Position numbers and translations under genes: made by a program. Below, piece by piece: positions 1-64,000 of a DNA stretch of 64,000 bases (the first letter of the stretch is position 1; the number at the start of each line of letters is the position of its first letter). Source of the DNA: Vulcanisaeta distributa JCM 11213 (lineage in GTDB: Archaea > Thermoproteota > Thermoprotei > Thermoproteales > Thermocladiaceae); contig BBCS01000002.1 in NCBI GenBank assembly GCA_001316125.1, forward strand, positions 124,001 to 188,000. The letters run 5' to 3'. The notes under the pieces are model-generated. The model saw only the letters and a list, made by a program, of their open reading frames with translations, had not been told where the DNA came from and searched no databases.

Positions 1-417
1 CTTAGCACACATGTGCATGCAACGGAGAGCGAGCTTAAGGTTGTGAGGGCATTACTCAATTTATTACCTCCTCAGTATAGGGATGGCATTAACATTATGA
101 GGAGTGGCGGCCAGGGACACTTCGGTAATGATATAGATACTATAAAGGTGCAGTTTAAGGGACAGGATGCACTGCAGATCGCTCAGCACATACTTAAAAC
201 CGTTGACCAATTAGACAAGGAGATAATCCTTGTTACCATTAATAGTAGGTTTAGTGACGGTAAGTTATACCTCAGATTTAACAAACAATTGGCATATAAC
301 GGCGTGGTAAGGCTTGATGACGGTGACGACGTGATTAAGGTAATAATAAGGTTTAATCATTGGATAATTAAGAATGAGGGTATTGAAAACGTAATCAAGC
401 AATTAATGCAGCACTAA
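1..417 (+). CDS. Archaeal RNA-binding/exosome-associated protein (COG1325, PF01877-like), 5' end outside window
   Basis: Predicted RNA-binding protein of the archaeal 'exosome subunit-like' family; a role in RNA processing is inferred from the family. Family marks are HATE near the start, GHFGN at about residue 36 and LYLRFNKQ at about residue 85, followed by a DGDDVIKV stretch. A GTG at base 13 could start translation, but the frame stays open to base 1 and HATE is normally preceded by residues of the first strand, so the real start probably lies upstream. The stop overlaps the stop of the convergent ilvD by a few bases. No frame damage is visible. Confidence 0.72.
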
Positions 418-2102
418 AGCTTTGGCAGTGTCACAGCGCCCATGGACGCTGACGTGACTAACGACGCGTACTTAGCAAGTAAACCCCCCCTCGTGTACCT
501 AGGCGGTGGCGGTTGCCAATTCCTCAACCTCCTCCTCACTTCCTCCTCGGGCACGAGTAGGTCAAGTCGACCATTCTCCACATCGATCAACACCCTATCA
601 CCATCCTCAACAACCGCTATCGGTCCTCCAACGGCTGCCTCGGGAGCCACGTGACCAACCATTAAGCCGCGGGTAGCACCGCTAAACCTACCATCGGTGA
701 CTAATGCAACATCTTTACCCAACCCAGCCCAACGATGGCCGCAGTTACCCTAAGCATCTCAGGCATTCCTGGGCCACCCTTAGGACCCTCATACCTAATG
801 ACAACCACGTCACCCGGCCTAATCTCACCCCTCCTAATCGCCTGAAATGCCTCCTCCTCACTATTAAACGGCCTTGCCTTACCCTCAAATCTCATTAATT
901 CGGTGGCTGCAACCTTAATAACAGCACCCTCAGGCGCTAATGAGCCTTAAGTACCCTAATACCGCCCCAGGGCTTGATTGGGTTACTAACGTCCCTAACT
1001 ATGTGGTCATGCGGCACGTTTGGGAACTTATAGTTCTTCAAATTCTCCTCCAGTGTCTTACCCGTTATGGTGAGTACCTTACCGTTAAGTAGGCCCGCCT
1101 TTAGTAGCTTTAGCATGACCAGTGGAATGCCACCAACCGCGTCGAGGTCAGCCATTACGTAATCACCGCCAGGCCTTAAACTTGCTATATACGGGGGGGT
1201 CCTCCTCGATATCCTGTCAAAGTCATCAAGCGCCAACTTAACCCCAGCTTCATAGGCGATAGCTAATAGGTGAAGTATGGCATTGGTTGACCCACCCATT
1301 GCCATCAGCACTGTTATTGCATTCTCAAAGGCCTCATATGTCATGACATCCCTAGGCTTTATACCAAGTTCCATCGCGTTCATTAACGCAACACCACTCT
1401 CAACCGCGTACATTACCCTCCTAGCCGATGTGGCTGGTGGTGAGGCGCTCCCTGGCAAGGCCATGCCCAATGCCTCTGCTATGGCTGCCATGGTGTTTGC
1501 CGTGAACATGCCTGCGCAGGTTCCGTAGGTTGGGTGAGCCCTCTTTTCTATCTCATAAAGTTCATCCTCCGTAATCTTACCAGCAAGGTACGCGCCAATT
1601 GCCTCATGGACGTCTCGATAGTGAGTTTAAGATTACCGTAAAAACCAGGCTCTGCCGTTCCACCGTATAGGTAAATAGCTGGTATGTTTAACCTAGCCAT
1701 AGCCATTAGGATACCTGGTGTAGTCTTGTCGCAACCACCAATACCAACAAACCCATCAAATGCATGCGCATTAACCTGGGCCTCTATTGTGTCAGCGATC
1801 ACGTCCCTACTTACCAGGCTATACCTCATGCCCTCCGTACCCATCCCAATATTATCGTTAACGACTATTGTCGGCACCGTGAGCGGTGAACCACCACCTC
1901 TACGCACACCCTCCTTAACGTGAACCGCTAACTGAAGCGTATGTATATTGCACGGTCCAGCCTCACTCCATGCAGCAACAACGGCAACCAATGGCTTACC
2001 AATGTCCTCATCCGAAAAGCCTATGGACCTCAGAAAAGCCCTGTGCGGTGCGTTTAAGACACCACCATACCTCTCCTGACTTCGTAGGTTTACCTTGACC
2101 AT
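414..2102 (-). CDS. ilvD: Dihydroxy-acid dehydratase (frameshifted)
   Basis: Converts 2,3-dihydroxy-3-methyl acids to 2-oxo acids in valine, isoleucine and leucine synthesis; an Fe-S enzyme. Reading from the start, I see the IlvD N-terminus, [11 protein letters not shown] (cluster cysteine), [12 protein letters not shown] (second cluster cysteine) and the C-terminal VTDGRFSG and LAKYASLV regions, covering the usual length of about 555 residues. The frame breaks near 1611 (GAGGACG expected, one G missing), near 945 (GGG seen as GG) and near 722 (GGGG seen as GGG). Repairing one G at each site restores a complete family-like protein. A C7 tract near 484 adds an apparent extra Gly in the C-terminus. 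ATG 2102 is chosen; a TTG precedes it. Convergent with the upstream RNA-binding gene. Confidence 0.93.
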
Positions 2103-2208
2103 CAATAACCTATATATTAACTCTATTAAATTAATTCACTACTTAACACATTAGAATGAGGACTAACATAATACTTAATAATTCGGTTATAGATCAATAG
2201 TAATTTGT

Positions 2209-2679
2209 ATGTCGTTTACATTAACGAGCCCTGCCTTTAAATATGGTGAAAGAATCCCAAGGAAGTATACGTGCGATGATGTTGACGTAAGCCCACCGCT
2301 GCAGTGGTCGAATATGCCGGCCGGTACGAAATCCCTCGTCTTAATAATGGAGGACCCTGACGCACCGATAGGCGTGTTTACTCATTGGGTTCTGTATAAC
2401 ATACCACCAGATAGGACTGAGCTCCCTGAGAATGTGCCGAAGACTCCGGTCGTTGAGGGGGGGATAGGCATGCAGGGTATTAATGACTTTGGCAGAATTG
2501 GTTATGGTGGTCCATGTCCACCGAAGGGTCATAAGCCCCATAGGTACTTCTTTAGGTTATATGCGTTAAATACCGTACCCAACATCAGGCAGAGAGCTTC
2601 TAAGGATGAAGTACTTAGGATAATAAAAAATAGTATAATTGGTACCGCCGAGTACATGGGGGGGACGTACTCAAGGTGA
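2209..2679 (+). CDS. YbhB/YbcL-type PEBP family protein
   Basis: Small soluble phosphatidylethanolamine-binding-protein-like protein of 156 residues, the normal size of prokaryotic YbhB relatives; the cellular ligand is unknown. Ligand-pocket motifs are visible: DPDAP at 49-53, HW at 59-60, GPCPPKGH at 101-108 and HRYFF just after. The ATG at 2209 opens directly at the conserved N-terminal strand. Two G7 tracts (about 2457 and 2658) place Gly-Gly where relatives usually have one Gly, without breaking the frame. It stands alone between divergent ilvD and the convergent exporter operon. Confidence 0.9.
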   Translation: MSFTLTSPAFKYGERIPRKYTCDDVDVSPPLQWSNMPAGTKSLVLIMEDPDAPIGVFTHWVLYNIPPDRTELPENVPKTPVVEGGIGMQGINDFGRIGYGGPCPPKGHKPHRYFFRLYALNTVPNIRQRASKDEVLRIIKNSIIGTAEYMGGTYSR

Positions 2680-2704
2680 TGAACGCCTTTAACTTCACTC
2701 AAAA

Positions 2705-3575
2705 TTATGCCTCACTTAAATATCTCCAGGAAAGCACTATTCCTATTACTGAGAATATCACTGCAAAGGTTATTAGGTATACATAATCAAGTAGTAGGCT
2801 TTGCCCCGTTATACCAAGTAGTAATTGCCTATTGATGTCGTTAACATATGTTAATGGATTCACGAGGGCAACGGGCTTAAGCCACCAGGGCATTGACTTA
2901 ACTGGGTAGAAGGAGTTGCTTGCGAACATCAGTGGCATGTTCAGTAGATTCATTATTGCCATTTGCGATTCCCAGGAGGTTGACCTCAGGGCGAGGGTCA
3001 CGAATAGGGATGCGAAGCCCATGGACATTAGGGCAAGTGCTGCGTAGGCGCCTAGTACGTCTAGTGGGTTTAGGCTTGGGTTTAGTTTCATGCCGAGTAA
3101 TATGGCTATTATCAGCACTATTGTTGATTGGACCAATGACCTAATCATGGAATTCAGCACCTTAGCCATGACAATGTTACCCCCTAGGCACGGGCGTGGT
3201 CAATAATTTACTCAGGACGCCAAGTCTCCTATCCCACACGATACTCATACCGCTCTGCAGTGATGTGAATAGTGTTATGAATGATAGCATACCCACCGCC
3301 AGGAATGAGAAGTAGTCCGTGGTCCCAAAGTTGGCCTTAAGGACCTCAGACGCTATCTCGTCAATTACCTGCTTGGGTATGTTAAGCCCGGGTATGTTTA
3401 GCCCGCTTGTGAACATGGTTGCGAAGTTCATGGACTTTCCGAAGAAGGCAAGCCAAACAATTGGTTGTATTAATGATATTATTAGTATGACGGGCACCTT
3501 ATACCACTTAGCCAACTCCCTGTTAGTCAATGCCCAAAGTCCATGTAGTGGGTGTAGTCTCGTTGCCATTCCCAT
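2705..3575 (-). CDS. ABC-2 type transporter permease (frameshifted)
   Basis: Membrane subunit of an ABC exporter of the DrrB/NodJ type; the substrate is not evident. It has a short cytoplasmic N-terminus, then about six hydrophobic helices, with the ABC-2 signature region around the third and fourth (LNMPLMFASNSFYPVKSMPWW) and a C-terminal NPLTYVND motif. The frame is lost near 3180, where a CCT-AGG-GGT reading would need G4 but G5 is present; removing one G joins PVPRG to NIVMAKV. The ATG at 3575 follows the ATPase stop immediately (TGAATG), so the two genes form one operon and presumably one transporter. Confidence 0.85.
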
Positions 3576-4579
3576 TCACCTCCTAGCTCTTGTGATAGTC
3601 CTTCTAAACCTCATGAACTCCTCAGAACTACTCTCCTCATCCCTAAGTCTCCTACCCGTGAACTCCAGGAATACCTCATCCATCGTTGGCTCCTTAATGG
3701 TTATGCTCGTAGCCCTAATACTGAGCTTATTAAGGGCCTCAAGGATTATTGGGGGGGCCGCCGTATTCCCGCTCTTAACCTTAAAGGTTATTGTGTTTCC
3801 ATTCACAGTAACTCCATTAACTCCGTCAATGCCCTCAATAACCTTCCGAGCAAGATTAACATCCCCATTAACCTCAATTGTTATCACATCGCCGCCAACC
3901 CTCTCCTTGAGTTCTTTGGGCGTTCCGATAGCGAGTATCTTGCCATGATCGATGATTGCAATCCTCTCCGCATACCTATCAGCCTCCTCTAGGTAATGCG
4001 TGGTCATGAATATGGTCATACCATACTGCTTCCTAAGCCTATACACATAATCCCAAATCGCAGCCCTCGTCTGAGCATCAAGACCCAGCGTAGGCTCGTC
4101 CAGGAAGAGTATGGCGGGCCTATTAATAAGGCCCATGGCGATCTCCAACCTCCTCCTCATACCACCTGAGTACGTCTCAACCTTCCTATCAGCCGCGTAT
4201 GATAACTCCACTAAATCAAGCAACTCAGCAGCCCTCTCCCTAGCCTCCCTCTTGGTATTCCATACAACGCGGCAACAAGCATTAAATTCTCCCAACCCGT
4301 TAAATCCTCATCAGCCGTATACTCCTGGGGGAACAACACCTATGCTCTCCCTAACCTTGGCCGGCTGCTTAACCACGTCATAGCCATTCACTACTGCAGT
4401 GCCCTCAGTCGGCTAGTTACTGTGGTTAACATCTTTATTGTCGTTGTCTTACCAGCGCCATTTGGCCCTAAAAACCCGAAGATCTCCCCCCCATAATACA
4501 CCTCAAAGTTTATGTGATCAACAGCGGTAAAGTTTCCATAACGCTTCGTTAAATTTATTGCCCTAATAGCCACTTCCAT
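3576..4579 (-). CDS. ABC transporter ATP-binding protein, DrrA-like (frameshifted)
   Basis: ATPase partner of the adjacent ABC-2 permease. It has Walker [10 protein letters not shown] near residue 41, a Q-loop VPQE, signature [12 protein letters not shown], Walker [13 protein letters not shown] and the H-loop MTTHY, followed by the C-terminal extension common in DrrA-type exporters (TPKEL onward). Three indels split it: one G lost near 4413, C4 seen as C5 near 4327, and one A lost near 4257. The start is taken as ATG 4579, which lies about 30 bases after a minus-strand TATA-like TTTATATTTAA (about 4605-4617); a GTG at 4603 would add eight non-conserved residues. Confidence 0.88.
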
Positions 4580-4622
4580 AATGGTCAAGTAGGCGGATTG
4601 CACCTTAAATATAAATCTTTCT

Positions 4623-5339
4623 CTAAACCGATATCGGATAATCGATTACAGATCTAATCTCCTTATCACCTGGGATATGTTCGGTACAAATTTGTCGAGA
4701 GTTATGTGGGGGTATGAATTGCCTGATGTATTCGAAGGCATTGACTATGGGCCAGTTCGTATTATTACCCTCACTCCCCCCCCTTAATTCAACATACCCT
4801 GCCCTCCATAGCGCCGTTAACGCATCTGCATATAACTTCCTAACCCTTATGGCCTCCTCCGCAGCTGCCACCTCCCTAGGCATTACCTTAACTGCAATCC
4901 TGACATTACTTATCATAGCCTCTAGGTCATCCTGCGTATAGTTATTCCTAACGACTGGGCATAGTGTAGATACTACGAACTCTACCGTGAAGTCCACGAG
5001 TTTAAGTTCTGGGTCTATCACGTACCTAATTACCCTGGGTAGGTATGGGAAGGATCTACAGGTTAATGGCTTGTAAAGTGAGTGCACCTTACAGGTCTTA
5101 TCCTCCGGGTTTAGGAATGGGCATATGCCTTTACTATTTAACTGCATTAGATATGATAGAGCAACTCTAACACCGTTCTTAATATCAGTCACCACGTAGC
5201 CCGGCTTAAAGGCTAAATCATTCACGTCTAGCTCCTCAGCTAATTTACTCAGTATTATTACTTCATGTGGAAACACAGTCACTGGCGATATCGTGCAGCA
5301 ATAGCCGCAATTCGGCATGCACCTAAATGGTGCTACCAC
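4623..5339 (-). CDS. YkgJ-family cysteine cluster protein
   Basis: Member of the YkgJ zinc- or iron-chelating domain family; biochemical role unknown. It has cysteines at residues 7, 11, 14 and 15 (C-x3-C-x2-CC) and a later C-PFL...C-x-VHSL...C-RSFPYLPR block, the typical metal-binding pattern. The C-terminal half is helical and not recognisable. Its 238 residues are intact, with a C8 tract near 4776 inside the coding sequence. It lies just upstream of the exporter operon on the same strand, but the exporter appears to have its own TATA box. Confidence 0.78.
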
Positions 5340-5387
5340 GCCTTCTCACCCTGACCTAACTGGTTAAATTATTTTCTTCATTAGGCA

Positions 5388-6173
5388 TCATGAACAACCA
5401 GAGACAAGATGAGGCACGAGTAAGACCTCCTTCAACCTCCTAACAGCATAGGCCCTGCACCTAATTAACTCCGCGGGACTACCACCACTGATTAGTGTTC
5501 CCGTCCTATCGATGTATACGCCTATTACGTCATCAAGCATTGCACCAAGTAGATCCTCCTTGAATCCATCACCAACGTGTATTGCAAGATCAGGTTCAGC
5601 GCCATGCGTTAATAATGAGTATGCACGCTCAAAAATTGCTGGGTGAGGCTTGGCCCTACCAACCTCATCAGCATATACCTGGACGTCAATAAGCCTACTT
5701 AGGCCAAACTTATCAAGGAGTCTCCTTGATACCGCACTGCTCCAAAATATCACGTTGGATACGACTCCAATCATGAACCCGTCGCTCTTCATCTCCATTA
5801 ACACGTATTGCGCATCCTCATTAGGCTTCACATTACCTGACTCAAGCAGTGTATTTGCTATTATGTTCGCGACGTCCATAACCATCCTCTCATTGAGTTC
5901 AATCCCATACTTACGGGTTAGCCTCTCAAGGAATGTCCTAACATTATCCATTGGTGGTACGTAAGCCATCTCAACAACTCTCCTAAGCCTAATCTCCCTA
6001 TCAAGGCCCATGTATATTTCATAAACATGGTCAAAATGAACCTCAATATCCTGGGACTTAAGATACTTAGTTATGTTCATGGCTATCTCCTCTATTAACT
6101 CCTTACCATAGTTTATCAACGTATTATAGACATCGAACGTTATGACTTTAAGGCTCATTAACTTATTATTCAA
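5388..6173 (-). CDS. HAD-superfamily hydrolase
   Basis: Predicted soluble phosphatase or dehalogenase-like hydrolase of 261 residues. HAD motifs appear in order: FDVYNTLI (nucleophile Asp at about 14), VVSNV (motif II), AKPHPAIF (motif III lysine) and HVGDGFKEDLLGA (motif IV acidic pair), with a helical cap domain between motifs I and II. The substrate cannot be read from the sequence. ATG 6173 gives six residues before MSLKVITFD; the second Met (6158) is an equally good start. Confidence 0.85.
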   Translation of the reverse strand: MNNKLMSLKVITFDVYNTLINYGKELIEEIAMNITKYLKSQDIEVHFDHVYEIYMGLDREIRLRRVVEMAYVPPMDNVRTFLERLTRKYGIELNERMVMDVANIIANTLLESGNVKPNEDAQYVLMEMKSDGFMIGVVSNVIFWSSAVSRRLLDKFGLSRLIDVQVYADEVGRAKPHPAIFERAYSLLTHGAEPDLAIHVGDGFKEDLLGAMLDDVIGVYIDRTGTLISGGSPAELIRCRAYAVRRLKEVLLVPHLVSGCS

Positions 6174-6253
6174 TCACATTATTTTAAGTATTCCTACCCT
6201 TAAGGGTTATGTTTTTAAACTAAAGGTTTAAGCTCGGTCTCGGTGTTAAACCT

Positions 6254-6968
6254 TTGGTTCAGGTAACAATAATTAGGTTAATCGGTTATAGAGAATGGAC
6301 AGAGACTCTCGGCCCCCCCGATAGGGAGCACGTAATACAGCAAATCCAAGCTCAATTACATAGGGAATTAGTTCACGTATTCTCAAGACTCAATGCCTGG
6401 GCCCACCCACTTAGGTATGACTACTTACTTGCAATAACTAATGGTCTAAACAATGGTGAATTAACGAATGCGATTAAGGAACTTAGTGAGTATAGCCCAG
6501 TCCCTCTATCTAGTGGTACGTATGCAGACATTAATCCCAGGGTTGCTGAAAGAGAGGCCTTCAGGCTTGCAATGAAGGCTTCCTCAGGTGAATCGTTAAT
6601 TGGGGGGGGTGGTGATGATGGTTATGTGGCTATCGCCATATAGACCTAGTTGATTCAACAACGAGTACTGAGTGGACATCCAGTTATCAATTATATGAGC
6701 ATGTGTGGAGTGTGGTTAATCAAGTAAGGCTTTATCTAGCGCCCCCCATGGAGGTATCACACTTTACCTAGGTGGCGATAATATTGTGTCGATTGTGCAA
6801 CCAACGATTAACGAGAATGACCTTAAACCACTGGCTAATCTAATAAATGCAAGGATAGGCGTTGGCATAGCACGTAGTGGTAGAACTGCGATGAAACTCG
6901 CAACCGAGGCACTCGATATTCTCAGGTCTAGGAATGGGCATGGGGTAATGATGCTTAAAGAGAACTAA
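6254..6968 (+). CDS. arfA: GTP cyclohydrolase III / IIa (frameshifted)
   Basis: Archaeal GTP cyclohydrolase that makes 2-amino-5-formylamino-6-ribosylamino-4(3H)-pyrimidinone 5'-phosphate, the first step to riboflavin and F420 in many archaea. The N-terminus (IRLIGYREWTETLGP) and the GGGDD / YLGGDN region match the ArfA (MJ0145-like) family. The reading frame breaks after VAIA near 6640 (C3 seen as C2) and near 6741 (C4 expected, C6 present); repair gives about 237 residues ending in HGVMMLKEN. The start is TTG 6254, after a TATA-like TTTTTAAA about 40 bases upstream. A creatininase-family gene at 32163-32892 could supply the next step. Confidence 0.88.
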
Positions 6969-7840
6969 TCAAGCTTAGGTTTCTTAATGAGCTTAATCTT
7001 GTTGACTCTGCCCTCCTTAATAATCTGTACGTAACCAGAACTCTCCAATCTCCTAATCGCCCTCCAAAGCGTTGCCTTAGGCATGTTCAGCTTCCTCTGG
7101 AGATCTGCCTGGTAAGCCTCACCACCCATGTCGATTAATGCCCTAAGAACCTCCTTATCGGTTGGGTTCAATCCCTCAACAATTACAGGGTTAACCTCAG
7201 GACCCCCCCTATGCCTAATTACGAATAGGTAAGCAAATAATGCAGCTACAGCAATAACTACCGCAATGACTACATAATAAAGCACTGGTCCTAAACCAGG
7301 TAAGGGTTTCGTGGCTTTTGACGTTGAGTTTGTAACCGTAGTAACTGCACTGATGTTACTCACGGTGGTTGGAGTTGTCGTAGTCTTGTTAGTCGTGGTT
7401 GTTGGTAGTTCTGGTATGAAGCCTATTGAGTAATTGCCTGGTGCGAGTTGGAGTATGATTCCATTACTTACCCTGGTAAAGTTCGTTATTAGGCTTATCG
7501 GCAATTGCGTTAATAATACGTTATTGCTTACGAAGAGATTTATCGTGTATGAGGATGACACATTAATGACTAAGTAGCCACTGGGCGATTGGGTTACGTA
7601 GGGTGCATACTGTATTATGAATGAGCCATTCCCAAAGACAGGTATTATTAAGTGATTTCCTATTAGTATTGCGGGTATTGTTGAACCGCTTGAGTTCTGG
7701 ACAACCACTGGTCCCAGGGGTTTTATGGGTAATGTGATGTTTAACAAGGCTGTACTTTGTACGGTAGTTGCATTTATACTTACCAATGAGCCATTACTCA
7801 ATAAATATACAAATACCGTAATCAATGCTGCCAGCATCAT
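6965..7840 (-). CDS. Membrane-tethered winged-helix transcriptional regulator
   Basis: A putative one-piece transmembrane regulator of 291 residues. It has an N-terminal hydrophobic signal or anchor (about 1-20), a beta-rich Asn/Ser-rich extracytoplasmic domain (about 25-143), a Thr-rich stalk (144-180), one strong membrane helix (about 185-208), then a basic RHR stop-transfer segment and a cytoplasmic winged-helix domain (about 224-288) resembling MarR/DUF7343 domains (TDKEVLRAL, PKATLWRAIRRLESSGYV). The topology puts the DNA-binding domain inside and the sensor outside. The next gene upstream on the same strand encodes a secreted sequon-rich protein, a possible partner. The ligand is unknown. 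Confidence 0.75.
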   Translation of the reverse strand: MMLAALITVFVYLLSNGSLVSINATTVQSTALLNITLPIKPLGPVVVQNSSGSTIPAILIGNHLIIPVFGNGSFIIQYAPYVTQSPSGYLVINVSSSYTINLFVSNNVLLTQLPISLITNFTRVSNGIILQLAPGNYSIGFIPELPTTTTNKTTTTPTTVSNISAVTTVTNSTSKATKPLPGLGPVLYYVVIAVVIAVAALFAYLFVIRHRGGPEVNPVIVEGLNPTDKEVLRALIDMGGEAYQADLQRKLNMPKATLWRAIRRLESSGYVQIIKEGRVNKIKLIKKPKLD

Positions 7841-7981
7841 TAATTCAATTACGACTTATTGACTTAAAAACTTTATTAATTCACTTAATAATGAAAAGAG
7901 AAATAGAATGAAAATAGGAAAGATGTGCGTGAAAATTGAATTAAAATATTTTTAATGGGAATGCGCCTAGGAAGTTACTTA

Positions 7982-9193
7982 TTATCCACCACCCTTACCT
8001 TGTCCTCCTCCCTGCCCATGCTGTCCTCCCTGCATACCCTTACCCTGACCGTGCTGACCCTTACCATGTCCCTGCCCATGTAACTGCCAACCCCCCCTAG
8101 CCTCCTGACCGAACTGCTGCGTTATGTTGAGCCAATCACTAAATCCCTTGCCATGCTTTAGCATCTGTAGTAACTGTGCCTGGGCGGTCTCGTTACCCTG
8201 TATCAGTGGATATATCATCTTAAGCTCCTTGAATAACTCATGCAGTTCCTTGACACTTGTTATATTTAGTCCGGTGATGTTCGTTAACATGCCAAGTTCA
8301 TGATTAAGCAATGCCAATTGCGTCAATGTCTCATTTAGCGTTATTGATCCCCCCCTTATTATCTGCATTACGTAGTGCTCAAGTTCGTGATCAATCCTAT
8401 TCGCGAAGCCCATCTTCTGTTCCTCATAGTACTGACTGGTTATATTACTTAGCAATGACTTGTATTCACTTAGTAACATTTCTGCCTCTGAGTAATTACC
8501 ACTAACTAGGGCCTGCTTTAGTTGGCTAAGTAAATTATAGATTTGGCTTGCCTGTGTACTGTTTAGTAATCCTTGTTGCTCAAGTCTTGTTAATGTCTCA
8601 TTGAGTAGCATTAGCCTGAAGGTTAGTGTTCTATTCCAAATCTCAGCGTGTCTTTCAAGCACATAGACATGAACCAAGTAGTGCCTAAGGTGCACCAGGA
8701 ACTGAAGAGCCAGTAGACACTCACCCTTACTAACATAGTAATTAGTAATATTCTGCAGAGTCGCCGGTGTTAGGTTGAAGCCCGTTATGTTGAAGGCAGT
8801 CATATTAAACTTGGTTATGTTGAATCCCGTGAATGTGCCGTTTATGGCAGTCTCATTAAGGCCCGTGGCATTAACCACCATGAGTGACGTAGTGTTAAGC
8901 CCACTCATGTTGGCGCCAATCCTCATCAGCCACATGTCATCTATGTATAGGTTGGCCTGTATTGCGGTGAGTAGGCCAGGTGGGCATGTGGTTACATTCG
9001 TCATGGTCACGTTACTTACGGATGTTGCGTTAATGCTAACCGTTGAGTTGGTGGCGTTGGTTGATTGAGATGCCAGTAACGGGTTTGCGGTCATGACCAC
9101 GGTCAGTATCATCGTCAGCGCTAGTGCCGTGACTAGTGCTATTACTCCTATATCCATTATTTTTCTGTTTCTCATACTTATCACCAAACCCAT
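7982..9193 (-). CDS. Secreted Asn/Thr-rich protein with Gly/Gln/His/Lys tail, function unknown
   Basis: Not assigned to any family I know. The 403-residue product starts with a hydrophobic signal segment (about 11-33), followed by a Ser/Thr/Asn-rich linker full of N-x-S/T sequons. A degenerate run of FNIT/FNMT/FNLT units sits near residues 122-145. A long helical, Leu- and Glu-rich middle (about 150-355) could form coiled coils. The last 30 or so residues are almost only Gly, Gln, His, Lys and Met, a composition compatible with metal binding or surface association. It lies 140 bases upstream of, and co-oriented with, the membrane-tethered winged-helix gene. Confidence 0.7.
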   Translation of the reverse strand: MGLVISMRNRKIMDIGVIALVTALALTMILTVVMTANPLLASQSTNATNSTVSINATSVSNVTMTNVTTCPPGLLTAIQANLYIDDMWLMRIGANMSGLNTTSLMVVNATGLNETAINGTFTGFNITKFNMTAFNITGFNLTPATLQNITNYYVSKGECLLALQFLVHLRHYLVHVYVLERHAEIWNRTLTFRLMLLNETLTRLEQQGLLNSTQASQIYNLLSQLKQALVSGNYSEAEMLLSEYKSLLSNITSQYYEEQKMGFANRIDHELEHYVMQIIRGGSITLNETLTQLALLNHELGMLTNITGLNITSVKELHELFKELKMIYPLIQGNETAQAQLLQMLKHGKGFSDWLNITQQFGQEARGGWQLHGQGHGKGQHGQGKGMQGGQHGQGGGQGKGGG

Positions 9194-9300
9194 AAATTAA
9201 TTATTTAAAAGGAATCTCCCTGAAAAATAACGTTCAATTAATGTGAAACAAAGTGAAACCAGAGGTATGACTCTTAAAGACCAGTAACTACCAAGGACCT

Positions 9301-9953
9301 GTGCTCATTCTCATCGACTTAGACGGCACATTACTACCCCTCGAAGCATGGGACCCCGTGTTCCAGGAAATAAGCATGTTAATAGCCAGTAGGCTAATGC
9401 CGACTGGAGGGCTGTGTACAAGGCTGCGAAGGACCTGAATAGGGAATTACTGAGGAGCTTCACAATTAAGGCCTTTGATTGGGATTACATATTCACTGAG
9501 GTAGCCCATAGGTTTGGTCTACCCATAAGCATAGACGTCAATGACACATTGATGAAGTATGTGCATGACTTCAAACCATTCGACGGGGGGGCGCTTGAGC
9601 TTTTAAGAGTAATTAGGGATTTGGGGCATGAAATAATCATTGCAACCAACGGTTTGTATAAGTATCAATCAGCGGTCATTAGGGAGCTGGGATTCTCAAG
9701 ATTTATCAATGGCATTAGAACACCTGACATGGTTGGCTGCCCTAAGAATTGCCGTGAATTCTTCGAAGGGGGGGCCCAAGTAATGATCGGCGACAACCCA
9801 CTCTTCGACGTTTATTACCCAGCCAGGTTTGGCTTAATAACGATATTCATTGGTGATTGGGAAAAGAGATTGAGTTATGTATTGGACGTGTGGGGTATCG
9901 AATTATCAGGTGTTAAGCAACGTACTCCTTCAAGAGCATTAAGGACCTATTAA
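9301..9953 (+). CDS. HAD-family hydrolase (frameshifted)
   Basis: HAD-type phosphatase of about 217 residues. Motif I DLDGTLLPLEAW lies at the very N-terminus from GTG 9301, motif II is IIATNGL, and motif IV is MIGDNPLFDV. A frameshift near 9399 (ATGGCC seen as ATGCC, one G lost) separates motif I from the rest; repairing it joins ASRLM to ADWRAVYKAA. Two G7 tracts (about 9585 and 9768) are read in frame as Gly-Gly. The substrate is unknown. It faces the convergent VKOR gene. Confidence 0.78.
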
Positions 9954-9971
9954 TGACGATAACCAGCATAC

Positions 9972-10429
9972 TTAATCAGTAAGCCCGCGCATTGGTGATT
10001 TACCAACTCTTATGAAGAATATTGTTATCACGGCAAAGTCTATTATTATCATTATATGCATCACCGTGCAGTATATACATAGTGCGTGGAGTAGGTAGGT
10101 TTCAACGAATATTAAGTATGGGACCACCACTATGCCAATGAATCTCCAGTAAAATAGGGCATTTATCGCAAGTACGGCCAGATTTTCTGGGCCTAGGTCG
10201 TACGTTAAAACGAGGATTATATTCACTATGAACCAAATCGCTGCGAGCAAATCCAGCGGTACACCACCTATGTCTGAGTACTTACTCGAAGTACCCTTTC
10301 ACAGTCAATGGTTATTCCTGGGAATGGGGATTTAAATGACGTGCAGAGTGGCGGTAGTTCACGTAGGTAATAATACGTGTATATCACAATGGAGGATGCG
10401 AATAGGCCCACCGCTGAGAAGATAAGCAT
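9972..10429 (-). CDS. Vitamin K epoxide reductase (VKOR) family protein (frameshifted)
   Basis: Integral membrane quinone-linked disulfide-forming enzyme family used by many thermophilic archaea to oxidise exported proteins. The redox motif CIYC is at the start of the last membrane region, with an upstream Cys pair region (PPLCTS...GITIDC) in the loop expected to shuttle electrons. About four hydrophobic helices are visible. One T appears lost near 10290 (CTTTCG seen as CTTCG), which breaks the frame before SKYSDIGGVPLD. The start is uncertain: ATG 10429 is the first in-frame Met, but the frame is open further to about 10485. Confidence 0.72.
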
Positions 10430-10577
10430 AAGTACTAGCCATGTACCGTTAGCCTTCTCATCACTACGTAGGTAAAACCCTGAGCTTAAATATTAATCTC
10501 ACAGTGCAGTTACTGCATTATTAATTAACTTTAACGGGCTAATTAATTTATTAAAGCACTGCGTTTGTTTACGCACA

Positions 10578-12586
10578 ATGTCTGAGGCAGGTAAGAGGAT
10601 AATATTTCATGAATTATTATCACCTGAGGAGGCATTGAGTAAGGTGTTTAGTACTGTTAAGGTTGAGCCTTTGGGAACAGAGGTAGTAAGTATCGAGGAG
10701 AGCTATGGAAGGGTTTTGGCAAGGGATGTTTATTCACGAATTGATGTACCGCCATTTGATAGGGCGACAATGGACGGGTTCGCAGTTAGGGCTGAGGATA
10801 CGTTTGGAGCCGATGAACTAAACCCAGTTAAGTTAAGAGTTATTGGTAATATTGAGACTGGGGCTGAGGAGTTGCCTCAGGTTAATTCTGGCGAGGCCGT
10901 TGAAATAGCGACTGGCGCCCCCCCAATGCCCCCCCTGGCGCCAATGCGGTGGTCATGGTCGAGTATACTAAGCGTAGTGGTGATGAGTTGGTGATATACC
11001 GCTCAGTGACGCCAGGTGAGAACGTAATGTCAGCGGGTTCGGACGTAATGATGGGCGAATTAATACTCAGGAGGTGCACAGTGATTAGGGAGAGGGAGGT
11101 TGGTCTATTAGCTGCTGTGGGTATTGATAGGGTTAAGGTATTTAGGAGGCCTAGGGTTGCGATAATATCCACGGGTAATGAGTTAGTTAGTCCAGGTAGG
11201 GAATTGGGTCGTGGCAAGATTTACGACATAAACACATACACAATAGCCCACGCGGTTAGGTCAATGGGCGCCGAACCCATCATCATGGGTATTGTTAGGG
11301 ATGACATCAATGAGATGAGGGATGCCGTGAATAAGGCGTTAAGTATAGGCGATTTAGTGCTTCTGTCGGGCGGGACGTCAGCGGGGGGGCTTGCCGACCT
11401 AACGTATAAAGTGCTTGACGAGATAGGGCCTCCCGGCATAATAATCCATGGGCTTAAGGTAAAGCCTGGCAAGCCCACGGTCGTGGCCGTGTCCAGAGAT
11501 AATAAATTGGTTATTGGCTTACCTGGATACCCAAGTTCGGCATTGATGATATTCAACATAATAGTCAAGCCGATACTGGCCAAAATGTTATGTACGGGGG
11601 GGATTGATGAGATTAGGATTAAGGCGAGGCTGGCAATTAGGGCCGACGGCGCCAAGGGCAGGAGAGCCCTTTACCCAGTTAGCCTGGTTGATACAGGCCA
11701 CGGAGTAGTGGCCTACCCATTACCCGCTGAGTCTGGTGCCATAAGCACACTTGCCTTTGCCGACGGCTACATAGCTATTCCCGAGACCGTGGAGTACCTG
11801 GATAGTGGTGATGAGGTTGAGGTTACGCTATTCACCCATCAGTACATGCCGGCCAATCTATACATAATCGGTAGCCATGACCTAGGCCTCGATGTGCTAA
11901 TACCAATGCTGCCAGGCTTTGTTAGGGCTAGGGTTATCAACGTCGGCTCCATGGGCGGATTATATGCCGTTAAACGTGGCGAGGCTGATGTGGCGGGCCT
12001 GCACCTCGTCGATGAGGAGACTGGGCAATACAACGTACCATACATGGTTAAGTATAATGTTAACAATGCCGTCCTGATTAGGGGGGGTTATTTCAGGGAG
12101 CAAGGGTTAATAGTGCCCAGGGGGGGCAACCCTAAGAACATAAGGGGGGGTATTGAGGATTTGTTGAGGGGGGGTGATGTGAGGATTGTTAATAGGAATA
12201 AGGGTGCAGGCACTAGGTTCCTACTTGACATAAAGTTGAAGGAGATAGCGAATAAGATGGGTGTTAAATTCGAGGAGTTGGTGAGGAGGATCAACGGCTA
12301 CTATTACGAGGTTAAGACCCACACGGCAGTAGCTGCCGCGGTTGCCCAGGGTAAGGCTGATGCCGGTGTTGGTATTAGGGCTGCGGCCGCGATGTACGGC
12401 CTGGACTTCATACCGCTCGGTTGGGAGAGCTACGACTTCGCAATACCAATTGATAGGCTTGAGAAGGATAGCGTTAAGGCATTCCTCAACATGTTAAGGA
12501 GTAGTGAGTTTAAGAATGCACTCAGTAAATTACCTGGCTATAGGGTTCCTGATGACATTGGTGAGGTTATTTGGAAAGGTCAATGA
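10578..12586 (+). CDS. moeA: MoeA-type molybdopterin molybdenumtransferase fused to a periplasmic-binding-like domain (frameshifted)
   Basis: Inserts molybdate or tungstate into adenylylated molybdopterin. The N-terminal MoeA part (about 1-400) shows PFDRATMDGFAVR, IATGAP, IISTGNE and LLSGGTS...DLTYKVL. The C-terminal part (about 410-665) is a solute-binding-like domain (NPKNI, NRNKGAGTRFLLD, HTAVAAAVAQG) known fused to MoeA in many prokaryotes and thought to sense or bind ligand. The frame breaks near 10928, where CCC-CCT-GGC (C5) is written as C7; the preceding GCC-CCA is also C7. At least six further C7/G7 tracts add one residue each without loss of frame. It probably serves the tungsten aldehyde oxidoreductase encoded at 43.8 kb. 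Confidence 0.9.
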
Positions 12587-12618
12587 ATTTAGTTTTAAAA
12601 TGCTCAATAGAGATAGTA

Positions 12619-14106
12619 TTACTTAATGGGTAGTTTATCCACAAAGTAAACCTTCCTAAGCTTCTTATAAAACGCCACCCTGGAGTTCACAAAATCAATC
12701 AACTCCTTATCAGACACCTTACCCCCTATACTCATCACGCAGCACCACGTACGCAACAGGCAACTGACCAATGCTCGGGTCCTCAGCCTGCTCACCAGTT
12801 ACATAGGCCTCCTTAACGGCTGGGTGTCTCATCAATATTATTTCCAGGTCCCGTGGAAATATTGGGTAGCCCTTGTACTTAATCATCCTCTTCTTAACGC
12901 CCCCCCTGAAGTAAAGTAAGCCCTTGTCGTCCATAACCATCAAGTCGCCAGTTAATAACCAACCATTATGAAAGGCCTTCCTCGTATCATCCGGGTCCGA
13001 GTAGCCCTTCATCACCCAAGGAGCCTTTGCAGCTAACTCACCAACACTACCCACGCCTAATTCCTTAGATGGGTCGTTTGAGTCGACAATCTTTAACTCG
13101 GCACCTGGTATTGCCGAGCCAACCGTACCAGTCACATCCTTATACCTGACTGGCTGCACCGTGAGTACATACGCCTCAGTTAAGCCGTAGAACTGCACAA
13201 GCGGTACACCAAATCTCTGATAAAATCCTAGCTGAGTCGCTGGCGGTAATGGCGCAGCTGCTGAGAGGGCAAGCTTAATGACGACAGTGCATTAGGACTT
13301 AAGTCCCTGTTATTAAGTATCTGGTCAAACATTAAGGGCACGCCTGCAAACACCGTTATTCCATACCTACGTATTAACTCGGGTGTGTCCTTAGCGTCAA
13401 AGTGCCTGGCAATAACTGCCTTGGCGCCTCTCACGAAGCCGACATGAGCTCAGTAAGACCAAGTATGTGGGATAGCTGGGCAACCACAAGTACGGAGTCC
13501 TTGGGGGGGTTTAGCTCTATCGCCTCGCCAAATGCGTAAGGCCCTGAGTATAGGCTAAAGTATGTATGCCAAACCTGCATTGTCCTCCCGGCAATACCTG
13601 CATAGTAGTAGATTAGCCCAACATCATCACTCCTAACCTCGACTGGCCTGCCTATTGAGGGGGGGCGTTACCTAACAACTCCTGAAAGCTCAGTATACCT
13701 TGTCCAGAGACGCCAACACCAATAACCCTATACTTAGATAAAACAGCGGTCTCCCTCTCAATGACTGACCTATCGGCAATAACGACCTTAGGAGCCGAAT
13801 CACTCAATTGGTAATCAAGGTCCTCAGATATGGTTAATGGATCTATGAGGACGGCAGACGCGCCAAGAATCCACGTCGCAAATAATGAGATGACGGCCTC
13901 CATACTATTACTCATGATTATGGCAACCCTATCTCCATGACCAACATCAAACCTACTTAATGAGCCTGCAAGCCTGGCGCTTTACTGTAAAGTTCGCCGT
14001 ACGTTAATGAGGCACCGCTTTCATCAATTAGGAAAACATCGTTTGGGCGACTCCTTGAATAATCAAGTAATACCTCAACTGGATTTTGATATTGATAGTT
14101 TATCAT
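12619..14106 (-). CDS. AMP-forming acyl-CoA synthetase (ANL superfamily), frameshifted
   Basis: Adenylate-forming acid:CoA ligase of about 490 residues once repaired. N-terminal half: DYSRSRPNDVFLID and GDRVAIIMSNS; middle: VPLMFDQIL and FYGLTE; C-terminal: WLLTGDLMVMDDKGLLYF and KRMIKYKGYPIFPRDLE, the hinge and acyl-CoA ligase signatures. The P-loop region (YYYAGIAGRTM) is weaker than the usual TSGTTG form. Breaks occur near 13990, 13661 (C5 expected, C7 present), 13440, 13285 and 12722. The start ATG 14106 overlaps the 3' end region of the next ligase gene upstream (stop at 14112), so the two ligases are probably co-transcribed. The acid substrate is unknown. Confidence 0.82.
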
Positions 14107-14111
14107 GGTAA

Positions 14112-16012
14112 TCACGGCTTTATATAACCACGCTCAATTAGTGCCGCCTTTATATCATCTAGAGTCCTAACATCATCTAATGTTGATATGTCCCCATACG
14201 GCTCATTCTTCACCAAGGCCCTTAGTAACCTCCTCATTATCTTACCTGACTTAGTCTTCGGTAGTCTCCTTACGATTATTACATCATCAACCTAGTACCT
14301 GACGCTCTGGCGAACTCCTTAATATCGTTGATTAGGGCCTCCGATGGAGTCTCCTCTGGTTTAAGTACGACGAAGGCCAGTACCTTCTCGCCACCACCAG
14401 GCGCCGGTGCGCCAACGACGGCTGCCTCAGCGACTGCCTTATGCCTTGCTAGGATGCCCTCTATGTCCATTGTGCCGAGTCTCTCGCCGGCAATGGTCAG
14501 TATATCATCAGCCCTACCCAGCACGTATAGGTAACCATCTAAGTCGTAGAAACCATAATCGCCTGTGTAGAAATACCCTGGGAACCTACTCCAGTACGTC
14601 TTAACTAGTCTCTCGTAATTAGGGTCATTCCACATCTTAGCCATTGCCGGGTTTGGAATGGTAATGACTATGTAACCCCCCCTCTGCCCAGGCGGCAGTG
14701 GGTTACCGTCATCGTCAACCACAAGCCATTTACTACCTGGGAATTGAATACCAGCCGAGCCAGGCTTAAACGGTATCTCGCCAAGTCCATATGGCGTCGC
14801 GGCAATTGGTATTAGGTGTTCCGTCATCCAGTAGGCATCGGCGATCATGGTATTTGGCAATTGCTGTATATACCACTCAGCAACGCCTGGGTTAAGCGTC
14901 TCCCCTGTATTGAGTATTATCCTTAGGCTTGACAAGTCCCCCTTAAGTGCGTCCTCGCCAATGCTTCTAATTGTGTATAACGTGGTCGTACTACTCCAGA
15001 TTAAAGAAACACGGTACTTCTCAACGATCCTGGCAAATAGGTCCCTCTTGTAACCCACGAATCCCTCAAACAGGAGACCTGTTAATCCCATCACGGGTAT
15101 TGTGTATAGATTTGCCATGGGCCACACGGGCCACCCTAACTCACTTATTGTCCACCAAACATCGGTGTCCTGTGGGTTAAATAACGCCCTAAATGTCCAA
15201 TTAAGGCCTATTGGGTAACCACCATTACTCTGCCAAAGCCCCTTGGGCCTACCCGTAGTACCTGACGTGTAGTATATGGTGGCTGGCTCATTAGCCTCCA
15301 CAGGGACTGGCTCGACATAGACCTTACCCTTTGGAGCTATATCCTCATAGACAAGGTCTCTACCCTGTTTAACATTGAAGTCAGAGAATCCCCCCCTGGA
15401 TACAACTAGAACCTTCTCAACAGGTGTTTGGTACTTCTCGAGTGTCCTATCCACGAGATCCTTCATCCTAACCTCATCACCAGCCCTAAATCCCTTCGAT
15501 GCAACTATGAATACCTTCGACCCACAATCCTGAAGCCTATATGCAAGGGTTTCCTCACTTAAACCAGCGTAGTGAATTACCAATGTGGCGCCGAGCCTAT
15601 GCACGGCGAGCCCAAAGTAAACGGCCTCTGGCGTGTTGGGCATCATCATCGAGACCGTATCACCCTTCTTGACGCCAAGCTCCTTGAGCACATACGCGGC
15701 CCTATTAACCTCCCTGTAAAGGTCCCAATAACTAATGACTCTACTATCGCCCCCCCTCTCATTCTCATAATAAAACGCGACCTTATTGGCTTTAGTCAGT
15801 ATGTGCCTATCAACAGCGTTATAACTAATGTTAGATAACCACCCCCCCTGAACCAATAAACATCCGGCGCCCTGCCCTCAAATATTGACTTCGGCCTTTC
15901 AAACCACGTAAGGTAATCAGCCTTATCAGCCAGAATTTGGCCGGGTTCTCAGAGGCTCAATAGCCATTCGTCTTATCTTATCTAAGGAATAGAACTTTTG
16001 GTTTACCGCCAT
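14112..16012 (-). CDS. Acetyl-/propionyl-/acetoacetyl-CoA synthetase family protein (frameshifted)
   Basis: ACS-type AMP-forming ligase of about 630 residues. Visible signatures: P-loop [56 protein letters not shown], and the C-terminal lysine motif [11 protein letters not shown], which is downstream of a one-G loss near 14292. The N-terminus ([16 protein letters not shown]) is separated by a G7 tract near 15842 that should be G5, and by another indel near 15930. ATG 16012 is preferred because a minus-strand TATA-like element lies 22-32 bases upstream. It forms a tandem with the ANL ligase downstream. Acyl specificity is uncertain. Confidence 0.88.
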
Positions 16013-16033
16013 AAATATTTTATTTATGAGTTC

Positions 16034-16044
16034 TTTTTAAATAT
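16034..16044 (-). promoter_or_regulatory. TATA box of the ACS-type ligase operon
   Basis: The AATATTTAAAA element on the minus strand lies 22-32 bases before ATG 16012. This is the spacing expected for a leaderless crenarchaeal transcript and it supports the longer start of the ligase. Confidence 0.5.
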
Positions 16045-16132
16045 TACCTCATGAAATTAGAGTATAAAGTTTTATTGAATTATTTACATAAGTAAAATTG
16101 TTAACCAACAACGCTATTGTAGTAATCAAACG

Positions 16133-16896
16133 TTAACTCCTCATACCACTTAGGTACCTAGGCTCATACAATGAGAATTTAGCCAGTGGGTATGGGTGTA
16201 TTCTCCTCACGGCATTAATACCGGGGGGGATTATTAGGTTCAGGTACTTGGCTGGTATGATGATACTTATCTCGTGGTTCTCCGTCCTCCCAAGTATTAA
16301 CTCACCCGTTCCTGGAATATTTATTTGAACCTTACCGTACTTATGGGAATATGGTATTAATGTGCATGATGCCAGTCCCATGTACGTAATTTCCCCTGCA
16401 TGACGCCATTCCAAATCAAGGCCTTGGCTATGGTAGCTATTTGGGCAGGTAGTCCATAAATAATGACTACATGCGGTTCAAAGTCTATCCTGTCAAGCGG
16501 CGATATTAGTACTAACTCTGTTGAGCCAGGTTCAAGAAACCTCATATGTAGTGTAGTGACTATCTTATTCATGGTCTCCCTATCAGACGTATGCCACTGT
16601 GGTATATCCCTATCAATATAGTCTAGTGTGGTCCTTGTAAGTCCAAGCGCCTCAGCACCTATCATACAGAAGGAGTCCTCAAGCCCTATCGCTAACTTCC
16701 AGCCATAGGTCCTCACCATGTTTATAGCTTGACAAAACGCAACCCTAATACCAAGATCCTTATATGGCCTCTTGAAGTCACTAATGTTACATTGCTCGCC
16801 CTTACCGCAAAACCTAACGCCTATTGGCCACGTCATTAAACCAAGAACCTCCCTCAACTTAATGCCCTGTTGTCTAACCTCATCGATTGATGCCAT
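16133..16896 (-). CDS. DUF169 family protein (frameshifted)
   Basis: Member of the DUF169 (PF02596) family, function unknown. N-terminus IKLREVLGLMTWPIGVRFC, central FCQAINMVRTYG and CMIGAEALGL, and the C-terminal block from ITYMGLASC to LNLIIPPGINAVRRIHPYP follow the family order. The frame shifts near 16392, where CAG-GGG-GAA would need G5 but G4 is written. About 254 residues after repair. It sits alone between the ligase promoter and the promoter of a divergent glutamate-synthase-like gene. Several conserved Cys residues are present, but no cofactor can be assigned. Confidence 0.75.
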
Positions 16897-17080
16897 GAAA
16901 CCCTATATGAAAAATTACCTTAAAAGGATTATAGGGTTATACCATAATTATGGGTTAATGAGCATGGTTTTTTACCAATAAAATATGGCAGTAAGATATC
17001 AATAATTATATGATTTACCTAGGGACTTTCATTATTTATAACTACTTGTCCAGGAGATTCTTTGTTATATTGACGAGCAA

Positions 17081-17090
17081 ATATTTAAAA
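17081..17090 (+). promoter_or_regulatory. TATA box of the FMN-dependent glutamate-synthase-like gene
   Basis: ATATTTAAAA lies 17-26 bases before ATG 17107. That ATG reads MIDDS before a frame break which a third T near 17120 would repair. Confidence 0.45.
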
Positions 17091-17106
17091 TAATACGGGT
17101 TCGGTA

Positions 17107-18505
17107 TGATTGATGATTCTTGAAATTGCGAAATTACTTGTTAGGCTTAGGGCCTATTGGGCGTCAATTAGGGGGTCTCAGGGAGTTCATCGATGATTAT
17201 CCATTTGATGAAATAGCGCTTAAGGCGCTTAAGGGCCGTGATGCGGTTTATCCATTTGGTGAGATAGCCACCTACGGCTCTGCTGCGCTTGGTTCTGGGG
17301 GTTTATGATAAGAGGGGTTTTCCTCGATTCAAGACCCTAGATAATTCAATAATATTATTACCGCCGGCATTTACGCCAAAGAGACTTGAGAAGATGGCTG
17401 AGCTTCTTCGGAGCCCACGTTCATGGACGTGAACCTGGAAGGTTCATTGGGTGGTTTTAAGGTTTCCATGCCCATAGTCGTTGGTTCAATGGGTTCTACG
17501 GCAATAGCCAGTAAGTTTAGCCTTGAGATAGCTAGGGCAGCGGCTAAGGCGGGTATTGTCATGGGTATTGGGGGGGAGAATGTGGCCACGGTTAGGGGGG
17601 GCTACTCGAGAAGGTACACGAGGGGGGGTCACCCGAGCTTTAAAGAGAGCTGATGGCGTACTTAACGAATGTGGATAAGTATGGTGGGGTTATTATTCAG
17701 CAGAATGTGGAGGATGCATATGATGAGCTTTGGAATAAGGTATATAGTGATAAGGACGTTGAGCCATACATTGAGGAGGGGCTCGTTGGCTTCGAGATTA
17801 AGATGGGGCAGGGAGCCAAACCGGGTCTTGGTGGTGTGATTAAGATTCCAAGGGAGGAGGCCATTAGGCTTAAGGCTAAGTATCACTTCGAGATTGACCC
17901 GGAGAAGGTTAAGGCTAAGTTCATAACCAGGTACTCGGTGCCTGGCACTTACACGGAGGACATACTTAGGGGCATGATTAGGTTCATGAAGACGGCATAT
18001 CCAAGGGCTAGGATTTGGATTAAGCTTGGTCCTTATAGGGATGTGGATAGGGTCATTAGTATAGCCCATGAGGAGGGCGCCCACGCCGTTGTGATTGATG
18101 GCAAGGAGGGTGGCACAGGCATGGCGCCTTCAGTGGCCATGAAGGACCTGGGCTACCCAACCATAATAGCCTTAAGAAGATACATGATGCCAGGAAGCTG
18201 GGGATAAATGACGTCTCACTATTGCTCGCGGGTAGGCTTTATAATGGTTCACACGTGGTTAAAGCCGTTGCCTGGGAGCCAGCGGTGTCTACATGGCTAG
18301 GCCGTTTCTCATAGCGGCGATGGTTAAGGGTGAGAAGGGGGGGGTTTTGAATTACATAGAGGCTGTTAAGGAGGAGATTCAGATGCTGGTGTCTGCATTG
18401 GGTAAGTACGACATTAGAGAAGTTAATACGGAGGATGTTGCCGCCATTGATAGGGACATCGCCGAGATGTTTGGAATACCGTATGTCTATTCATCATCGT
18501 TTTAA
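17107..18505 (+). CDS. FMN-binding glutamate synthase-like protein (frameshifted)
   Basis: Corresponds to the FMN and Fe-S synthase domain of glutamate synthase, in the stand-alone archaeal form. Marks: MPIVVGSMGSTAIASKFSLEIARAAAKAGI, GFEIKMGQGAKPGLGG, WIKLGPYRDV and DGKEGGTGMAPSVAMKDLG, then VYMARPFLIAAM. Breaks near 17120 (T lost), 17297 (G4 seen as G5), 17650 (AGGCTG seen as AGCTG), about 18180 and about 18280 divide it into pieces that line up in one order. Tracts of G7 near 17569, 17595 and 17625 and G8 near 18337 add an apparent Gly. The expected Cys cluster is not clear in the readable parts. Substrate and electron donor are uncertain. Confidence 0.82.
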
Positions 18506-18545
18506 TACGGTCTAACTTAATAAGGCTGTTATTTCTAGCGTTACC

Positions 18546-19430
18546 GTGAATTTAAGAGCATTCATAAGGCTTTCTAGGATTGAGCATGGAATACTAACAA
18601 GCCTAATAGTCATTGCATCCTACGTAATAGCCGGCGGTAGGAGCGCCATCGCCATGGTATTCCTCTTCCTATCATCACTACTTACGGAAATATTCCTCTT
18701 CATCACAAACGACATTTACAATATTGAGGAGGACAGAATTAATAGGCCAGACGCACCCCTCGTACGTGGTGAGGTCTCAATCAGCGAGGCTTGGGTATTA
18801 TCACTGTTATCCATAATCGCTGCCATATTGCTAAATGTGCTTGGTATTGTCATGGGGGGGTATTTAATGATTTGGAGCATTGTTATATTAATAATGGCTA
18901 TAGTACTCGGTTTCTCTTACAATTATAGGTTAAAGAAAGTCATTGTTGTGAACAACGTCTTTGTGGCAATAACATCATCATTAACATTCCTATACGGACT
19001 GTACGCGGTTTCATCCACAATACCAACTCTTAATCTTCCATATCTATTATTTATCGTTTCCTTCCTGGCAACCATGGGTAGGGAATTAGTTAAGGGTGCG
19101 ATCGACGTTGCTGGTGACGTGAGGGCTGGCGTTAAGACCGTGGCCAATACCTACGGCATTAAAACCGCAGTAACCCTCGCAGTAATATTTACGTTGGTCG
19201 CCGTCCTCATATCACCGTTAATAATTATTCATGCATTCCGAAACCCCCCCTATGGGCTAGTTCTATCGGCTGGTATCTTAATAACGGATGTTATTCTCAT
19301 GTACATATCGATAGTGCTTCTTCGAAATAGTAATTACATGGGTAGGTTCAGGGTATTGTCCCTTGGGGGGGCTATGGCGATTACGATAATTGCATATTTA
19401 TTATTTGCATTGTTGGTGATTGTTCATTAA
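18546..19430 (+). CDS. UbiA-family prenyltransferase, probable digeranylgeranylglyceryl phosphate synthase
   Basis: Integral membrane prenyltransferase of 294 residues, probably attaching the second geranylgeranyl chain in archaeal ether lipid synthesis. The first Asp motif ND-x3-x3-D begins near residue 55 (NDIYNIEEDRINRPDAPLVRGEVS) and the second (DVAGDVRAGVKTVA) near residue 186; about eight to nine hydrophobic helices surround them. The frame is intact from GTG 18546. Other UbiA members (heme O, menaquinone) are possible, but the RIEHG N-terminus and the nearby CDP-archaeol synthase favour the lipid role. Three 7-base G/C tracts are tolerated in frame. Confidence 0.82.
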   Translation: MNLRAFIRLSRIEHGILTSLIVIASYVIAGGRSAIAMVFLFLSSLLTEIFLFITNDIYNIEEDRINRPDAPLVRGEVSISEAWVLSLLSIIAAILLNVLGIVMGGYLMIWSIVILIMAIVLGFSYNYRLKKVIVVNNVFVAITSSLTFLYGLYAVSSTIPTLNLPYLLFIVSFLATMGRELVKGAIDVAGDVRAGVKTVANTYGIKTAVTLAVIFTLVAVLISPLIIIHAFRNPPYGLVLSAGILITDVILMYISIVLLRNSNYMGRFRVLSLGGAMAITIIAYLLFALLVIVH

Positions 19431-19738
19431 ATGCCGAGGACGCTTCGAAGAATTGCTAGGTAATTTACCTCCTTGAATTTCATTTCCTTGAGGGATGGTA
19501 TTTCGATGAGCATGGGTTTCCTCATTTTCATCCTCAACTTATCAAAGTCCTCCCTAACCCTATCCACGAGGTTGCTCGTTATTAATATCGCACCAACACC
19601 CTCCTCAACACTCAACTCCTTAATTATTGCCAGTATGTTCTCATTCTCATTAATGACCCTACCCTCAAACCCAAGTAACTTAAAGGTATATACTGTATGT
19701 TCATCACCAAGCACTATTGCACGCACGTTTTCAGACAC
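19427..19738 (-). CDS. atpF: A-type ATP synthase subunit F
   Basis: Small regulatory or stalk subunit of the archaeal A1Ao ATP synthase, 103 residues, the expected length. It shows VLGDEHTVYTFKLLGFEG at the N-terminus and IGAILITSNLVDRV / PMLIEIPSLKE later, which fit the NtpG/AtpF family. It is about 4 kb from the AtpE-AtpA genes and on the opposite strand, so it is not in their operon. Its stop overlaps the stop of the convergent prenyltransferase gene. Confidence 0.8.
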   Translation of the reverse strand: MSENVRAIVLGDEHTVYTFKLLGFEGRVINENENILAIIKELSVEEGVGAILITSNLVDRVREDFDKLRMKMRKPMLIEIPSLKEMKFKEVNYLAILRSVLGI

Positions 19739-19768
19739 TATGATGAATTTATAAAGTTAATTACATAA

Positions 19769-20309
19769 TCACCATGGCTCCCTCTTAAGCCCGAGTAAGT
19801 AGGCTATGGTGTTCGTGGCCAGGTGTATCGGTGGCGTTATTATCACCGCAATAATCACATAAATCGCCCTTAGGACACTTGGCTGAATGAGCATAGGCTA
19901 GCAATGCCGCCAGTAGGAAGTCAAGCTGGTCAAGCAGTGGTGCCGGTGCTCCACGGGGGGGCAGACCAAGCCTCCTCTTAATGAACGCCCCAAGTAAATC
20001 GCCCAGTAATGCCGCAATGCACATTACAAATACGGCCAATGGATTTGGGAGTTCTGAGGTCATATTCACAGCCCTGGTTATTATGATGTACGTTAACTCA
20101 CCAATTACGAAACCAGCCAACAAACCCGTGACAAAACCCTCATACGTCTTTCCATCACCAAAAAGCCTCTTCCCATCAATGAAATTACGACCAAGATCTA
20201 TAGGCGTTCTACGCCTAAACACCTTACCGGCCACAACGGGCGTTGCGTTGGCGACATATGGAGGCCAAATAATCAGTAACGTAATTATGAAGTCCCAAAG
20301 TAGGTTCAC
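19769..20309 (-). CDS. carS: CDP-archaeol synthase (frameshifted)
   Basis: Membrane cytidylyltransferase that makes CDP-archaeol from unsaturated archaetidic acid and CTP in archaeal phospholipid synthesis. It shows PPYVANATPVV at the N-terminus, GKTYEGFVTGLLAG in the middle, then GDLLGAFIKRRLGL and DQLDFLLAALL. The frame shifts near 19893; the other frame continues with QPSVL...IITPPIHLATNTIAYLLGLK, the expected last helices, ending at a TGA at 19769. The start ATG 20309 lies six bases after the zinc-finger gene's stop, suggesting co-transcription with it. Confidence 0.87.
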
Positions 20310-20315
20310 ACGTAA

Positions 20316-20708
20316 TCACTCAAGACTATGTCTCTTGATTAGGTGCGTTATTGCGGAGTTCTTCGTTATGAACTCCTGACCACACACGAGGCAGTAGTAA
20401 ATATCCATTCCATTACGCCTAATCGAAACTATCAAGTGCTCCTTGATGTGCCTAAGGAATGCCCCTTCACCATTCAATTTAGCGCCACATACGTCACATG
20501 TTATTGTCTTTCCACCAACTCTACCATGCCTGCGCATGTGGGTGACGAAGGAGTTAACGTCAACCTCGGCTCCGCACTTTGGGCACTTTAGCTTAGGTCT
20601 TGGTGATGCCTTGGTTATTGCATCAACTACCTTATTGACATCCTCGCCCATGTAATCACACAGTGGGCATACCACGATCTTAGTCAATGCCTTGGCTGCA
20701 GTGCTCAT
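20316..20708 (-). CDS. C2H2-like zinc-finger protein
   Basis: 130-residue protein with four successive C-x2-C units: VCPLC, KCPKCGAE...HMRRH, TCDVCGAK...HIKEH and YCLVCGQE...HLIKRH, the last three of C2H2 type. Likely DNA- or RNA-binding, but its target is unknown. The frame is intact. It is upstream of and nearly abutting carS. A divergent gene begins at 20764, sharing a 55-base intergenic region with a TATA-like CTTTTTAAG on the plus strand. Confidence 0.78.
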   Translation of the reverse strand: MSTAAKALTKIVVCPLCDYMGEDVNKVVDAITKASPRPKLKCPKCGAEVDVNSFVTHMRRHGRVGGKTITCDVCGAKLNGEGAFLRHIKEHLIVSIRRNGMDIYYCLVCGQEFITKNSAITHLIKRHSLE

Positions 20709-20763
20709 AGTCGTGAGACCCTAACCCTCTTACCTTTTTAAGTTCTAACACCTAACTTAGGCA

Positions 20764-21309
20764 ATGAGTAGGGTCGTGGGCTTGGCGATGCCAGGTGGGA
20801 CTTGGGCACGGTGGGTTACGTGACCGGTTCGCCCAGTGAGATCGATAAGGCGTACTCGGAGCTTTTCCTGCGTTGTTACCCAACCACTGTGGACATGACC
20901 AGGGAGATGGGTAGTAAGGTCTCCTGCATAGTCAATACGGTTAAGAGGGGGTTACCCATAGTTAGTGTTGTGTTTCTGCTTGATCCTTACGGTATTGCCA
21001 ATGACATCGGTACTAAGTACGGTATTAGGAGAGAGCTTATCCTTAATAGCGTGTATTCGTGGTTTATTAATTACCTGAGGAATAATGGCCTCATCACTGA
21101 CGGAGATGTAGTGGAGCTTGACCAGGAATTATCAATATTGATGCGCAGTATTAAGGCCAGGGTTGGCGGTAATGCCAGTATGATAGCGAGCGTTATGGCT
21201 ACGATGGTGGTGAGCCGGGGGAGTTAAGGTCAATGAGTTACCCATAAGGATAATGGATGTTCGAAATGACGTGGTTAATTATGTTAGGGGCGTGTTATCA
21301 ATTCATTAA
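20764..21309 (+). CDS. Conserved-looking protein of unknown function (frameshifted)
   Basis: I do not recognise this family. From ATG 20764 the repaired product (about 181 residues) starts MSRVVGLGDARWDLG, needing one G restored near 20790, and continues with a mixed alpha/beta pattern including VSCIVNTVKRGLPIVSVVFLLDPYG and a helical C-terminal half. A second break near 21218, in a G5 tract, separates the tail ending VRGVLSIH. A TATA-like CTTTTTAAG (20734-20742) is correctly placed for ATG 20764. No membrane segment, Cys pair or known motif is evident. Confidence 0.55.
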
Positions 21310-21443
21310 TCAGCATTTCCAGCGTTCACTCACTGATCAGCCAAATGCCTCCTCATCACTACGTATTAAACAACACAATTACTTAAAGGCTTTTTGTGGT
21401 GGGTAGGGTGATTCTTAAATATAGCCTCATTAATGTATAGGCT

Positions 21444-21959
21444 ATGGTAGGGGGGGGTACACCGATTAGGGAGGGCGACATTAAGAACTACCCGCATGAG
21501 GAGTGGACGAGACCATTCCAGTACAGTGTGACTGCTGGTACGGCTTACTCCAAATTCCTAGATGGCCTAAAGAATGGTAAGATATACGGCACGTACTGCA
21601 GTAAGTGCGGTCATGTATTCGTACCGCCCAAGATGTATTGCCCATACTGCTTTAAGCCCGTGGATGGTTGGGTTGAGGTTAAGGATGAGGGTACGGTAAT
21701 CACAGCGGTGGTTAGTTACATAAGCGCTACGAGGGAGCCGCTTAAGGAGCCTAGGGTTGTTGGTGTCATTAAGCTTGATGTGCCAGGCAAGGAGTTTAGC
21801 GAGCATAGGTTTCCTGGCATAATGCATTACTTATGTGTTGATCCTGAGGATGTTAAGTCAATGAAGGTATTCGGCATGAGGGTTAAGGCTCGGTGGAAGC
21901 CTGCCAATCAAAGAACGGGTTCTGTATTAGATATTGAGTGCTTTGAGCCGGTGAGGTGA
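21444..21959 (+). CDS. DUF35 OB-fold protein with rubredoxin-like zinc ribbon (first of two)
   Basis: Acyl-CoA-binding zinc-ribbon/OB-fold protein of 171 residues. The N-terminal helix leads to the ribbon GTYCSKCGHVFVPPKMYCPYC (four Cys, two C-x2-C knuckles), then an OB-fold with GTVITAVVSY and PRVVGVIKLD. In archaea such proteins commonly act as partners of thiolase/HMG-CoA synthase or related acyl-transferring enzymes, but no such enzyme is adjacent here. The start is uncertain: a G8 tract near 21450 falls within the first codons, and the conserved part begins near PHEEWTRP. It overlaps the next DUF35 gene by one base (TGATG). Confidence 0.82.
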   Translation: MVGGGTPIREGDIKNYPHEEWTRPFQYSVTAGTAYSKFLDGLKNGKIYGTYCSKCGHVFVPPKMYCPYCFKPVDGWVEVKDEGTVITAVVSYISATREPLKEPRVVGVIKLDVPGKEFSEHRFPGIMHYLCVDPEDVKSMKVFGMRVKARWKPANQRTGSVLDIECFEPVR

Positions 21960-22428
21960 TGGGTATGTCCTCGAGAAGATAAATGTGAACAGGGATATTA
22001 GGCATTGGCTCCATATTATCGAGCAGGGCTATAGGTATACCGCAGGCCCGATAGGCACTAAGTTCCTTGAGGCATCAAAGCCGGTAAGTTACTCGCCGGT
22101 AAATGCCCTGTGTGCGGTAGGTTATTAATTCCTCCAAAGGCCTTTTGTCAGTACGATTTCGCCGAGATTAAGGAATTAGTGGAGATAGCACCCGTGGGCA
22201 TTGTTAGGTCTTATACGGTGGTTTACGAGGACTCATACGGCAATAAATTATCTAAGCCCGTGATCATAGGCTTCATAGAGTTCCCAGGGGTTACTGGTGG
22301 TCTCGTTCATTACATAATCAATGTTGAACCAAGTAACGTTAGGTTGGGCTTAAGGTCAGGCCCGTGTTCAAGCCTGAGAGTGAAAGGAAGGCTCCATAAC
22401 GGATATTGTTGGTTTTGAGCCCGCCTAG
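21959..22428 (+). CDS. DUF35 OB-fold zinc-ribbon protein (second of two, frameshifted)
   Basis: Paralogue of the preceding gene, probably its heteromeric partner. From ATG 21959 it reads MGMSSRKINVNRDIRHW with one A restored near 21981, then TKFLEALKAGKLLAGKCPVCGRLLIPPKAFCQYDF and an OB-fold region (GIVRSYTVVYED, IIGFIEFPG). The second knuckle is C-x2-D rather than C-x2-C, so the fourth zinc ligand seems replaced. Two further one-G losses near 22350 and 22391 move the frame; repair gives a C-terminus VGFEPA ending at 22428, like the paralogue's ECFEPVR. Confidence 0.75.
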
Positions 22429-22480
22429 TGCTAACGATTAACGAAAATCTTAAATAGGCATAGGATTGTTGGTTACCTGA

Positions 22481-23169
22481 ATGAGTCAAGCGCAGAGGAG
22501 GATTCCAGTATATAAGAAGATACTGCAGGATAAGATTAAGGAGTGGATGGTTAAGGAATTCCTAAACTATAGACTGGCTAAGCAGGGATACGTTGACTCT
22601 GACGTGCTTAAGACGCCGCTTGGTACGAGGATAATAGTTTATGCCGAGAGACCGAATAGGATTATTGGTAGGAAGGGCGTAATAGTCAAGGAATTAACTG
22701 ATTTACTCAGTAGGAAGCTTGAGGTTGAGAACCCAATAATCGACGTAACCCCCAATACAAAACCCAGAACTTAACCCCCAAGATCATTGCCAACAGAATT
22801 GCATGGGCAATGACTAAGGGCGTTAAGTTCAGGAGGGCTGGCATGATAGCCATTAGGCAGATAATGGATGGCGGTGCTAAGGGCGCTGAGGTCACGATTA
22901 GTGGTAAGTTAACGAGTGAGAGATCGAGGTTTGAGAAGTACATATACGGTACCATCTACAAGAATGGTTATGACTCGAGAACTAAGGTTCAGAGGTTCGT
23001 GGGTCAGGTACTACTGAAGCCGGGTCTTTATGGCATTGAGGTTAGGATAACACCACCAATTAGGTTTAGTGATGAGTTCCAGATAAAACCACCGAGCAGG
23101 GAGGTTGCTGCCGAGGCCCAGGCACAGCAGGTCCAGGGTGGTGAGGGTGGCGAGCAGACAGAGACTTAA
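22481..23169 (+). CDS. rps3: 30S ribosomal protein S3 (frameshifted)
   Basis: Ribosomal S3 with the KH domain: PNRIIGRKGVIVKELTDLL near residue 60, then the C-terminal S3 domain (GLYGIEVRITPPIRF) and a Gln/Glu/Gly-rich tail usual in crenarchaea. Two C4 runs written as C5 near 22752 and 22777 disrupt the frame between DVTP and NPKIIANRIAWAM. The start ATG 22481 follows a TATA-like AAATCTTAAATAGG. It is followed directly by L29 and Rpp29, the order of the archaeal S10-spc cluster. Confidence 0.93.
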
Positions 23170-23372
23170 TGCAAGGACCATTAGGAACATGAAGCCTGAG
23201 GATAGGGCAAAGCTACTAAATGACCTTAGGAATGAGTTGCTTAAGTTGCAGACGCAGAGGGAGCGAGGTACTTTGGATAATCCTGGTAGGGTTAGGGCCG
23301 TCAGGAGGGCTATTGCAGGGTATTAACAATAATGAATGAGGAGGCTAGGAAGGCTGTTAAGGCAGGTGAATG
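23167..23372 (+). CDS. rpl29: 50S ribosomal protein L29 (frameshifted)
   Basis: Small ribosomal protein of about 68 residues with the L29 signature RNELLKLQTQRERGTLDNPGRVRAVRRAIA. In the written sequence no good start is in frame. If ATGCAAGG at about 23172 were ATGGCAAGG (one G lost), the product begins MARTIRNMKPEDR. A second loss (AAGG seen as AGG near 23317) is needed for the C-terminus VLTIMNEEARKAVKAGE. The stop then overlaps the start of Rpp29 (ATGA), as expected in this operon. Confidence 0.85.
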
Positions 23373-23618
23373 AGTAAGCCATTATTATTTAAGTTCATAG
23401 AAACCGTTAATTGTAGAAATAAGTCCTTAAATGGCGTCAGTGGCATAGTTATTGATGAGACGGCTAAGACGGTTAAGGTTCTTACCTTAACTGGTTCCAT
23501 TAAGGTTATTATTAAGGAGGACTGCTGGTTCTATGTGAACATTAATAACTGTACATACCTGGTTAATGGACGTAAGCTAATTCTTAAGGGAGGGAAAGGA
23601 AAATTTTTAAATTCGTAA
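23370..23618 (+). CDS. rnp1: Ribonuclease P protein component 1 (Rpp29/Pop4)
   Basis: Protein subunit of archaeal RNase P, which removes tRNA 5' leaders. The 82-residue product has the Sm-like core: SGIVIDETAKTVKVLTLTGSIKVIIKEDCWFYV, and a C-terminal GRKLILKG segment. The length fits crenarchaeal homologues. It overlaps L29 by four bases. In many archaea S17 follows here; instead an ATP-synthase subunit E gene follows, with a TATA-like AATTTTTAAATTC inside the 3' end of this gene. Confidence 0.85.
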   Translation: MSKPLLFKFIETVNCRNKSLNGVSGIVIDETAKTVKVLTLTGSIKVIIKEDCWFYVNINNCTYLVNGRKLILKGGKGKFLNS

Positions 23619-23633
23619 AATAACCCTTGCCAC

Positions 23634-24231
23634 GTGTCTGAGCAGGAACTTACTGAGCGATTAATTAGCGGTATCATCACCCGACTTGAGAATGAGATTA
23701 ATGAGTGGAGTAACAACGTTAGGCTCAGGGCCGAGGCTGAACTCCTTGATGGTGTTAGGGCAATAATTGACAAGTACTCGGGCACTCTTGAGAATATTGA
23801 TAAGGAGTTGAATATGGAGAGGGAGTATAGGCTTTATGACGAAATGATGAAGGAGAAGAGGGAGAAATTGAGCATTCTTGAAGAGGCCTATGCGGAGGTT
23901 GTTAGGAGGATTAAGGAGAGGATTAGTTCCATGAGGGGGCACTGATGATTATAAGAAGTTCCTTAAGAGTTCGATTTTATGGGCTATGTCAATAATAGGT
24001 TCGAGGGAATTAACAATAACGGTAAGCGAAGCCGATAAGGATGTCACCGAGGAGTTAGTATCAGAACTCGGACTTAATGCGACTGTAAACACTACGGAAG
24101 AGGAGTTGTTGGGTGCTATTATTTCCTCGGCTGATGGGTCCATAAGAGTTGATGCAACGCTTGATTCCAGGCTTAGGCTTATGGAGCATCAAATAAAGAC
24201 TTTACTGGCGCACCTGGCTTCGTCGGGTTAG
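23634..24231 (+). CDS. atpE: A-type ATP synthase subunit E (frameshifted)
   Basis: Peripheral stalk subunit. The N-terminal half is a long charged coiled coil (LENEINEWSNNVRLRAEAELLDGVRAIIDKY); the C-terminal half carries the globular domain (ELTITVSEADKDVTEELVSELG). The two halves are in different frames because AGG-GGC near 23938 is written with G5 in place of G4. The repaired length is about 198 residues, normal for subunit E. Start GTG 23634. It lies just before atpA on the same strand. Confidence 0.82.
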
Positions 24232-24253
24232 GTCGTTTATAATGTAGAATTAA

Positions 24254-24263
24254 TTTTAAATAT
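24254..24263 (+). promoter_or_regulatory. TATA box of atpA
   Basis: TTTTAAATAT lies 20-29 bases before GTG 24283, in the short gap after atpE. It suggests atpA can be transcribed separately as a leaderless mRNA. Confidence 0.5.
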
Positions 24264-24282
24264 GTAGAATTTAGCTCACGTC

Positions 24283-26097
24283 GTGTCATCAGGTAAGGGT
24301 AGGATCGTCTACATAAGTGGACCCGTGGTTAAGGCTGAATTACCTGGTGCATTACTCTACGAGTTAGTCTTTGTTGGAGAACTTGGTCTCTTTGGTGAGG
24401 TCGTTAGGATTCAGGGCGACATGGCCTTCATACAGGTTTACGAGGAGACAACGGGATTAAAACCTGGTGAACCCGTTGTCAGAACTGGCGAACCACTTAG
24501 TGCCTGGCTAGGGCCTGGCATACTTAATAGGGTTTATGATGGTGTTCAAAGGCCATTACCATTGATATTTGATCTAACGAAGAGACCCTTCGTCGCCAGG
24601 GGTATTAATTACGAGAAGGCACCACCACTGGACTTCAATAAGAAGTGGAGGTGGATACCGAAGGTTAAGGTTGGCGATGAGGTTGAGGTTGGCGACATAC
24701 TTGGTATCGTTCCAGAAACACCGCTGATTGAGCATAGGATCCTCTACCCACCAATATACAGGGCTGGCGGTGTTGTTAAGTACGTAGCCCCCCCTGAGGG
24801 TGAGTACACAATAGATGATGTGATTGCGGAGGTGGAGACTAAGGAGGGCACGGTAAAGGTTAAGATGTGGCATAAGTGGCCTGTGAGGAGACCGAGGCCA
24901 TTTAGGGAGAAGTTACCGCCTGTCGAGCCATTGATAACGGGTATTAGGACCATAGACACCTTATTCCCAATAGCCATCGGCGGCGCGGCCGCTATACCTG
25001 GGCCATTTGGCAGTGGTAAGACGGTAACAATAAGGACATTGGCAATGTATAGTGAGGCTAGGTTGGTATTCCCTGTGCTTTGTGGTGAGCGTGGTAATGA
25101 GGCTGCTGATGCACTGCAGGGATTGCTTAAGCTCGTTGACCCAAACACTGGTAGACCGTTAATGGAGAGGACTACGATCATTGTAAACACGTCCAACATG
25201 CCCGTAGCGGCTAGGGAAGCAAGTATTTACATGGGTGTCACCATAGCTGAGTACTTCAGGGACCAGGGCTATGACGCGTTCCTAATGGCTGACTCAACAA
25301 GTAGGTGGGCTGAGGCTATGAGAGAGGTTGCCTTGAGAATCGGCGAGATGCCCAGCGAGGAGGGATTTCCGGCGTACTTACCTACTAGGTTGGCTGAGTT
25401 CTACGAGAGGGCTGGCAGGGTAGTAACCCTCGGCAAGGGTAACAGGCTTGGCTCAGTCACTATTGCGGCATCAGTATCACCACCCGGCGGCGACTTTACG
25501 GAGCCTGTGACGAGCCATACCCTCAGGTTCATAGGTGCCTTCTGGCCCTTAGACGCCAAGCTAGCCTACTCAAGGCATTACCCAGCCATTAATTGGCTAA
25601 TGGGCTTTAGTAGGTACGTTGATACGGTGGCCGAGTGGTATCAGAAGAATGTCGCACTTGACTGGAGGGAGCTCAGGGATGAGGCTGTTAGGATACTAAC
25701 TAGGGAGGCTGAGCTTCAGGAGGTCGTGAGGATACTCGGCACTGAGGCACTCAGTGAGCAGGAGAAGCACCTACTAAACGCGGCATTCCTGATTAGGGAG
25801 GGCTTCCTAAAGCAGGATGCGTACCACCCAGTCGATGTTAAGTCATTACCACCCAAGCAGTATTGGTTATTGAGACTAATCATAACGTTCTATAGGAAGG
25901 GCCTTGAGGCGATAAACCACGGAGTGCCTGCCTCAGCGCTTAGGGAGTTGGACGTGGTTAAGAGACTGGCTAGGCTTAGGATGGAGGTTAGGAATGAGGA
26001 GTATAAGAAGTTGGTTGATTACGAGCAGGAGTTGATAAGCGCCATTGAAAACCTGGTTAAGCAGTACGAGACCCAGAGGGTAACGGCTACGGCTTAG
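24283..26097 (+). CDS. atpA: A-type ATP synthase catalytic subunit A
   Basis: Catalytic nucleotide-binding subunit of the A1Ao ATP synthase, 604 residues, intact. It shows the N-terminal barrel (YISGPVVKAELPG), the A-subunit-specific non-homologous insert (about 110-200), Walker A GPFGSGKT at 240-247, catalytic GERGNE at 268-273, LMADSTSRWAEAMRE, and SVSPPGGDFTEPVTS. A C7 tract near 24788 gives VAPPEGEYT where relatives generally have a single Pro. That is the same +3 pattern seen in many other genes here, so the extra Pro may not be real. Confidence 0.97.
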   Translation: MSSGKGRIVYISGPVVKAELPGALLYELVFVGELGLFGEVVRIQGDMAFIQVYEETTGLKPGEPVVRTGEPLSAWLGPGILNRVYDGVQRPLPLIFDLTKRPFVARGINYEKAPPLDFNKKWRWIPKVKVGDEVEVGDILGIVPETPLIEHRILYPPIYRAGGVVKYVAPPEGEYTIDDVIAEVETKEGTVKVKMWHKWPVRRPRPFREKLPPVEPLITGIRTIDTLFPIAIGGAAAIPGPFGSGKTVTIRTLAMYSEARLVFPVLCGERGNEAADALQGLLKLVDPNTGRPLMERTTIIVNTSNMPVAAREASIYMGVTIAEYFRDQGYDAFLMADSTSRWAEAMREVALRIGEMPSEEGFPAYLPTRLAEFYERAGRVVTLGKGNRLGSVTIAASVSPPGGDFTEPVTSHTLRFIGAFWPLDAKLAYSRHYPAINWLMGFSRYVDTVAEWYQKNVALDWRELRDEAVRILTREAELQEVVRILGTEALSEQEKHLLNAAFLIREGFLKQDAYHPVDVKSLPPKQYWLLRLIITFYRKGLEAINHGVPASALRELDVVKRLARLRMEVRNEEYKKLVDYEQELISAIENLVKQYETQRVTATA

Positions 26098-26098
26098 G

Positions 26099-26694
26099 TT
26101 AAAAACCCTGAATGCTCATTACCGTGCTAATTAGCGACCTTATTACCTGGTAATTCTCACTCCCACATAACACAATTGTGTATTTATTGCATGAAATACT
26201 ATCTAGCTTGCTTAACTCCTCAGCAGCCTCCTGCGATAACTCATCGAGGTAGTTATTAAGCTTAAGTATTAGGAACCTATTCTGCGGGCACACGAATTTA
26301 AGGAATAATGCTGCGTCAGAACCATTCTTTATTGCGATGTCCCTAAGCCTTACGACTGAGTCCTCATTAATACTCCGGCTTATTACGGATACGTAGCACC
26401 TCCTGCACTCGCACCTAAATACCTGGGGGGGAACTTCGTGACATCCCTTATCTCATCAATGCCTAAATCACGTAATAAGTCATTAAGTAACTCCTCACCC
26501 TTACTCGTCAACTCCGCCCCCCCACCCCCCCTCATAACCCTAATGGCCCCCCCTTTATCCCTAAGCTCATTGAGCACACGCCTCACGACACCCTCCCCCC
26601 CCATGCCTGAGACAGCACTCAGTGAGTATCTGCCCATTCTTCCATACCTCTTAAGCATCAGGAGCACCGTTAACTCCTCAGCGCTCATTTGCAT
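26099..26694 (-). CDS. DUF4443-like winged-helix protein with Cys pair (frameshifted)
   Basis: Predicted DNA-binding protein of about 197 residues. The N-terminus is a winged helix (LLMLKRYGRMGRYSLSAVSG...VVRRVLNELRDKG...LTSKGEELL) like archaeal DUF4443 proteins. After KFPPQ the correct frame continues FRCECRRCYVSVISRSINEDSVVRLRDIAIKNG, a C-x-C-x2-C motif, then a C-terminal domain ending MSIQGF. The break at 26424 fits a C5 tract written as C7. Four more C7 tracts lie in the winged helix, giving doubled Gly. Convergent with atpA, two bases apart. Confidence 0.68.
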
Positions 26695-26737
26695 TAGTTA
26701 TTAGTTATCTAAGGTAAAAATAATTTTCCTTACCAAG

Positions 26738-26746
26738 TTATACTTA
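26738..26746 (+). promoter_or_regulatory. TATA box of cysS
   Basis: TTATACTTA lies 19-27 bases upstream of GTG 26765, which supports that start over the later ATG. Confidence 0.4.
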
Positions 26747-26764
26747 TTAATCCTTACAGTAATT

Positions 26765-28269
26765 GTGCCTGGTGGTTATCATTTGCCCAGTAAGGGCATG
26801 TACACAAACTCAAGGGAATTGCCAATAATAGCCTATAACACTGCATCAAAAAGCCTCGAGAAGATAACCCTACTACGCCCTGGCCTGGCTAGGATCTACG
26901 TCTGCGGATTGACTCCGTACGATTCAATGCATGTTGGTCATGCAAGGACGTTTGTGTTTTACGACATATTTAGGAGATACCTAGAGTACCTGGGGGGGTT
27001 GAGGTTAGGTTTGTGACGAACTTCACGGACATCGATGACAAGATAATTAACAAGGCAAGGCAGGAGTTTGGGGTGAATTGATTAATAGGTGGTACGAGGT
27101 ACCCAGCAGGTACATTAGGGAGTTCTTTGATGCCATGGATAGGCTATACGTGAAGAGGGCGTATGCATACCCAAGGGTTACTGAGAACATAAATGACATG
27201 CTAAGGTGGATTCAGGAATTGGTAGGTAAGAACTTGGCCTACGTAAGTCCGGATGGCTCCGTGTACTTCGACATAACCAAGGTCCCCCCCAGGTACGGCG
27301 AGTTCTCCGGGCAGAAGATCGAGGACTTAGTGGCGGGTGCAGGGTAGAGCCTGAACCAGGTAAGAGGAACCCGCTGGACTTCGCACTCTGGAAGTCGTGG
27401 AGTGAGGGTGAGCCGTGGTGGAACAGCCCCCTGGAGCCCAGGCAGGCCTGGCTGGCACCTGGAGTGCGTGGTAATGTCCAGTAAGTACCTCGGCGTGCCC
27501 TTCGACATACACGGTGGTGGGCAGGACCTAATATTCCCACATCATGAGAATGAGATTGCCATTGCCAGGGTTTACTTCGGCATTGATTACTTCGCTAGGT
27601 ACTGGATACACGTTGTTGGTGACGATTAAGGGGCAGAAGATGAGTAAGTCCCTCGGCAACATAATACCGATAATGGAGGTGCTGAGGAAGTATGATGGCG
27701 AGGTACTGAGGCTTTACTATGCCATGACCCAGTACAGAAAGCCCATGGACTTCGACCCAGACTCCCTGGACCAAGTCAAGAATTCACTGATGAGTGTATA
27801 CGCGGCTTATGACATGCTGACCGAGGCAATAAACGAGGCAGCTGACATCGGCGACAGGGATGCTGAGTTATTAAGTAGGGTTAATGACTTTGTTAATTCC
27901 TTCGAGGAATCATTAAATAATGATATCAACACGAGTGGCGCAGTCGCGGCGCTAATGGACTTCGCGAGGTACATAACATCCACGGTCATCTATAACACAC
28001 AACACTACTCAAAGAATGCCTTAACAAATGCATTAACGGCATTTAGTGACCTGGCAAACATACTCGGCATTCTAAATAGGACGAGACTACCACCATCGCT
28101 AGTGTCATTGATAGATACGTTGATAAGGGTCAGGATGCAACTAAGGGCTAGGAAAATGTTCGATATAGCCGATGAGATTAGGAACGAACTTAGCAAACTG
28201 GGCGTTGTGGTGAGCGACGTCGGCAACAAGACGTATTGGTATATCGATAGGGACAAACTGACCCAATGA
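26765..28269 (+). CDS. cysS: Cysteinyl-tRNA synthetase (frameshifted)
   Basis: Class I aminoacyl-tRNA synthetase charging tRNA-Cys. HIGH-type motif [16 protein letters not shown], zinc-site [10 protein letters not shown] and [23 protein letters not shown], then the helical DALR-like C-terminus ([16 protein letters not shown]... [14 protein letters not shown]...DVGNKTYWY). Breaks: near 26992 ([17 protein letters not shown] needs G5 but has G7), about 27080, 27342 (one A lost), 27432 (C4 seen as C5) and about 27622. All pieces are in order on one strand. A G/C tract near 27284 gives an extra Pro. Confidence 0.92.
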
Positions 28270-28295
28270 GATTAAATGACATGACTTGGACCTGC

Positions 28296-28329
28296 AGAGT
28301 CGCCGTAGTTATATATACACGGCGACTCT
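28296..28329. repeat. Perfect 11-bp inverted repeat around an AT-rich loop
   Basis: Arms AGAGTCGCCGT (28296-28306) and ACGGCGACTCT (28319-28329) pair perfectly; the 12-base loop is agttatatatac. It sits in the 154-base gap between cysS and the glucoamylase gene. It could be an RNA hairpin at the 3' end of the cysS transcript, or a two-armed operator flanking a TATA-like TATATA. Confidence 0.75.
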
Positions 28330-28423
28330 TCCTGCCCAAACTCATTATGGGCATTATCAATTAGTGCCCTGCAGTTTAGTAGGGCTTTCCAGTAAATACT
28401 TTTATTCTCCTTAATCAGAATTA

Positions 28424-30284
28424 ATGCGGATGAGGACGGTATTCCTTAGTAATGGCTCATTTGCAGCGTTATATGATGAGAATTATTACATAAGGGATAT
28501 TTACTACCCACTACTTGGTCAGCACCATCATCATCCTTCGGTGGTAAGTTCAGGATTGGTATTTGGCATGATGGTAGGTTCACCTGGCTTGAGGGCATCG
28601 GTAATAAGGAGATTAGGTTATCGGGTTCAAAGGCTGAGCTTCATGCCCAGTGGGATGGGCTTGACATTCACATGGAGGATACCGTATTAATACCGCAGCC
28701 CATGCTCGTTAGGCACGTATCCATCAAGGGACCCGGCTTTGTCAGGGTTATCTTTTACCACGACTTTAAATTAAATGATTATGAGGCTGGCGACACCGCA
28801 TTCTACGATCCATCACTCGACGCCATATTCCATTATAAAGGAAATACGTGGTTTGGCATAGCATCCACAAACCCAATCTACGAGTACACCACGGGTAGGA
28901 GGGACCTTAACGTAGTCCTGCCTGACTGTGAGGATGGCATATTGAGTAAGAATCCAATAGCCCAGGGCTCCGTGGCCTCCGCAATATCCATAGCTAGCCC
29001 CGAGTTCTACTACTTCATCGCAGCTGGGGATAATTACGAGAGGGTTATGAAACTAATAATTGAGCTTAGGGATAGGAAAAACGTGGAGACTTACTTCCGC
29101 AGGTCAGTGAATTACTGGAGTAATGTGGCTGCGGAGTACAGCGATGATGAGTTGGCGTCCCAAAGCATTGTGGTTCTGCTTGGGCATGTGGGTGTTAATG
29201 GTTCAATACCCGCCTCACTGGACACATCAATAATAAAGTTCAACCTAGACACATATGGCTACCTATGGCCTAGGGATGCTGCGTTTGCAGCCATAGCTCT
29301 AGACATGGCGGGTTATTACACGTTCACTAAGCGCTTCTATTCCTTGGCGTTTAAGTTATTCGGTGGTGAGGGCTTCCTATTTCAGAAGTATAATCCAAGC
29401 GGTACCTGGGGGGGCTCAACGTGGCATCCATGGACCATCAGGAGTAGGAAGTCCCTGAATATCCAGGAGGATGAGACAGCAACCGTGATATACGCCTTCT
29501 GGCATTACTTCCAGAGGACTAGGGATTATGACCTGCTTAGGGAGGTTTATGACGTAATAACCAGGGCTGCGAACTTCATGACTAATTTTAGGGATGAGAA
29601 ACTGAAATTACCCCCCCTCGAATCCTACGACCTATGGGAGGAGAGACTCGGTGTACATACGTACACGGCAGCTTCGGTATACGCTGGACTACTTGCGGCA
29701 AGCAATTTGGCCAAGATGCTTGGTGAATATGAAAACGCTAGTAAGTGGGAGGAGACCGCCATGGAGATTCGAGAGGCCATTAGGAATTACCTATTCGATA
29801 AGGAGAGGGGGGGCGTATTCTACAGGTCAGTCAGGGTTGATGATGGTAAGATAACGGAGGTCGATAGGACCGTTGACGCAAGTATAATGGGCGTGTACCT
29901 ATTCAATGTGTTTGACGCCTATGAGCCCATGCTTGAGAGCAGTGTTAAGGTTATTATGGATAGGCTTTGGGTTAAGCCCATAGGAGGCATCGCCCGTTAT
30001 GAGGGTGATTACTACCAAAGGGTTCCCGGTGATTATGGTGGTATTCCCGGTAATCCATGGATAATAACCACGCTTTGGGTCGCCCAGTACTACATGGCTA
30101 AGGGTGATTGTTATAGGGCTAAGGAGTTGATGGCTGGGTCAATAGGGTAAGGACGCCCACGAACCTACTACCCGAGCAGGTTGACCCATTCAGGGGGGGA
30201 TTGCCGGTTTCGGTAACCCCGCTTGTTTGGAGTCATGCGGAGTATTTAAGGGCTTACATAATGAGGAGGAAACAGTGTGCTTAA
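28424..30284 (+). CDS. GH15 glucoamylase / glucan 1,4-alpha-glucosidase (frameshifted)
   Basis: Releases glucose from non-reducing ends of alpha-glucans. The N-terminal beta-domain ([21 protein letters not shown]... [15 protein letters not shown]) is followed by the (alpha/alpha)6 domain with [51 protein letters not shown] (probable catalytic Glu region), ESYDLWEER, and [16 protein letters not shown]...[15 protein letters not shown] break near 28535 and a one-C loss near 30132 (GCCTGG seen as GCTGG) are repaired; the C-terminus then reads [14 protein letters not shown]...[14 protein letters not shown]. No export signal is seen, so intracellular. The 3' end overlaps the convergent PFK gene by four bases. 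Confidence 0.9.
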
Positions 30285-31291
30285 AGTTCCCAATACGTCT
30301 CGTAAAGCTTCATCCAATAACCACTAACCAACCTATTCTTGCCCAGGACCTCCGTTATTGGCACCCTGACTATGTCACCACCTCTATAGGCAACCATCTT
30401 CCCAAAGTCATCACCCTCAATAGCATTGAAGGTCTCCGTGGCGAACCTAACGGCTAACAACCTATCAAACGCTGTTGGTGGTGCACCCCCCCTAATTATG
30501 TGGCCTGGAATCACGGCCCTAGTCTCAAGTCCCGTAACCTTCTCTATGTACTGGGCAAGCTCATTACCAACACCACCAAGCCTCGAGTGCCCAAACTCAT
30601 CCTTAGGCCCACCATACTCCTTAATACCCTCAGAGACCACGACCAATGCCCACCTCCTATCCTTATAAACCTCCCTAACTCTATTAGCAACGACGTCCCA
30701 GTTAATAGGCTTCTCGGGTATTAGGACGAAGTCAGCCATCGTGGCTAAACCAGTGAATAAGGCTATCCAACCAGCCTCCCTACCCATAACCTCAACAACA
30801 CCAACCCTCTCATGGGAAATCAACGTAGTCTTGAAGGACTCAGTAACCTTAATGGCCTCATTGACCGCCGTGTCGAAGCCTATTGTGTAGTCAGTGCCAT
30901 ATACATCATTGTCTATTGTCTTCGGAATGCCAACCACATTAGCCAAACCCCTTGCCTGGGTCTGCGCCGCTGCGCTCAGCGTGTCGTCACCGCCAATCGC
31001 AACAATCACGTCCAAACCAAGCTCCCTTAAATTTCTGGCAAAGATCTCAGCCCTACTCTCATCCTTAAATGGGTTGGTCCTTGATGTCCTAATGAACGTA
31101 CCACCCTCGAATGCGAAATCTATTAAGTCCTTAGACGTGATCCTCCTAACCTCCTTATCCAATATACCCCCCCTCCAGCCATGGAATATTGCGTAAACCT
31201 CGTGCCTTTTCTCCAATAACTTAGTCAGTGCATACACAGCTATGTTAAGTCCTGGTGCATCACCGCCTCCCGTGAGGATACCCACCTTCAT
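30281..31291 (-). CDS. pfp: 6-phosphofructokinase, probably PPi-dependent
   Basis: Phosphorylates fructose 6-phosphate. 336 residues, intact, with [13 protein letters not shown] at the start, [10 protein letters not shown] (Asp after GGD), [12 protein letters not shown] (Lys where ATP-PFKs have Gly), GREAGWIAL and [15 protein letters not shown]. The Asp and Lys substitutions are the established marks of PPi-dependent enzymes. ATG 31291 overlaps the end of the aldolase gene by four bases (ATGA). An fba-pfp operon is described for Thermoproteus tenax, so the reversible PPi enzyme probably works with the aldolase in both glycolysis and gluconeogenesis. Confidence 0.92.
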
Positions 31292-32084
31292 CCGACCTCA
31301 CCTAATACCTCAGTAACCTTTTTACTCTCATACACAATCTCTGAAAGAACCCTAGCGAATTTTAATGCATCCTTCCTCTGCCACACATTCCTACCAACCG
31401 CAATGCCAATGGCGCCAGCCTCAAGGACACCCTCAACCTGCCTCAGAAACTCCTCCTCGGTCTTCGTCTTAGGACCACCAGACATTAGCACTGGGACCTT
31501 ACCGGCAACCTTGACAGCCCAGGCAAAGGTCTTTGGATCGCCTGTGTACTTTATCTTCATGCATCGGCGCCAAGCTCAAGGGCCACCCTTGCCGCGTAGG
31601 CCACTATCTCCGGCGCAGTCTCGTTCGTGACCTTACCACCCTTGGGTACGACCAAACAATCAGTGGTATGTCAAACTTAACGGCCTCCCTCTTTATCCTA
31701 GCCAACTCCTCAAACATCTTCCATTCATAACCACTACCTGGGTATATGGTGTAGCCCACGGCGGAGGCGCCTAGGCTCACGGCCTCCTCAACCGTGCAAT
31801 TAGCCACTGATATTGGCTCACCATTGTATAGACTTGTCTTACCATTCAACTTAACAATGAGCGGCACACTACCATCATAGTACTTCTCCGCAATACCTCT
31901 TTGAAAAACAACACCGTCAAAGCCTGCCTCACGTGCCAGTTTAAGTATGTACCCAGGGTCTGCAGAGTCTGGGTTGTCGAGGAAGTCCGTTGGTCCATGC
32001 TCAATGCCGTGGTCGTAAGCAAGTATTATTGACTTACCCCCTCCTCGCGAATATCCTTAGGAACTTCTCGATTAATCCTACCAT
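31288..32084 (-). CDS. fba: Archaeal class I fructose-bisphosphate aldolase (frameshifted)
   Basis: DhnA-type Schiff-base aldolase. Order seen: IILAYDHGIEHGP, GFDGVVFQRGIAEKYY, VPLIVKLNGKTSLY, GASAVGYTIYPGSGYE, PLIVWSYPRG, ADAMKIKYTGDP (catalytic Lys in KIKYTGD), VPVLMSGGPKT, GAIGIAVGRNVWQ. Breaks lie near 32041 (G4 seen as G5 after FARRG), 31645 and 31562. The start is ATG 32084, after a TATA-like ATTAAATATGG (about 32105-32117). First gene of an operon with pfp. Confidence 0.92.
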
Positions 32085-32104
32085 CACTGCACTGTTAATT
32101 AAAC

Positions 32105-32117
32105 CCATATTTAATAT
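32105..32117 (-). promoter_or_regulatory. TATA box of the fba-pfp operon
   Basis: The minus-strand ATATTAAATATGG lies 21-33 bases before ATG 32084. Confidence 0.45.
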
Positions 32118-32162
32118 GTGGATGTTAGAAATGTGTTGCTGGGTATAATGATTACACTGCCT

Positions 32163-32892
32163 TTAGGTATTATCACCCTCATTACCAACTGCAATGCCGT
32201 AAATAACCTGTATTTGCCTGAGTAAGTCGTTAACCACGAATCTAAGTATTTCAGAACCAACCTCAGGTCTTACGAGATCTCTACGTAGTGAACCAATAAT
32301 GCCCGTCTCACTAACGTCAATAGTCCTAAAAACATTTATGTTACCGCCGATCTCAACATCAGTAATTCTATCCCACCTGACAAGGTCCCTATTTATCGCA
32401 GCAATTAACGAGGCCTCAACAGCATCAGCATGCCCAAAGGACGGGAAGTACCTCGTTATGTAATCAACGACCCTCCTATTATATATATAGTAATGATAGG
32501 CCCTGGGCCTAGCCCTTGAGTAATTCCACTCCTTAACAACTATGTTTAACGCATCAACGTTACCGCCATGTCCATTGACAAGCACAACCCCAATAGGGCT
32601 CCATGCAGATACGCTCTCAATAAAGTCAAGGAGGTAACGAATTAGGCTTTCAAAGCGAACCCATGTTGTGCCTATGAAGCCGGCATGCTCCATTGAAGAA
32701 CCAACGGCAATTAATGGATAAAGCAAAGCCTTATTTTGCATTTTACGTTCAACCTCAGCAGCAACGTAATTAACGATTATCGAGTCAGTACCCAGGGGGT
32801 AAGTGAGGGCCATGTTGCTCCACGGATCCAACAGGCACAATAATCAAAGGATCCTTAGGCACCTCATCACGTGTTATTTCCAATATCCTCAC
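32163..32892 (-). CDS. Creatininase family amidohydrolase, possible ArfB (frameshifted)
   Basis: Metal-dependent amidohydrolase fold of the creatininase family. The repaired N-terminus from GTG 32892 reads RILEITRDEV...LIIVPVGSVEQHGPHLPLGTD; the frame is broken near 32800, where C4 of TTA-CCC-CTG is written as five. Further metal or active-site marks: EHAGF, NGHGGN, and FGHADAVEASL. The family includes creatinine amidohydrolase and the archaeal deformylase ArfB, which acts after ArfA; the presence of arfA in this window makes ArfB plausible but unproven. About 242 residues. Confidence 0.72.
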
Positions 32893-33015
32893 GCAATAAC
32901 GTTAACGCATTAATATTAAAAAACTGTGCTTAAGCCTCGAATCTTTACCCCAACAACTCCCTCAGTACATGAACGCAACGCAATCCTGAGGATGCACTAT
33001 AAAGAAATAACCGAT

Positions 33016-33110
33016 TGGTGCGGCCGCGGGATTCGAACCCGGGTTCTGCGGCTTTCTACGTTCAATTTCTCGGCAGGCCGCCATCCTAGACCAGGCTAGA
33101 CTACGGCCGC
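33016..33110 (-). tRNA. tRNA-Gly (GCC) with 17-nt intron and encoded CCA
   Basis: The acceptor stem is GCGGCCG / CGGCCGC, followed by A73 and genome-encoded CCA (33016-33018). The D-arm starts TA-GTCT; the anticodon stem GCGGC/GCCGC encloses loop CTGCCG-A with anticodon GCC at 33072-33074. A 17-base intron (33054-33070) interrupts the loop after position 37, the canonical archaeal site. The T-arm has CCGGG-TTCGAAT-CCCG, one base short of a five-pair stem (CCCGG expected), consistent with a one-base loss in the consensus near 33027. Confidence 0.92.
33054..33070 (-). other. Intron of tRNA-Gly(GCC)
   Basis: Seventeen bases (agaaattgaacgtagaa) between G37 and A38 of the anticodon loop; removing them leaves a normal seven-base loop. 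Expected to be cut by the archaeal tRNA splicing endonuclease. Confidence 0.8.
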
Positions 33111-33133
33111 GATTTGAAACACGCTGCTTTGGG

Positions 33134-33141
33134 TTTTAAGC
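33134..33141 (-). promoter_or_regulatory. TATA box of tRNA-Gly
   Basis: Minus-strand CTTAAAAC lies about 24-31 bases before the tRNA 5' end, overlapping the last codons of the DUF309 gene. Confidence 0.45.
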
Positions 33142-33636
33142 TTTTTGTATCGATTCCAGGTCCTCCTTCTCGATCTTAAAAGGCTTCATTATTAATAAAG
33201 CGCTATCCACTTTTCTTAGTAATTTCTCCTTGTTTATGTAGGGTATTTGATTTTTTGTGACTAACTCCTTTGCCCTGGTGATTAATCTCTTGAAGGCCTC
33301 TGGGTTGTTTTCCTGAATCTTCACGAAGGCTGCTGCCAATATTATTAGCCCTTGTATACCTTCGTCCTTATTTTTACGCCAGATTTTTTCGAGTATTTCA
33401 TGGGCCTCCCAAAACCTCTCCTCGTTGAATAACTCAATGTATTTCTTAATTGTGTATTCTTCCTCATACTCCTTATCCTCCTCTAGGTCAATATTGACGG
33501 CGTTCTTTATTTCAAATCCCAGGTTCTCTATTGCGGATGCATAATCATCGGTGTTGGTGTTTAGGTCGATCTCGAGGTGGTTATCCGCAACCCTAATATT
33601 TATTATCTTAAGCCCCGTTGTTTTGCGTAGGTTCAT
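33136..33636 (-). CDS. DUF309 family protein
   Basis: 166 residues, intact. The C-terminal part carries the DUF309 helical signature KYIELFNEERFWEAHEILEKIWRKN followed by IQGLIILAAAFVKIQENNPEAFKRL. The N-terminal 60 residues form a separate small alpha/beta segment (LKIINIRVADNHLEIDLNT). The family's function is unknown; the conserved E..H pair in the W-EAHE-LE motif is suggestive of a metal or catalytic site. It lies immediately upstream of the tRNA gene on the same strand. Confidence 0.75.
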   Translation of the reverse strand: MNLRKTTGLKIINIRVADNHLEIDLNTNTDDYASAIENLGFEIKNAVNIDLEEDKEYEEEYTIKKYIELFNEERFWEAHEILEKIWRKNKDEGIQGLIILAAAFVKIQENNPEAFKRLITRAKELVTKNQIPYINKEKLLRKVDSALLIMKPFKIEKEDLESIQKA

Positions 33637-33738
33637 AAGTAATGTCTCTCTATCCCTGGTTTGAATCCTGGGTTTTTCGTTATTAGTAATACCCTAATGA
33701 TTAGTGAAATTTCATGACTATTTTAATCTCTTTTCAAC

Positions 33739-34569
33739 TCATCCCTTGGCCCCCCCCGCGCCCAATGCCAGTAGTCCTCTGACGAAGTACCTACCTAGGA
33801 ATATGAAGATGACCAGCGGCACTATGGCAGCTATTAGTGAGCCTGCGTATGTCTCGTTATAAAGCACTCCATAACCACCTATGTATTTCTGCACCGCAAG
33901 TGCTATTGGCCTTAGTCCTGGCGACTCAACGAGCACCAGTGGTATGAAGAAGTTGTTCCAAGCCATTATAAGTATGTATATTGCCGTGCTATAACGCCGG
34001 GCATTGCCAGTGGTAGTAGTATCCTTAGGAATACCGTGAAGTCACTCGCCCCCCCATCTATGTATGCCATCTCTATGTAGTCCTTGGGTATGACGGATAT
34101 GAATATGGACATAAGCAACGCGCAGTTGGTATGAAGAATATTAGGTAGGCAAGTATTAAACCGCCATAACTGTTGAATAGGCCTAGGGATACCATAATCT
34201 TAACTAGGGGGGGTACCGCAGCCACCTCATAGGGTATGAAGGTGCTATCGCCACTAGTGTGAATAATAGGTCACTTAGCCAATGCTTAAGCCTGTAAAAG
34301 CCGAAGGCAGCCAGTGCGCCTAGGAATGTGGATATGGCAACTACTGGTAAAACCACGATGGCGCTATTGATTAATCCATAGGCTAGGCTTCCCGCGACAG
34401 TCGCTATGTTGCTTACGTCGAACCCACTGGGTAGTAGCACGGGGGGGGTTGTTTCTGCGGCTAGGGTAGTCTTGAAGGAGTTCACTATCATTGCATATAG
34501 CGGTATTAACCACAGCACTATTATTATCGCGAGAATAACTTGGTGAACCACTGACTTGGCATTGACCAT
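33739..34569 (-). CDS. Sugar ABC transporter permease, MalG type (frameshifted)
   Basis: Inner-membrane permease of a CUT1-like carbohydrate importer. It has an N-terminal helix (VVHQVILAIIIVLWLIPLYAMIVNSFK), SAIVVLPVVAISTFLGALAAFGFYR, then, across frame changes near 34240, 34130 and 33990, the EAA loop (YIEMAYIDGASDFTVFLRILLPLAMPGV) and the last helices (AYAGSLIAAIVPLVIFIFLGRYFVRGL). The order follows MalG/UgpE permeases. ATG 34569 is just past the stop of the MalF-like gene. No ATPase gene is adjacent; an ATPase encoded elsewhere must serve it. Confidence 0.87.
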
Positions 34570-34573
34570 ACCA

Positions 34574-35448
34574 TCACCCCCCCTGGGTTATCCACCTCTT
34601 TAATCCGTATAATGCGTAGGGTACAACTACGGCAACCGCAATCGCAATTACTATGCCCGCTATCGCGGTTGCTCGGCAAAGTGCTCACTTATGTAGTCCC
34701 AATAGAGGTTTATGACTGCCGTCTCGACAAATGGGTTCAGCGCCACCATACCGTACGGCAGCGAGAATATCCTTAAGGCGAATAAGAAAAGTAGCGCTGA
34801 TGAGATTATTAAGGCACCCCTGACGTTGGGTAGTAATATCCTTAGGTATATCATGAATGTACCAGCCCCCCCATCAACCTTAGCCGCATCGATCACCGAC
34901 TGTGGTACGTTCATGAGCATTGCTAGGTAGAAAATAACCGCAAGCCCTGAGTAGGCCCAGGTGGTTACTAGGAAGATACTCCAGAAGGCGTTTTGAGGAC
35001 CTAGCCAATTAATTGTGGGTAGTCCAATTAGTTTAAATACGTAATCAAGCCCATACTCAACGTTATAAAGCCATAGCCATATGAAGGCATTAGCTATCAT
35101 GGGCATTGCCAATGGGTATATCAATATTGATAGGTAAACATTACGTTGTGTATTACTCCTTAGGAAGAATAGTAGGCCAGCCAGTATTATGCCCAGCGCA
35201 TTGCCTGAGGCGACGAGGAGAGCCGCCAGCAACATTGACCTCTCCAATGACGCGACGGTTATTGGAGTTGTGAGAATCTTCACGTATGTTTGAAGACCTA
35301 CGAATTGCGGTATTGGATTAAATAATGACCAATTAGTGAATGAGTAGTAATAATCCCAAACGAGCATGTATAGGAGGAATACACCGAAGATTAAGGCGGG
35401 AGAGGAAAAAATGAGCATCGTTTTTAATTCATGTCTCATTTTAATCAC
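34574..35448 (-). CDS. Sugar ABC transporter permease, MalF type (frameshifted at 3' end)
   Basis: Second permease of the carbohydrate importer, about 291 residues. It shows SSPALIFGVFLLYMLVWDYYYSFTNW, AWLWLYN, and the EAA loop VIDAAKVDGGAGTFMIYLRILLPNVRGALI, with about six helices. Near 34676 one G appears lost (GAGGCA seen as GAGCAA), cutting off the last helix, which continues TAIAGIVIAIAVAVVVPYALYGLKRW and ends at a TGA at 34574. The gene lies four bases after the solute-binding protein gene. Confidence 0.87.
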
Positions 35449-35452
35449 CTAC

Positions 35453-36955
35453 TCAGCTACTGCTTGAGCTGCTAACCCACGGTGGTACGTAGCACCCAAG
35501 GTAGTAACCTGGCCAGCCAAGATAGCCAAGGCCCAGCTGGTTAGCCTTCAACCACTCAGCCTTCTCCTCAGCCAATGCAGACGCTAACGTGCTCATCCAC
35601 TGCGATGTACCGCTTGGGCCAACCTCAGCATATGTCAGTAAGCCCTGGTCTATCTGGGCGAAGACGTCGTCAAACACACCGCCATCACTAAGCTGGTATA
35701 CGAAGCGGCACCAGTCACTTGGGTTCTTACTCCAGTTAACGAGCTCCTCATAGCTCCACCACTGCTCAGGCGTATTGTAGTAGTCAGTGGTTATGTTCGT
35801 GTAGAATGTCACAGCCTTCCACTTAGTCCAGGTTGGTTCACCACCTGATATTCCACCACCCCCCAGTACCACGAGCTCCACCACTCGGCGAATAATACTC
35901 CATAACTCTCACCTGGGCCAACAGGAACAGCCACTGCATCAACAACCAGTGGGTAGACTCCTGCAGTTCCTGGGAATGGCTCCGCCATGGCAGTTATGTT
36001 GGTCCATGAAGTGTATGGCGGTATTGCTGGGTACGTGGTCGTGTTTAGGAAGTCATACACATAGGTTACCCACCAATCACCATTTACCTGGAATGACGCT
36101 TTACCCTCAACAATCCAGGCGGCTCCCTGTGTCCACGTCATTGACTCCCAACCTGGGCAGTCAAGGGCCTGGAACTTCAGGAACCAGGTGTTTGTCTCAT
36201 TAATTATTGCCTGAACCTGCGGATCACTTAAGTTGAGCGTTCCATACAGGAACTCCATGTATAGCTTGGGACCACCAAGTGCCAGGAATATGTCCTCCCA
36301 TAGGTTAAACTGGTCCCAACCACTATCACCGCCTGGTATCATGAAGCATATGCCGTGCTGGTAAAGTACGTATGCATCGTAATACAATTGGTCAATGGTT
36401 GTTGGTATTGGCAGGTTATACTCCCTCAGCACCTGTGGGTTGAAGAATAATAGGCCACCCCCTATGGACATTCACCGGGAATAGGTACATGTGCCCATTA
36501 AACATGCCCGCCTCCATGACGGGTATAGACACGTTACCCGTACTAATCAGTGAGAACCACCAGGACGTTGCATTATAGAATGAGTTAGCGCCCTGAGGCG
36601 CAATCTCTATGTAACTGATCATCTCCGGACCCTCGTGCGACTGGAATGTCGTTGGCGGCTTACCCGCCTCAATTAATGCTATAATCGCGTACTTAGCGGA
36701 CGTACCGCCAGCGCCAGGTACTACGTATGGTACAACAGGTATGTGGAAGTACTGGTCAAATAACGGCCAGGTATGTTCACCAGCCACCTTACCAGTCGTA
36801 GCCCACCAGGTATAGAATAGAACTTCCTTTGGTGGTGGCGGTGCTGTTGGCCTTGTTGCGTAGTATGCAAGTAAGCCTCCGAGGACTACCACAACGATTA
36901 TTAAAACCACGACTAAAATTAACGTTGTACGGGAGATTCCTAGACGGGTTGTCAT
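35453..36955 (-). CDS. Extracellular sugar-binding protein of ABC transporter (frameshifted)
   Basis: Substrate-binding lipoprotein-like or membrane-anchored protein of about 500 residues. The N-terminal hydrophobic anchor (LILVVVLIIVVVVLGGLLAYYA) is followed by a Pro-rich linker and a family 1 binding domain with many Trp/Tyr typical of sugar sites (LFYTWWATTG, KASFQVNGDWWVTYVYDFL, TWTQGAAWIVEGKASF, FAEWWSSWYWGG). Breaks near 36462 (G4 seen as G5 after VHRG) and 35865 (a C4-C5 region) are repaired. The C-terminal tail is Ser-rich. It is first in its operon, with TATA-like AGCTTTAAAATTT upstream at about 36977-36992. The bound sugar is unknown. Confidence 0.87.
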
Positions 36956-36976
36956 ACGGTTTTCTTAATTATTTTC

Positions 36977-36992
36977 ATAAATTTTAAAGCTT
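36977..36992 (-). promoter_or_regulatory. TATA box of the sugar ABC operon
   Basis: Minus-strand AAGCTTTAAAATTTATG lies about 22-37 bases before ATG 36955. Confidence 0.4.
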
Positions 36993-37004
36993 TATGGTGT
37001 TACC

Positions 37005-37024
37005 AGTATACCCAAGTATACCCA
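37005..37024. repeat. Two tandem copies of AGTATACCCA upstream of the sugar ABC operon
   Basis: Exact ten-base direct repeat at 37005-37014 and 37015-37024, followed by an AT-rich stretch and a looser ATATACCT copy near 37042. It lies about 50 bases upstream of the binding-protein start and 150 bases upstream of the divergent dehydratase genes, a good place for a shared regulator site. No regulator is known to bind it. Confidence 0.5.
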
Positions 37025-37172
37025 TATATTTATTTTTATGAAATATACCTGTACTTATCGAGGCATAATACTATACTTGTGAGCATGTTCGTATCAAGCT
37101 TGCATATCGTCAATGAGACAAAACTAGTTAGTTATAACATTAAAATAAAGCGTTGCTAGCTTTTACTTTCAT

Positions 37173-37494
37173 ATGGAGTCTGTAGCCGTAAGGAGCGCAC
37201 CTGCGGTAGTGCTTAATCCAAGTGATAACGTTGCCGTCGCTCTTAGAGATTTGAGGCTGGTGAGGATGTTGAGTTAATAATTGGTGACTCAAGGGTCAGG
37301 GTTAGGTTGATTAATGATATACCCTTCGGGCATAAGTTCGCGATTAGAGATATTCGTATGTGTGATTATGTTGTTAAGTACGGCCATGTGATTGGTAGGG
37401 CTAAGCGTGACATTAGGTTGGTGAGCATGTTCATGTTCACAATGTGGAGAGTTTAACGGCTGTTCACAGTGTCTGTAGGGGTGGTAATCCATGA
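37173..37494 (+). CDS. UxaA-type dehydratase N-terminal (SAF-domain) subunit (frameshifted)
   Basis: Small SAF-domain protein of about 107 residues, equivalent to the N-terminal domain of altronate/galactarate dehydratases, or to the small subunit of two-subunit relatives such as (2R)-sulfolactate sulfo-lyase SuyA. The repaired product has LNPSDNVAVALRDLEAGEDVEL, INDIPFGHKFAIRDI and YGHVIGRAKRDIRLGEHVHVHNVESL. Two G losses (near 37250 and 37422) break the frame. The stop overlaps the next gene's ATG (ATGA at 37491), so the two subunits are translationally coupled. A TATA-like element CATTAAAATAAAG lies about 25-35 bases upstream. Confidence 0.78.
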
Positions 37495-38668
37495 GCAGGC
37501 CAACAATACTTGGTTATGTGAGACTGATGGTAAGGTTGGTATTAGGAATTACCTACTCGTGATGTCGACTGTCGTGTGCTCAAGCTTCGTAACCCGCAGA
37601 ATTGCCGACCAGGTGCAGGGCGCTGTGGCTGTTGAGAACCCATTCGGTTGTGGTCAACTTGAGCCTGACCTTGAGATTACCAAGAGGACGCTGATTGGTA
37701 TGGCTAAGAATCCAAACGTGGGTGGTGTCCTAGTCGTTGGTCTTGGTTGTGAGCAGATTCAAGCCGATGACTTGGTTAAGGAGATTGAGAAGACTGGTAA
37801 GCCCGTGGAGAAGGTCGTAATTCAGGAGGTTGATGGTGGGACACCAGCGGCGATTGAGAGGGGTGTTACGTTACTTAGGAGGATGGCTGAGGAGGTACTT
37901 TCACAGAGACCTGAGGAGGTTGATTTATCGAATCTCGTCATGGGTGTTGAGTGCGGTGGATCAGATGCAACATCAGGTTTGGCCGCAAATCCCGTAGTTG
38001 GTTACGCCTCTGATAAGTTGGTTGATCTAGGCGGCACGGTAATACTCTCTGAAACCCCCCCTGAAATGATTGGTGCCGAGGACATACTCGCCAAGAGGAC
38101 CGTGTCTAGGGAGGTTGGTGATAAAATAATTAGGGTTGTTAGGAAGTGGGTTGACTTAGCCGCGTCTTATGGTGTCGACCTCGTTGGGACGCAGCCGTCG
38201 CCAGGCAATATCGCCGGTGGTTTAACGACAATTGAGGAGAAGTCCCTGGGCGCCATAATTAAGGGTGGTTCCAGGCCAATACAGGGTGTTGTTGACTATG
38301 CCGAGGAGGTGAGGGGGGGTAAGGGTTTGTGGATAATGGATACGCCTGGCTACGACATAATGTCCGTGGTTGGCATGGTGGCTGGCGGCGCTACCCTGGT
38401 CGTGTTCACCACCGGCCGCGGGACGCCAACGGGTAACCCAATAGCACCTGTGATTAAGGTCACGGCAAACCCATACACGGCTAAGAAGATGCGTGAGAAC
38501 ATAGACTTCGACGCAAGCACCGTTACCCTCGGCCAGGAAACCATTGAACAGGCCGGTGAGAGATTGTTCAAGCTCATAATTGACGTGGCCAGGGGGGGCA
38601 AGCCGACGAGAGCTGAATTACTCGGGTTTAGGGAGTTCGTGATACACAAAATAATACCATCATTCTAA
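37491..38668 (+). CDS. UxaA-type dehydratase large subunit (altronate/galactarate dehydratase-like)
   Basis: Fe-dependent sugar-acid dehydratase family of about 392 residues. ATG 37491 gives MSRPTILGYVR, joining the main frame (DGKVGIRNYLLVMSTVVCSS) after one G is restored near 37514; an in-frame GTG at 37469 is the alternative. Signatures: NPFGCGQLEPD, GLGCEQI, GVECGGSDATSGLAANP, LSETPPEMIGAE and MDTPGYDIMSVVGMVAGGATLVVFTTGRGTPTGNPIAPVIKV. C7/G7 tracts give extra Pro or Gly at ETPPEM, VRGGKG and RGGKPT. The exact acid (altronate, galactarate, sulfolactate or another) cannot be told from sequence alone. Confidence 0.85.
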
Positions 38669-38671
38669 AAT

Positions 38672-39039
38672 TTAAAGTAGTAATTGTTCTGTTTCCTTAA
38701 GCGTTCCCCTAACTACATCAACCTCAAGACCCAGCGCCTCCAACGCAGTGACCCCCCCAAGCACATTAATGTCCCCCCCTTCCTCACCGAAGATCACCGT
38801 TACGGCACCCCCCCTCCTACCCATAACCTCAATGATCGCACCACCAACATCCCTCTCAACATAACTACCAAAGGCCAAAAACCTCCTCCTCTCAAGTGGC
38901 TTGATCCCTATTGAGTTTAGGAGTGACGACGCTATTACAGAGTAAACAGCCCCCCAGTATCCACAATCCCATCAATCTCAACATATTTACTCATGTCCGC
39001 TGGATTATAAACCCTGAATTTAACCTTAACAATACTCAT
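38672..39039 (-). CDS. Clan AA (retropepsin-like) aspartic protease (frameshifted)
   Basis: Small single-domain aspartic protease-like protein of about 121 residues. The repaired N-terminus reads MSIVKVKFRVYNPADMSKYVEIDGIVDTGAVYSVI, containing the catalytic D-T-G; the C-terminal part has VTALEALGLEVD, the usual family ending. The frame is broken just after DTG (about 38951), where G4 is expected and G6 is present. Several C7 tracts follow (GRRGGAV, EEGGDI, LGGVT). Convergent with the dehydratase gene, three bases apart. The target is unknown. Confidence 0.7.
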
Positions 39040-39070
39040 TAAATGCGCATTGATACGGCGGCTTTTAAAC

Positions 39071-39970
39071 CTACCCATCACTAATACCAGCAATTTCATA
39101 GTACAACTTCAGTAAGGCCTGCGTCCCCCCCTTCTCGCCCAGCCCCCCCTAGCCACTAAGGCATTGTATAATTGCAGTGTTAATGCCGTGCCTGGAAGCG
39201 GCACGTTAAGCCTATTAGCCGTTTCGATGGCGTACCTGAGGTCCTTCTTCAGGTGGGCTGCCCTAAACCCTGGTTCGAAGTCTCCCTTCATCATCTTTGG
39301 CATGTAGTACTGAACAGTGAATGAGTTGGCAGCACCGGTAGATAGCACTGTGAATAGCTTCTCCATGTCAATGCCCGCCTTTTTAGCGAGTGCCATCGCC
39401 TCGGCTACGGCGAGCATGTCAATACCAACAACTATTTGATTGAGGAGCTTGAGCATCTGCCCATTACCAACATCGCCGGCGTATATTATCGTCCTACCCA
39501 TTGCCTGGAGTATTGGTTTAACCCTCTCAAAGACCTCATACTTACCGCCGACCATTATTGTTAATGTGCCCTGCCTAGCCCCCCCAATATCGCCACCAGT
39601 CACCGGTGCGTCCAGGAACTCAATGCCGTACTTACCTAACTCCCTGGCGAAGTACCTGGCGTGGTCAGGCGAGTTCGTGCTCATATCAATGACTATAAGC
39701 CCTGGGTGGGCCCCCCCGTGGACAACACCATTAGGGCCCAGCAGGACCTCCTCCACATCCGGCGCGTCTGTAACCATGTCAATCACGACGTCGGACTTCT
39801 CGGCAACTTCCCTGGGGCTCTCGGCGACGGGAATACCAAGCCTCGCAAAGCTCTGTCTTTGACCTGGTCCTGTTATAAACAATTAGTGGGAAGCCGGCCT
39901 TATGGATGTTCATGGCCATGGCACTACCCATTATACCAAGCCCTATGAAACCCACCCTAAGCCTCTCCAT
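39071..39970 (-). CDS. Beta-hydroxyacid dehydrogenase, 3-hydroxyisobutyrate/tartronate-semialdehyde reductase family (frameshifted)
   Basis: NAD(P)-dependent reductase or dehydrogenase of about 299 residues. It has Rossmann GFIGLGIMGSAMAMNI, substrate motif LDAPVTGGDIGGARQGTLTIMVGG, catalytic Lys in GNGQMLKLLNQ and the C-terminal helical domain. Breaks near 39875 and at 39141 (G5 expected, G7 present; the true C-terminus then ends ALLKLYYEIAGISDG). The intact DAPVTGG motif fits hydroxyisobutyrate, tartronate semialdehyde or succinic semialdehyde-type substrates. It lies in a region of sugar-acid genes. Confidence 0.85.
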
Positions 39971-40064
39971 ACGGGTAACCCAAGGTGCGCCACTTAATAA
40001 TCATTGCCTATAACCTGTTTAAATTGGGATCATTATTTAAAGGCGCATTTGGTAAGTCGGTAAT

Positions 40065-41058
40065 GTGAGGCTTGTTAGGGTTGAGGATGCAATTGGGCAA
40101 GTGCTTGGTTATGACACGACGTATGTGGGTAGGGATGGGGGGGCAACGGTATTACTGCCCAGGGGGGGCCACGTGATCACTAAGGATGATGTCGAGAAGC
40201 TGAAGGACTCTGGCGTCTACTTCGTGTGGGTTGAGGGTAATGAGGAGTCAAGTGACTTGATGTATGAGTGGGAGATTGCCGAGACCGTGGCCAGGGCAGT
40301 GGCTGGGGGGGAGAACACGTACGTCAAACCAGCCAAGCAAGGCTCTGCCTGGATAATGGCCGGCATTAATGGCGTGCTTAAGGTTGACGTGCATGGCCTA
40401 ACCGAGCTAAACCTAGGCGGCAGTGTTCTACTGATTACTAGGCAGAGCATGAGTGGTGCCGTTAAGGATGAATTGATCGGCGTTGTTGACGTGATACCAC
40501 TCAGCATGAGGAGGGACGAGGTTGAAGAATTGCTGAGGTATAGGGACTTAGTCAATGTCGTACCATTTAAGAGGAGGAGGATTGGCATCGTCATCGCAGG
40601 TACTGAGATTTACCAGGGTAGGAAGAGGGACCTTTACTACCCAGTGATTAAGGCTAGGCCGATAAATACGGCTGGGAGGTGGTATTCAACACCGTGGTGC
40701 CTGACGACGAAGATAAGATAATGAGTGCCGTGAAGGAGGCCATAAGCAACGGCGCGGAGGTAATCGTGGTCACAGGCGGCATGTCTGTGGACCCGACAGA
40801 CAAGACACCAATAGCCATAAGGAGGCTCGGGGGGGCTAGGGTCATAGCCTATGGGGGGGTACCCATTAAACCGACCACGATGACTATGATAGCCATACTT
40901 AATAATATACCAATACTCGCAGTGTCCGCCGGAGGAATATACTACAGCGACTACAACGCCATTGACATATTCCTGCCGAGGCTAATGGCGGACCTAATAC
41001 CAGCAGGGAGGAGGTGGCTGCAATGGGCCACGGAGGACTATTGCCGAATTATAGCTAA
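40065..41058 (+). CDS. Molybdopterin-binding (MoCF-domain) protein (frameshifted)
   Basis: Protein of about 331 residues with an N-terminal domain unlike MoeA (VRVEDAIGQVLGYDTTYVGRDG) and a C-terminal MoaB/Mog-like fold: VIAGTEIYQGRKRDLYYPVIKARADKYGWEVVFNTVVPDDEDKI, VIVVTGGMSVDPTDKTP, then PILAVSAGGIYYSDYNAIDIFLPRLMAD. One G lost near 40662 and one A near 41010 break the frame; the repaired tail ends GHGGLLPNYS. Probably a molybdenum/tungsten cofactor handling protein; the aldehyde oxidoreductase gene 3 kb downstream is a likely client. GTG 40065 is the start. Confidence 0.78.
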
Positions 41059-41062
41059 GCCA

Positions 41063-41481
41063 TTAGATCGCTATATTAAGCAGACCAAGTATCCTAATAA
41101 CGATTTCCCTCGCCCTACGCGCCTTGGATAACGCCTCCACGGCATTTGGGCGATTATAGATCATGCCAGGCGTTAACCCAGTATTTGGTTCACCATAGGT
41201 TGAGCGGGCGTGTTCAACCGCCAATTCATGCTCATCCTAGCTAATTCAATAACTAGCTCCCTAACTTCACCTGGTAGTTGATTAATAATGTTCATTAGTT
41301 GATTTGATGGATCGTGGCTCCAGGTGGGCACCTGATAAATCGCTATGATGGCCTTTGCGAAGTTTTCGACGGCTAACTGTGAATAATGTACGCACCCTGC
41401 CCAGTCCTCAATTGAGCAGTACCTCTCGGCCCTACTAAGGTGCTCATTAGCTAATCTATACCTATACTGAACCTCTCTCAT
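41063..41481 (-). CDS. HEPN domain protein, partner of MNT nucleotidyltransferase (frameshifted)
   Basis: HEPN protein with helices RLANEHLSRAERYCSIEDWAGCVHYSQLAVENFAKAIIA, the classic HEPN core. One G lost near 41207 (TTGGAACAC seen as TTGAACAC) cuts the frame; the repaired C-terminus (HARSTYGEPNTGLTPGMIYNRPNAVEALSKARRAREIVIRIL) completes about 139 residues. The canonical R-x4-6-H RNase motif is not obvious. It lies seven bases after the nucleotidyltransferase gene, the usual two-gene HEPN/MNT toxin-antitoxin arrangement. Confidence 0.8.
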
Positions 41482-41488
41482 TGGTCGA

Positions 41489-41953
41489 TCATATTATCCT
41501 AACCCGCTCCATCGGTTTTGGCAATACCCAATAGTACGCCCTACCATCCCTAACCCTCCTGAGTCCACTCTCAATAATCCTGCGTCTCACGTAATCCAAG
41601 AACTCACTTAACTTACCGGTCCTATCCAGTAGTACTACGGCGTCCCAATAAATATTGAGTAATAGCGGCGTTATTAATCCTGGGCTTAAGAAGTCATTAA
41701 TGTCCATATCGAGTACGGTCAGTGGATAATCACGTAGTAAGGCACTAATCGCTAAGTAAATAGCCCTCCTCCTTCTAACATGATCAATATGACTTAAGCC
41801 CCCCCTATGGAGAATTAATAAGTCAACATCACTATGTTCATCAGCCTCACAGCGAGCCACGGAACCAAAGAGCAATACCGCAACGAAGCTGGCGTTTACT
41901 AACCTGCCCATTCTAATCCTTAAATCATTAATGAAGCCTTGACAATTAATCAT
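41489..41953 (-). CDS. MNT-type nucleotidyltransferase (antitoxin of HEPN/MNT pair)
   Basis: Minimal nucleotidyltransferase of 154 residues, intact. LLFGSVARCEADEHSDVDLLIL has the GS-x10-DxD catalytic pattern; the rest is helical and specific to longer MNT proteins. In characterised systems MNT enzymes AMPylate and neutralise HEPN RNases; that role here is inferred from the adjacent HEPN gene. A divergent DUF234 ATPase gene begins 115 bases away, across a palindrome. Confidence 0.82.
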   Translation of the reverse strand: MINCQGFINDLRIRMGRLVNASFVAVLLFGSVARCEADEHSDVDLLILHRGGLSHIDHVRRRRAIYLAISALLRDYPLTVLDMDINDFLSPGLITPLLLNIYWDAVVLLDRTGKLSEFLDYVRRRIIESGLRRVRDGRAYYWVLPKPMERVRII

Positions 41954-42036
41954 TACTATGAATAATACAGCTTTAAACCCCCCCTAAAAATGCCTTTGTT
42001 ACGCAATTTACGGTTATGGCGATCTCCAATAATTAA

Positions 42037-42047
42037 ACTTTTAATAC
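42037..42047 (+). promoter_or_regulatory. TATA box of the DUF234 ATPase gene
   Basis: ACTTTTAATAC lies 22-32 bases before ATG 42069 and directly abuts a perfect palindrome that covers the expected transcription start. Confidence 0.5.
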
Positions 42048-42065
42048 TAGTACTAAAGTACTAGT
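42046..42065. promoter_or_regulatory. Perfect 20-bp palindrome, likely operator
   Basis: ACTAGTACT (42046-42054) and AGTACTAGT (42057-42065) are exact inverted copies separated by aa. The site lies between the TATA box and ATG 42069, where a bound dimer would block a leaderless transcript. The divergent HEPN/MNT operon starts about 95 bases away. Confidence 0.65.
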
Positions 42066-42068
42066 CTT

Positions 42069-43249
42069 ATGAGAATAATTTTAAGAAGACGTGAATGCAA
42101 TGAGCTTAAACGACTAAATGGTTGGGCATTACTTTATGGACGTAGAAAGGTTGGTAAGACCGTCTTAATAAGGAATTGCATCAATTACGACATTTACCTA
42201 CTAATCACCCAAACAATTAATAGGGTTATTATGAATGATGAGGTCTCGTCAATAGATGAGGGACTCAGGGAGGTCGGTCAAGTACTTAGGCGTGGCGGTA
42301 TTGCCGTAATCGACGAGTTCCAGAGAATGCCCACCCAGTACATGGACCTCATAGCCTCATGGGCTCCAGGCGGTTTACTCATAACTGCTGGGTCGAGTTA
42401 TGGAATTGTGAACAGGGTACTTGGCAGTGGAAGTCCATTGCTCGGTATTATGTTACCTATTAAAATTGATATAATGTCGTATGAGGATATCCTAGCCCAA
42501 CTAAGGGACCCGGTATTATCCGTGCTTTATCGCGATCCCTGGATTATACCATTCATAGACTCTCTTGATGACTTAAGAAATAGGATTAGTGAGCTTGCCC
42601 TAGTGGCCAGGGGGGGATTGATAGGCGAGGTCTTTAGTGAGGAGAATAGGGAGTTGACAAGCACATACTGGAGGACGCTACTTCTCGTTGCTGAGGGTTA
42701 TTGGAAGAGTACTGAAATAGCTGGTGCATTGGCGATTAGGGGGGGTGGGCTTGCATCTGCATCATCCATACTGAGTAAACTAGCACAAATAGGACTGTTA
42801 AGAGGCATACCGACTTGGTAGGGAGAGGTATTACGTGGTTAGATCACCCATATTATCATTAATACTGTATGCCGAGGCGAAGTACAGCGTTAGCGAACTT
42901 GGGGGCTGGCCCCCCCATTGAGTTGCCCATTGGCAGAGAGGTTCAGTTTAGCGTTGGTGAGATGTTGGCGAATTACTTCAACGCCGCTCAATACTACTCA
43001 CCGAGGGAGGACATTGATGTAATCCTCGTTAAGGGTAGGAGAAGGATATGGGCCTTTGAGGTTAAGCAGGGTGGGTTCACGCAGAGGGAGGCCATAGATG
43101 CGGTGGCTAAGATGAGGAGGGTTGCGGAGAGGGTTGGTCTCGTAAGCCTTAGTGAGAAGCCACCGGAGGTTGGCGACCTATCAATAGGCCCCCCCGGGGA
43201 ATTACTTAACATGGCTGAGGAGTTGGCTAGGAGAAATGGCGTGATTTAA
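42069..43249 (+). CDS. Archaeal ATPase (AAA, PF01637-like) with DUF234/nuclease-like C-terminus (frameshifted)
   Basis: STAND-like P-loop ATPase typical of archaeal genomes, about 393 residues after repair. Walker A LYGRRKVGKTVLI near residue 30, Walker B GIAVIDEFQRM near 80, sensor ITAGSS, then a winged-helix region (GYWKSTEIAGALAI...ASSILSKLAQIGLL). The C-terminal domain has EVQFSVGEMLANYF and DIDVILVKGRRRIWAFEVKQG, a PD-(D/E)xK-like core common in DUF234 proteins. Frame changes near 42818 and about 42890. Function unknown; such ATPases are often mobile and may be defence- or plasmid-related. Confidence 0.78.
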
Positions 43250-43297
43250 GGCGTGGTAAACATATTAATTAACCCTGAGTTTAAATAACCCTTTGAC

Positions 43298-43772
43298 ATG
43301 GAGGAGCTTATCAGGATTGCGGAGGAGCGCGGCATCGACATTGAGGAACTAATAATAGGCGCGATAAGGAGTAGGAGTAAGGATCCTTCAGAGTCGATAC
43401 GATTAAGGGTGGAGCTGGCTAAGAGGTTTATCATGGAGGCTAGGGAGGGCTGAACGCCGGCGATTCAATACAGGCCAGCGAGAAGGCTTACAAGGCTGCT
43501 GGGAGGTTGTTAAGGCCCTCGCCGAGAAGTACAACTTGCCGGAATTCCAGCAGGCGGTTAAGGAGGCAGGTGGTATACTTATCAATTAAGCTCCGTAGCC
43601 AATAAATTATCAAGAATGCTGGGTAACTGGGTATTAAACGGCTGGAGTAGCGCATATTTACTCCACGTATGGGGGCTTTCACGAGGCTAAGTTGGGCGTT
43701 AATGACGTAGTTGGTTATATAGATGAGGTTGAGAGAATGGTTAAGGAGGCCGAGAAGATATTAACACATTAA
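43298..43772 (+). CDS. PaREP1-family protein (frameshifted)
   Basis: PaREP1 proteins are a crenarchaeal multicopy family with a HEPN-like helical fold and unknown function. The repaired product (about 160 residues) reads MEELIRIAEERGIDIEELIIGAIRSRS...RLRVELAKRFI, AGDSIQASEKAYKAAGEVVKALAEKY, then WVLNGWSSAYLLHVWGFHEAKLG. Breaks near 43450 and 43502 (G4 seen as G3), 43575 and 43672 (G4 seen as G5). Strongly similar in layout to the intact copy at 54626-55105. A TATA-like TTTAAATAA lies about 18 bases upstream of ATG 43298. Confidence 0.8.
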
Positions 43773-43800
43773 ATTGGGACTAAATATGTAAAATAAAGCA

Positions 43801-43810
43801 TTTTTAAATG
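43801..43810 (+). promoter_or_regulatory. TATA box of the aldehyde oxidoreductase gene
   Basis: TTTTTAAATG lies 20-29 bases before GTG 43830. Confidence 0.5.
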
Positions 43811-43829
43811 GTCATTAAGCCGCATAACC

Positions 43830-45683
43830 GTGGCGTTATTTGGTTGGGTTGGGAGAGTATTATACGTCGACTTAAGTAGTGGTAAGACCTGGGTGGAGAC
43901 TGTTGGGGGGGAGGATGTTTATGATAAGGTACTCGGTGGTGAGGGGGGGCTTGCCGCCTACATAATATATAAGCACTTCAGGGAGATAAAGGGCCCGCTT
44001 GACCCATCAAACATCCTCGTGTTCGCAGCAGGGCCCCCTAACGAGTGATATAATTCCACAGAGTGGTAGGGTGTCGATAGGCTTCATATCACCATTGACT
44101 GGGATATGGGGTTCAACCACGTGGGTACTAGGTTTGCGTATGAATTAAAGAGGGCTGGTCTTGACGCGGTAGTCGTGAGGGGGGGTAGGGCCGAGAGACC
44201 TGTTTATATATACATTGAGGAGGGGGGGCAGGCGGACATTAGGGATGCCAGTAGGTACTGGGGGGGTCTCGACATAATAGAGACGGTGAACGCCCTGAGG
44301 AGGGATCTTAATGACCAATCAATTAAGGCATTGGCCATCGGACCTGCTGGGGGGGAGCACTTGGTTAAGTTCTCGACAATAGCGAATGAGGAGGGTATTG
44401 GCGGTAGGGCTGGCGGTGGCGCCGTCATGGGTAGTAAGAACCTAAAGGCTTTAGTCGTTAAGGGTACCAGGCCCATTGAGTATGCATATCCTGAGGAGTT
44501 GAGGAGGTATGTTAGGGAGTTAAATGTTAAGCTGGGTAGCTCTGCAAGGGGGGGTGTTTCACTTAGGAAGTTTGGCAGCGCCGGTAGTGTGGGTATATAC
44601 AATGAGATGGGTAACATACCCGTGAGGAACTTCGCCTGGGGGGGTAGGTGGGATGATAATGAAGTTTTCAAGATAACGGGCGAGACCATGGCCAAGACAA
44701 TACTAGAGAGGCCATACCCATGCACCACATGCCCGGTGGCCTGTAAGAGGTTCGTCAGGGTTAAACCAGGTAAGTGGTTTGACAAGGAGTTTAAAGGCCT
44801 GGGTCCTGAGTACGAGACAATATCGCTATTTGGCACAAACCTACTAATCAGCGACTTAGAGGCCATAGCAAGGATGAATGAGGAATGTGATAGGCTTGGG
44901 CTTGACACAATATCGACAGGTAACGTGATTGGGTTCATATTCGAGGCTGCCGAGAGGGGGGGATTAATCAATAGGGAGATTGAGGGGTTAAGGCTTGAGT
45001 GGGGGTAATGCGGATGCCGTGATTAGGTTAATACGGAAAATAGCCTATAGGGATGGCATTGGCGACCTACTGGCTGAGGGCGTGAAGAGGGTTTCTGAGA
45101 AGATTGGTGGGCAGGACTTCGCAGTACACGTTAAGGGGCTGGAGATGCGGCCCACGATGGTAGGGCGTTCTTCGCGCATGCCCTAAGCTTCGTAACGATT
45201 AATAGGGGGGGCGCTGATCACCTAGCTGGCCGCACATGCCGTGGAGGGGGGGCATTGCAGTGCCTGAGCTCGGTATTAGTGCTAGGGATGATAGGTATAA
45301 TGAGTCTGAGGAGGTGGTTGACATAGTCATTAAGATGCAGAACCTAATGACCGTGTACGACTCACTAGTAATGTGTAAGTACGCATTCACGGCTGGGTTA
45401 ACAGTCACGGACATAATAAACCTACTGAAATATACAACGGGTAAGGAGTACACCGTGGATAAGCTCATGGAGATTGGAGACAGGGTTTGGAAGATAGAGA
45501 GGTGGATAGATAATCAATTGGGAATAACGAGTAAAGACGATAAACTACCAAAGAGGATGTTAACACCGCACGCGAATAGGAGCGATACGAAGGTCCCATA
45601 CATAGTCGAGAAATGGCTACCGATTTACTATAGGAAGAGGGGGTTTAACGGAGGATGGCGTTGTCAAGGAACTAGATGTGTAA
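43830..45683 (+). CDS. Aldehyde ferredoxin oxidoreductase family (tungsten) enzyme (frameshifted)
   Basis: Tungstopterin enzyme that oxidises an aldehyde to an acid with ferredoxin. N-terminus [67 protein letters not shown], Fe-S motif [58 protein letters not shown] and CKYAF near the end. About 610 residues. Breaks near 44035, 44105, 45003, 45150 and 45650. At least ten G7 tracts add Gly-Gly. The particular aldehyde is unknown; the location in a sugar-acid cluster suggests a product of sugar-acid cleavage or dehydration. Confidence 0.9.
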
Positions 45684-45697
45684 TTTTAATTTATTAA

Positions 45698-47379
45698 TTA
45701 TATTGACTTTAGGCTATAAAGTCTTTGGTACGGTATTGGCACAGCGCCTGGGTCAATATGAACATCGACTACCACGGCCTTGTCAGAATTAAGGGCGTCA
45801 GTAAGTAATGGCTTAAGGTCCTCCCTACGGGTTATCGAAATCCCCCCCTCAGCACCCAATGACTTTGCCAACAACGCAAAGTCAATGTTTGGCAACTTAA
45901 TAAGGGACTCAGTAACACCTCCAAACCTAACCCTCTCATAAACACCCAAAACCCTGTAGGCTGAGTCATTAAACACGATAATCCTTGGCTTAGCACCGTA
46001 TTGAACAGCCGTTGATACCTCAAGGCCCGTCATTAGGAACCCACCATCACCAACAAGCGCCACCACATCCCTATCTGGGTGAATTATCGAGCAGCCACCG
46101 CGCCAGGTACTGCGAGCCCCATTGATACGTAACTGGTACTAGTTATGTAGGACTCACCGTCGTAAATAGGCATTAGGAAGCTCTCAATCCTATGTGCACC
46201 AACATCGCCAATAAATACAGTACTACCCCCCCACTAAAGACCTCCCTGACGGCCCTAATGACCTCCCAAGGCTTAATCAAACCACCGGCATCCCTGTAAT
46301 AACCCTCGAGCTCATTATTCTCGGCAACCCACAACTCCCTGAGCTCATTAACAACGTAATCTTTACGCCTAATCCTTAAACCCCCCCTAAGCGCCATAAG
46401 TAATTTAGTCAGGAAGTCCTTCGCGTCAGCGCGCACCTTGATGTACGGCTCATAGGCCCTACCAAGGTCATAATCATCAACATTGACGTGGATAAGCTTA
46501 CCACGGATCTCAAGACTATACCTACCAGTACCAATCTCACTAAACCTATTACCAATGGCCAACACAGCATCAGCCTCTTAATGACTTCATAAGCAACCAT
46601 GTTACCTGCCTTACCCGCGGCAACACCAGCATAAAGCGGATGATTAGGGGGGACACCAATCCTTTAGCCATTATCGTAGTAGCTACAGGGGGGGCATTTA
46701 AGACCTCAGCAACCTTGATCGCTAATTCCTTAGCTCCTGACAAAAGCACGCCCCTACCAAGCAGGAGTACGGGAAGCTCGGCATCAGCAAGAATCTTAGC
46801 AATCTCCCTAACAACACTATCATCAGCCATCGGCCTCTCAATTCCAACGCCACTAATATCGACTGGAGTAACCTCGATCTCGGAGTCAAGCACGCTCAAA
46901 GGCACCTCAACGTAGACCGGGCCAGGCTTACCACTAACCGCAACCCTATAAGCCTTTATCAAGGTCTCGGAAATGCCACCAACGCCGCTTAACCTAAACG
47001 AAGCCTTGACAACGCCATTCAAGGCATTAAACTGGGCATCACCACGCAACTGATGCATGTGAGTACCCCCCCTACCACCAACCACCGAAGGCGCAATAAC
47101 GATCAAGGGATCACCCTCAACAAAAGCCTCAGCAATAGGCGATAAAGCGCCAAAAACACCAGGACCAGCGGTAAGCACAAGCAAACCAGGCCTAAGTAAT
47201 AACCTAGAGGAGACAAGGGCCATGAAACCCGCGGAAGGCTCAAACCTAGAATTAACAACAAACCCACCCCCCCTATCAATCAAGGATCTCAACAAACCCA
47301 AAATATTCTCAGCAGCCACAGTAAAGACGTACTTATTAATGCTAGCAAGCCAACCAGCAATTACTTCATAAACCCTCAT
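45698..47379 (-). CDS. Thiamine-diphosphate enzyme, acetolactate synthase family (frameshifted)
   Basis: ThDP-dependent enzyme of about 555 residues. PYR domain with FEPSAGFMALVSSRLLLRPGLLVLTAGPG (a Glu in the usual catalytic place), central domain with RPMADDSVVREIAKILADAELPVLLLGRGV, PP domain VVALVGDGGFLMTGLEVSTAVQYGAKPRIIVFND with the GDG...N ThDP motif. Frame changes near 46640, 46570, 46230 and 46095. No small regulatory subunit gene is nearby, so catabolic use is possible. Candidates: acetolactate synthase, glyoxylate carboligase-like, or another 2-oxoacid/aldehyde lyase. The retained Glu argues against a strict E. coli-type glyoxylate carboligase, which has Val there. Confidence 0.85.
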
Positions 47380-47501
47380 ACAACGCTTACCTCATAATTA
47401 AAAGTTTAAGGGTTATTACTAACCTTATAATTTTAAGTAAGTCAATAATACACATTAAATTTAATATTTATTACTTAGGAAGTATTAATAAAATATTTTC
47501 G

Positions 47502-48822
47502 ATGAAGGAGTTTGAGCAGAGATGGACTAGGCAAGCTGCTTATGCCTTATTGGGTCAGACAATAGGTTTCTTTCTTGATGCTTATGATTTAATGTTTGTA
47601 ACCGCGATGACCCCAATATTAGCGAAGGTCTTGTTACCATCGAAAATGCCGACATGGCTCGCCTATTTCATTACACTTTTTGGTTACGTATTTACATTAA
47701 TAGCGAGACCTGTTGGTAGTGCGTTATTCGGTAACTACGCCGACTTAATCGGTAGGAGGAATACCCTACTTTACACGTTACTTGGTGCTGGTATACTCAG
47801 CGCACTTACTGCAGCAATACCAACGTATGCTCAGGTGGGTATTATGGCTTATGTAATATTTGCAATACTTAGGTTTATTGAGGGCATATTCATTGGTGGC
47901 GAGTATGCAGCAGGGCATCCTTTCGCGCTGGAACAGGTACCAATTAAGTGGAGAGGGTTAGCCGGTGGTATTGATCAGTCAGGCTTTGCGTGGGGGTGTT
48001 GCGCTCGGTGGTGCCGTAGTCTCGATATTTTATTCATGGCTCGGTCCATCAAGGATGCTGGCTTATGGGTGGAGATACGTGTTCCTAACAGGTCTCATAC
48101 CTGCTGTGGTGGGCTTTATCATTAGGCTTACTCTGCCCGAGTCACCAGTTTTTGAGGAGATTAAGGAGCAAGGTAAGTTGGAGAAGGTGCCATTCTTCTC
48201 CCTATTTAGCACTAGGGAGAGGGTGCTAACGTTTTTACAGGTGATGCTTGTTATGACGGGTATGTTCTATTGTTCGTGGTCAATGTTCAACTACTTCGTT
48301 GGGATAGCCGAGAGCGCCGGCTTATCGGGTGGTGAGGCCGCATTTTATTACTCAATGGCTGGCATAATAGATGCCATTAGCTTAATAATATGGGGTTTGG
48401 TCTCAGACCTTATTGGTAGAAGGCTAGGCATAATGATAGCTGGCATTGGTGCTGTTATTATGGCAATACCCTCATTCTACCTACTATACATTGGTGCATA
48501 CACGAGGAATACGGCAGTACTATGGTTAGGTACAGTACTTGTTGGCTGGTTCACAAACTATGTCTGGGGGAGTGGAGCCTGCTACTTAACGGAGAGATTC
48601 GCAACAGTCAGGAGGGGTTCAGGTGTTGGCTTTGGTTATAGTTCAGGCATATTCCTATCATCGCCAATAATGCCATTCCTATCAATCCTACTTTACCCAA
48701 TTCTCCACAGTATGTGGATAATAGCCGCAATAATGCTAATGATAGGCGGTACACTATCAGCAATAGGCGCATACATAGGGCCAGAAACAAAAGGCGTCAG
48801 TTTAAGGGCGTTCAGTGCATAA
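47502..48822 (+). CDS. MFS transporter, metabolite:H+ symporter type (frameshifted)
   Basis: Twelve-helix major facilitator, about 440 residues. N-terminal TIGFFLDAYDLMFVTAMTPIL, the loop-2-type motif ALFGNYADLIGRRNTLL, IGGEYAAGHPFALEQVPIKWRG, and in the second half GLVSDLIGRRLGIM and a CYLTERF region. G4 of TGG-GGT near 47993 is written as G5, breaking the frame in helix 5. The pattern resembles sugar-acid or carboxylate symporters; the substrate is not certain. It is divergent from the ThDP enzyme gene, with a shared 120-base AT-rich promoter region. Confidence 0.85.
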
Positions 48823-48839
48823 AGCTATATGTAATGCAT

Positions 48840-49736
48840 TCAGAGGCTTTTGCAATATTCTCTTAAAATCTTCATTAACGCTATCCCATCTTCATTTCCA
48901 TAACCCTTACTACTTGCCATTACGTAGAATTGTACGGCAAGGCTCGTCATGGGTAGTGGGCAGTTAATGTTTTTGGCTGACTCTAACGTGTACATTAGGT
49001 CCTTAATTATGTAGTCAACCGGGAAGTATGCCGAGTAGTCCTCCTTAAGTATCTTCTCGCGTCTAGCGTCAAACCAGTAATTATAGGCTGCCGTATCCCT
49101 AGCAGCCTTTAAGAACTCCTCAATGCCCATGCCAAACTTAGTAATGAATTGTAGGCCCTCGAGGAATACCAGTAATTGTGCAAAGCCCATGGCATTCGTT
49201 ATTAATTTAAAGGCCACCGCAGTCTCTATCCTACCCATGTAGTAGATCCTACCTGACGAGAGGTCCATAAACAGCCTTTGTACATTTGGATTCTCAAAGA
49301 GTTCCTTAGGACCACCAACGAAGAGCGGTGTTTCTCCTCTCTCGGCCTGGGGGGGCACGGTTAAGCCCAGCATCGCGACAAGGAAGCCAACACCCCTCTT
49401 CCTACATTCCTCAGCAAGTTTCAACTTACTTGGTATGTCCGTAGTACTCGTCTCAACAGCTATTAAGCCAGGCCTGGGACTCTTAAGCACACCATTCTCG
49501 CTGAGGTAAACATCGAGCATGTCCTCGGATCTGGGCACGTTAGTGAGGAGTATATCGACGATCGAAGCCACTTCGGCCGGCGAGGATACGCCCCCCCTAG
49601 CCCCCCCAAGCTTAACGAAATCCTCAACCTTAGACCTAACAATATCATAGACATATAAGTCATAACCCCCCCTCCTTAATAAATTACGTGCAAACGCTCC
49701 GCCCATCCTTCCTAAACCGATAATTCCAACCTTCAT
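48840..49736 (-). CDS. Beta-hydroxyacid dehydrogenase family protein (second paralogue)
   Basis: 298 residues, intact. It shows Rossmann VGIIGLGRMGGAFARNLL, LTNVPRSEDM, the region equivalent to DAPVSGG replaced by VAMLGLTVPPQAERGETPLFVGG, and a Lys in ETAVAFKLITNAMG at the catalytic position. The altered substrate motif sets it apart from the paralogue at 39071-39970, so its substrate is probably different. Three G7 tracts in the N-terminus (RRGGYD, LGGARGG) add apparent Gly residues. It is next to the MFS transporter and HTH-10 regulator genes. Confidence 0.85.
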   Translation of the reverse strand: MKVGIIGLGRMGGAFARNLLRRGGYDLYVYDIVRSKVEDFVKLGGARGGVSSPAEVASIVDILLTNVPRSEDMLDVYLSENGVLKSPRPGLIAVETSTTDIPSKLKLAEECRKRGVGFLVAMLGLTVPPQAERGETPLFVGGPKELFENPNVQRLFMDLSSGRIYYMGRIETAVAFKLITNAMGFAQLLVFLEGLQFITKFGMGIEEFLKAARDTAAYNYWFDARREKILKEDYSAYFPVDYIIKDLMYTLESAKNINCPLPMTSLAVQFYVMASSKGYGNEDGIALMKILREYCKSL

Positions 49737-49806
49737 TAAGATAGTTTTTATATTATCGTATTTAAATACTAATTATTACGCGTAAATATTAGTAACTGTT
49801 CATTTA

Positions 49807-50496
49807 TTAATTACTACCATTATTTAAATATGAAGATATGATTTTTCTCAGGGCATTTCTAAGGTGGATATTTACAGTAGCCTTACTGATATTAAATTCT
49901 TTGGCAAGGTCATCGAGGCTTACGCCTCTTGGATAATTGAAGAAGCCCATGCGATATGCTGTTTGGAGAATTTTCCTCTCAATATCTGTTAAGCCGTAGA
50001 TGGGTGGCGTGAATATAGGGGGCTTTTGATACCTTAACGATATTGAAGGTTGGTACTTTACCGTAATTATTAAGTTCATTCCTAAGTTCGTAAAGCGACA
50101 TTTCTAATTCGTTTATGTCTTTGGTGAAGAAGTACGCTGTGAAGTCCTTAATCCCCCCCTTGCTAACATATGAACTTATCACTACTCCGCCGCGTTTGAG
50201 TATTAGGTATTTGAGCATGCCCTTAATGTCGCCTAGGAAGAAGAGTTCATAGGTATGGTTGTTGATCTTATTAACTGAGACCACATCAACGATATTACCA
50301 AGGTACTTAAACCTCCTAATGAAGGACTTAACAACATCACTCCTCGTACCAGTCACAGTAATCGCTTCAAAGCTATAACCCCGCTCCTTAAATGGATAGT
50401 AATACCTCATGGAGTCTTAATGCCATCAAAATCCCTTGTATAATAGCTCCAATCACCATAATGCTCAACCTGAACATAAAGCTTAACCCATTTCAC
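49807..50496 (-). CDS. HTH-10 family transcriptional regulator (frameshifted)
   Basis: Bacterio-opsin-activator-like archaeal regulator, about 228 residues. The C-terminal DNA-binding domain is clear: YGLTDIERKILQTAYRMGFFNYPRGVSLDDLAKEFNISKATVNIHLRNALRKI. The N-terminal sensor part (WVKLYVQVEHYGDWSYYTRDFDGI then YYYPFKERGYSFEAITVTG) is joined after repair near 50408; another change lies near 50040. GTG 50496 is preferred, with a TATA-like ACTTATAAAG about 22-32 bases upstream. It is surrounded by sugar-acid and transport genes and is a good candidate for their local regulator. Confidence 0.78.
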
Positions 50497-50559
50497 ACTG
50501 ATAAAACATATTTATATCTTTATAAGTTTTTAGTGATTAATAATTGAAAAACTACTAAT

Positions 50560-51450
50560 CAATAAATTTATTAGGATTCAATATATTACTAGGGTCAATT
50601 AGTCTCTTTATATTTCTCATTAAATTGATGCGATAATACTATTTCTCTTGAGATATTGTTCGTAAAGTAACGATTTCCTTTGAAGATTAATAACATGTTC
50701 ACCACTTATAGTACCGCTTAACTCAATAGCTATTCTCGCGACTTCATCGTAAACTCTTTGAGCAATGTCCTCTTCACCTGGCTTAAATAGTATGTGTGGG
50801 TGCGTGTTTCCATTGCCTATATGCGCTAATATTGGCATTGATCTCTTATATATGCCAACATCCCTCAGTCTTTTACTGCCTCGACCAGTCTTGGTATGTG
50901 CGCTGTTATGTCTTCAAAGTAGAAATTTCCATACATAACTTTAATGTCTTCGCCAGCCCTTGATCTAAATTCGTACATTTCTATCAATATCATCCTTAAT
51001 TTAATAATTCATGCACTTCACCAGCACGAGATGCTATATTCATTAATTCATGGGCATAATAACCGCCATTAGTCTCCTTGAGCCCAGCATTAAATACATG
51101 CTTGTTAAGTTCTCTGATTTAAATAATTAAGGATAACGCCAGATTGAACCCTAACATACCAATTAACGGTATTGATCTCAAGTATTTTTATTCATACCAC
51201 GTATATCAATTAGGATGCGATCATCACAGAAAACAGCGCCAGTGAAACTCGTACTCGCGCCTCAGGGTATCACAGGCACGTGGAACTCATTAACAACCTT
51301 AATGATGCTAATGACGTCATTCTCACCATGAAGATACGTAATGACCAATGGTCTCACGGGAAACCCTATAAAATCATTCCTTGCCCCCCCAAACTCAAAT
51401 TTAATTCCTAACGAACCAATGCGTTTAATTAAGTCATCTCCGCTTTTCAT
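50560..51450 (-). pseudogene. Decayed FAD-linked oxidase (GlcD/D-lactate dehydrogenase-like)
   Basis: Remnants of a glycolate oxidase/D-lactate dehydrogenase subunit are visible in order: the start KSGDDLIKRIGSLGIKFEFGGARNDFIGFPVRPLVITYLHG, VPVIP then GASTSFTGAVFCDDRILIDIRGMN (FAD-binding loop), a short stretch VQSGV, and the C-terminal THPHILFKPGEED, GTISGEHVINLQRKSLLYEQY and DPSNILNPNKF. The whole spans only 890 bases where about 1400 are expected, with several stops between pieces. This loss is far beyond single-base errors, so the gene looks truly degraded. Confidence 0.72.
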
Positions 51451-51542
51451 AATGTGAAATTATTACTAACTAAAATCAAATAAAGAAGCAATTTAACAGA
51501 TTAGAATACTTACTGAAATACCCTCATTATTAAATAGTTTTA

Positions 51543-52967
51543 ATGTCGCAGGGAGGACAATATTCTAAGGAAGAAATTGAGAGAGGTATTGCCAAAATTT
51601 ATCAGACCGTGCTTAGTACGAAGAATATAACCGCAAGGTACATAGCGGTAATAGCCCTGGCTTCCCTATGTTGATGCCTATGATTTCGCTGCATTCACGT
51701 TCGGTACGGCTGCCTTTAAGGCAACATTCCCATGGATGTCGCCATTTCTATTTGGCTTAGCCGTTGCGGCCGTTCAAATAGGCGCTACCGTCGGCGCTGT
51801 TGCCGGTGGTTGGTTAACGGATAGGCTTGGTAGGAGAACAATGTTCATACTAAACATGATATTATTTACGGTGATGGCCATTGGCGCTGGGCTTGCGCCG
51901 GATCCGTACACATTCACGGTATTTAGAATCCTACTTGGTTTTGCATTAGGCGCTGATACGGCAACTGGTTTCACGTACATTTTCGAGTATCTCGAGAGGA
52001 ATCAGAGATTATTCTGGAGCAACTTATGGCAACTCCAGTGGTACTTAATGTATCTAGTAACAATAGCCATAGTAGTTTTACCCCTATACTTCTATTTCCA
52101 CACGTTATTAACTCCATGGCTTTGGAGAACAACCATGATATTGGGTGGTGTCTTCGCCTTCATAATACTCATGCTCCGAGCACGAATACCTGAATCAGTT
52201 CTATGGCTTGCGTATAAAGGCCACTTAGCAACTGCCAAGAGAATATTAAAGCAGACTTACGGTATTGACCTGCCCGACGTACCAGACGTCGATATTGATT
52301 ATAGGGCAGTGGCTAGGGGGGGATTCAGGTCAGCGTTTAAGATATTCAGGTGGTCAAAGTGGAAGGAATTGGTTTATTCATTTAATGGTAACTTCGAACA
52401 AAGCATTGAGTTCTACACGTTTGGTTTCTATATGCCCTATATATTGTTAACCATGCATTTAGCGGGTAGTTTAGCTACGATTGAGGCTTCCGCAGTCTTT
52501 TACGGCGTGGGTGTCATTGCGGGAATAGCTGTGGCTTATTTAACTCCCAGGATAGGTACGAAGTCCCAATACGTATTAGGCGCGTTCTTAGCTGGGGTGT
52601 CCTTATTCGGATTAGCCCTTACCTTCCTTTATCACTGGCCATTATGGTTATTCGTACTGTGGGCCTCGGTATTCTACTTTGGTCACGTGATTGGGCCTGC
52701 AAGCCAAGGAATGACCTCCATAAATGCGGCATTTGGTGCAAGTGAGAGAGGTACGGCTGCTGGCTGGGGGTTATTTCTGGGTTAAGGCTGCGGCTGTCGT
52801 GGGTTCCTTCTGGGGGCCCATATTGGTTAGCGGCAATTGGTGCGCCTGGTGTAACAGAGGCCCTGGGAATTTATGCCTTGGCTACGGCCATACTAGGTTT
52901 AATCATAGGCTTTGATGCACGTAAGTATCACCCACCTGAACTTACTGAAGAGGTGAAAGCGCAATAA
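51543..52967 (+). CDS. MFS transporter, sugar-porter/carboxylate type (frameshifted)
   Basis: Major facilitator of about 475 residues. The N-terminal cytoplasmic helix (EEIERGIAKIYQTVLSTKNITARYIAVIALAS) leads to VDAYDFAAFTFG; the signature between helices 2 and 3 is GWLTDRLGRRTMF; RILLGFALGADTATGF follows. The second half starts after a long cytoplasmic loop (TYGIDLPDVPDVDIDYRAV). Breaks lie near 51671 and 52778 (TGG-GGT-TAT read with G5). It is the second MFS gene in this island and may take up a sugar or sugar acid for the enzymes downstream. Confidence 0.85.
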
Positions 52968-53071
52968 ACCTTATTTTACGTTTCTTAAAAACAAATTCAA
53001 ATTAATTTATTTTAATTCTTATTGACGTATAAGATTATGAATATAAATACCCATGTAAAAAATTAAGTCTA

Positions 53072-54084
53072 ATGGATATAAGGTTTTCTGAGATAATCCT
53101 GGAGGGTAGGCCTTCGTGGTTTTGGCGTGTTCTTAGGCAGGTTGGTGTTGAGTATGCCACGGGTGTCCTGCCTAGGTGGTTTACGGATTGGAGGCAGGTT
53201 GAGGAGGAGAGACCGTGGGATTACGGTCCTTTAATGAGGTATAAAAACATGCTTGAGGATAATGGTTTGAAATTGGTTATTATTGAGGATAATCCGCCGA
53301 TGGATGGTATTAGGTTTGGTATTCCCAGGGTTAGGGAGGAGGAGCTTGATAATGTGGCTAGGCTTATTGAGAATATGGGTAGGTTGGGCATTAAGATCTG
53401 GGTTTATAACTGGATGGCTGGTATTGGCTGGGCTAGGACTCATACGCATATTCCTGGTAGGATGGTATGTATGTGAGTGGTTTTAATTATAAGGATATTG
53501 AGGGTGCGCCGCCGCATAGGCTCGTTAAGGAGTACGGCATTGATGCAAATAGGCTTTGGGATAATCTGAAGAATTTCCTTGAGTATATCGTGCCGCTTGC
53601 TGAGCAGAGGGGGGGTGTTTACCTGGCTATGCATCCTGACGACCCGCCAATACCTGAGTTTAGGGGGGGTGTGCCTAGGATCATGAATAGTGTTGAGTCC
53701 TTCGAGAAGTTGGTTAGCCTTGTTAGGAGTGAGCATAATGGCATTACCTTCTGCATGGGTAATTTCACGCTCATGACTGATGACGTGCCTGGAGCCGTTA
53801 GGAGGTTGAAGGATAGGATTTACTTCGTCCACTTCAGGGATGTGAAGGGTGATAGGTATAATTTTGTTGAGACATTAATTGGTGAGGGTAAGACTGACCT
53901 AGTCGAAGCCGCCAGGGCGATGCTTGAGATAGGTCATGAATGGTATATAAGGGTTGATCACACACCAACTCTTGAGGGCGACACCGAATTGGGTGCCGCG
54001 GGCTATAATTACCTCGGTAGGCTCTACACGATTGGTTATATTAAGGGTTTGTTCACGGCCGTGGCTAAGCAAATGAACAAGTGA
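53072..54084 (+). CDS. Mannonate dehydratase-like / sugar-phosphate isomerase-like TIM barrel (frameshifted)
   Basis: TIM-barrel enzyme of about 337 residues resembling D-mannonate dehydratase UxuA. Seen in order: [80 protein letters not shown]...[36 protein letters not shown], and [13 protein letters not shown]. These metal-site histidines and acids fit UxuA. One G is probably lost near 53462 (AGGGATGG seen as AGGATGG). With UxaA-like and KdaD-like enzymes nearby, a role in hexuronate or related sugar-acid breakdown is likely. Confidence 0.75.
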
Positions 54085-54109
54085 CGGAAGTATTGAGTCG
54101 CTAAAAGAA

Positions 54110-54584
54110 TTAAATTCTATTCTTCAATCTATCCCTTATGAAGTTAATAACCTCACTACGTCCTTCCTTACCAATTCCTCGCTTGAGTACCTCGATACTT
54201 CGCTATCTCTGTCAAGACCGTTGTACTGAAATTCGTGCAAATTTAGAGCTATTTCTACGTAGAGCCTGAGCTCCTTATCGCCTATTATTGAGGCCACTTC
54301 CCTGAGTCTTGAGCTTGGCATAATGGCTATTAACCAATCAACCCTATTAACCACCTTATTCGGACCCAACCTCCTAACACCTGGATAATGCTTCGCTAAT
54401 TCCTCCCTATAATCAACGGCTAGCCCGGCTACGTAGGCCTTAATGGCTTGAAATGCCTTACCAGCCGCATTTCTTAATAACCCATTCTGAAGAAATCTCT
54501 CGGCTAATTCGGCTTCGTAGAACGCTCCCTGAACCTATCCTCTTGGTACCTCCTTGCGTCTATCCAGGGCTTTGTAATCTCCAT
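54110..54584 (-). CDS. PaREP1-like family protein (frameshifted)
   Basis: The reconstructed product, about 157 residues, begins MEITKPWIDARRYQEDRF and continues AELAERFLQNGLLRNAAGKAFQAIKAYVAGLAVDYREELAKHYPG, the helical hallmark of crenarchaeal PaREP1-related families, then RVDWLIAIMPSSRLREVASIIGDKELRLYVEIALNLHEFQYNG. Frame changes near 54520, 54375 and 54145. Function unknown; the HEPN-like fold suggests a nucleotide-linked role. Two more PaREP1 genes follow within 2 kb. Confidence 0.65.
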
Positions 54585-54625
54585 GAATGCTCAGCAGTAT
54601 AGTCGGTGCAGGTTAAATTAAATCC

Positions 54626-55105
54626 TTAGGTCCCGAGGGCCTTCTTGGTGTTTGTTACTAGGTTTTCAACGAGCCTTAGGTAATTCGATAAGTCACCCAC
54701 GCTAAACTTAGCCTCATGAAAGCCCCAGACATGAAGTACGTAGCCGGCCGCCCAACCCGTTGCAACCCAATCACCGAGTATTGAGGCAAGGGTGTTGCTG
54801 GCCATGCCGAGTAGGTACGTGTACCACCGACCCTCCTTAATAGCCTGCTGGTGTTCAGGTATATTATATCTTTCGGCTAGAGCCTTGATGCATTCCTCAG
54901 CGGCTTTATATGCCTTCTCGCTGGCTTGCACGGCATCGCCCTTCCTCATATATTCCTTAGCCTCATTTAGATATTTCTCGGCGAGTTCAAGCCTAATCCT
55001 AATAGCGGTTGATGGGTCGTTCCTGCCAATGGCGCTTATTAAGAGGTCAATTATGTCTATGCCCTTTTCCTTGGCTGCCTTAATTAACTCCTCGGGTATT
55101 TCCAT
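54626..55105 (-). CDS. PaREP1-family protein (intact)
   Basis: 159 residues, intact. MEIPEELIKAAKEKGIDIIDLLISAIG, RLELAEKYLNEAKEYMRKGDAVQASEKAYKAAEECIKALAERY, then GDWVATGWAAGYVLHVWGFHEAKFS. This is the best preserved of the PaREP1-type genes here, and pairs closely with the damaged copy at 43298-43772. It is just downstream of the KdaD-like gene on the same strand. The role of the family is not established. Confidence 0.82.
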   Translation of the reverse strand: MEIPEELIKAAKEKGIDIIDLLISAIGRNDPSTAIRIRLELAEKYLNEAKEYMRKGDAVQASEKAYKAAEECIKALAERYNIPEHQQAIKEGRWYTYLLGMASNTLASILGDWVATGWAAGYVLHVWGFHEAKFSVGDLSNYLRLVENLVTNTKKALGT

Positions 55106-55128
55106 TATGTAATTTTTAATCCCTATTT

Positions 55129-56014
55129 TTATTTACCTAACTTTATCACCGGCGTTCTTTGCGTTCCTAGCTTTGTTATTGATATTTCGACTATGTCGCC
55201 ATGAATTAGGGTTATGGGTCTTGGTGGTATTATTGCTGTTCCTGTTGATAGTAATGTTCCGTCAGGAACAGTATTATCCCTGATTAAGTACTTTATTTGT
55301 TCCTCAATTTTCCTCCTCATCTTAGACGTGCTTATGCTACCCTCAAATATTACTGAGCCACCCCTTATTATCCTCATGCTGATGGTTAAGTTATATGGAT
55401 TACTAACCTCATCAGGCGTCACTAGGAATGGCCCAATGGCGCAGGATCCATTATAAATCTTCGACTGCGGCAGGTAAAGTGGGTTTTGAGCCTCCAAGTC
55501 CCTTGCCGATACATCGTCACTAATTGTATAAGCCAATACTTTACCGCTTGAGTCTATCACAACGCCAAGTTCAGGCTCAGGTAGTGTCCACTCAGAGTCG
55601 CTCCTGATGGTTATTGGTTCGCCATGGCCAACGCACCTATTAGCCGTGCCCTTAAAGAAGATCTCCGGCCTCTCAGCGTCGTAAACAAGCTCGTAGATCG
55701 TCCTCCCCCCCCTTATCATAGCCACATCCTCCTCACTATACCTAGCCCTGGCAACCTCATAAACAATGCCACTACCCCCCCAGACCTCAGGTGGGTCGTA
55801 TGGCTTCGTAAACCTAAGCCCCCCCTGTACGTATAATCCCTAATCAATAGCTCATCAACATTGACATTAACCTCGGGACCAAGCGGCACCCCCCCTTGCC
55901 CTCTGAGTGGAGTTTTAGTGCTGTGATTGAGTCGCTTAGTAATACGTAAACCCTGTCATTAATCATTACGAAGTTCCCTACCCAACCACCGTTGATGAGT
56001 CTGAAGATTTTCAT
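55129..56014 (-). CDS. 2-keto-3-deoxy-D-arabinonate dehydratase-like (FAH superfamily), frameshifted
   Basis: Closely resembles the Sulfolobus KdaD enzyme, which converts 2-keto-3-deoxy-pentonate to 2,5-dioxopentanoate. The N-terminus MKIFRLINGGWVGNF, TKPYDPPEVWGSGIVYEVARARYSEEDVA, RPEIFFKGTANRCVGHGEPI, SEWTLPEPELGVVID (metal Glu pair), YTISDDVSARDLEAQNPLYLPQSKIY and KMRRKIEEQIKYLIRDN all match the family in order. Two G7 tracts (55808, 55892) should be G5 and break the N-terminal frame. About 295 residues. With the adjacent enolase-superfamily dehydratase and aldose dehydrogenase it fits an oxidative pentose pathway. Confidence 0.86.
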
Positions 56015-56114
56015 ACATTCACTATGAATTTCAGAGCCATTTATGCATTATATATAACATGGTTTAATTGCGTGATGCGTTAAGCTAATTTTCTGCCACT
56101 ATTACCTTTACCTA

Positions 56115-56588
56115 ATGCAGAGCCTATTGGAATTATTAAGTGAGATTGCCAAGAAGAGGGACTTAAGCCCTGAGCTCTATTTGGCTGAGTTAATAAGTAG
56201 GGATTTAGATCCTAAGGATCGGGTAAGTATTTATTTGAAGATTCACAGTGAATTACTTAACGAGGCTGAGAAGGAATACGCGGATAATGACCTTGTGCAG
56301 GCCGGCGAGAAGTATTGGGGGGGTGCCGTGGTGGCGTTACTTAATGCCATTGCCGAATTAAAGGGTTGGGAACACTTCAGTCATAGGGATTATGCAATAA
56401 TAATTGAGAGACTCGCTGATGAGTTTAATGACGATGAATTAAGGACCTTATTTGACTCCGTAGAGAAACTTCATGCAAATTTTTGCCATAACTTTCTTGA
56501 TAGGAGTGGCTTTAATTTACGTAGAGATAGGGCCCTTGCACTTATTAAAAGACTGAGTGAGTACATGGCGAGGTTAAAGGGTGACTAA
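56115..56588 (+). CDS. PaREP1-family protein
   Basis: 157 residues, intact, of the canonical PaREP1 type: IHSELLNEAEKEYADNDLVQAGEKYWGGAVVALLNAIAELKGWEHFSHRDYAIIIERLADEF, then a helical tail with LFDSVEKLHANFCHNFLD. A G7 tract near 56317 places Gly-Gly after YW where relatives usually have one Gly. It is divergent from the KdaD-like gene across about 100 bases containing TTATATATAA. Function unknown. Confidence 0.8.
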   Translation: MQSLLELLSEIAKKRDLSPELYLAELISRDLDPKDRVSIYLKIHSELLNEAEKEYADNDLVQAGEKYWGGAVVALLNAIAELKGWEHFSHRDYAIIIERLADEFNDDELRTLFDSVEKLHANFCHNFLDRSGFNLRRDRALALIKRLSEYMARLKGD

Positions 56589-56594
56589 TGATTA

Positions 56595-57752
56595 TTAAGT
56601 AATGTACCTTCTCAATTTCTCCTCATTTATCTCAATACCCAGCCCTGGCCTATTGGGTATTTCCACATCGTCCCCCCCTTAAACACCTCCACTGGTTCAT
56701 TGGTCGTATCGTAGGCCAGTGGATTCCTCTCAACATAGTAGTATTCGTACGTTGGTGTGAAGGTTATGTGGCTTGGTAGTGATGCTATGAATTGCAGTGT
56801 CGCGGCCCTGCACATGGCTCCCGATAATCCCACGTGGAATGTCATGGGTATGCCGAAGGCATCTGCCAGCGCCGCTATTCTCATGGCCTCTGTTATACCA
56901 CCGATCCTGGCTATGTCCGGCATTGCAATGTCCACAGCCTCCCTAATCATGAACTCAAGCCACTGGTACTTAGTGAATAGTGTCTCGGCGGCGGCTATAG
57001 GTATGTCGAGGGCTTGGCAACCCTTGAGTAAGCCTCAATATTGTCGGGTGGTACAGGCTCCTCGAACCAGAGTACGTCGTACTTCTCGAGCATCCTACCG
57101 ACCTTAATGGCCGTGGACACATTATAAGCGGTGTTGGCGTCAACCATAATCTCGACCTCACTACCCAATGAGTCCCTTATAGCCTTAATCACGGCCTTGT
57201 CCATGTCATAGCCCCTACCAATCTTAACCTTAACGTACCTAAACCCCTCCTGAACTAACCTCTCAACCTCCTTAACCGTGTCTTCAGGACTCATGAAGAG
57301 TACGGATGATGCGTAGGCCTTGACCCTATCCCTAAAGGCACCACCGATCAATTTATACACTGGCTTCCCGAGGTACTTACTTGATGTCCCATAGGCTAGG
57401 TCGACCCCCAGATAGGGCTTCCACGTAATAACCGGCATAATGCCCGCGGATCCTCATTGCGGAGAATAGCTGTTCCCAGAGGACTTCGCTGTCCAGTGGG
57501 TCTTTGCCGATAAGCATGGGCTTGAATAAACTATTAATGACTGAGGCTGCGGCTTCAGGGGGGGCCTCCCTAGCAATCGCCTCACCCCCCCAGCCAATTA
57601 ACCCCCCCTCATCAGTCACTACCTTAACGTAAACCGCCGTGAAGCCATGACTAATCCTTGAAGCAACATCCTCATAAAACCCCCCTAAAACCCGTGACGG
57701 GTTTGCCAACGTAAGCCTTAGCCACGTATGCAGTAACGTCGGTTATCCTCAT
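56595..57752 (-). CDS. Enolase-superfamily sugar-acid dehydratase (frameshifted)
   Basis: Mandelate-racemase-group dehydratase of about 383 residues, probably acting on an aldonate such as arabinonate, xylonate, gluconate or galactonate. It has RISHGFTAVYVKVVTDEG in the capping domain, GVDLAYGTSSKYLGKPVYKLIGG, the catalytic KxK (RYVKVKIGRGYD), metal ligands in IMVDANTAY, WFEEPVPPDN and AAAETLFT, and the HVG His. Breaks near 57680, 57420, 57015 and 56676 (AAG-GGG-GAC needs G5 but has G7). The product of aldose dehydrogenase next door would be its substrate, and the KdaD-like enzyme would use its product if the sugar is a pentose. Confidence 0.85.
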
Positions 57753-57921
57753 ACGAATCCCACAATATTGCCTATAAGAATCTTTATAACCTATTATACT
57801 TACTCATTTTATACATTATACGCATTGTGTTCCCGTAAAATCGCATGCCCATGCATTGAGTGGTAAAATATGCGCTGTCTTGCCTTTTAGTGGGGGGGGA
57901 GCAGGGTTTATAATGAGAGTT

Positions 57922-58970
57922 TTATGAGGGGATTATCTCTAGTACGGTCTTTATATCATCGTGTGTCCATGTATAGGCCTCCTGGTAATTACTTAGGCTT
58001 GCCCTTTTCGTTATTAATTTGGCAGGCCAATTACTGAATTCCTCCTTAGCCCTCCTCAGGTGTTCTAGCGCCATCTCGAAGTGTTTGATCCCGGCGTTTA
58101 CAGAGCCTGCAATAACCTTATTGTTAAGTACTACGTTGGTCATTAACTCGCCAAGATTATTTAGTGAGCCGCCGCTTGGGTATACACCCAGTAAGACGTA
58201 CACGCCATTCGGCGCCACATGCCTGAACCCCCCCTCATTAACCACCTGTGGCGCACCAGTTGCCTCAATGACTATGTCAAACTCACCACTTATCTGCTCA
58301 ATCGCGGAATCCACGTATACACCACCCAACTCCTTAACGAGCTTAGCCTTCAGGCTATCTGGTGGTCTCGTGGCAGTCGTTACTGTGCTCAGGCCCATCA
58401 GCCTAAGTACCATCGTGGCTAGTAAGCCACGGGCCCGGCGCCAAGTATCAATGCGGTCTTCGGCTTCCAGTCAAACCTCGATTGCCCAAGCCTCATCGCC
58501 ATGTCAATGCCCTTCTCAACCACCGAGAGGGGGTTCAGTAAGCACTGCGATGTCGACGACCTCCTTCGGCACCTTGACCAGGTACTTGGCATCAGTGACC
58601 GAGTACTCGGCTGCGTGGCCATGCAATCCCCCCCAGATGCCATGCTCAAGGTAATGACCAACTGGGCAGAAGTCCACGGGTAGGTCGCAATTAAGTGGTC
58701 TTCTCACTGTTGGTACTACGATATCGCCAACACCCACATTATCAACACCATCACCAAGCTCCACAACCTCAGCCACAGCCTCATGACCAAGGATTAGGTA
58801 TTGACTGCCTCGGGCGCTTGCCGTACCTGCTCGATTATCTCCTTATCCGTACCACAAACACCAACCCTAATTGGCTTGAGTAGGACTTGACCCTTGCTAG
58901 GGCTTGGCTTAGGGACCTCCATTAATCTGAGGGACTCCGGTACGCCAGGTATGACTGTAACTGCCTTCAT
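57922..58970 (-). CDS. Aldose (glucose-type) dehydrogenase, zinc MDR family (frameshifted)
   Basis: NAD(P)-dependent medium-chain dehydrogenase like the Sulfolobus broad-range glucose/aldose dehydrogenase, about 345 residues. N-terminus [14 protein letters not shown], catalytic zinc Cys in [46 protein letters not shown], Rossmann [12 protein letters not shown] and [13 protein letters not shown]. Structural-zinc cysteines are reduced (two Cys in that loop). Frame changes near 58800, 58525 and 58425. TATA-like TTTATATAA at 58991-59000 is 21-30 bases before ATG 58970. It precedes the sugar-acid dehydratase on the same strand. Confidence 0.85.
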
Positions 58971-58990
58971 ATGGTTATGTATAGGGTGCT

Positions 58991-59000
58991 TATATAAATG
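58991..59000 (-). promoter_or_regulatory. TATA box of the aldose dehydrogenase operon
   Basis: Minus-strand CATTTATATA lies 21-30 bases before ATG 58970, fitting a leaderless transcript that could continue into the enolase-superfamily dehydratase. Confidence 0.5.
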
Positions 59001-59048
59001 TTTTAGAAACTGAGGTTTTACGTGATTTACGACTTGAGTTTGAGGTGA

Positions 59049-61023
59049 TTAGGGCCCCTTCATCAGTATTATCTTCTCATCCTTATCCTTCAGTATCTTC
59101 TTGACTGCGTCGTAAACCTCATCAACGAATATCGGCCTCCCCGTGACTTTAACAACCCTGTGCTTAATCTCTATGCCCGTCTTCTCCCTAATGACACCGG
59201 CGGCCTGGGCTTCATAGTTTGACTCAACATCAATTATTAACTGGCCCTTACTCAGCACATTCTTCACGAACTCGCTTGGGAATGGTATGAACATCTTAAG
59301 CTGTAGGAAGTTAACCCTGTAACCCTCCCTGTTCAACATATTCATTACATCTAGCAGGACACCCTTTGTTGATCCCCCAGCCAACCAAGGTTATATCTGC
59401 GCTCTCTGGTCCGTAGAGCCTAACCTTGTCCGTGATTGGTATTTCCCTATCCGCAAGCTCGAGCTTACCCATCCTCTTCTCATACATCTCCGTCCTAGTG
59501 ACTGGATCCTCCGTTATGTGGCCAAACTCATCATGCTCATCACCGGTTAACCAGAATATTGGTCCTAACCAGGTATTGACCTTGGCGATACTCCATCCTT
59601 CGTAATCCTGAACCTCCTATAGTCATTCTCATCCTTAGTCACGATTAAGCCCCCTATCAATCTTGAGGTCCTCTTGTCAATGTCCCAGATGACCGTTGAG
59701 TATGAATTGGCGAGGGTCTTATCGACTAGGTGGAAGACAGGCATTTGATACCTCTCGGCCCAGTTAAGGGCTTTGAACGCATCCTCAATCGCCTCCCTAT
59801 GGTCTCCGGATGAAATTACAATCCTCGGGAATTCGCCGTGGCCCATGTGCATTACGAACCTAAGGTCCGACTGGCTATTCCTCGTCGCCATTCCAGTGCT
59901 TGGTCCAGCCCTCTGGTAGTGCGTTATCACGACGGGCACCTCGTTCATCCCCGCGAAGCCCGTGCCCTCAACCATCAGGCTTAATCCAGGTCCTGACGTA
60001 GCCGTGGCAGCCCTGGCACCTGCTATCCGGCGCTATCGCCATGTTTATGGCCGATATCTCATCCTCGGTCTGAACAACCACAATGCCGGCCTTCTCAAGG
60101 GCCTTGGTCTCCTCAGTGACTGGGTCAAGGCTAACAATGTTGTGAGCCTCTATGAAGAATGATTCATCAGCCGCAGGCGTTATTGGGTAGTAGGTCTGGA
60201 ATCTGAGACCGCCGAGTATCTTGCCTATTGCCACTGCCTCATTTCCATTAACGATTATTGCCTTAACATCCCTCTTTATTGGCGGTAGTGATATGCCCGT
60301 CTTAATCGGCTTTGCGTAGTCATAAACCACCTCCACAATGGCCTTATTATACTCGAGAAGCTTACCCCTCCTACCCGTGAATACATCCTCAAGGCCCTTA
60401 AACACGTAATCGATGGGTAGGCCCATTATTGCGGTTGAGTATGCAGTCATAACCACGTTTGAGTACCTGCCAATTAATGAAGGTAGGTCAATGTCATGAA
60501 GCCTCTTCTTAACCTCCTGGAGTAGGTCCGCATAGTGCATGGTTAATACATTAACCCCATTACTCCTCAGGTAATCAATGACTCCCTTAACCGTGGGTTC
60601 AATACCAGCCTTACTGAAGAATTCCCTTAACCTATCCTTCAACTCATCCTCCATGTACTGCAGTTGGTCGAGCCTCGTGTTGAATGTGGAGGTGTCTACT
60701 ATCACGTAACCACCACGCTTAACATCCTGGAAGTGCGTAAACACTGACTCTGCATCGAGGGCCACTAGCATGTCTATGGAGCTTAGTAGGCCTCCCCCCC
60801 TGGGCTCGTCGCTGACCCTAACCATGAAGTAGCTATGCCTACCCTTAATGTTTGAGAAGTACTCCCTATCACCAATTACGTAATAACCAGCCCTGGCCAC
60901 AGCCCTCATGAAGACGTTAGCGCCGGTGTCAATACCGCCACCCTGTGGTCCACCAATAACCCACATTATGTCCGTAGGCATTACACTAAGCCTCTGAGAC
61001 CTATTTATTAAGCCTTCTCCCAT
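59049..61023 (-). CDS. 2-oxoacid:ferredoxin oxidoreductase, fused gamma-alpha subunit (frameshifted)
   Basis: Large subunit of a crenarchaeal two-subunit 2-oxoacid:ferredoxin oxidoreductase, about 650 residues. The gamma part comes first (VIGGPQGGGIDTGANVFMRAVARAGYYV, FSNIKGRHSYF), then the alpha part with the conserved YPITP motif in QTYYPITPAADESF, EDEISAINMAIAA, EVPVVITHYQRAGPSTGMATR and DKTLANSYS. Breaks near 60000, 59570 and 59385; the repaired region reads GPIFWLTGDEHDEFGHI. The ThDP-binding beta subunit, normally next in the operon, is not found at either side. Confidence 0.9.
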
Positions 61024-61116
61024 TGTAGAATATGTATTGATCCTGTAAACCTAAATCCACGTAGTTAATTCAATGAAATGCTACATTATTCAAATGAATT
61101 AATGAGTACTGATGAA

Positions 61117-62134
61117 TTAAGGTTTAATAAGTATCTTCCCAATCCTGGAATTATTTCTCATAAATTCCAACGCATCACCGAACCTTTCTAATGGGTAAGT
61201 AGCAGCTATCACAGGCTTAACCAAACCCTTACTCAGTATTTTGAGGGTTTCAGCTACGTCAGACCTATTCGACCTAACATTACCGATCATCACTACGTCC
61301 TTCATAATCAGATAGCCAAGCCTTAATTGGTATGTCTCGTCAGGGTTCACATTACCAATAATTATTACACGACCTCCAGAGCGTAGGCTCCTTAATGATT
61401 CCTCAATCGTCGGCGTACCCACAGTCTCAATTACTATGTCTGCGCCAAGGCCGTTCGTTAAATCCTTAATAACCTTACTAAACCTCTGCTCGGTAACAAC
61501 ATCATCCGCAAACTGCCTAATGAACCTGGCCTTATCTGGGGGGGATCTCGTGACGGCTATTACCCTGGCGCCAGGGCCTTGGCTAATTGAACCGCGTGAA
61601 TACCAACACCGCCACTCGCCCCCCCGGTCACAACCACGGTCTCCCCCCCATACGTCAACCCCCCCGCCCTTTTGAGACCCTTATAAACCATGGCTATGAC
61701 ACAGGGTGTGAATGCAGCTAGCTCGTCAGGAACTCCATTGGGCACCCTAACCAGTGCATTACCTGATACCCTGGCATACTCTGCAAAGAATCCGTCAACA
61801 TTCTCACCATAACTAAGCGCATTGATGCAGTATGAGTCAAGACCGCGCATGCAGAATTCACAGGTTCCATCGGGCTCGTGGAGTAGTGGTACAACCCTAT
61901 CACCTGGCTTGAACCTGGGGGTCCTTCGATTCTACCACAACGCCGACAGCCTCATGACCCAAGATGACGGGGGTACTTCATGCGTGGGTAATAGCCAGCC
62001 AATTGGAGTAGGTCGCGGTAGCACAATGCCGCATGACTTATCTTTATCAGGACATCACCATCATTAAGCCTTGGCATTGGTACATCACGCACCTCGTACT
62101 TACCCCCCCTCTCATAAACAACAACCGCCCTCAT
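61117..62134 (-). CDS. Zinc MDR oxidoreductase resembling acryloyl-CoA reductase (frameshifted)
   Basis: Medium-chain dehydrogenase/reductase of about 337 residues. The N-terminal half, HAALCYRDLLQLAGYYPRMKYP and GTCEFCMRGLDSYC, and the second half, VYKGLKRAG, VVTGASGGVGIHAVQLAKALGA and RLGYLIMKDVVMIGN, closely follow the archaeal acryloyl-CoA reductase of Sulfolobales. That enzyme serves the 3-hydroxypropionate route, but other enoyl or alcohol substrates are possible. Breaks near 61960-61985, 61915 and 61575. Four C7 tracts near 61620-61670. Confidence 0.8.
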
Positions 62135-62189
62135 TAATTGATAGTGGGATTACCGCATTTTAAGGAATCCCCCCCTGAAAACCAACTAC

Positions 62190-63004
62190 TCATCCCCCCC
62201 TAAGTTCTACCCTGGCCATTTCATAATCACTGGGTTTCATATTGTATAATTCATCAATTAGATTCACCTTCAATGATACAGGTCCTGAGGATTTCCTCTC
62301 GGCCTTCTCGGCAGCTATCTCGAACGTGACCAAGCCCTCCACGGAGGCAATTAAGAAGTCCCTGTTCACTGCCATGAAGCTCGCGATCACGGAGCCAACC
62401 ATGCAGCCGCTACCCGTTATGTACTGTAGCATTGGTGTTCCGTTACTGACTATTGCGACCCTCTTACCGTCAGATACGTAATCCCTTGGCCCCCCCGTAA
62501 TCACGGCCGTAACGCCATACTCCCTAGCCAATTTCTCAGCAATCTCAGGCTGGCCTCGCCCAGTGAGTCCACGCCCTTAACCATACCAGCAACGCCCGCC
62601 AGAGCCATCATCTCACCGCCATTCCCCTTAAGTACACTGACCTCAACCTCATCGAGTATCCTAAGCACGGTCTCGGTCCTAAACCTAGTAGCACCAGCGC
62701 CAACTGGGTCTAAGAGCACAGGCACGTTATTCCTACTTGCAGCCTTACCAGCCAGTATGAAGGACTCAACCCACCTATCATCGAGCGTACCAATGTTTAT
62801 ATACAAAACATCAGCCTTAGCCGCCAACTCCTCAACCTCCTCCCTGGCATGGGCCATTATTGGCGATGCACCAACGGCAAGGGTTACGTTTGCAGCGTCA
62901 TTCATAACCACGTAATTCATTAAATGGTGAATTAGGGGGGGTCTCTTCCTCCTAATGGCCTGCAAATCATCCCAATAATTGATCATTGATTGGCTCAATA
63001 ACAT
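62190..63004 (-). CDS. thiM: Hydroxyethylthiazole kinase (frameshifted)
   Basis: Phosphorylates 4-methyl-5-(2-hydroxyethyl)thiazole in thiamine salvage. Marks: PLIHHLMNYVVMNDAANVTLAVGASPIMAHAREEV, VLYINIGTLDDRWVESF, PVLLDPVGAGATRFR, VLKGNGGEMMALAG, then after a break near 62545 EYGVTAVITG...DYVSDGKRV and YITGSGCMVGSVIASF (catalytic Cys region). About 270 residues. Fits the need for thiamine diphosphate by the acetolactate-synthase-like enzyme, though no genetic link is shown. Confidence 0.88.
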
Positions 63005-63110
63005 AGTAATTAATAAGTATTAATAATGTTATTCATTAATTAAGAAAAATGCTTCATGAAGGCTCCCTGCAATACACGTTAATTCTTATTATATACTTAT
63101 ATTGCGTGTA

Positions 63111-63512
63111 ATGTCATTAAGATTTATTAATTCATTAATAATGAAACACTATGTGACTTTGTCGATTGAGGGGGCTAATGACGTTATTACCCACCTGCTT
63201 GGGGGAGGGGTGTTGATATTAGGACTGATAGGGTTGTCCTTGACTCGAGGTTTGAGTTTGATGTTTATGGTACCAATGGGCGGTTGACGATAGTCGGCGA
63301 GGCTAAGACGAGGGCTAGCCCCCAACACTGTTAGGAGGGTTGCTGAGAAGATTGATGAGGCTATCAGGGCAATGCCAGACAAATTCCCCCCCGGCAGAGT
63401 CATTAAGGTCATTCACTGCCTAAGGGCAATGCCGGGAGCAGTCGAGGAGGCCAATAGGCTTGGTATTTGGTTCCTTGAGTCTGGTAGGGAGAGGAATTCA
63501 CCGGGTATTTAA
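63111..63512 (+). CDS. PD-(D/E)xK-like nuclease-family small protein (frameshifted), function unknown
   Basis: From ATG 63111 the repaired product (about 130 residues) reads MSLRFINSLIMKHYVTLSIEGANDVITHLLGEGVDIRTDRVVLDSRFEFDVYGTNGRLTIVGEAKTRASPNTVRRVAEKIDEAIRAMPDKFP. The pattern FEFDVYG...IVGEAKT has the D...E-x-K core of archaeal restriction-nuclease-like DUF proteins. Two tracts (G5 and G4 near 63202 and 63208) each look one G too long, and another indel lies near 63322. A TATA-like TTATATACTTATA is 11-24 bases upstream. Activity is not established. Confidence 0.5.
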
Positions 63513-64000
63513 TGATTTTGCAATGCCTAATTCGCTTATTAACTTAATTAGAGACTGAATGGGAGTATCACTGCTTGTATCCACACTGATTAGGTTAAGT
63601 GACTTAGCCAATGCATTATATATTATCCACTGTCTCGGTAATGTCCTAGCAGTCGGTTCACGGCCTTTACGCCTGATTAGGGTCTTGAGGTCGGCGATTA
63701 TAAACACATTTCTGCAATGCTTAAGCGCCAACGCCAGTGTCGCCCTTCCCCCCCACAGCGTCTTGAGGAAGCCTGGCTCGGTGGTTACGCAGACCCAAAC
63801 CAGGAAATCCAGAAGCCCCCCCCTCTCGCCAATCACGGTCTCGTAAATGCTGGGCATTATGAACCTGAAGAACCAATTGGGTAGTACTGATATGAATTCC
63901 AGGAACCACCAAAGGGCCTTAGGTTTTTCGGTATTGAAATTCCGTAATAAGGATTATCAATCCCCCCCTCATGCTTGGGAATAACGCCAGGAACCTAGCC
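63498..64000 (-). CDS. Possible thymidylate-kinase-like P-loop protein, 5' end outside window
   Basis: C-terminal part of a larger gene. Readable in order from the window edge: NPYYGISIPKNLRALWWFLEF, FRFIMPSIYETVIGERG (a DR/GERG-like lid region), FLVWVCVTTEPGFLKTLWG, CRNVFIIADLKTLIRRKGRE, YNALAKSLNLISVDTSSDTPIQSLIKLISEL. The last blocks resemble the distal half of dTMP-kinase-like enzymes, but the P-loop lies outside the window, so this is tentative. A frame change lies near 63930, and C7/C8 tracts near 63748, 63815 and 63962 add residues. Convergent overlap with the preceding gene. Confidence 0.4.

Follow-up and report, generated by a model that had tools for sequence, protein, structure and literature searches.

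Seven-base G/C runs in a Vulcanisaeta distributa draft genome as a probable homopolymer-length artefact of sequencing or assembly

The window, as we call the whole 64,000-base stretch of Vulcanisaeta distributa JCM 11213 DNA analyzed here, is rich in G or C runs of exactly seven bases, which raises the question of whether these tracts belong to the organism or arose in the making of its sequence. An initial annotation, drawn up from the letters, had put their number at about 120, with few runs of six or eight, and had suspected a systematic consensus effect on run length, keeping a real tract-length bias open as the alternative.

Run lengths in the window and in its nearest relative

The estimate proved accurate: over all 64,000 bases we counted 122 exact seven-base G/C runs (66 C, 56 G), next to 69 runs of four, 35 of five, five of six, ten of eight and none of nine or more. 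The length histogram proposed by the annotation as a check thus peaks at seven for G/C and is ordinary for A/T, with a smooth fall from 169 runs of four through 47 of five and seven of six to none of seven or more. At the window's G/C content of 46.5%, an order-1 Markov model of its sequence yielded a mean of 10.1 and a maximum of 18 exact seven-base runs in 50 simulations, versus the 122 observed.

The genome nearest to the window, G001, consists of one contig of 2,374,137 bases and has 30% of the sampled 31-letter words in common with it. G/C runs of at least four bases are not commoner in the window (241 in 64 kb, or 3.8/kb) than in G001 (648 in 160 kb, or 4.1/kb), so that pre-existing runs look lengthened. 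We aligned the two sequences after run collapse, requiring three matching columns on each side of a run. Under this rule 56 of the 122 seven-base runs were comparable, the other 66 having no clean flanks and falling outside the comparison, and they faced a run of four in 52 cases, of three in two and of five in two. The conversion of G4 into G7, which the annotation had surmised, is therefore what the comparison with the relative displays, the relative being shorter at the window tracts. Viewed from G001, its 106 G/C runs of four appear in the window as four in 33 cases, five in 15, six in one, seven in 52, eight in one and shorter in four, and its 11 runs of five as four in two, five in two, six in one, seven in two and eight in four. 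The further idea that runs of four and five both end at seven thus holds for those going from four to seven, but runs of five end at seven or eight and some runs of four end at five.

Outside these runs the two sequences agree, with the same length in 676 of 735 G/C runs of three and in 67 of 70 A/T runs of four. Such a pattern, with run lengths differing from a close relative and the remaining sequence agreeing, is the one expected of a consensus homopolymer-length artefact. A real tract-length bias or phase-variable G tracts would be expected to give tracts common to close relatives, and this was not seen, 52 of the 56 runs facing runs of four. On the strength of these alignments, the seven-base runs of the window are very probably for the most part runs of four or five bases that have been given too long.

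The changes fall largely within genes. All but one of the 106 compared runs of four, including all 52 that read seven, lie inside G001 open reading frames (ORFs) of at least 90 amino acids. Changes at 20 of the G001 four-base runs (16 lengthened, four shortened) break the frame of the G001 ORF, and the window has 20 ORFs of at least 250 amino acids versus 31 in a 64-kb G001 stretch overlapping the same region. Three motifs singled out for an extra Gly or Pro do carry it in comparison with G001 (Table 1). The same extra residue was found in an orthologue only once, in the AtpA of JCM 11217 (VAPPEGEY), an assembly with the same error, while AtpA of JCM 11216 reads VAPEGEY although that assembly is affected elsewhere. 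Nine sites had been described as frameshifted by exactly +2; in the 11 runs examined at or near them, this shift relative to G001 was recovered at eight, the exception being 15842, where a change from four to seven is accompanied by a nearby one-base loss. At several of the eight sites the sequence suggests that the window strain may have a true run of five, created by an adjoining substitution.

Table 1. Lengthened runs in the window and their counterparts in G001
Coordinates	Strand	Run in window	Compared with G001	Remarks
1..64000	.	122 G/C runs of seven and 10 of eight		Spread across whole window
4327..4331	.	G5	G4 (+1)	Inside 340-aa ORF of G001; one of the 15 runs going from four to five
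6313..6319	.	C7, one added Pro (LGPPDRE)	LGPDRE	GTP cyclohydrolase is the initial annotation's name
10918..10924	.	C7	C4 (+3)
10929..10935	.	C7	C5 (+2)
13659..13665	.	G7	Net +2
15842..15848	.	C7	C4 (+3)	One base lost separately, about 11 bases away
24788..24794	.	C7, one added Pro (VAPPEGEY)	VAPEGEY	In ATP synthase alpha/beta-family gene 24283-26097, + strand (Pfam)
26425..26431	.	G7	Net +2
26992..26998	.	G7	Net +2
38055..38061	.	C7, one added Pro (ETPPEM)	ETPEM	UxaA is the initial annotation's name
39143..39149	.	C7	Net +2
55819..55825	.	C7	C5 (+2)	Taken as the site annotated at 55808
55889..55895	.	C7	Net +2
56672..56678	.	C7	C5 (+2)

Apart from run lengths, comparison with G001 brought out several features of content and arrangement. 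In a blastn comparison with 120 kb of G001, about 9 kb of the window (44513-53458) went unmatched, although its flanks are adjacent there; we read it as a putative strain-specific segment or insertion. The end of the window (63248-64000) matches G001 in the opposite orientation, as at a small inversion or the edge of a mobile element. Some 34-67 bases at 28274-28340 have several copies in G001, in both orientations, and may represent a small, possibly palindromic element, and about 96 bases at 33016-33111 match two more places in G001 (94% and 76% identity), as another repeated element.

Affected assemblies and the 23S rRNA gene

Among 25 genomes of the family of G001, three stood out in the number of exact G7 runs on both strands: G015 (V. 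distributa JCM 11217, BBBJ) with 3857, G016 (V. distributa JCM 11216, BBBI) with 4803 and G012, of the genus Thermocladium, with 7958, as against 0-119 in the others. Over a compared stretch of roughly 7 kb, contig 7 of G015 is identical to NZ_BBBJ01000007 of JCM 11217, and the run counts of the two agree as well; those of G016 are identical to the counts for the genome behind L047. Exact G7 runs outnumbered exact G6 runs by a ratio of 14 in G015, 16 in G016 and 7.7 in G012; in the remaining 42 of the order's 45 genomes this ratio did not exceed about 0.27. G025 has ordinary run lengths. Completeness was 67% for G015, 67% for G016 and 47% for G012 at 1.9-2.4 Mb; low completeness also occurs in some unaffected genomes and is not specific by itself.

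In a wider sample of 398 genomes from the phylum, one that did not contain G012, only JCM 11217 and JCM 11216 exceeded a count of 350, and the same two were the only carriers of the seven-base peak among 80 loci kept from an AtpA search. JCM 14467 was clean there, so the fault is not common to all JCM drafts. Two further sets had no outlier in the thousands: 292 genomes of the phylum that contains a Thermoplasmata metagenome-assembled genome (MAG), with a maximum of 865, and 81 genomes of the family that contains a Thermococcus MAG, with a maximum of 127. High counts of other genomes were looked into in 20 stretches of 12 genomes; the 17 stretches of 10 genomes that hold letters (the other three being N) had no peak at seven and a fall-off with length, at 51-74% GC. 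The lengthening thus follows the assembly or project and not the clade, two of the three affected genomes being named JCM strains. The window may derive from a further strain sequenced in that project.

The affected Vulcanisaeta sequences also resemble one another in detail. With a two-column flank rule, G001 runs of four read seven in 74 of 139 cases in JCM 11217, 33 of 81 in JCM 11216 and 56 of 117 in the window, and the confusion table of run lengths is the same in the three. The share of runs going from four to five among those staying at four or more was 17/110 in the window, 3/109 in JCM 11217 and 2/62 in JCM 11216.

Nearly all compared runs of four in the window lie in ORFs, and an rRNA gene was used to contrast coding with non-coding DNA. 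An ARAGORN search of the window returned no tRNA gene; in eight other stretches it returned one each in L015 and L021. One contig of the JCM 11217 assembly starts within the 23S rRNA gene; with runs compressed, it is 99.1% identical to G001. Within the coordinates of this large-subunit (LSU) gene there are 43 G/C runs of four (46 if three outside the gene are included), which read seven in 22 cases, five in eight, eight in one, the same in 11 and shorter in one; moreover, seven or eight is read at 15 of 19 runs of five and at all five runs of six. In the control genomes G013, G017 and G018, none of the LSU runs of four, five or six reads seven or eight. A covariance model of archaeal LSU rRNA gave one full-length match of 2760-2787 bits in G001 and in each of these controls, and no match in JCM 11216 or G012; in JCM 11217 its matches were fragmentary (1100, 151 and 36 bits; model positions 1116-2973), in part owing to the start of the contig within the gene. 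A structural RNA gene is thus affected in this sister assembly, the single one on which the rRNA comparison rests. Dozens of extra bases are not tolerable in rRNA. A 23S rRNA with such insertions could hardly work, and the extra bases are therefore absent from JCM 11217 cells; since the signature is the same, real expansion becomes very improbable in the window as well.

Could G001 itself be wrong, its assembly having shortened true runs of seven? We found no support for this reading. The LSU four-base runs of G001 agree with G017 at 58 of 59 sites, with G018 at 55 of 55 and with G013 at 17 of 23 (none of the remaining G013 runs being longer than six), and its full-length LSU score differs little from the scores of the other complete matches. 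In addition, where seven-base runs of the window could be aligned, MAG L048 and JCM 14467 also have four (4/4 and 6/7, respectively). We regard an error on the side of G001 as scarcely credible.

A real bias, by which replication or repair would expand G/C runs of four or five to seven or eight, would fit with an excess that is often three bases and so keeps the frame (52 of the 106 G001 runs), and with the position of all of these sites in ORFs. The latter point is empty, however, because virtually every compared run lies in an ORF anyway, and the change from four to seven is also abundant in the 23S rRNA gene of JCM 11217, which has no reading frame to keep. Frames are, moreover, broken as well, by 15 changes from four to five and two from five to seven; expansion shows no concordance by site with the sister assemblies (see below); and the feature is present in some members of two genera and absent from others. 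We consider such a bias highly improbable. The systematic consensus effect that the annotation favored is supported by the alignment with G001, the rRNA gene, the distribution by assembly and the broken frames, and the real bias that it had kept open is contradicted by the same tests. Judged from these sequence comparisons, the seven-base G/C runs are almost certainly a technical fault, that is, an artefact of sequencing or assembly.

Pattern and possible origin of the lengthening

On this reading, G/C runs of four or more were often overcalled in the assembly of the window and in three or more related public assemblies, mainly from four to seven and from five to seven or eight, while G/C runs of one to three and A/T runs came out nearly unchanged. 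A flow-based platform combined with a consensus caller might yield such a bimodal wrong length. As in consensus homopolymer errors of 454 or Ion Torrent data, changes are confined to homopolymers, frames are broken and apparent completeness is low. Ordinary errors of flow sequencing (454, Ion Torrent) are, however, mostly of one base and not base-specific, whereas the changes here are mostly of +3, spare A/T runs and runs of three, and are bimodal, with four or seven as the outcome. We see a flow-based consensus fault as having about an even chance of being the cause.

In the literature searched we found neither the sequencing platform of the affected assemblies nor a published description of this error in them. 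For another JCM draft, of 2014, the published method combined Ion Torrent PGM sequencing with Newbler 2.8 (PMC3961731). This speaks against an artefact from a long-read consensus or a run-length-encoding polisher in place of flow sequencing, as does the citation of the affected BBBJ assembly (JCM 11217) in 2016 (PMC5069417), before the tools described in 2020; in favor of such an origin is the sensitivity to calibration that run-length models can have, as described for Shasta (PMC7483855). We think a long-read origin unlikely.

Local determinants of the lengthening were also considered. An effect of flanking bases was not evident by eye, and with the three assemblies pooled gave p = 0.61 for the left and p = 0.058 for the right side. 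Codon phase had no clear effect in the pooled data (p = 0.13); in the window alone, phase 1 accounted for 33 of 52 sites going from four to seven versus 19 of 48 staying at four or going to five. Nor did expansion appear to be determined by the site: between the window and JCM 11216 or JCM 11217, 14 runs were long in both, nine and six in one only and five in neither (Fisher p = 1 in a small sample of 34 comparisons). This lack of concordance by site and of a clear dependence on flank or phase fits a noisy technical process that favors two results, roughly the true length and roughly three bases more.

As a separate observation, 11 of 22 runs read as five had C on the coding strand, versus 24 of 167 runs read as six or more and 21 of 87 unchanged runs (p = 0.0003, three assemblies pooled); 17 of these 22 runs going from four to five come from the window (for example, those at 4327, 12722, 22749 and 59374).

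Predicted G-quadruplexes and the reach of the error

We estimated G-quadruplex density on parts of each genome with a short G4Hunter-style version of the method. Regions per kb numbered 2.84 in the window, 2.64 in JCM 11217, 3.06 in JCM 11216 and 6.21 in G012, against 1.71 in G001; with runs of seven and eight counted as four and five, the values for the affected sequences were 1.75, 1.33, 1.39 and 3.53, respectively. The artefact inflates predicted G-quadruplex density 1.6- to 2.2-fold.

Thermocladium modestius JCM 10088 is listed among the most G-quadruplex-rich archaea, at 7.381/kb, in a table that also has Thermococcus celer JCM 8558 and Methanoculleus chikugoensis JCM 10825 (PMC7565180, Table 5). 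G012 is probably T. modestius: it belongs to the genus of L054 (Thermocladium sp. UBA166), to whose counts those of its congener G014 are equal, and its GC content is 50.9% in 240 kb versus 53.14% published. A published G-quadruplex-rich genome, that of T. modestius JCM 10088, is thus probably affected by the artefact. L054, an unaffected Thermocladium (55.6% GC, 22 kb), nevertheless has 6.06 G4Hunter-style regions/kb, so the high density in this genus may be largely real.

A further paper mentions long G runs in JCM drafts from distant archaea and sets the repeats concerned aside as having only two G runs each (PMC8044849). As here, the long G runs are unusual and occur in JCM drafts, and Thermocladium, the genus of G012, is involved; unlike here, they are not termed an error in the published description, on which this comparison rests. 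We can equally well imagine as doubt that a batch of culture-collection archaeal drafts from several phyla carries the same lengthening, and that part of the view of extremophiles as rich in G-quadruplexes rests on it.

A simple flag for such assemblies would be exact G7 being commoner than G6. In the collection searched, the affected assemblies represent their species. Genes are altered or broken by the error, which is accompanied by an apparent completeness of only 47-67% and can mislead studies of G-rich DNA.
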